The notes beneath the pieces are model-generated. The model saw only the letters and a program-made list of their open reading frames with translations. It made no database searches and was not told where the DNA came from. Below are positions 1 to 64,000 of a stretch of DNA of 64,000 bases, in pieces. Source of the stretch: Plumapathes pennacea (taxonomy: Eukaryota > Cnidaria > Anthozoa > Antipatharia > Myriopathidae); assembly GCA_964036295.1 (NCBI GenBank), contig OZ038473.1, positions 317,501-381,500 on the forward strand. The letters run 5' to 3'. Numbering within the stretch: position 1 is the first letter of the stretch; the number at the start of each line of letters is the position of its first letter. Position numbers and translations under genes: made by a program.

Positions 1-131
1 TGGTCAAGTAAATGTGAGTTTGATTTATACCCGTCGCGTGAATAACATGATTTACAGTTGTGAAAAAAAGCTGTAAATAAAGCCGAAAGGAAAAAAATCT
101 TTAAAGTCATGAATTTATTCTTTCTTTCTAG

Positions 132-354
132 GTTTGCCCAGTCCTCCTCGGTCACTACTCACATGCGCACTCATACTGGCGAGCGGCCTTACATGTGCAG
201 AGTGTGCTCGCGCGCATTTGCTGACAGCTCGACGCTGACCAAGCACATGCGGACCCACACGGGTGAAAAGCCGTATCAGTGTAAGACTTGCCATATGAGG
301 TTTTCCCAGTCGGGAAACCTGAACCGTCACATGCGAGTCCATTCAACAAACTAG
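132..354 (+). CDS. C2H2 zinc-finger protein, 3'-terminal exon (partial gene)
   Basis: This is the last coding exon of a C2H2 zinc-finger protein, probably a nuclear DNA-binding regulator. The exon starts after a pyrimidine-rich acceptor (TTTCTTTCTAG, ending at 131), contributes one base to the first codon, and runs to the TAG at 352-354. It encodes the end of one finger (helix plus HMRTH), then two complete fingers with CxxC-x12-HxxxH spacing (CRVC...HMRTH and CKTC...HMRVH). They are joined by the canonical linkers TGERPY and TGEKPY. Only four residues follow the last His, so the fingers are C-terminal. The rest of the gene lies left of the window, so I cannot name the subfamily. Confidence 0.9.
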
Positions 355-539
355 AGGCAAGAATTTAGCAGTTGAGACTTTGCTTGACTGGTGATTATCA
401 CACACTTAATATAATATTGTACTTCGAAGTCGTATGATGCTCCAAATTGTAAGTTGTGAGGCTTTATTGAGAACATCTGTGTTTCGTATCATTTAAGTCT
501 TGGGTGCATTCATTTGGGATCATTCCGCTAGTATACTTA

Positions 540-770
540 ATCCGGAATAGGAATAACAGAGTACCAGTTCTCAAAACAACAAACTTTGCGCTATCATGAA
601 AACAGAATTAGATGATGTGACGAAATACGGCAAAAAATACTAAAAGAACGCGATTACCGGCTATTCTGTCCATTCCGAAAAATAAAAATAAAACGTTATT
701 CCGTTTATTCCGTGCATTCTACTATCGGGAGCAGAACGGATGGAATACTATTATTTACTATTTACGACTG
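540..770. repeat. Dispersed repeat, inverted copy at about 32850-33100
   Basis: The segment is rich in the words GGAATA, ATTCCG and ATTCTG. Read in reverse complement it matches DOCK intron 5 around 32850-33100, for example the GGAATACTATT / AATAGTATTCCATCCATTC core. Two diverged copies in opposite orientation indicate an old, probably non-autonomous, mobile element. Its family and exact ends are not identified. Confidence 0.5.
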
Positions 771-820
771 TCATTAATTGATGTACTTGTTTATATTTTA
801 TTCTTTATAATCTTGGAGTG

Positions 821-1028
821 TTAAACCTTTCACTCCCAAGTTCAAAATACATATTCTCCCAACCTTTTAAGATGGAAATGTATAAGTGATGTAGTGAGAA
901 TTGATAGTTTAATCAGCTGTCATTTGAGCAAGGTATCAAAAGCCAAGTTCTCCTTACTATATGATATATTTCTGGTGAGAAACTGAAGAAGAAAATCGAC
1001 GTTGATCACTCGGGAGTGAAAGGGTTAA
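821..1028. mobile_element. About 208-bp MITE with TTTCACTCCCAAG inverted termini
   Basis: The ends are inverted: TTAAACCTTTCACTCCCAAG at 821-840 against CTCGGGAGTGAAAGGGTTAA at 1009-1028. TTAA lies at both edges, as expected for a TTAA target duplication. There is no coding capacity. Related full or partial copies lie at 35587-35792, 48885-48915, 49643-49675, 52330-52406, 61926-62036 and 62375-62553, and an older relative at about 21690-21876. TTAA targeting would suggest a piggyBac-type source, which is an inference. Confidence 0.7.
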
Positions 1029-1257
1029 AAAAGATCGTCATCAACTGCTGAGCATACCTGTCTTAACAATGAATAAACCGTACTTGAATGACATACTTTG
1101 GTTTAACGATGAGCCAATGCTATGAAATGTAGCTGCATATCACACTAGAGAGAGTCTTGAAGAAACGAACTCGACTCCGAAACCAAGGCCGTAGGCGAAA
1201 TTAGATTTCAAGCTATCATGACTAAAGTTCTAATGTCAGCAGTGTTCTAATGTGCGC

Positions 1258-1275
1258 TCCCCCCCCCCCCCCCCC
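1258..1275. repeat. Poly-C homopolymer run
   Basis: An uninterrupted C run of about 18 bases. Length is unreliable in such tracts. Confidence 0.9.
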
Positions 1276-1442
1276 ATTAAGTGGCTGCGCGAAAACGGTG
1301 TTCAAGCAACGAAGTTGATTGTGTGTGGTTTCTTTGGCAGAAAAGGCAAAAAAATCAACAAAAAGAAGCACACATTGCCTGTCCACATTTATTTAGTTGA
1401 CGCTTGTACAAATTCTTTCGGCTTGAGTACTCAGTAAGATCC

Positions 1443-2021
1443 TCACTCCTCCTCATAGACTGTGGAAATAAAGTTGACCCTTGGATTCAGTGCATGTCAT
1501 GAAACTATGAAGCACCTGTACCCCTTTTATGTGGAAGTTCCTCCCCCGGGATCTAGTTTGTGTTATAATTGTATTCGATGTGGTTGAACAGCTACTGAGA
1601 CAAGCTAAACCATTACTTTCCTAATAGATTCGGAAAACGTCATCACAGGTAAAATAGATTCATCCTTATCGTTGCAATTACGCATGCAGTGGGGCTATAT
1701 ATTATTTCAAATCTTACCGTAAGGCATGAAATGTTCGTTAAGTGGCGCCTCCTGTGTCTCTTCTGCTTCTCTTGATTCATGTCGTTCTTCTTTAGGGTTG
1801 TCTTCTTCTTCTCTTGATTCATGTTGCGCTTCTTCACGGTTCTCTTCTGCTTCTCTTGATTCATGTTGCATTTCTTTAGGGTTCTCTTCTGCTTCTCGTA
1901 ATTCACGTTGCAGTTCTGCGAGTTCTTGTTTATAACAACGACCCTCTGCGACATTTCCACTGATGATGAAAGCACCAAGAAGGAACACCAGGAGGCACAG
2001 TTGCATCTTGAACGAGGCCAT
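1443..2021 (-). CDS. Gene A: secreted acidic coiled-coil repeat peptide
   Basis: This is a predicted secreted acidic protein of about 106 residues from two exons. Exon 1 (2021 down to 1718) encodes the signal peptide MASFKMQLCLLVFLLGAF, then a Glu/Arg-rich mature part with one Cys (residue 29) and four 14-residue repeats (residues 42-97) of the type REAEENxxExxHES. These should form a charged helix or coiled coil. Exon 1 ends in phase 1 at a strong donor (G|GTAAGAT). My preferred exon 2 (1459-1443) follows the acceptor TTTATTTCCACAG and adds a few acidic residues before TGA, with AATAAA about 50 bases on. That second exon is less certain than the first. The ATG at 2021 was chosen because the signal peptide and promoter match those of genes B, C and D. 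Function is unknown. Confidence 0.7.
1731..1898 (-). repeat. Four 42-bp in-frame repeats in gene A
   Basis: Four consecutive 42-bp units each encode 14 residues ending in HES or its variant. The last unit has diverged (it ends in LNEH). The period is a multiple of three, so copy number could change without a frameshift. Confidence 0.85.
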
Positions 2022-2117
2022 GTTTAATTTAGATCTCTGCAAAGTGAGGTAAATGGGCCGGGAGATGAAATGAAAATAAGATCGCACTCTGCTGAAAGAA
2101 ATCTTACCACTGAAGCC

Positions 2118-2235
2118 TTCTTTTATGTGGTCTGTAGTTGAAACAGCCATCGATAAATGTTAGCTGAGTATATACTATACTTGAGACTGCTGCAACGGCA
2201 TGGATCGTATTTCTATTTTAATAAACTCTGAACAG
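2118..2235 (-). promoter_or_regulatory. Shared proximal promoter block, gene A copy
   Basis: Read on the minus strand this block contains, in order, TATTAAAATAG, CCGTTGCAGCAGTCTCA, a TACTCAGCTAAC-like word, then CAGACCACATAAAA as the TATA-like element about 100 bases before the ATG. The same order and spacing recur upstream of genes B (7050-7150), C (23070-23170) and D (27454-27560). Confidence 0.75.
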
Positions 2236-3898
2236 TCTGGTTACATGTGATCAGAGTACCAATTCTCAATCAAACGTCTAAAAAATTAGATGGGGCAGCA
2301 CTGGAAATCTGGCACTTTATATTCTATCCAGTTACTGAAATGTGCAACTTGAAATTAAAGCTTGTATCTGGTTGATTGGGTAACTTTGATTAGAAACCAG
2401 ACGAAAAGCTTTGTTGGTCTGAAATATTTTTACCGCTGCCTGAGTGTACACACGTGTGTTAAATATTACACAACTGTCTGGTGAGTAATTTTTAGTCCCC
2501 ATTTATTTATGCAATCACAAGCTGGCATTGGAAACTTTTAGTCAGACATACCAAACCGCAGCTGATAACCAAAAGCCAAGAACCAAAAAGGTTTTAGAAG
2601 CTAAGCATCACTAATTTTTTTTAAATAAATGAGAGACTGTAGAACTCGTATCTTTTCAATATCAACCAGTCAATAACCCTGAAATTCCGATGTTTCATGC
2701 AGATAAACATTAGGATCCCTAATAAGCTCAATTGTGTCCACTGATCATGATTATTTTTTTAAACTCAACTTAGAAATGCACAAGCCAGGTCAGCTTTTAT
2801 TAGAATATGGTTTATTGAACTTAATATTTATGTCTAAATTCAAAATTACGTTAATTTGCATCTAATAGTCGAAGCTAAGGCCGAAATGCAAAGTCCAAAG
2901 CGACAGATGCCCTAGTATGGCTGAATACATTTTGTCACAGCAGGCGTATACTGAGTACTTCCTGAATTTTGTTTTAAGATATTGTTCACAGGACCTTATT
3001 TGGTGACAACGTATGCGAGATTCCACACACGGGAAAGTGAGTGAAATTACAATAAGAACTACAATAGGTAGCCTGGGTACGAGATTGTCCATAAATAGTG
3101 AGAATTTGGCGGCCATTTTGAAATACTTTTAATGTGGAGTTTTGTTCAGCCATTTTCGCTTGTATATCGCTTGAAGAGATGACGGGGGACGACTGAGTCC
3201 CATAACTGCAGTAAATAGTAAATCTGGAAATCTGGAAATGAACAGGATATCTGGTCAGACGACTGTTGGCGACTCATCGATCGAGCGACTGCTAAGATGT
3301 GGAAGCCATACGTTTACTCGAGGATACAGAAGGTAATTATTCAAGACCTTTTGAAAATTTTGAGGCGGGCGAATTGACCTGCAAATCTTACATGAAACCG
3401 GACGGCAGCAGGACAAAGCTTGCACGATATTGTAATATGTAGGCATTTAAGTCGTGTGAAATTTAAATCACTCAAGACGCTGATAAAAATAGTGCCCGCA
3501 GCCAAAAGTCGGTTACTAAGAGAGTTGGATAATGATTTGTTTCACTTAATATTCGAAATATTTCCGGGTTCTAAGTGTCTAGCGTAATAAAGTCGCAATC
3601 GGCCAAGTTTCCCTTCAATGCTGAGACAATTCAAAGAGAGTGAACAGATGTTTTGGCCTGAACTTACTATCATGCATACCACGTTTCATCAACTGAATAA
3701 CACTGCGTAAATGAAAAAAATCTAGAAAACCCAGTTAAAAATTTGTCAGCACGTAAATGTTGTCATGCACTGAAAAACAACAGTCAGAAATATAGCAACA
3801 ATCAGTGGTTTTTACTTATAGTATTTTGCATTAGCTTTGGCGCATGCGAGAAACGGCGTCTGAGCCGGGCCTGAAGCATCAAGTGCATGGAAATCACA
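2236..3898. other. Gene-free stretch between genes A and B
   Basis: AT-rich DNA. Short open frames on the minus strand at 2862-3116 and 3255-3446 have no supporting features that I trust. Nothing else is recognised. Confidence 0.45.
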
Positions 3899-5604
3899 TC
3901 AAATTATAAAATATTTTCCATTGGTTTTCTGAACTATCACCAACTGCAAGCTATAAGAGAAACATGATGTAAGCTTCTGCACAAATGAAACGAAAAACAC
4001 GGTGATTGTTTTTCCATCTTTTATTTGGTGAGATATTGTGCAACTTCGGAGTTTATTTGCCATGTAATGTTTACATCTCCTAAGTATGCGCCTCCATCTT
4101 TGGTTAGTCAGTTTTCTCAATCCGATCCTCTCTCCATGAACTAAAAACACAAAAGCAGATATTAGCCGAGACAGTTTCAAATGAACCAATTACATACATG
4201 TAGTTACGTAACAATATCAAGAAATGTCTGCTTATTTCTGTTTTAGGTGTGTGGGATAAAAATGAGTGTAAGATATAATGACACATCATGAACCATAAAT
4301 TAAAGTGTTGTCGAAAACTGCTTGCGTTATTGAGCAACAAGAACATTTCCAATTTTGTTTTGGTTTATAGAAATTCCATCTACTGTATTAAGTGTTTTAA
4401 ATAAATCAAAACCAAGATTTCAGTTGGCTTACTCTATAACCTGCCATAAATTCTGTTTAGCGAAGAGAAGGAAAGGAAATAAGTTGATCAAATGACTTCC
4501 ATTACGTCATATCTTCTATGACGTCTTCGTTCAGTCAGAATATAGCTTTCAAAAATCAAGAAGTAAAACAAAGGAAAGAACATTCTAACGTGAGTTCAGA
4601 TAACAGCCTATGACATCATGAAAGTCTTCTTTTGGCTCGGTTTCGCAAGTATTTTTCGGTCTCGCAAAGCAACACTCAGGCGGACAATCTGTCAGTTTTT
4701 GCAGGCTATACTTCTTCTCTGGCATGTGTGTAAATAGAGACTGGGCGAAGTCGAGTTTTTGTGGCAGCTTGGGACCGTGTCGGGAAGTAAGTCGTCTTAC
4801 CGTAGTGACTTTCCATATTTGTCGAAACCTTGAGGGGAACCTGTTAATAAAGAAGTCTTATCTTCAGGGCTGTTACACCTATATTAGAAGGTCCGATGGC
4901 CCTGATTAAAGCAGACAATTTATACGACTTACCAACAAAACTTGAAATCGGTCCACAATGGACAAAAATTGAGTCTACTAGCTGATCTGGCCCAACTGAA
5001 ATTATCCATCTAATTCTCTGTCGTACAGGCAAAGTCATACTCCTACCGTATCACCCGACGGAAAAATAGAAGTCAGAATAAATATTGCCGGTGCAAGCCA
5101 AAATAATTGTGAAGAAAGCGATTACAGAAGCGGACCAGAGAAAAAAGTGCTTTGGGCACATGCCGCTACTTTCATGGATCCCCTTCGTCCAACTTTTGGC
5201 ACAGAACGCTTGTACTGAGTGGGTCATATGAAGACACAGGTCATTTCCTTAAAATTAAAATTACCCGACGATTAAGTTTAACAAAATTATGTTAGTGTTT
5301 TTCGGCCTTGTTTCCCGATCTGACAGCCGCTGCTTGAAAAATATTACAATTACTCAAGTCAAACTGTAAATTCATACAAATTAAACATAACGTAGTTGCC
5401 AGAATATACCGCGTTCACGTATACAAGATTGTAATTATTATTTTATATCCGACCAGTTTAGTCAGAACTTATAGGTAGAAAATACTTTTATTATTGTATA
5501 CATTACTATCAAATAATTTAGTCCCAAATTACTTCTGCCAGCAAATTATTGACAGTGTCCCCAATTAGTTTGTAAAAAGCTAAATACGTAGACACTTAAA
5601 TAGA

Positions 5605-5696
<92 letters not shown>

Positions 5697-6965
5697 AATA
5701 TATAAATATAAATACAGGATAGGTTGTCGCGGTTATTTTACCCTTGCAGGGCTCGGGATCAAATGTTCAAATACGCTTTGACAGCTCTCTTTCTCCTAAA
5801 GTCGTTGTAGTTCTTTTTTTAGGGGAAAGTTTAAAACTAATTTATTCATGATAATATATACAATGATAATAATGATATGTGTGTAACTCACCGCCAGACG
5901 TCGTCGGGCAAACCAGACAGGAATATCTACTCTGGTAACCACCACAAGACTCGAGCTCACATCGTCTTTCTGTAGAATTGAAAAACGACAATTGCTACAT
6001 TATCCATTCTATAAAAATGACATTCAGAAAATCACATGCTAGAAAACTTTGTCAGCAAAGGCCGGGATAAAAACATCACAGTCAAATATTTTTCCTCAAT
6101 TTTAATAATTTGTAATTTGTAAGTATTTGGAGATTCAGTGGCCGAGCGGTCAGGGGTGGTGGAACAGAATCCGAAATGAAGCTCTGAACCAGGAGGTCGT
6201 GGGTTCGATCCCCACGGCCAGCAGTAGTGGGAGGGTTTTTCATTTGAGGAGGCAACTCCAACGCTTTTACCTCTCCGAACCTGTCTACTTTCTACAAGTC
6301 TTCCACCAACATGGCCCCACCAGCTACTAGCTGACTTTTTTTTGCTGTTGTTTAGTATAATGGTCGCGTTTTAAGGAAAACGTGTAAAATTAATCCATTT
6401 GGCCTGGTGACTCACCTCTCCGTTTCCTGCAGAAACAAAACTCCCAATTAAGTGGAAGATAAGGACCTGGCGAACCTGGTGGACCTTGGGGACCCGGACT
6501 GCCTGGGAGACCTTGATCACCTGGTGCACCTATAGGACCTATGAAACCTGGTTCACCTGGAACACCTGGAAGGCCTGCAGGACCTTTTTGACCAGCGGAA
6601 CCTGGCTTACCTGGGTCACCTTTCTCACCTCGACCGCCTATAGGACCTGTAAGGCCTGTAGTACCTGGAGCACCTGGATCACCTTTAGAACCTTTGCCAC
6701 CTTGAGAACCTTGGATACCTTGATTACCTTGAGGACCTTGAGGACCATATATACCGGGGGGACCATCACGACCTGAGGAACCTGGAGCACCATTTTGACC
6801 TGGAGGACCTGGAGGACCTGGAAGACCTGGAGAACCTTGAATGCCTGGAGGACCCTGAGGACCTAATACTCTGAGCTTGTTACTTTTTTTGGCCGGCAGT
6901 TTTTCACTGATAACTAAGCCAAGCAAGGCCACCAGAATGAACAGTTGAATCTTGAACGCTGTCAT
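3899..6965 (-). CDS. Gene B: secreted short-chain collagen with Cys-rich C terminus
   Basis: Exon 1 (6965 down to 6416) encodes a signal peptide ([18 protein letters not shown]), a short basic linker, 45 uninterrupted Gly-X-Y triplets, and a tail with a CFC motif and a basic KRR. It ends in phase 1 at G|GTGAGT. Exon 2 (5969-5892, phase 1 to 1) has a clear acceptor and donor and adds four cysteines. Two further phase-1 exons fit well but are less certain: 4995-4933 (TTTCAG acceptor, GTAAGT donor, one Cys) and terminal 4140-3899 (TTTTTAG acceptor, basic, stop at 3899). The start at 6965 matches the shared cassette; an upstream in-frame GTG is not used. A secreted collagen chain of this size could act in mesoglea or a capsule wall, which is inference. 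It differs from minicollagens, which have about 12-16 triplets. Confidence 0.75.
5606..5693. repeat. (ATT)n microsatellite
   Basis: About 29 ATT units in intron 2 of gene B. Confidence 0.95.
6131..6230 (+). mobile_element. tRNA-like segment, probable SINE head
   Basis: An A-box-like TGGCCGAGCGGTCAGGGG at 6139-6156 and a perfect T-arm (GTGGG TTCGATC CCCAC, about 6200-6216) give internal Pol III promoter spacing. The sequences where the two acceptor strands should lie do not pair, and the segment runs on into unrelated sequence. I therefore call it a tRNA(Leu/Ser)-derived SINE or pseudogene rather than a working tRNA. It lies in intron 1 of gene B. Confidence 0.55.
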
Positions 6966-7049
6966 CTTCAACACAGACTACAGGAAGCGATCTGCTCAGG
7001 ATGTAGACTATCGTATTCCGATGAAAATAACCACAACTGATCATGGAAA

Positions 7050-7150
7050 GCACTCTTATGTGATCTGCAGTTTAATCAGCCAGCGGTCATCGTTAGCTGA
7101 GTAAATACTAATACGGCATGGACTATATTGCTATTTTAATAAACTCTGAG
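7050..7150 (-). promoter_or_regulatory. Shared proximal promoter block, gene B copy
   Basis: Minus-strand reading gives TCAGAGTTTATTAAAATAG, then CATGCCG, ACTCAGCTAACGATGACCGC, and CTGCAGATCACATAAGAG about 90 bases before the ATG. It matches the gene A block almost throughout, except that the GTTGCAGCAGTCTCA word is shortened. Confidence 0.75.
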
Positions 7151-9049
7151 CACACAAAGCTGTGATCAAGCCTTTTGAAGGTCTGAACAAACGTAGAGAA
7201 ACTCCAGCCAGGATTATCAAGTAGAGCAGAACTGATCCAACCATCATGCATCATTTGTACAATTGATTCGGAACTGCTGGAATCATTTGCAGTTAAATGT
7301 TTTTGCAGGATTAATTTGTTGTCAAGTTATTAACTTTTATTGGGAGGAAGCAGTTATGTCGTCGAAGGGTGCAAATGCTTCCATGGATTAATTGGGATTT
7401 ATGGCTGTGGACACCGCTCGTCCTGCTTGTTCATATTGTAATTGCTGAACACTCATTTAAATATACTTGGCCACATATATTTACCATTTAATTTTATTTT
7501 CCCAAAATTTTAATTAACTAAACCTGAAATTCTAAAGTCCCGCGAGATATTTTGGCAAGCGATTTTAGTCGTAGAATCAAAAACTACCAAAATGAAAGCT
7601 TCAGAAAGTCACTGAATGTTGAGCGTGTTGTCCGCTTGTGTGGCTGCTATAAAACACATGCAGAAAAGTTGAAACATATCACCAGGGATCGTTCTTACGT
7701 GCGATCTGTAGCAAACCAATCTGCGCTCAGTTGCATGACGCGAGTTCAGTGAAAGATGGATTACATGTCAGGCTTGCAATAGATTTATTTCTAATCACTC
7801 AATGACTTGGTGCCTTGACCTCAAAATTACTGAAAAAACAAATACAACAGAACAAACAATATATACACGCGATAATAAATTAAAATTAAAAAAACAGCTT
7901 AAGACAAAACCGAACCATCACATGTAAAGTCTCGCAGAAAAATCTCCCTAAACAAGCGTCATTAAACAAACGTCTTCCTGTCAGTGACTGCTCAAAATTC
8001 TATTGAAGTAATCTCAATCTAGTTGGTGCATAGAAAGAACTAAATTTTCTTATTGATGAAGGTTGATTTTGTCCCCGTCGGAAAATAATGTATTTCTCTT
8101 CCCCAGTTTGCAGTTGCAAGCTTAATGTTCAGCGGTTGTTCACGCCAGAAAATCGGTCACTATGACAAAATTCTCTGGACAATCAAACCAGAAGCCTTGG
8201 GCTGTTCACCAGTTGCAAAATAATCCCATTAGGTTGTCGAAAAAGGTCTAACATCACGAATTATGTACCATTGATTTTTTAAAACATTTAAAAATAATTA
8301 ATAGTTTCCAAAAAGTTTCGTACGGAATGAACATCTGCCATTTGCAATTTGATGAAAACTGGGGTGTTCCCTCGAAATGTTTTGAGACGTTCAAATGGGA
8401 AATGGAAACCCATTCAAAAAGTACCAAATTGTGAGAGAGAAGAGGAGGGGGGGGGGGGGGGGGGGGCATGATTCACTTGGCCGATATGCCAAGTGAATTA
8501 TCGCTTGCAGTGTTTGTTTGGGACAGACAGTTGGAAATTCGCAACGAAATGTGCGGAAGTGGCTTTTTTCATTATTAGCTACCTAAAAAATAATAATAAA
8601 AAAAAGCCAAAGACAGAATTATTAGCTATATAGAACGTAGAGTCCCCAGGTAAAGACTGAATATTTTGTACCGCAGCCTAAACTGCTCAATTAGGCCGCC
8701 ATGTTTACACAATACCAGGTGACTGGATGGCCTCATGTTCGAAAAACGGGGAGATTTTGATGTCGATCGATCGGTGGTTCGACGAGTTGAGTACGGTCGA
8801 GTGGTAAATGCACTACAGGCGTTTGTACTTTGACACTGTAAACTGCGTTCGAGATGCTCGAAATGGAATTCAAAAAGGAAAAAAAAAGCACAGAAAAAAA
8901 AATAGGAAAAAAGTATTTTACGGGAGTCTCGCTGGTCTGTATACAATAATACGCTTTAAGTCCGTCGTGTGTCCGTTCGTAACCCTCTTTCCTAGGTCTC
9001 CTCATCATACAAATATCGAAGTTGGCTGCCACATTGAGTGAAACTAATT
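7151..9049. other. Gene-free stretch
   Basis: No gene is supported. A poly-G run lies at about 8448-8466. Around 7690-7720 there is a faint resemblance to the cassette promoter (CAGATC followed by ACGTAAGA on the minus strand), too weak to call. Confidence 0.5.
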
Positions 9050-9155
9050 AACAATTATTCGCCGAAGTGGAGGTGAATAGCGGTGGATATTTGCCGAGCC
9101 GTTTCGGCGAGGTAAATATCCACCGCTATTCACCGACACTGAGGCGAATAATTGT
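9050..9155. repeat. About 105-bp near-perfect foldback
   Basis: The left arm (AATTATTCGCC...GCGGTGGATATTTGCCGAGCC) is answered by the right arm (GGCGAGGTAAATATCCACCGC...GGCGAATAATT) around a short loop. It lies immediately beside the inverted-terminus element at 9159-9353. Confidence 0.8.
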
Positions 9156-9158
9156 TTT

Positions 9159-9353
9159 AGTATATACCACACAAGTTTAATAGCCAACTCCCAAATAGCT
9201 ATTTTATTTCCGACAAAAGTGGGCAAAAATTGGGTTCGCGCGCCATTTTTTTTTACCGGAAGCCGCCGGGAGGTGAATAGTACTTGATATTCCGAGATTG
9301 AGGAGCCAATCAGAGCGCGCGAAAAGCATTATTCACTTGTGTGGTATATACTA
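9159..9353. mobile_element. MITE with TAGTATATACCACACAAGT termini
   Basis: The 19-base terminus TAGTATATACCACACAAGT (9159-9177) has an exact inverted partner at 9335-9353. The body is about 195 bp and non-coding. A single related end recurs at about 31870-31890 in DOCK intron 2. Confidence 0.8.
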
Positions 9354-11124
9354 AGTGTAACTATTGGCCTCGTATGCCGACCACAATTCTTGTTTGATTT
9401 TCTTTTTTTTTTTTGTCAAGTTTGGAAATACCCGCTACACCTTGTGGGTGCATATTGGCTAGTCTTAATGTCTTAGTTGTCATTTGCAATCTTGCTCTCG
9501 TTTCAATTTAGTCTATTTAGCGACCTATTCAGGATCGAGTTGTTAGGACATGCGTCGATCAAACTATCGTCACTGGTCAGCTAGCTTATATGTCTTCTGT
9601 CTTATCACAAGAATGAATGTGAAATAAATCATTTTGAACATATTGATACTATTTCTACGCCAGGAGTTAGAGATAAAACAACAACATTCGTTCTCCTAAT
9701 TTTGAGAGAAAAATAATACACTGTAAGCTTAACAATAAGATATAATTGTGTTGTGCTTCCAGCATTACTGAAACATCGCACGCAATGGGGTCAGGGTAAA
9801 CAATTTGATTGCAGTGAAACAACACTCATCACACTCTATAAATGTATTGGTTGGCGGTATCTTTGTTCATTGAAAAACCTCCTCTGCTACTGATTCATTT
9901 GAATTTAGAACTGTATTCATTCAAAAAGTGGCTTATGAAAAATGACGGACGAACGAAATTAACACGATTTACATGGCGGGAATTCGGAAAAAATATCATT
10001 AAGACTGGCCGTTTCACGAACTCAAGACAATTTGATATCAGAATACGAAACCTGAAACACAGTGAGTATATATCCGCCGATTCACAAAATTATATATTAA
10101 CGTATTCTAATCCGATTGCTAAAAATGAGAGGATTCGGCTGGTTCCCGTGTCAGAACAGTAACACGGATGACATTTTTACTACACTAGTAACAATGAGGT
10201 ATACTGCATGTTTATCCATGAGGTGTTGATTTTAGTTTACATACAGTAGTACAAAAATTGGTTGAATATGAAAATGAAGACAATTTCATTAAAGCCTGGT
10301 GCATGGATAGCACACCGTTATAACTAATAATCTAAACGGCGTGCTAACATGCTTACACTGGTTTGTGAATGGTAGTGTAGCCAATCTTACATATCTGGGA
10401 TACATCTAAATGCTGAACATCTGAAATGCGGTGTACAAAATTAGTATAGTTGAGATTTTCGTACAGTTTAGCTCAAGCCTTGCATCGTGTTATAACTTTG
10501 ATGTAAGACATAATATCACATTATTATATATATATATATATATATATTATTTTTAATTTCCTGTTTTGTTTCTATATAACCGATATACGAACCAAAGTTG
10601 CCCGTAACTGTGCAGGAACTCCATGAAAGACAGAAATACTTTTTTGGCCAACGTTTAAATGTCTATTCTTTATATTCAGTGACCTATTTTCAAGAATAAC
10701 ATTATTTTAAAAGAAATCAAGAGAAAACCAGAACACAAATGTTTTGGTTTCCTTTGAAAAACTTTGTTGCATATTTATATGTACATATAAATTGTAAGAA
10801 TAGCATATGTTTATGTTATATACACACACATGGATGCATATTAAAAACGTACTGGTAAATTTACATACACGATTGAAACATGTTTAGATATTAATTGCTG
10901 TGCCAATTCTGATAGATCGCTGTAGGAGACAATTACGGGGCAGGCGAACAAACAAGGCACTCTTGGGCAAAAATAAACGTCTTTGTATTTTCCCCTGCCA
11001 TGCTTATACAAAATAAGAGCTTCACTTTAAAATAAAGCCCAACTACTAAAAACATTTGCCGACACTATTAACGGCAGCATTCACTGCCGCATAGGTACAC
11101 TGTCTAGTTTCTAATAGTTAATAG
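9354..11124. other. Gene-free stretch
   Basis: AT-rich. It contains an (AT)n run at about 10526-10546 and one 106-codon open frame (9842-10162, +) with no recognised domain, signal peptide or splice context. I do not call it a gene. Confidence 0.5.
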
Positions 11125-11352
11125 ATCCCTTTTGAATGCACGATGGGTAATCAGGGCAGGAACAAAGAAACATGGCAACGACACTTGCAAGAGGTCTCGG
11201 TTTAATGGTAAAATTGCTCACAATCAGAACCACTGAAAGCTTGAAAATGACAATTTGGAGTGTTTCTAAGTTCCACCGATCAGAAAAACGAACGTATATG
11301 CAGCTATTCTGATTACCCGTCATGCATTCAACACCGTGAAGGGGTCTCTTCT
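11125..11352. mobile_element. MITE with GAATGCA(C/T)GA(T/C)GGGTAATCAG termini
   Basis: GATCCCTTTTGAATGCACGA..GGGTAATCAG on the left is answered by CTGATTACCC..TCATGCATTC and AAGGGGTC on the right, giving an element of about 228 bp with arms near 40 bases. A partial copy lies at 30057-30170, upstream of the DOCK gene. Confidence 0.7.
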
Positions 11353-12108
11353 TGTTGTTCTGGCATGATAACATGTACGGGAAATGATATTTTGCATCAT
11401 GACAGATTCTGATCTTAAAGCGGCAAAGAAATAAGTGGCATCCGTGAAAGAAATCTGCAAGTGAGCAGTAACACGTTTTGTTTTACTTTTTTTTGTTCTC
11501 CGATTTTGAGTCGAAGTTTTGTTCCGTTTTTGATGACATGTCCTTTGTCCAAGTAAGTTCTCTATTTATCCCAATGTTGCTTGAGATGATCTACCATAAT
11601 GAAATTCTCTAAGACGGCAGGAAGTAGCATAGCGATCAACTATTCAAGAACATACACCGATTGTCAAGACGTATACTGACACATAATTTCCTGTAGAAAA
11701 TCCAAATCATTTACAGAGGTAATCATGAGAAAAGAATTAATTAGACAAAGCGTTGAAGGCCCGTGATCCAAGCTGTAAGTTTATAAGTCTTAACTTTATA
11801 TTTCCTGCATGTTCGTGGACTCTCCGAACGACGTTTTTACGCAGTCGTCGTTTGAAAAGAAGAAAACCATCCCCATAGTCATTGAATCGCTATTAAGACT
11901 GACAAAACTTGATGGACATCAAAGTCTTCACAACAGCTGAAATTAGGCTCCCAAAAATAACCATAACTTTTTAGTACTGGGCTTGTTTAAATAATGTGTA
12001 TTTTAATATCTCACATGAGAAACTGGCTGAATAATACCAGTAAAGTCTGAAAAATAATAAAGACATTAGTCGAGTGACGGCAAAAACAAAGTAACCGCAG
12101 TGTTTTCC

Positions 12109-12143
<35 letters not shown>

Positions 12144-12865
12144 CACGTTTAAGAATCAGCTCAGGTTCACATCTGAAACTGATATCCATCGGTTAAAACC
12201 GAAAAAGTTCAGGCAAGCTCAGCTTTTATCGACATTAATTACACTCAAAATACAATGACGTGTCATCTTCACTTCACTTAGTTTTGCATATTGTCCATGT
12301 GATAATGATGTTGTTATCGTCGCAGGCCACTCCTAGGATCTTTTCGTCACATATGATTCTTTTAGCGATTTCTGTCTACGATAGATTTCTAATTCACCAA
12401 ACAAAACAAAAAAAGCATAACTGAAATGAATGCTGGCATTTCCCTTACAGACTGATTTGAATCAAGCTTTCGATGATTGCCCTTTAATATCGCTGGCCGC
12501 GTGGCTTTATCTTAGTAAGGTAGGTCTTAACTTGTATAGAGAATATTGATTTTGTTTTCGTTTTAATGGAACTGTGTGTACTGTACATATGCATGTATGT
12601 GCATACTTTATGTTTTCATGGTCTTCTAGTACTGTGCTGCCATTTCTTATATTATGTAGAGCCTTCAGTGAAGCTGTCATTATAAATTGAAAATAACTAA
12701 GGCGTTTCTTTGGATCACAGTAGCCGTTTTTCAAAAGCAGCTGAACACCATAAGCGGAAGTTTGTCGCAACTGACTCCAGCAGACGGCAAAGTGTGCTTT
12801 TATTGTACGGTTTAAATTACAGCTTCTCACAGCAGGATTGAAAGTTGTTAAAACCTTGAGATTTA

Positions 12866-12899
<34 letters not shown>

Positions 12900-15800
12900 A
12901 AGATAGACAGAATAGATAATGAATTAAAAATCGCGATTTGTAAATCTAGTCAGCAACTCGGCACATATTGTATTATCATAGGTGCTCGGCCCGGCCTATG
13001 GCACACTGGGGATTACGAATCGAAGCGCCTCGTGAGTCCACAACATTTTGACCATGTGATGACGTAAATCGTAGTAAATAAGCCCGTCCACACCACGGCA
13101 ATCCAGTGGAAATTTATTAGAATGCTATCGACGAGAAAATATGCGATATCAGTTATGCAGGACTGTTTGACTTGGTAGGCATTTAGCCCGGCTCATTTTC
13201 AATCGATGCAGCTTTCCATTTTACTGCAATGCTGATCTTAATACAACTAAACAGCGCTTTGTGAAATATAAAGAATGATACAATGGGAAAAACCGTACAC
13301 ATTTTTTATCATTTACTATATCACATGAGACAGAAAGGGTAAACATTTTTTCTTTTCTAAGTGCAAACTCGCATGACTTTGTAAGGCATGAACAATAAAC
13401 TCTTTACACAGTTCTTTTCTGACTCCGTGTTTACCAGCCAATGATTCAACCAGATACACTATAAATCACGTGATCAGTGCGAGATCATCATTGTTCTTTG
13501 GTCTTATAGTCACTATTAAGTAATTACCATCACGTACAAAAAAATCATCACGTACGCTGTAAACTTTTACTCCACATCGGTAGCACTTCACACAGGATCG
13601 TTAGAATGAGACATCTGTATAATGATATATCTGCATTGTATAATCTTATCACTTACATTTTTCTGGTTTCAACTATGGTCCAACAAGAATCCGATTTCAA
13701 GTTTCACAACTGAGCCAGATGAAATCAGAATAAATATAATAGTTAAGCCCCTGGTATTTGCCAAAAAAATTCTAAACTGACTGTTAATGGTTCCTCAAAC
13801 AGTGTTATGTATACCTATTGTTGCGGAATAAACCAAACAAAACGTATACCGGGTTACTTAACATTTTTAAAAAATCTCAGTTATTCGGCTATTTTCCGAC
13901 AAGGATCCATTTCACGAGTTTTAACATCAACATGCATAGATTCATTCAGTCGTGATCCAAAAACTTTTGAAAGGGAGATAAACTAATTAAATAAGACTCG
14001 GCTTAATTGAATAATAGCGGATGAAAACACTGACCAACAGTTTTAGGGAGCAGTTTTTGGTTCAGTACTTGGGCAATTTCTGCCGTGTAGGGACTACACC
14101 AGTTCAAGTTATCGTGACTCACATGAAGTGATCCATAAACGAAGACCACACGGCGATCAATGGTTTCGGTTTCATCAAGTAACTATAACACAAAAACCCG
14201 AAATTCGAATCTAAGGGTACAGCTGCCGGCAGCTGGAGTTAAACTGAATCGTGGAATATTTACAATAATTAAAATCTAAAAACAGCTAAGCTCTTAAGCT
14301 GCCAAACAAAAATTTAACTATAAATGCAACATAGATATAAAGTTCCATTTTTGTCTAACCGTCACTTGAATATAGGCCTGTGTGTGACAATACCTGTGTG
14401 TGACAATACCTGTGTGTGACCATGGACGCGAAAGCCTTCAATGAAACTGTGCGGCATAAGTGAATAGCAATCAGCGCAACAGAGTTTCGTTCGAGTTGTT
14501 TTGTTTTGTTGTCGTTGTTTTTTCCTGCGAGCATTTTAGTAGTTTAATTACGCCAGAAGAACGAGGCAGAACAGTCATTTATAGTTCCACTAATCCATAC
14601 TGGAAAATTGTACGAAACTATATGAAATTATACGAAAATTATGCGAAAATAGATGAAACTATACGAAAATTGTACGAAACTGAGAGGCGTTAACAGCTTC
14701 GACGAAGGTATTGTTTGACTGACAATACTGAAGAGATATGAATATGTTTACTGTACACGTCTTTATGATCAAACTACGATGAAATCATTATCCTTCGAGA
14801 TTTTAATCAAAAGATACTAGTGACGTGTGAAGTATTCCTTATATGTAAATCCACCGGCAGGTATGTGACACTTGAGTCTTGTTTTGTACAGCCGACCTAC
14901 TTCCACCTTTCGTAGGTGACATAAAAATAGTGAAATCCAATTAATGTTAAACTATAAGTGTCGATATTGTTGCCAGAGTTACGACACATATAGACCGAAC
15001 TGCTGGTCGCAGCTTTCTGGCTGTGATGCCATAATTCTTGACATCTGCCTCGGAGAAGGAACTGAGTCAACGCGGGGCCAAGATCGACTTATTCTTGTAC
15101 TAGTCAGTATTATTTCCTTGATTTATTCTCGCTAACATTTCATATAAAGCCAGGGATTTCACCGTATACTGAGTGAAAACATAATCTGCTTAGCTTGTGA
15201 CCTGGAGATGAATCGTCATTGAGTTTACCATATTTTTCAGTTCCTAGTGTAAGTAAGATAACTGTGAAAGATGTCAGATTTTCTTTAGCAAGAGAACTCT
15301 GTAAGGGAAAGACCAGGGATTTTCCCAGTCTTATTTCAAAAACTTGCATTGCTGCGGCGTGTAAAATAGCTGTTGACAACCACTGAGCAACTGGATAAGA
15401 GCATATTTTTCCACAAAATGTTCCGATAAAAGTGTTTACTGATGTTGCGGAAGCCACATGTTGTCAGCCTTGTCTTCACAATGACCGAAAACGTTTATAA
15501 CAATTATATTATATGTAAATATATTATTTTCTGAGTGGCACTAAAATCTTTTTATACACCGCTGTTTGAATTCTTCACTTCATCGAACTACCCACAACAT
15601 GGGAACGTTTTTTAATTCGCTTCATTTTACTCTCGGACGATAATTCATTATCTCCGAAGCATGTGAAAACCTAAGGAGACTGTGGTTCTACTAAAATGAA
15701 ATTGCAGCGCAGTGTTGTTCGATTTTCTTTTCCACGCCACCTTCCGACAAACCATTAAGCTATCAAATATCCCTTGATTAAAATATATGGTGATAACAGC

Positions 15801-18558
15801 GGAAGACAATTGAACGCCTGACGAAACTCAATATTTAATTTCTCGAACTGTGTAAGAAGCTAAATGAAACTGCACTGCAGTATATTTACTTTCTTTTAAC
15901 GCACGCTTGTAAATGGGCCGTGTCCAAAATTAGACTCTGTTACGGAGATACAACAACTGGTTTATATAGTGAAGTGTTCGCGATTATCCGTATGCTTATA
16001 AATGTTTTACAAGCCGTGCGGTCTTTGCAGTTAGTCCGTCAGTGACTTTCATTTATCCAGAGGGCGATCATTTTTCTCCTTCTGTTTACATAAAATGAAA
16101 ATTATATAGTGAATAATTTTATGAAGGAAATTTATCACTGGACTGTTACTCTCGATCAAACTAAGCTAATGGCCACTATGCTTCGCTAATTTGGTGAGTC
16201 TTCCAGAAAAAGGGGTCTACAGAAATAATATGTATTAATAATAATAAGTCAGAAGGGGAAACAACAAATATTTGAGACGGGTCTGTTGCCGGGACGTCGA
16301 AAATAAAATAAATATAGTGGACTTCTGAAGGAAGAAATATTTATGTCTACATACCGACATAGCCGAACAGTTCCGAAACAAGACAGCCCGGCGGACATTG
16401 TCGGAAGGATCCGCTAGATACCGACTGCACACGACACTGATGTGTAACAACGTCATTACGACGTCATTAGGTCTGACAGCATCAGCTGGCCGGCTTTGCC
16501 AAGCAGATCTGTTGGCCAAATCAAGAAGTACTCACCATCTAAAGTGTGTATGTGTGTCCACTGCGATGTGGGTTCTTCTCCTTCTTCAGATGCCGTGTAC
16601 GCATTGCCGGCCGGAAACGTAATAAAAGGGCGATGTTTATTTAGTTTGATATGACGTCAGTCTCTGTTGTTTATATCATGGCCACTTTATGGTCACTTTT
16701 GCTTTTAGTAAGCCGTTTGCCCTTCATTTTAATGCACATCCTGTTGATTAACTCTTATCTGTTGGCAGATCGCCGGCTCCACGTTAATTTCCTGAACTAC
16801 CACAGCCCTGACAAGAACTGAGTCATTATGTATTTGTTTTGGCTGTGTAAACGCTTATTTAAGACGTCGTGCCGGCATTTTAATTATGCTTTGTTACAAA
16901 GGCCTGATGTGTACATTGCGACAACTTCAAAACCGGCCCGCGTGAGAGACAAATGAGTTCGTTACAAAGACCAAAGTGCGCGGAAACCGCTGGCCTTCAA
17001 AGTTCCACGGCTCGATGTGTTTGATTGTCTGGTTCTCGCACAGCCTGCACACGTCACCTCAGGTCAGAACCGAAGTTTGTTTGATTATTGCTTAGCTTGT
17101 TGCTAAATCAGGTTCTTAGAACCTTTTTTTCTTTGATAGCATCTCAGCCCTTCAATCACTGATCTTCACTGCCTATGACCCGTAGGCCAAAGTGAAGACC
17201 TACACTTAGTAAAGCAAGCAGTCGCATCTTGCACTGAGTGGTCCGGACGACTGAAATGAAGGTTATAGATTATTACGCTCGATAACCGGTAGCATTGCTC
17301 GTTCTGTTGTCGAGCGGAGGGCCATTTAGTAGTCTGGAAAGCCTAAAGCGAAACTGGCACGAGTGTCAGCTTTAACTACTTTTAAATACTTGAATGCTTA
17401 TGATTCCTCTAAGAGCGGAACTGTGCATTTTTAGTGGTCTTATTTACTTTGTCATACGAAGTGCAAGTTTACGAGTTCCCCATGAACCTGAATCATAAAT
17501 CTCGACGTTGTGTGGGCGTCCTGGCGACAGTTCAAACAATAAGGACATGCTAAGGCAAATCTAATGCTCCAACAGCACTATTACTTTTCTCTTTATACCT
17601 GTACTGTTTACACATTTTGTGAATCCATACGGGTATATACTGATTTATCTTTCTGGGAGCTATAAACTATTTTATTACAATTTCTAATTGTTCTAAACGA
17701 CAAACGCGCGGTCGAATTTAAAATATTTTAGAAAAAAAAATAATGTTACAACAGATTTCCACCGTTAAATTTACCATAAATCGTACTGTTTAATTGATAA
17801 AGTATACGCTATTCCATCTGCACACAGTCTCACTAAATTAAATTCTCAAAAGTGGTAATAATATACGCTGCTTAAAAAGCAGGTATTATCTCCGGGGAAA
17901 GATATTTAAATCCTGCAGACAACTTCCTGTTTTTATATTTCCTCGTTTAATGAAAAAACTTGCAATTAAAATTTAAAAACTGCGAACGAAACACCCTAGG
18001 TCTTCCATTTTAATCAAAAGTGTGAAGGGTATTGTAAACTTGAACAACGGGGAAGTCATAAAAGAAAATTTCATTTGGCTACAAGACAGCTGTGCCTATT
18101 TCCCTGGCACACTTATTCAAGCCGGCTATGATTATTTAATCCTAGGGTGTTAAAACACAAGAGTATGGTCCTATGGCAGGCGTCATGGCCTTTATTAATA
18201 CGTGCGCATCAACGTGTTCTACTTAGATGAGCGTTCAAAACACGAAAACAAACAGAGGTCAATCAAATGTGCCTGTTGGGCAATTCACTCACCGACTGTG
18301 TTGATTGACACTTGCCCTGAGTGACAGGTGATACAGGTTTCTCATAATTAACATTTTCTCGGCGAACACTGTAAATTTGAATGAGCCTGGTTGGACGGGC
18401 AGACATTGTTTGATACAATACAATTTCGCCATACAGCGATGGCTCATGTGTCGTGATCGCTAATCAATTCACATCCCTTATAATCGTGCTTTTGTTTGAT
18501 CCTAGCCGCGTCATGTAACAAGCGGCCCGGAACGCCAAGCCAACACCGGCCATTAATA
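11353..18558. other. Gene-free 7.2-kb stretch left of the GPCR
   Basis: I find no gene with support. Contents: poly-T runs (12112-12143 and about 12869-12898), a 17-base tandem repeat CCTGTGTGTGACAATA (about 14378-14420), a degenerate TATACGAAAATT repeat (about 14605-14690), and otherwise unique AT-rich sequence. It may hold regulatory DNA or non-coding first exons of the GPCR, which I cannot see. Confidence 0.5.
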
Positions 18559-21350
18559 ATGGCGAACTGTACAAAATTCACGGAGAGCGACGTCAATGGA
18601 AAGATGGTTCTGTCGATGCTTTTCCTGTTCCTGATCAGCGTCTTCGCTATTTTTGGGAACACTCTCGTTTGCGCCGCCTTTGCAAAGAACAGGTCGCTTC
18701 GCATCCTTACGAACTATTACGTTGTATCTTTGGCCGTTTCGGATATTTTGGTTGGAGCAATCAACGTTCCACTATGGATGTATATTATTGGTCCTACCAG
18801 GTAAGTACAATATATCTGATGAGTGAACTCACTTGGGCTGCTTACTTATTCAATTAAATTCGTTTAAGTGCGGATCTGATGTGGACGCTTGTGGGGTTCT
18901 CTGCCTTTTCAAGTGCGACGATGCATCTCGGTAAAATAAGTGTCCGTCACACAAATAATCTGTATTTATCTGCCAAACTTGTGTTTCAAGTGCACAGCGG
19001 TCAAAATAACCGAAGGGTTACTGAAAATATCAACTGTCCGGTTCCAAAACAAAAACGAACCTTTCGATTTTCTCTCAAACAGTTCACAGTACAATATTTA
19101 TTGTTGTTTGGGAAACACTGTATCGGTTTATTTTGTTACAAGTAGAAACTATGCAGGGATTTATTTTCCTTGTGGTTCTCCTTCGAGTTTCTCAAGCTTG
19201 CTCTCTTCTCTCGGCGTCCCGATTATATATTATTTTTGTCTAAGAGTTTTGTTGTACTGAGGAAATTTAATATCTACATACTGTATGTTCCAAAATTTGT
19301 GGATCAATATGCTAGAGATATCCATTTCATTGCGAAATATAACATAAATAAATGCATTACTGGAATGGATAAAACACGAAGTCATTAATCTCCTTCAGAA
19401 TCCAGACTTCCTTGTTGACGTCATGCAGTCGTGAATTTGTTGTCCCAAGGGGTCGCTTAGAGCGATCACGCAACGATGGTTCCTTAGCTTTTAGTCACGT
19501 CAACACCGATGTGTTTCTATTTAAAAACGCATCGTTTAACCTCCGCTTCCGAAGTCACCTGCAAACTGATTCGACCAAAACACTGATTAAAAACACATCG
19601 TTTTTGAAAACTTTCACTTTTGATAGCGTCTTCGTTTTCTAAATAGTCACTATGCCTGAGCTTCAGATTAATTTTTTCGTCGCATACTTCTAGTTCTGAT
19701 AAGCGGAAACCAGGGATAAATTCTTGAAACTAAATCATGTTTATAACCCCACATTTCGAGAAAACGAATAGCGTGACTAATAGAATCTGAAAAAGCCATT
19801 TTTGAATATTCCGATATTGGGGAAGTGGTATGAGGCATCGACACACAGAAGGAGGAAATCTAAGTGGGTACTCAGTACCAACAGGGCGCACTAAAACTGT
19901 GTAGGCTTTAAGTCCGTGCAATTTAGAAAGCGTTGAGTGAAAAATTGACAAACGTGTTTGTCTCCACAGTTCTTGTGACAACGGATATCTGGAGGAGGCC
20001 TATGTAATATTCGACATTATCTGTGGCACCGCGTCCATCTGGAACATGACGATAATCAGTATTGACAGGTAGGAAGCACCAAATTTTATTCTTTTTATTC
20101 TTACTGTATGATTTGTCTTTAGTGAGAGGCGGAATAAGAAATTGCAGCTGATAACTCCCCATAGCACTGTCGAAGGCTAATTTCACTCAAGCTCAGTATA
20201 CAGTTGTGTTGCCTTGTACAGCATCGCATTTCAAGGAACGTTCTGCATGAATATTGCGTTTTAGTTTTTACCACAACTCACTAGTTTCTCGCCCTCTGAT
20301 TGGTCAATTTTTCATGGTAAATGAGAGTCCAGACAACGATGCTGACGCCAGCATGTCACACTTTGCAGCGAAATACAACAAAAGTTTCCTGTATATTTCT
20401 AAATATTGTGATAAAAAATCAAATTTCCACTGGTTTGCCGTGGTGAGGACTCTTAATAGTCCAGTCAGCCTTCATTCGTCTGAGTGAGCTATCGAAAGCC
20501 AAGACCTCCATGATGCGTGACGTGTTTCTGTTTATAAGCTGAAAGGAGAATTTTTACCTTGATCACTGAAACAAGGCCTACGTATTTAACAACACTAGTC
20601 TATTCCAGGTTTATGGCCGTGACATACCCAACAATCTACAGACACCGCATGAAAAAGAAGAACGTTGCTTTGTGGCTTCTGGTTTTCATCTGGACATTTT
20701 CGGTCCTTGTGGCTAGCCTTCGTATTTTCCACAAGCTCTTCAACTACGCCATGTTTGTAACGACATTAAGCTTCTTCATTCCTTTTGCAATCATTCTTTT
20801 CTCGTATGGGAGCATTTTCCGCGTGGTGAGATACCGCGCAAAGTGGACTGGGTCCGTGCTGATGGAGATCAAAATGGCGCGTACTCTCTCGATCGTGATT
20901 GGTGCGTTCATCATCTGCTGGGGGCCGTTCTTCATCCTCAACATTGTGTCGTATTACTGCCGAGAGCGGTGCAAATACCAGGTGGCCGTTCAAGTGATCA
21001 AATGGATGCAATATGCAAGTGCGTGCGTCAACCCGGTCGTCTACACGGTCAGAAATCGTGACTTTCGCTTCGCTTTCCATAAGCTCATATTTCAGTGCAG
21101 CTACCGAAACGGAAAATACGTCATACGTCCCAAAGCAAGGCACCGTAGTTTCTTTGGGAAAATCTCGACAAATTCTGGAGTTGAAATGCGCACGCGATTA
21201 GCAACTTATACAGAAGATGCTACAGTAAGCGCGTTGTACGATGTGCAGTCCTCGGCGCATTCAGAAGAACGACAGAAGACTTCTGTATCGGGCAGTCTCA
21301 AGCGATCTGAAGAAAGCGATTTTGGAAAATCTCCCATCTTGAGCAAGTAG
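18559..21350 (+). CDS. Class A (rhodopsin-like) GPCR, amine-receptor-like
   Basis: This encodes a seven-transmembrane receptor of 360 residues from three exons: 18559-18800, 19970-20068 and 20609-21350, joined in phase 2 both times. Visible landmarks are an N-glycosylation site NCT at residues 3-5, GN in TM1 (N34), LAVSD in TM2 (D62), an Asp at residue 96 (position 3.32, the amine-binding Asp), DRF (113-115) in place of DRY, CWGPFF in TM6 and NPVVY in TM7. W142 (4.50) to P172 (5.50) is only 30 residues and has no Cys, so extracellular loop 2 is very short and the usual TM3-ECL2 disulfide is missing. ECL3 carries a C-x3-C pair. Asp 3.32 argues for an amine-like ligand, while the short ECL2 recalls melanocortin-type receptors. 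The ligand is unknown. An in-frame upstream ATG (18496) exists; the ATG at 18559 looks better placed. Confidence 0.9.
18801..19969 (+). other. GPCR intron 1
   Basis: A 1.17-kb intron with GTAAGT donor and TCTCCACAG acceptor, interrupting between TM2 and the TM3 region. No nested gene or repeat is recognised. Confidence 0.85.
20069..20608 (+). other. GPCR intron 2, inside the DRY arginine
   Basis: A phase-2 intron splitting the Arg codon (AG|G) of the DRF motif, with donor AG|GTAGGA and acceptor TATTCCAG. Introns at this place are known from many animal GPCR genes. Confidence 0.9.
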
Positions 21351-22699
21351 ACTGTAAGAAATGTTCCAGCATTTCTGACTCCTGAGCATTCCATTCCAGA
21401 TTCTAACGGTCTCAATTCCATGTTGAAGGGATGGAAAAATAATCCCCTGGACACGGTCATTGGTTTGACTTAAGTCAAAAAAAAGTATAAAAAAAAAAAA
21501 AAAATGCATGAGGTCCCGTGAAGCAGACTAATAATAGATCGAGGAATTCAGAACGAACATTATGCTGTTTAGTTGATAGGCAATATTGTCTAAACCTGCT
21601 TTGGGATGTATAGATATATATTTTTTAGGCTCCTGATAAATAGTGTACAAGCTCAAAATTTACGTATACTCTAATACCGAGTCTCAAATTTGAAGTTGAC
21701 TCCCCCAGCCAGCCAAGAGGACAATGTGTAAGTAATGTAGTGAAAAGTATTTGTTTAATCTGCCTTTTTTCTTAGTAGCTTATCAAAACTTCTCAACGAT
21801 GCACGATAGTGTAAAATTATCTGGTTAGTGATCGAAGAATAAAATTGAAGTTGATCAATTATTAGGAGTGAAAGAGTTCAACATTTACAGTGAGTTGCTG
21901 CTTTGCTTCATGTAAAAGTACAAGCTTCTTTAACTTATTCCATAAATTATATGCATTTACAAACTGAAATAACTATATTCTAAAATTAATACCGTTTAGA
22001 GCTCCACAAACAGCAAAACAATATACTTTTTACAGCTGTCTGTTTAGGTGTGCACATACCTATCATATCATTAGTATATATATTGTTATTATTATCAATA
22101 CGTACTATAATTACGTGTTATTGAGTTGCTAAAAGTATTCTGTATCTGCACCGTTAATATGTCTATATATAACGTATTTACACATCATTTGATTGCTGTA
22201 CGTGTTACAGCCATTGCATACATTAAATGCTCCTCAAAAGAAGTGAATTTTCTGACATCGCCAAAAGAAATTTCAGCAGTTTTATATAGTAACATATAAT
22301 AGGAGTATACACGAAAGACATATGTAATAATAGAAATAGAAAGTCCAAATAATAGAAATAATAATAATAAAAAAAGGTTTTTGGCTTTGGTTTATGGCGC
22401 ATCATCAAAATTACGTAAGGGAGGGGAGAGGGTGCAGTTAGAAAAGAATGGACATTTTACAATACGTGTATATTAAGGTTCCTGTGAGCCAACCCGTGAA
22501 TGACTAGAAATCTGCTGTAGCTGTAGATCTACTATCTGTTTATAGATGATTGGAAAAGAAAAGTTAAAAATACGTGGTGTTTGTGTAACAGCAAGACCTC
22601 AAGCTGACAACGTAGGTGGACTTCTGAAACTTTCATTTTAGTGGCATGGACCGTCATCTCTCACTTTCTATGATGTTTCGTTTGGTAAATATTTCAGTG
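21351..22699. other. GPCR 3' flank and gene-free DNA
   Basis: Contains a poly-A run (about 21489-21503) and, at about 21690-21876, a diverged relative of the TTTCACTCCC element with AATAAA at about 21839. Nothing else is recognised. Confidence 0.5.
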
Positions 22700-22739
22700 G
22701 TAAGTGTCGAATGTGGGTTTAGGATTTCAGTTAATAAAT

Positions 22740-23230
22740 GGAAGTTTGGAACAGCTGAACTAAAAACTACGTAAATAAATGTGGCTGCAGGGTATATTTA
22801 TATATACGGAAAACAATATTCACCAAACATTCGCAAGCTTTGTTTACAAACGGTGTGCACAGCCAGATTCACAATTAGAACAACAAAGTTCGTTCATCAC
22901 TCAGCGACGACAGTTTTTTTAGATTCTAACATTACAGGAGTCAAACGAACTTTGTATGAATATTTTGGTGATAGCTGAATCAGTTTTTATCTTGGTAAAA
23001 GTGATTGCCGAATTCTCCTCACTGTACCAGTAATTAAAAAGAGAAAGTAGGCCTTGATCACATTCAGGAGTTCAGCATTATTAAAATAGCGTTATTAAAA
23101 TACTATGTGCCGTTGCAGCAGTCTCAGGTGGTATTTATTGGCTGCCTAAGCTGCAGATCAAATAAAAGGCTTTTAACATTTTCTTTATCTCGATCGTCTC
23201 GTATTCGGACTTCACTTCGCAGTGCTAAAA
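22740..23230 (+). repeat. Duplicated 5' flank of gene C (partner 27180-27649)
   Basis: Colinear words shared with the gene D flank include GTAAATAAATGTGG, AACATTCGCAAGC, ACAAACGGTGTGCA, GTTCGTTCA, ATTCTCCT(C/T)ACTGT, CCTTGATCA and CCGTTGCAGCAGTCTCAG. About 0.5 kb of upstream sequence was therefore duplicated with the gene. Confidence 0.75.
23070..23170 (+). promoter_or_regulatory. Shared proximal promoter block, gene C copy
   Basis: Order: TTATTAAAATAG (doubled here), CCGTTGCAGCAGTCTCAG, GGCTG, then CTGCAGATCAAATAAAA as the TATA-like element about 65 bases before the ATG. It is followed by a CTTCACTTCGCAGTG word also found, with changes, before the ATGs of A and D. Confidence 0.75.
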
Positions 23231-23231
23231 G

Positions 23232-25373
23232 ATGTTCGCGTTCAAGATTCAACTGTTCCTTTTGGTGTTTATCGTCGGCTTCATCATCAGCAGAGCAAAT
23301 CCGGTACCTGGTAAGATATTGGACAGTACTTTCTCTTTTTAACACCCATGTGGCAACCAGAAAACAATCCTTTAAGTCTTCGTGTGCTTCAAAGACGTGT
23401 CAGCCATGTATACACCGTCGCTCTCAATCATACACCAATCACATTTGGCAGGCAATGGGAAAAGGATGCTCCAATTTTTAACAATTGTATCTATTCGTTA
23501 TCGTTTTTCAACAGTTCCACATCATCGGTACAATGGGTATCATCGCTCATACGGGTGCTACTGCGGGGATACGGTTGGTGAGTTACAGTCCTGTCGAGTA
23601 GAGTTTCCTTGAAACAGGAATAAGTATAGTTAATTTCAAGAAAAAAAAAAAAGAATCAGGCTGATTTATGTGACGATATAGAAATGTTTGACTATTTGGC
23701 ACGACAGCCAAGTGGATTCCTTAAATCCAGCTTTTATCTAATATAAACAGTATATCAGTTAGCTCTGCTTATAATAGAGTTGCCATGGGACCTGACGCAC
23801 CTTGCATGAGTCAACCTTAAACGCTAGCTGTTCATCTATTGAGAAAACACAGCTTTTGCCTCAGGGAGCAGAGACTTCCCTGGAAATTACAAAAAACCCC
23901 TTCCCCCGTTCTTATCCGATCCTTCAAAATACCAAAGAGTATACTTTTTCTATACTCTGTTCTGGACCTATTAAGGGCAGAGCGTATAGCCGATCAGCAG
24001 GGAGTGACCTAAAACCGGGTCTCTATGGTAGCATTTTTTGCATTGTTATGCAAGACGGTATGTTGTAAAGCCATTCGGCATGTATACCACAGACTCACTC
24101 AAAAATGTAACTGTCAAAATGTGAATGCCTCATGTCGTTAATTTTAAGCCTTTGTAAACCTCATTATCTTATGTAATCTTCGACAGTTGCTTATATGACT
24201 CGAAGATGTCGCTGTGGGGATGGTAAGTAGCAGTATTAGGCTGCTGAGCCTGCTGCTTGATTTACATGTCATCACTATATTACCACTACTTGCTATTACT
24301 CGTGATGTTTAAAAATTGTACCAAATTGCACAAAGTGCTCAAATTTGTGACCCTGTTCAAGTCTGAACCAAAATTTGGACCCTATTCAAGACACTAATGC
24401 AAAATGATATATTGCACGTAATTTTCCTTACTGCACATAGGCAGCAAAGTTGTCTGCGTTTACGCGGTAATACACATCAAGCACAAAACTCTTTGTAATA
24501 AATACGTGGTGTAGTTCAAATGCTATCATATAGACGACGGATGTAATCTGAATGCGAGATCAACGTCACGTAAAAACTTTGGTTACGAATTATTAAATGT
24601 GATTGCCGTTCTCGTCGCGCAAGTTTAAACCCAGTTCAAGCCGAAGTGGGAGTTCAAGTTAGTTGACCGTGGTAGTTAACCCTGTTTAAGACACAAAAAT
24701 GTAAAATTCTATATATATATATATATATATCCTTGTTTAAGACAGAGGACCCTAAAAACCATACCCTATCCAGCGGAGTATCACCCCCTCACCCCTCTCC
24801 CCTCGAAATGAACGAACACAGTAGACAGATCGAGAGGACAGCAAAACATCAATCAACCAATGACGACCAATGACGAAACATGCACAGCCGAGCCAACTCG
24901 ACCAATCATATGACGACAAAACACATCAACGACCAGAGACATAAATACCGCCATCTGACGAAACCTTTCACTTGACTTTAAAAATGGCTTCCGCTCAGGG
25001 AGTCGAAACCTCAGTCACCATCAACAGTCTTCCCGGAGACTACTCTAACCCGGACGATCACAACCAACCTACTGTTCTCACCCCTGGGTTCAAACCATTT
25101 GCTATTATACAATTATCGTCTTATTACAGTTACCGACGAGTTCAGAAAGTCAAAACGCCAACAGTTGCCTTGGGCGTACGGGAAATGCAGTCGAGTATCC
25201 GTATTGGCTGCATTAATTATTGCTCAGCATACATTACACAACAAAGTATATTGAAACATTAGTTGGCTAACTGTGATATATTTACAAGAAAGTGTTCGGA
25301 TATGTTTGTTAATTCGCTTATTCACTGTTTGTTTCTGGCAGGTGGCTGGGGGTATAGGTGGGACGGCCCTTGA
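23232..25373 (+). CDS. Gene C: short four-Cys secreted peptide, Gly/Tyr/His/Arg-rich
   Basis: Predicted 69-residue precursor from four coding exons, every junction in phase 1: 23232-23310 (signal peptide MFAFKIQLFLLVFIVGFIIS, to ANPVPG), 23515-23577 (GYHRSYG, then CYC), 24187-24222 (basic, then CRC) and 25342-25373 (GWGYRWDG, TGA at 25371). Donors are G|GTAAGA, G|GTGAGT and G|GTAAGT; acceptors are AACAG, GACAG and GGCAG. A further donor (AAG|GTAAGA, 25381/25382) right after the stop pairs with TCTTCCACAG at 25691-25700, giving a 3'-UTR exon with AATAAA at 25786. Gene D has the same architecture and a similar GYHRxxG motif. The role is unknown; a small secreted disulfide peptide could be antimicrobial, signalling or structural. 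No part of it was recognised from a named family. Confidence 0.6.
24840..25262 (+). mobile_element. Possible retroelement 5' fragment in gene C intron 3
   Basis: GC-richer DNA with repeated CCAATGACGAC words, an ATAAATA box (about 24944) and an ATG (24984) opening a frame of about 90 codons. The frame does not continue into any reverse transcriptase or transposase here. Related ACCCTATT-rich tracts lie at about 23880-24050, 24330-24400, 24640-24790 and 26660-26760. It looks like debris of a dispersed element; the family is not determined. Confidence 0.35.
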
Positions 25374-25700
25374 TAGCCAAGGTAAGATGGCTGACTAGCG
25401 AACCAAACTCATACCATAGCACAATCATTTTTCCACTTTGTCTGTTCTTCCCCACAGACAAGGCGACACGTTTTTTCAAGTCGACCTACACTTTGAGAAC
25501 CTCTCCGTCCTCTGCATTCAGATCCGTTTTGATGCGAGAACGCATTCGGTTTCCAAACTCTCCACCTTGAGAACCTATTTGAAAATGACCTCACCCCCCA
25601 CCCCCAGCACACCCCCCCCCCAAGTACCCCCCTCAATTTCCTACAAAAAATCTCGAGTGACTGATTTTGTTAACCTTTACGTCTTGCGTATCTTCCACAG

Positions 25701-25815
25701 ATGACACATCTTTTGGACGCTGATCGGCAAGACTTCAAATCATTCATTCCGTACTTTACTAGCCATGCTTCTCGCAATTACTATAAATAAATGCTAGGAA
25801 GTCAAGTTGTTCGGT
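25701..25815 (+). other. Gene C 3'-UTR exon and poly(A) signal
   Basis: Begins after a strong TCTTCCACAG acceptor and contains AATAAA at 25786-25791. The stop codon lies only about 8 bases before the last donor, so the transcript would not be expected to trigger nonsense-mediated decay. Confidence 0.5.
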
Positions 25816-27149
25816 TTTCACGGTTTTCTTTTGTGTCTGTTATTGTGTATATAAGTCACTGTGTGTCAGTGTACAGGCATGACCATCACCGTGTGGACCC
25901 TTCAACCCTTCATATTTCTCTCTTCATTATTTTTCTTCTGAGATTTATCACGCACTAAGAATAACTCATTAACTTTTGAGAGCTCGCTCCATAGCCAGAA
26001 CTTATGTACATTCAGCGGTCTACAGTACTCGATACAGCTGCAAAGATTCTTTTTGTAAATAACTGTTCAATATACGGCTTAAGAATATAAATTAAAATAC
26101 TCCATATGGATTAAAAGTAGGGTTTCTTGAAGAGAGCCAAAGAAATACGTATGGCCGAGTGAAACGTGGTGGGACTGGGTAACACATTAGGGACAGTATA
26201 ATGTATGCTATATGAAGAGTATTCCATATAAAAACCGCTGATCAATTTATTTGAAAGGACAAAATGGCGAGGACGGACGGTGCGATGATTTTGCCGTCAA
26301 AGCGGCTCCAGATCTGGTCATCGAACAGTCAAAATTGCACCTTTTCAACTCTAAAAGGAATTGTCTTAATGGCTTGACAGTGAATGGTGCAACGGAGCTT
26401 TAACATGTCATTTTTCGAATATTAATCTAATGCTGTAGACACATGTTGGAAACACTCGTTATACGCAAAGGACTGACACGATGACATTGAGGTAAGCCTT
26501 TCATATGAGGGTTAAACGTGTCAATTCTAAGAATTACATAGTTCAGATTATCCTCTAAACGATATAGTGGCTAGTGAAATGTCAATAATTTATGCAGGAG
26601 AGTGTACAGGTTTTACCCGGGGGGGAGGGGGGGGGGCTCTCATCATTTTGGGAGTGTCCGCCCGGTCCTGAAAACCCTTACCCTATTGCAGACCGAAATA
26701 ACTGATTTCCTATACCCTATTTCAAACCTGACTCCAAAAATGTGTACCCTATTGTGTACACAAGTTTTGTTTGTCCAAAATATCCGTTCAAGTTTGATAA
26801 AATTTAAAGAACTACAGACGAAGTCAGTTTTATTTTACGTGTTTTAGTTGTCAAATGTGCGTCTGATTACGCAATCATCGCGTGTAAAGAACCAAGCTTC
26901 AAACTGACATAAACCGTATATAGTATTTCTGGCTAACCACATAAACGAGTGTCTGTGAATTGATGAGTATATCTTCCTGCTAAGCTTGGTTTTGTGCCCG
27001 ATACCATTGCATTATAACCATAGAATAAGTTATACACTCCACGTCACATTTTATTGGTCTGGTGGCCCGTCAGAAGATCTGCGTTTCGCAAACTGCGCAT
27101 GACTGTAAAAGTGGCTTATTCACTAAACGTTACAGTGTGAGTTCAGGAT
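25816..27149. other. Gene-free stretch between genes C and D
   Basis: Holds a G-rich run (about 26619-26636) and an ACCCTATT-rich tract (26660-26760) related to repeats inside gene C. No gene is seen. Confidence 0.5.
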
Positions 27150-27179
27150 ATCAGGTTTAACAAACGAGAGTTTGGGATA

Positions 27180-27649
27180 TTGAAATAAACGGTAAATAAA
27201 TGTGGACGACTATAATTATAAATACGTGACCAAAAATATTCACAAGCTACAAAATAAACATTCGCAAGCATTTTTTTACAAACGGTGTGCAAAGCCAGAA
27301 GTCACAATATTATTTATTAGGCAGGTTCGTTCAACACTCGACGACGTTGAATTAGTTGTTCTCTAAATAAAATATTATTTGCTGGATTCTCCTTACTGTT
27401 TTACCGATGTTTGTTTGGAATGTTCAAAGAAGAAACTCCACCTTGATCAGTTGATGTTCAGAACATAGCAATTTCGTCCATACCGTTGCAGCAGTCTCAG
27501 CTGGTATGTACACAGCTAACGGTGACCGCTGGCTGAGGCAATTGCAGACCACATAAAACTGAGGATTTCAGCAAGTTTCATTTCATTGTGTAGAGAACAC
27601 GTTCTTGTCTTCATCTCGTCCGTATTTATTTCACTTTACATTGTTGAAG
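27180..27649 (+). repeat. Duplicated 5' flank of gene D (partner 22740-23230)
   Basis: Colinear with the gene C flank, as described there, including the promoter block. The two flanks have diverged clearly, so the duplication is not recent. Confidence 0.75.
27454..27560 (+). promoter_or_regulatory. Shared proximal promoter block, gene D copy
   Basis: Contains TGTTCAGAACATAGCAATTT in place of the TATTAAAATAG box, then CCGTTGCAGCAGTCTCAG, CACAGCTAACGGTGACCGC, GGCTGAGG, and CAGACCACATAAAA, the TATA-like box about 95 bases before the ATG. The last 60 bases closely match the gene A and B copies. Confidence 0.75.
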
Positions 27650-27981
27650 ATGAACGCGTTCAAGATTCAACTGTGCCTTCTGGTGCTCCTTGTGGGCATC
27701 GCTTCCGAAAGTCTAACAGTATATGGTAAGATATTTCCCATGTTTCTAACTCCATGCACTGAATAATCAAGAAAAGCACGACGGTCGTACGGGTGGAGGT
27801 ATTTTTAGTAGCTGCTTGTTATCTGGTTGGACATTTATTTCATAAAAATCGATCATAGCCGACCGGTGCTTTCGAAAATTTTAGTAAAATGATAATGAAT
27901 TAAGCAAAATTGCCCTAAAATCAATTGAGGCAAGCGACCAATCATAACATATAAATATTTAGACGTGGTTTTAACGATGCA

Positions 27982-28043
<62 letters not shown>

Positions 28044-29309
28044 TTACTACTACTAACTTTATTTAAGTGTCGATGTATTTAGCTTTTTACAATATACTAT
28101 TAACTGTACATTTGTCCCTATCTTTTTGTGGTGGGATATAGTTACCAGAAATTAACTACTGTATGTGGTTTCTGGATCCTACTAATAAAACACGTCTTTG
28201 CACAGGTCGACCAGATCCGTGCAGTGATTGCGGTAAGCATGCGCTATAAAGGAGACAATAACTTTCACAGGTGGCACACATTAAAAAAGATAAGTTATGC
28301 ATATTCTGTAAACCCTATATATTGACTTACGTGAAGGATACCGCAGAACAATTGCATCGCGGGCGCGCAAAGGCACACGTACAAGGTATAAAATTATTTA
28401 TACTTAGTACGCGTCATGTCAGTGTTTAGGCGCGCGTATGCCTTCGCGCGCCCGCGACGAAATCGTCTTGCGGTATCATTCATGTAAGTCAATGTATAGG
28501 GTTAACCCCTCTGCGCCCTGTGCTCTTACTGACTGGTTTGCATTATTCTACAGGGCGTAGACGATGTGCTGATGATTGTTACGACGGCTACCATAGACGT
28601 GGGTATGGTAAGTTACAGTTGATGTCATTCAAGTAGATTTTGCTCACGTTTTTCTTGAAACACGGTACTGACACAAACTAAGTGATATCGTTTTCTCTGC
28701 TTTCGTGGATCTCGGGAGCCTGAACAATTTGATTTACAGTCACATCGGACAAAAACCGGTCCCAAATCTCAACCTCCGTCACTTCGCGGAATTACTCACG
28801 TCACACAGGCTCACGAGCAAATCTAAATGAAACTCAAAAATAGTCCTTCTTTTTCTAATATGTTTTCGATTTCGTGCATTACCCAAGTTCATAGCGGAAA
28901 ACCTCTCAGTTTGTTTATTAATGTTATGTCTCATTTAGGCCCTGTTTACATGGAAGGAGGGTGTCCCCCTTTACATGCCAAACGCTATCCCTAGGGGTTC
29001 CTCTCCAAGGGCAAAACACTTGGCGAGAATTAACAGACACCTGGTCTAGTTGTCTCTGCTGGAAGGCTTACCTTAGCAAGGAGATTGGGTAACCCACCCT
29101 CTTCCTAGGGTGACCCTACCGATCATGTAAACGGAACAAGGAATTTTAACAGAGAAGGTGACCCTTCTTGGAGGGTGTTCCCCCAAGTACGGTCACCCCG
29201 CTTTCATGTAGACAGGGCCTTATTTGCCAACGTTTTACTTCTTATAGCACCAGTACGACGTCATCAGTTTGATCGGCGTTTTAGGTTGGTGCCCGGTGTG
29301 GATTCTTAG
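27650..29309 (+). CDS. Gene D: short four-Cys secreted peptide, Arg/Gly/Tyr-rich
   Basis: Predicted 72-residue precursor from four coding exons, all junctions in phase 1: 27650-27725 (signal peptide MNAFKIQLCLLVLLVGIASES), a 27-bp microexon 28206-28232 (PCSDC), 28554-28607 (CADDC followed by GYHRRGYG) and 29248-29310 (basic, TAG at 29307). Splice sites are strong (G|GTAAGA, G|GTAAGC, G|GTAAGT; acceptors CACAG, CTACAG, TATAG). A donor GGG|GTAAGA-type site follows the stop by one base. Paired with TTCATAG at about 29833-29839 it gives a 3'-UTR exon with AATAAA at 29922. It is the closest relative of gene C in architecture and in the GYHRxxG motif. Introns 2 and 3 each carry an inverted-repeat element. 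Function is unknown. Confidence 0.6.
27982..28056. repeat. (TAC)n microsatellite
   Basis: About 24 TAC units with one TAT interruption, in gene D intron 1. Confidence 0.95.
28313..28502. mobile_element. 190-bp foldback MITE in gene D intron 2
   Basis: CCCTATATATTGACTTACGT on the left answers ACATGTAAGTCAATGTATAGGG-like sequence on the right. The arms continue through GATACCGCA and GCGGGCGCGC, leaving a short AT-rich centre. Confidence 0.8.
28937..29221. mobile_element. MITE with AGGCCCTGTTTACATG termini in gene D intron 3
   Basis: AGGCCCTGTTTACATG (28937) is inverted at CATGTAGACAGGGCCTT (about 29206-29221). The body is rich in GGGTGACCC-type words. A partial relative begins at about 39077 in DOCK intron 20 (GGCTTTATTTACATGGAACG). 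Confidence 0.7.
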
Positions 29310-29839
29310 GGTAAGAAGACTCAATAGTAACTGATTGCATCATACATATTTTGCTTGTTCTGACACAAAGCGGGCAGGAGGACACGAAGGAGAAAAAAGA
29401 AGTCTTGAAATGCGAAAGAGAGAACTCGCTTGTGAATATATATGTTAGACTGCGTACAAGCATTTAGTCCCATACCTCAACTTAACCGTTCAATGCATGG
29501 GGGAGGGGGGTCCGGATGAATTGAGTATATATTACGTTTATATTGCATTACTTTATTGCACTAATATGTTTTAAGGATCTTTTTATATTCAGTAGATAGC
29601 TATTAAATTTTTCCCACAAAACGGGGCCTAAGACTATAGTCGCTTCTTGTTAGTATGTTTAATTAACGTAAGCTGCTCTCGATATGAAACCTAACTATAA
29701 CTTTAATTATTTCGTTCAGCTGTACCTATAGTGCATCCCACCATCTTGAATAGGCAATGCAGTAGTATAATAAAAAGGACTGGATTATTTAAAAGGCCAG
29801 TATTTAAAACTTCTGTGCGTCTGCATTTTTACTTCATAG

Positions 29840-29945
29840 GCGTTTCCAACCAGAGGAGCATCAGTGAGATCTGCACAGATTCATCACAAGTTAAATTAAA
29901 GCTTTAAATTAGTTCAAGCAAAATAAATTATGCAAAGACAAGCTT
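29840..29945 (+). other. Gene D 3'-UTR exon and poly(A) signal
   Basis: Follows acceptor TTTTTACTTCATAG and contains AATAAA at 29922-29927. It parallels the gene C arrangement. Confidence 0.45.
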
Positions 29946-30595
29946 CTCAGTGAACGTGTGCTTGTGAATGGAGGCTGTGCGTGTTTGTGAGTGTGCAGTC
30001 ACAACAATACCCTGCGAGCAGAGCCACCTTTCTCTCCCCCAAACAGAATTCAAATCAATAGACCCCTTCACGGATTTAAATGCATGATGGGTAATCAGGG
30101 CAAATAAACTGCACATTAGTTTTTCTGATCGGTGGAACTTCGGAGCACTCCAGATTGTCATTTGTAAGCTTCAGTGGAACCCCGCTATCTGAAACTCCGT
30201 TCATCTCGAACTCCTCGCTATCTCAAACAGAATCCTATTTCCCTTGGAAATGAACTTGGTAGAGATTTCCGTTGTATAACCATCTATTATTCCAAGACTT
30301 ATTCCAAGAAAGTCGAGTTCTTCCAAGAAAAGTGTTATTCCGATATTGTCGCAAAAGTGCGTTATTCACTGTGCCGTCATCACATAACCAAATTATTAAT
30401 TCGATACACAACGCGTCATTACGGGAAATGGGGGAGCTTCTGCCGCGGATGGCCCTGGGAACGAGGATGACGGGCTGGAACCTGAATTTACAACTGAGCC
30501 AGCAAGCAGTTTGCTCAGCGTCAGCCACCCGGAAATCAGGAAATACGGGGTGTGCACTTCACAAGCGATCTGTGTTGATTTCCTGCTCTTGTAAA
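29946..30595. other. DOCK upstream region
   Basis: Contains a partial copy (30057-30170) of the 11125-11352 MITE and a CCCCGCTATCTGAAACTCCG segment (from about 30180) resembling pogo/Tigger-like transposon ends. The rest is likely promoter and 5'-UTR of the DOCK gene. I cannot fix its transcription start. Confidence 0.45.
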
Positions 30596-30618
30596 ATGAA
30601 TCCATACATCAAGCCGAC

Positions 30619-30622
<4 letters not shown>
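30596..30622 (+). promoter_or_regulatory. Upstream ORF overlapping the DOCK start codon
   Basis: An ATG at 30596 opens an eight-codon frame whose TGA (30620-30622) overlaps the DOCK ATG (30619-30621) as ATGA. If the mRNA includes it, ribosomes would have to leak past or reinitiate, which could lower DOCK translation. Confidence 0.5.
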
Positions 30623-63987
<33,365 letters not shown>

Positions 63988-64000
63988 GTAAGCAACCTAC

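Follow-up and report, generated by a model that had tools for sequence, protein, structure and literature searches.

Families in which a conserved leader precedes a variable cargo are already known among toxins, frog peptides and insect effectors. In the available portion of the report on the pipid frog cluster of AMP and hormone-like peptide genes, promoter motifs are conserved, a TATA box is present in all genes, and purifying selection is reported on the promoter motifs and the signal-peptide region while the precursors diversify (PMC3731216). The pea aphid KQY/KHI 'cassette effector' families likewise have a conserved signal-peptide region and divergent coding sequence built from miniature exons; the word 'promoter' is absent from the text of that paper, as far as it is available (PMC7495047). 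Cnidarian parallels are found in Sea anemone 8 (SA8), which comprises small secreted Cys peptides encoded by microexons in a tandem cluster with an inverted member (PMC10210398), and in the SCRiPs of reef corals, with a signal peptide and a short Cys-rich mature part (PMC2652719). Nematocyst minicollagens are defined, in the available text, by a collagen stretch of 12-16 triplets that is flanked by polyproline, together with a pair of Cys domains of the form C...C...C...C...CC (PMC7981951).

Here we describe four genes, A-D, in a 64,000-nucleotide stretch of the Plumapathes pennacea genome (contig OZ038473.1, positions 317,501 to 381,500; hereafter, the window). A literature search, at the level of listings, returned no paper on this four-gene cluster. 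Like the pipid genes, A-D are locally clustered, with a conserved promoter and leader and a changing cargo; however, the pipid genes are described as arising from a known hormone gene and encoding linear peptides, whereas A-D include one collagen and one acidic repeat. Most of the aphid genes lie scattered, with as many as 37 exons, whereas A-D form one cluster with 2-4 coding exons and a common promoter. SA8 members, compared here by description only, have one Cys scaffold, and the available text mentions no collagen or acidic member. SCRiPs have about eight Cys, a spacing that ends in CCC and an anionic character, whereas C and D each have four Cys, lack CCC and are cationic (charge +3.0 at pH 7); by eye, neither fits the reported SCRiP motif Cx6-7Cx4-6CPx3-6Cx4-6Cx5-6CCC. 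B resembles minicollagens in being a short secreted collagen with a Cys-containing tail, but it has 45 triplets, no polyproline run and no Cys domain of the defining form; its spacing, read by eye from the translation, is CxCx7Cx4Cx8Cx2C. We consider it probable (roughly 0.62) that A-D constitute one small secreted-protein family that was multiplied locally, with a constrained promoter and leader and a fast-changing cargo.

Promoter and leader of the four genes

A and B lie on the minus strand and C and D on the plus strand, and together they place four secreted-protein genes in one neighbourhood (Table 1). The leaders start at 2021 (-), 6965 (-), 23232 (+) and 27650 (+), and the outer start codons of the cluster are 25.6 kb apart. 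The gene models are conceptual translations with splice sites picked by eye, and all of the inferred introns (9/9) are in phase 1. The leader sequences are MASFKMQLCLLVFLLG in A, MFAFKIQLFLLVFIVG in C and MNAFKIQLCLLVLLVG in D, while the leader of B has 16 residues. Pairwise identity of the signal-peptide exons is 70-78%. Across the leader codons (16 only), dN is 0.19-0.37 and dS 0.28-1.25, with dN exceeding dS in the B-D pair; there is no clear purifying signal in these 16 codons, which we count against the one-family reading.

Table 1. Positions of the exons, repeats and upstream blocks of genes A-D in the window
Feature	Position	Strand	Description
Gene A exon 2	1443..1459	-	VYEEE, stop; AATAAA after
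Gene A exon 1	1718..2021	-	Leader and acidic part, phase-1 donor
Gene A acidic repeat	1731..1898	-	Three complete copies of a 42-nt (14-aa) unit, then an incomplete one
Gene A proximal promoter	2121..2255	-	Ends in TATA-like CAGACCACATAAAA, 99 nt before ATG
Gene A distal stretch	2409..2506	-	Low similarity to both C and D (C: 62.6%, blastn E 0.046)
Gene B exon 3, provisional	3899..4140	-	Acceptor and open frame only; AATAAA inside frame
Gene B exon 2	5892..5969	-	Phase 1-1, 26 residues
Gene B exon 1	6416..6965	-	Leader, 45-triplet collagen, ...FCFCRKRR, phase-1 donor
Gene B collagen stretch	6459..6863	-	45 Gly-X-Y triplets; Pfam Collagen E 9.2e-21
Gene B proximal promoter	7054..7170	-	Without CCGTTGCAGCAGTCTCA; TATA-like CAGATCACATAAGA 88 nt before ATG
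Gene B distal block	7335..7539	-	B-D 62.7% over 236, E 7e-12
Gene C distal block	22712..22909	+	C-D 69.9% over 219, E 3e-25
Gene C proximal promoter	23052..23167	+	Without CAGCTAAC; TATA-like CAGATCAAATAAAA 64 nt before ATG
Gene C exon 1 (leader)	23232..23310	+	Phase-1 donor
Gene C exon 2	23515..23577	+	Phase 1-1, VPHHRYNGYHRSYGCYCGDTV
Gene C exon 3	24187..24222	+	Phase 1-1, VAYMTRRCRCGD
Gene C exon 4, last coding	25342..25373	+	GGWGYRWDGP, stop
Gene D distal block	27136..27346	+	Shared with B and C
Gene D proximal promoter	27442..27558	+	Without TATTAAAATAG; TATA-like CAGACCACATAAAA 91 nt before ATG
Gene D exon 1 (leader)	27650..27725	+	Phase-1 donor
Gene D exon 2	28206..28232	+	Phase 1-1, 27 nt, GRPDPCSDC
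Gene D exon 3	28554..28607	+	Phase 1-1, GRRRCADDCYDGYHRRGY
Gene D exon 4, last coding	29248..29309	+	APVRRHQFDRRFRLVPGVDS, stop

Upstream of the leaders, the proximal promoters are 71-77% identical in pairwise comparison over 96-119 aligned bases, whereas identity falls to 44-57% in the 5'UTR that separates promoter from leader. The promoter is thus kept better than its neighbouring sequence and looks constrained, not merely young. Between -60 and -260, all six gene pairs outscored all 300 control windows. A second upstream block, at about -300 to -575, is common to B, C and D (3/3 pairs above all 300 controls) and is uneven with respect to A, where the score was reached by 0/300 controls for A-C, 5/300 for A-D and 148/300 for A-B. 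The similarity is lost by -800, and at -800 to -1200 none of the six pairs stands out. The shared upstream stretch is longer than the initial annotation described.

Four short elements recur in the proximal block: TATTAAAATAG is exact in A, B and C and not in D; CCGTTGCAGCAGTCTCA is exact in A, C and D and not in B; CAGCTAAC, read from the alignment, is exact in A, B and D and absent from C; and GACCACATAAAA is exact in A and D, with two mismatches in B and C. With up to three mismatches allowed, 0.13 matches to the 17-mer CCGTTGCAGCAGTCTCA would be expected by chance and three were observed, all of them exact; GACCACATAAAA and TATTAAAATAG are not significant singly, their counts being reached by 9/100 and 6/100 shuffles. 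A TATA-like CA(C/A)ATAA(A/G)A closes the block some 65-100 nt before the ATG. The initial annotation had proposed that the four genes have the same type of leader and an ordered upstream block. The promoter and leader identities bear this out and the order of the elements is kept, but the full set is found in A only (11 of 16 element-gene combinations are exact, and 13 of 16 have at most two mismatches).

Whole-genome searches, in which remote copies could be missed, placed the promoter and leader cassette at four sites in 290 Mb, all in the cluster. The paralogues are thus four copies at a single locus, as expected of a local gene family and not of a dispersed repeat; the possibility that the block belongs to a dispersed repeat lying beside unrelated genes, raised by the initial annotation, is rejected on the four sites that these searches reached. 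Allowing up to three mismatches, the leader pattern occurred at 12 places, compared with 9 in a reversed control; four of the 12 are A-D and the other eight encode no leader. In the 30 kb that adjoin the window on its left, a simple rule for signal peptides detected no other leader of the A-D type. ORF E (3116-2862, minus strand) was rejected as a fifth member because its leader differs. In a separate observation, comparison of the ORF E and A proteins gave p 0.003 (one of 15 pairs). A likeness between introns of B and D (69% over 178 bases) was discarded as a sign of homology because it reflects a dispersed repeat, with 54 genome matches versus 0 in the control.

Predicted products

The conceptual translations agree with the cargoes originally proposed, namely an acidic repeat, a 45-triplet collagen and four-Cys peptides. 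The A product is Glu-rich and strongly acidic (charge -18). Its first two repeat units are alike at all but 5 of 42 bases, indicating that the repeat grew locally, and moderate evidence suggests that the acidic part as a whole arose within the leader exon by tandem repetition of a 42-nt unit. Pfam yielded six sub-threshold, coil-like matches to A, the best being ATP-synt_B, whose 22.5 bits fall short of the cut-off of 28. In the collagen stretch of B, 40 of the 45 Gly codons are GGT, and the main Pro codon is CCT at X and CCA at Y. Elsewhere in the genome, collagen-like matches to B are confined to a single place on C6, where seven pieces (identity 68-83%) have the look of the codon-level resemblance usual for DNA that encodes Gly-X-Y. 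The mature parts of C and D match only themselves in the genome. A protein database search with A, D and the B tail returned no homologue for these three queries, NCBIfam (a prokaryote library) returned no family for C, D, E or the B tail, and the best PDB match for C had E 0.39.

Among the possible uses of the A-D products, a putative defence-peptide or surface-coat role would be the most likely. The same family could instead encode structural proteins of the matrix or skeleton, a possibility that we take seriously while holding it at less than even odds. A collagen and a Glu-rich acidic protein adjoin one another here, and the literature on coral and octocoral skeletal proteins, at the level of listings, mentions both terms. 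However, no named skeletal protein was matched in Pfam at E<=0.1, the generic Collagen repeat being the sole exception, and the Cys peptides are cationic.

Relationships among the cargo exons

Shuffling through phase-1 introns could have placed a copy of the promoter and leader exon ahead of each of four unrelated cargo exons, as implied by the initial description of the cargo as swapped. The uniform phase of the inferred introns is the classic phase for shuffling, and the mature proteins alone are not significantly alike (p 0.17 for B tail-C, 0.22 for B tail-D and 0.20 for C-D). Beyond the leader exon, blastn detected only the B-D dispersed repeat and an 84-base A-C match (E 4e-4) outside the gene models. 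However, we regard shuffling as unlikely, for three reasons. First, the cargo has no evident source: a genome search with the A mature part recovered, apart from A, a single weak match (E 0.37), C and D matched themselves only, and the collagen matched one locus with low-complexity-like pieces. Second, the cargo of A and B lies within the leader exon itself, with no intron before it. Third, the splice flanks and exon DNA indicate homologous exons.

Among 29 pairs each, three donor and two acceptor flanks reached p<=0.01, where 0.29 would be expected for each; these p-values are modest, post hoc and non-independent. The low-p pairs include both the donor and the acceptor flanks of B exon 2-C exon 2, whereas the best donor pair, B exon 1-D exon 3, misfits a simple one-to-one exon map. 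The DNA alignment of B exon 2 with D exon 3 spans the acceptor and the coding part, and 0/300 shuffles were as good; among the four lowest pairs in this comparison, C exon 3-D exon 3 covers little beyond the donor consensus. Together, this provides moderate evidence that one small Cys/Gly-Tyr exon may be homologous among B, C and D. For A, the exon 1 donor flank resembles that of D exon 1 (0.8% of controls as good), and the exon 2 acceptor flank resembles that of C exon 2 (0.15% of controls as good). We dropped the idea that A reads through an old intron-1 donor because its real donor flank resembles the donor of the D leader exon; in B, such read-through may still apply. Thus, although the products are very different, the proposal that the cargo is unrelated holds only in part. 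As the comparisons point to exon homology among B, C and D and, for A, to repeat growth within the leader exon, very fast change of the mature domains in one family, originally offered as the alternative to shuffling, fits better, on moderate evidence.

It is improbable that some of A-D are relics or mismodelled, which would leave the cargo comparison partly empty. A stops five codons into exon 2 and the provisional exon 3 of B holds an AATAAA inside its frame, but long open frames run through the A repeats, the 45 collagen triplets are unbroken, and donors and acceptors are consensus-like at every chosen junction. Gene conversion among the four 5' ends, which would homogenise promoter and leader and let the 3' ends drift apart, would suit the compactness of the cluster, its two gene orientations and the restriction of the likeness to the 5' end, but is very unlikely, as a tract over promoter and leader would include the poorly conserved 5'UTR, and A, unlike B, C and D, keeps the distal block poorly.

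Origin and meaning of the proposed family

If A-D are one family, local multiplication in both orientations would have produced four copies of one small secreted-protein gene. The ancestral product may have been a small Cys peptide from tiny phase 1-1 exons, one of which B, C and D would retain, and long repeats, the acidic 14-aa unit in A and the 45-triplet collagen in B, would have been gained inside the leader exon; moderate evidence points to each of these steps. C and D would then be small cationic (+3) Cys peptides, B would have a Cys tail like theirs attached to a collagen stem, through which it could form trimers, and A might be a strongly acidic (-18) partner. The leader would export all four products, and the shared promoter could fire the genes together in one secretory cell type; such co-expression is a fair inference from the promoter sequence. 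As to the kind of cell, the results favour none of gland, capsule or skeleton cells. Somewhat speculatively, the promoter and leader exon might have served as a nursery in which slippage repeats became full cargoes in place, the B collagen arising de novo within a Cys-peptide gene, as if from a 9-nt unit, and not from another collagen; we think this doubtful.

A family with products as different as Cys peptides, an acidic repeat and a collagen would illustrate how wide a range can arise under a fixed promoter and export signal. As a compact set of four genes, it could allow the growth of repeats in the leader exon to be dated against related species, and the common promoter could serve directly as a reporter for the secretory cell type, whichever it is, in which it is active.

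Gene models and shared upstream region

The splice sites of genes A to D, four neighbours that share a promoter and a signal-peptide leader, were picked by eye and the frame was checked; 9/9 introns in these models are phase 1. Behind the leader, the A product carries an acidic part built on a 42-nt repeat, of which there are three units plus an incomplete fourth, the B product carries 45 Gly-X-Y triplets followed by a Cys tail, and the C and D peptides have four Cys each, over exons of 27-63 nt that precede the last coding exon. Because the open frame of A reaches a further ATG past the TATA-like block, the start listed for A depends on where its transcript begins.

Coordinates of genes A to D and of neighbouring features
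Feature	Position	Strand	Description
Gene A	2021	-	leader start; two coding exons
Gene B	6965	-	leader start; two coding exons and a provisional third
Gene C	23232	+	leader start; four coding exons
Gene D	27650	+	leader start; four coding exons
Upstream open frame of A	1707-2150	-	to ATG at 2150
ORF E	2862-3116	-	between A and B; 84-aa frame, hydrophobic start, several Cys
Class A GPCR-like gene	18496-21350	+	between B and C, within cluster
C2H2 zinc-finger coding stretch	103-345	+	left edge of window; several HxRxHTGE(R/K)P linkers
Dispersed repeat	5570-5740; 27916-28092		TAC/TTA run and TTTATTTAAGTGTC...TTTAGCTTTTTACA
Inverted repeat	9050-9156		52-nt arms, 87%
Inverted repeat	28308-28506		72-nt arms, 85%; in intron preceding D exon 3
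Tandem repeat	53500-62000		~3-kb units, two to three copies, 76-99% alike

Aligning the four 5' regions bore out the claim of the initial annotation that ordered upstream blocks are common to the genes. Its four named elements were found in 11 of 16 element-gene combinations exactly and in 2 more with two mismatches, but not every element occurs in every gene: the 17-mer is absent from B, CAGCTAAC from C and TATTAAAATAG from D. When the upstream regions (900-1035 bases each) were compared by blastn, all 6/6 pairs matched, with best-piece E values of 9e-16 (A-B), 2e-6 (A-C), 2e-21 (A-D), 1e-7 (B-C), 7e-12 (B-D) and 3e-25 (C-D). Against 300 control windows drawn from the same 94-kb stretch, all six pairs exceeded 300/300 controls at -60 to -260 from the ATG. 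At -300 to -700, B-C, B-D, C-D and A-C still exceeded every control, while 5/300 controls reached the score of A-D and 148/300 that of A-B; at -800 to -1200 none of the six pairs stood out (69 to 286 of 300 controls reached the score).

Identity in the aligned region is 71-77% in the promoter and 70-78% in the leader coding sequence versus 44-57% in the 5'UTR, and thus promoter and leader appear to be held, unlike the neutral-looking 5'UTR between them. The promoter closes with a TATA-like element, CAG(A)(C/T)CA(C/A)ATAA(A/G)A, whose end lies 99 (A), 88 (B), 64 (C) and 91 (D) nt ahead of the ATG; we infer that it is the TATA box. The leader codons carry no clear mark of purifying selection: across pairs of leaders, dN is 0.19-0.37 and dS 0.28-1.25, with dN above dS in B-D.

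Copy number and surroundings

The window covers positions 317501-381500 of contig C12; judging by its repeat types, the DNA may come from a coral or a close relative. Throughout the genome (290 Mb, 24 contigs), the 17-mer has three copies, all inside this cluster. Searches with the D 5' region returned A, B, C and D, those with the B region returned B, A and D, and those with the C region C and D. Scanned as a degenerate pattern with up to 3 mismatches, the TATA-like block had four exact places, all in the cluster, and two with 3 mismatches, versus two in the control. The leader pattern occurred at 12 places versus 9 in the control; four are A to D, and the other eight were rejected as family members since in-frame reading gives no leader. 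When C and D served as protein queries, each matched itself alone and even the sister leaders were overlooked, so remote family members could have been missed.

Among the neighbouring features, the GPCR-like gene matches Pfam 7tm_1 over 20559-21350 (E 6.9e-24), and its part from 18496 was assigned by eye. ORF E has a leader unlike those of A to D and no match in NCBIfam. With up to 3 mismatches allowed, the dispersed repeat was matched 54 times in the genome and 0 times in the control.

Relatedness and origin of the cargoes

The cargoes, the mature parts that follow the leader, had been described as unrelated-looking. At the protein level the B tail, C and D show no significant relation (p 0.17-0.22), but the DNA around the splice sites suggests that cargoes are probably related. 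In an anchored comparison of 29 donor and 29 acceptor pairs with 522 donor-like and 1305 acceptor-like sites, 3/29 donors and 2/29 acceptors reached p ≤ 0.01, against 0.29 expected for each. B exon 2-C exon 2 was among them at both donor and acceptor; the other donor pairs were B exon 1-D exon 3 (1/522) and A exon 1-D exon 1, and the other acceptor pair was A exon 2-C exon 2. Local alignment of 53 segment pairs gave three for which 0/300 shuffles were as good and one with 1/300, all four including D exon 3. The B exon 2-D exon 3 alignment spans the acceptor and coding sequence; that of C exon 3 with D exon 3 extends scarcely beyond the donor consensus. Moderate evidence of this kind favours, as the simplest exon map, equivalence of B exon 2, C exon 2 and D exon 3, and of the leader exons A1, C1 and D1. 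The B exon 1-D exon 3 donor match is at odds with such a one-to-one map and may reflect exon duplication within B.

Units 1 and 2 of the A repeat differ at only 5/42 bases, which suggests that the acidic repeat grew in place; the genome held no convincing second place for it (next E 0.37). In the B collagen, GGT encodes 40/45 Gly, CCT 10/13 Pro at X and CCA 17/19 Pro at Y, and a genome search returned B itself and seven pieces of one C6 locus (68-83%). This likeness could reflect a shared codon habit or capture from another collagen.

Candidate function and known families

Pfam identified B as Collagen, gave six sub-threshold hits for A and had no match to C or D at E ≤ 0.1. In a large protein set, none of 314 candidates for A and neither of two for D reached E ≤ 10, and the B tail drew no candidate. 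By the features described for these families, B does not qualify as a minicollagen (PMC7981951), nor do C and D as SCRiPs (PMC2652719).

The kind of family is already known. Nearest in organisation is the AMP cluster of pipid frogs, for which purifying selection on promoter motifs and on the signal-peptide region has been reported (PMC3731216); work on aphids describes leader-cassette families whose exons are tiny (PMC7495047). The literature searched contained no family spanning a Cys peptide, an acidic repeat and a collagen within one four-gene cluster. At pH 7 the charge is +3.0 for mature C and D, +2.7 for the B tail and -17.8 for A. Candidate roles are defence peptides and a surface or matrix coat. 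For the cationic Cys peptides, of which B would be a collagen-stemmed form, we lean slightly towards a putative defence or coat role.
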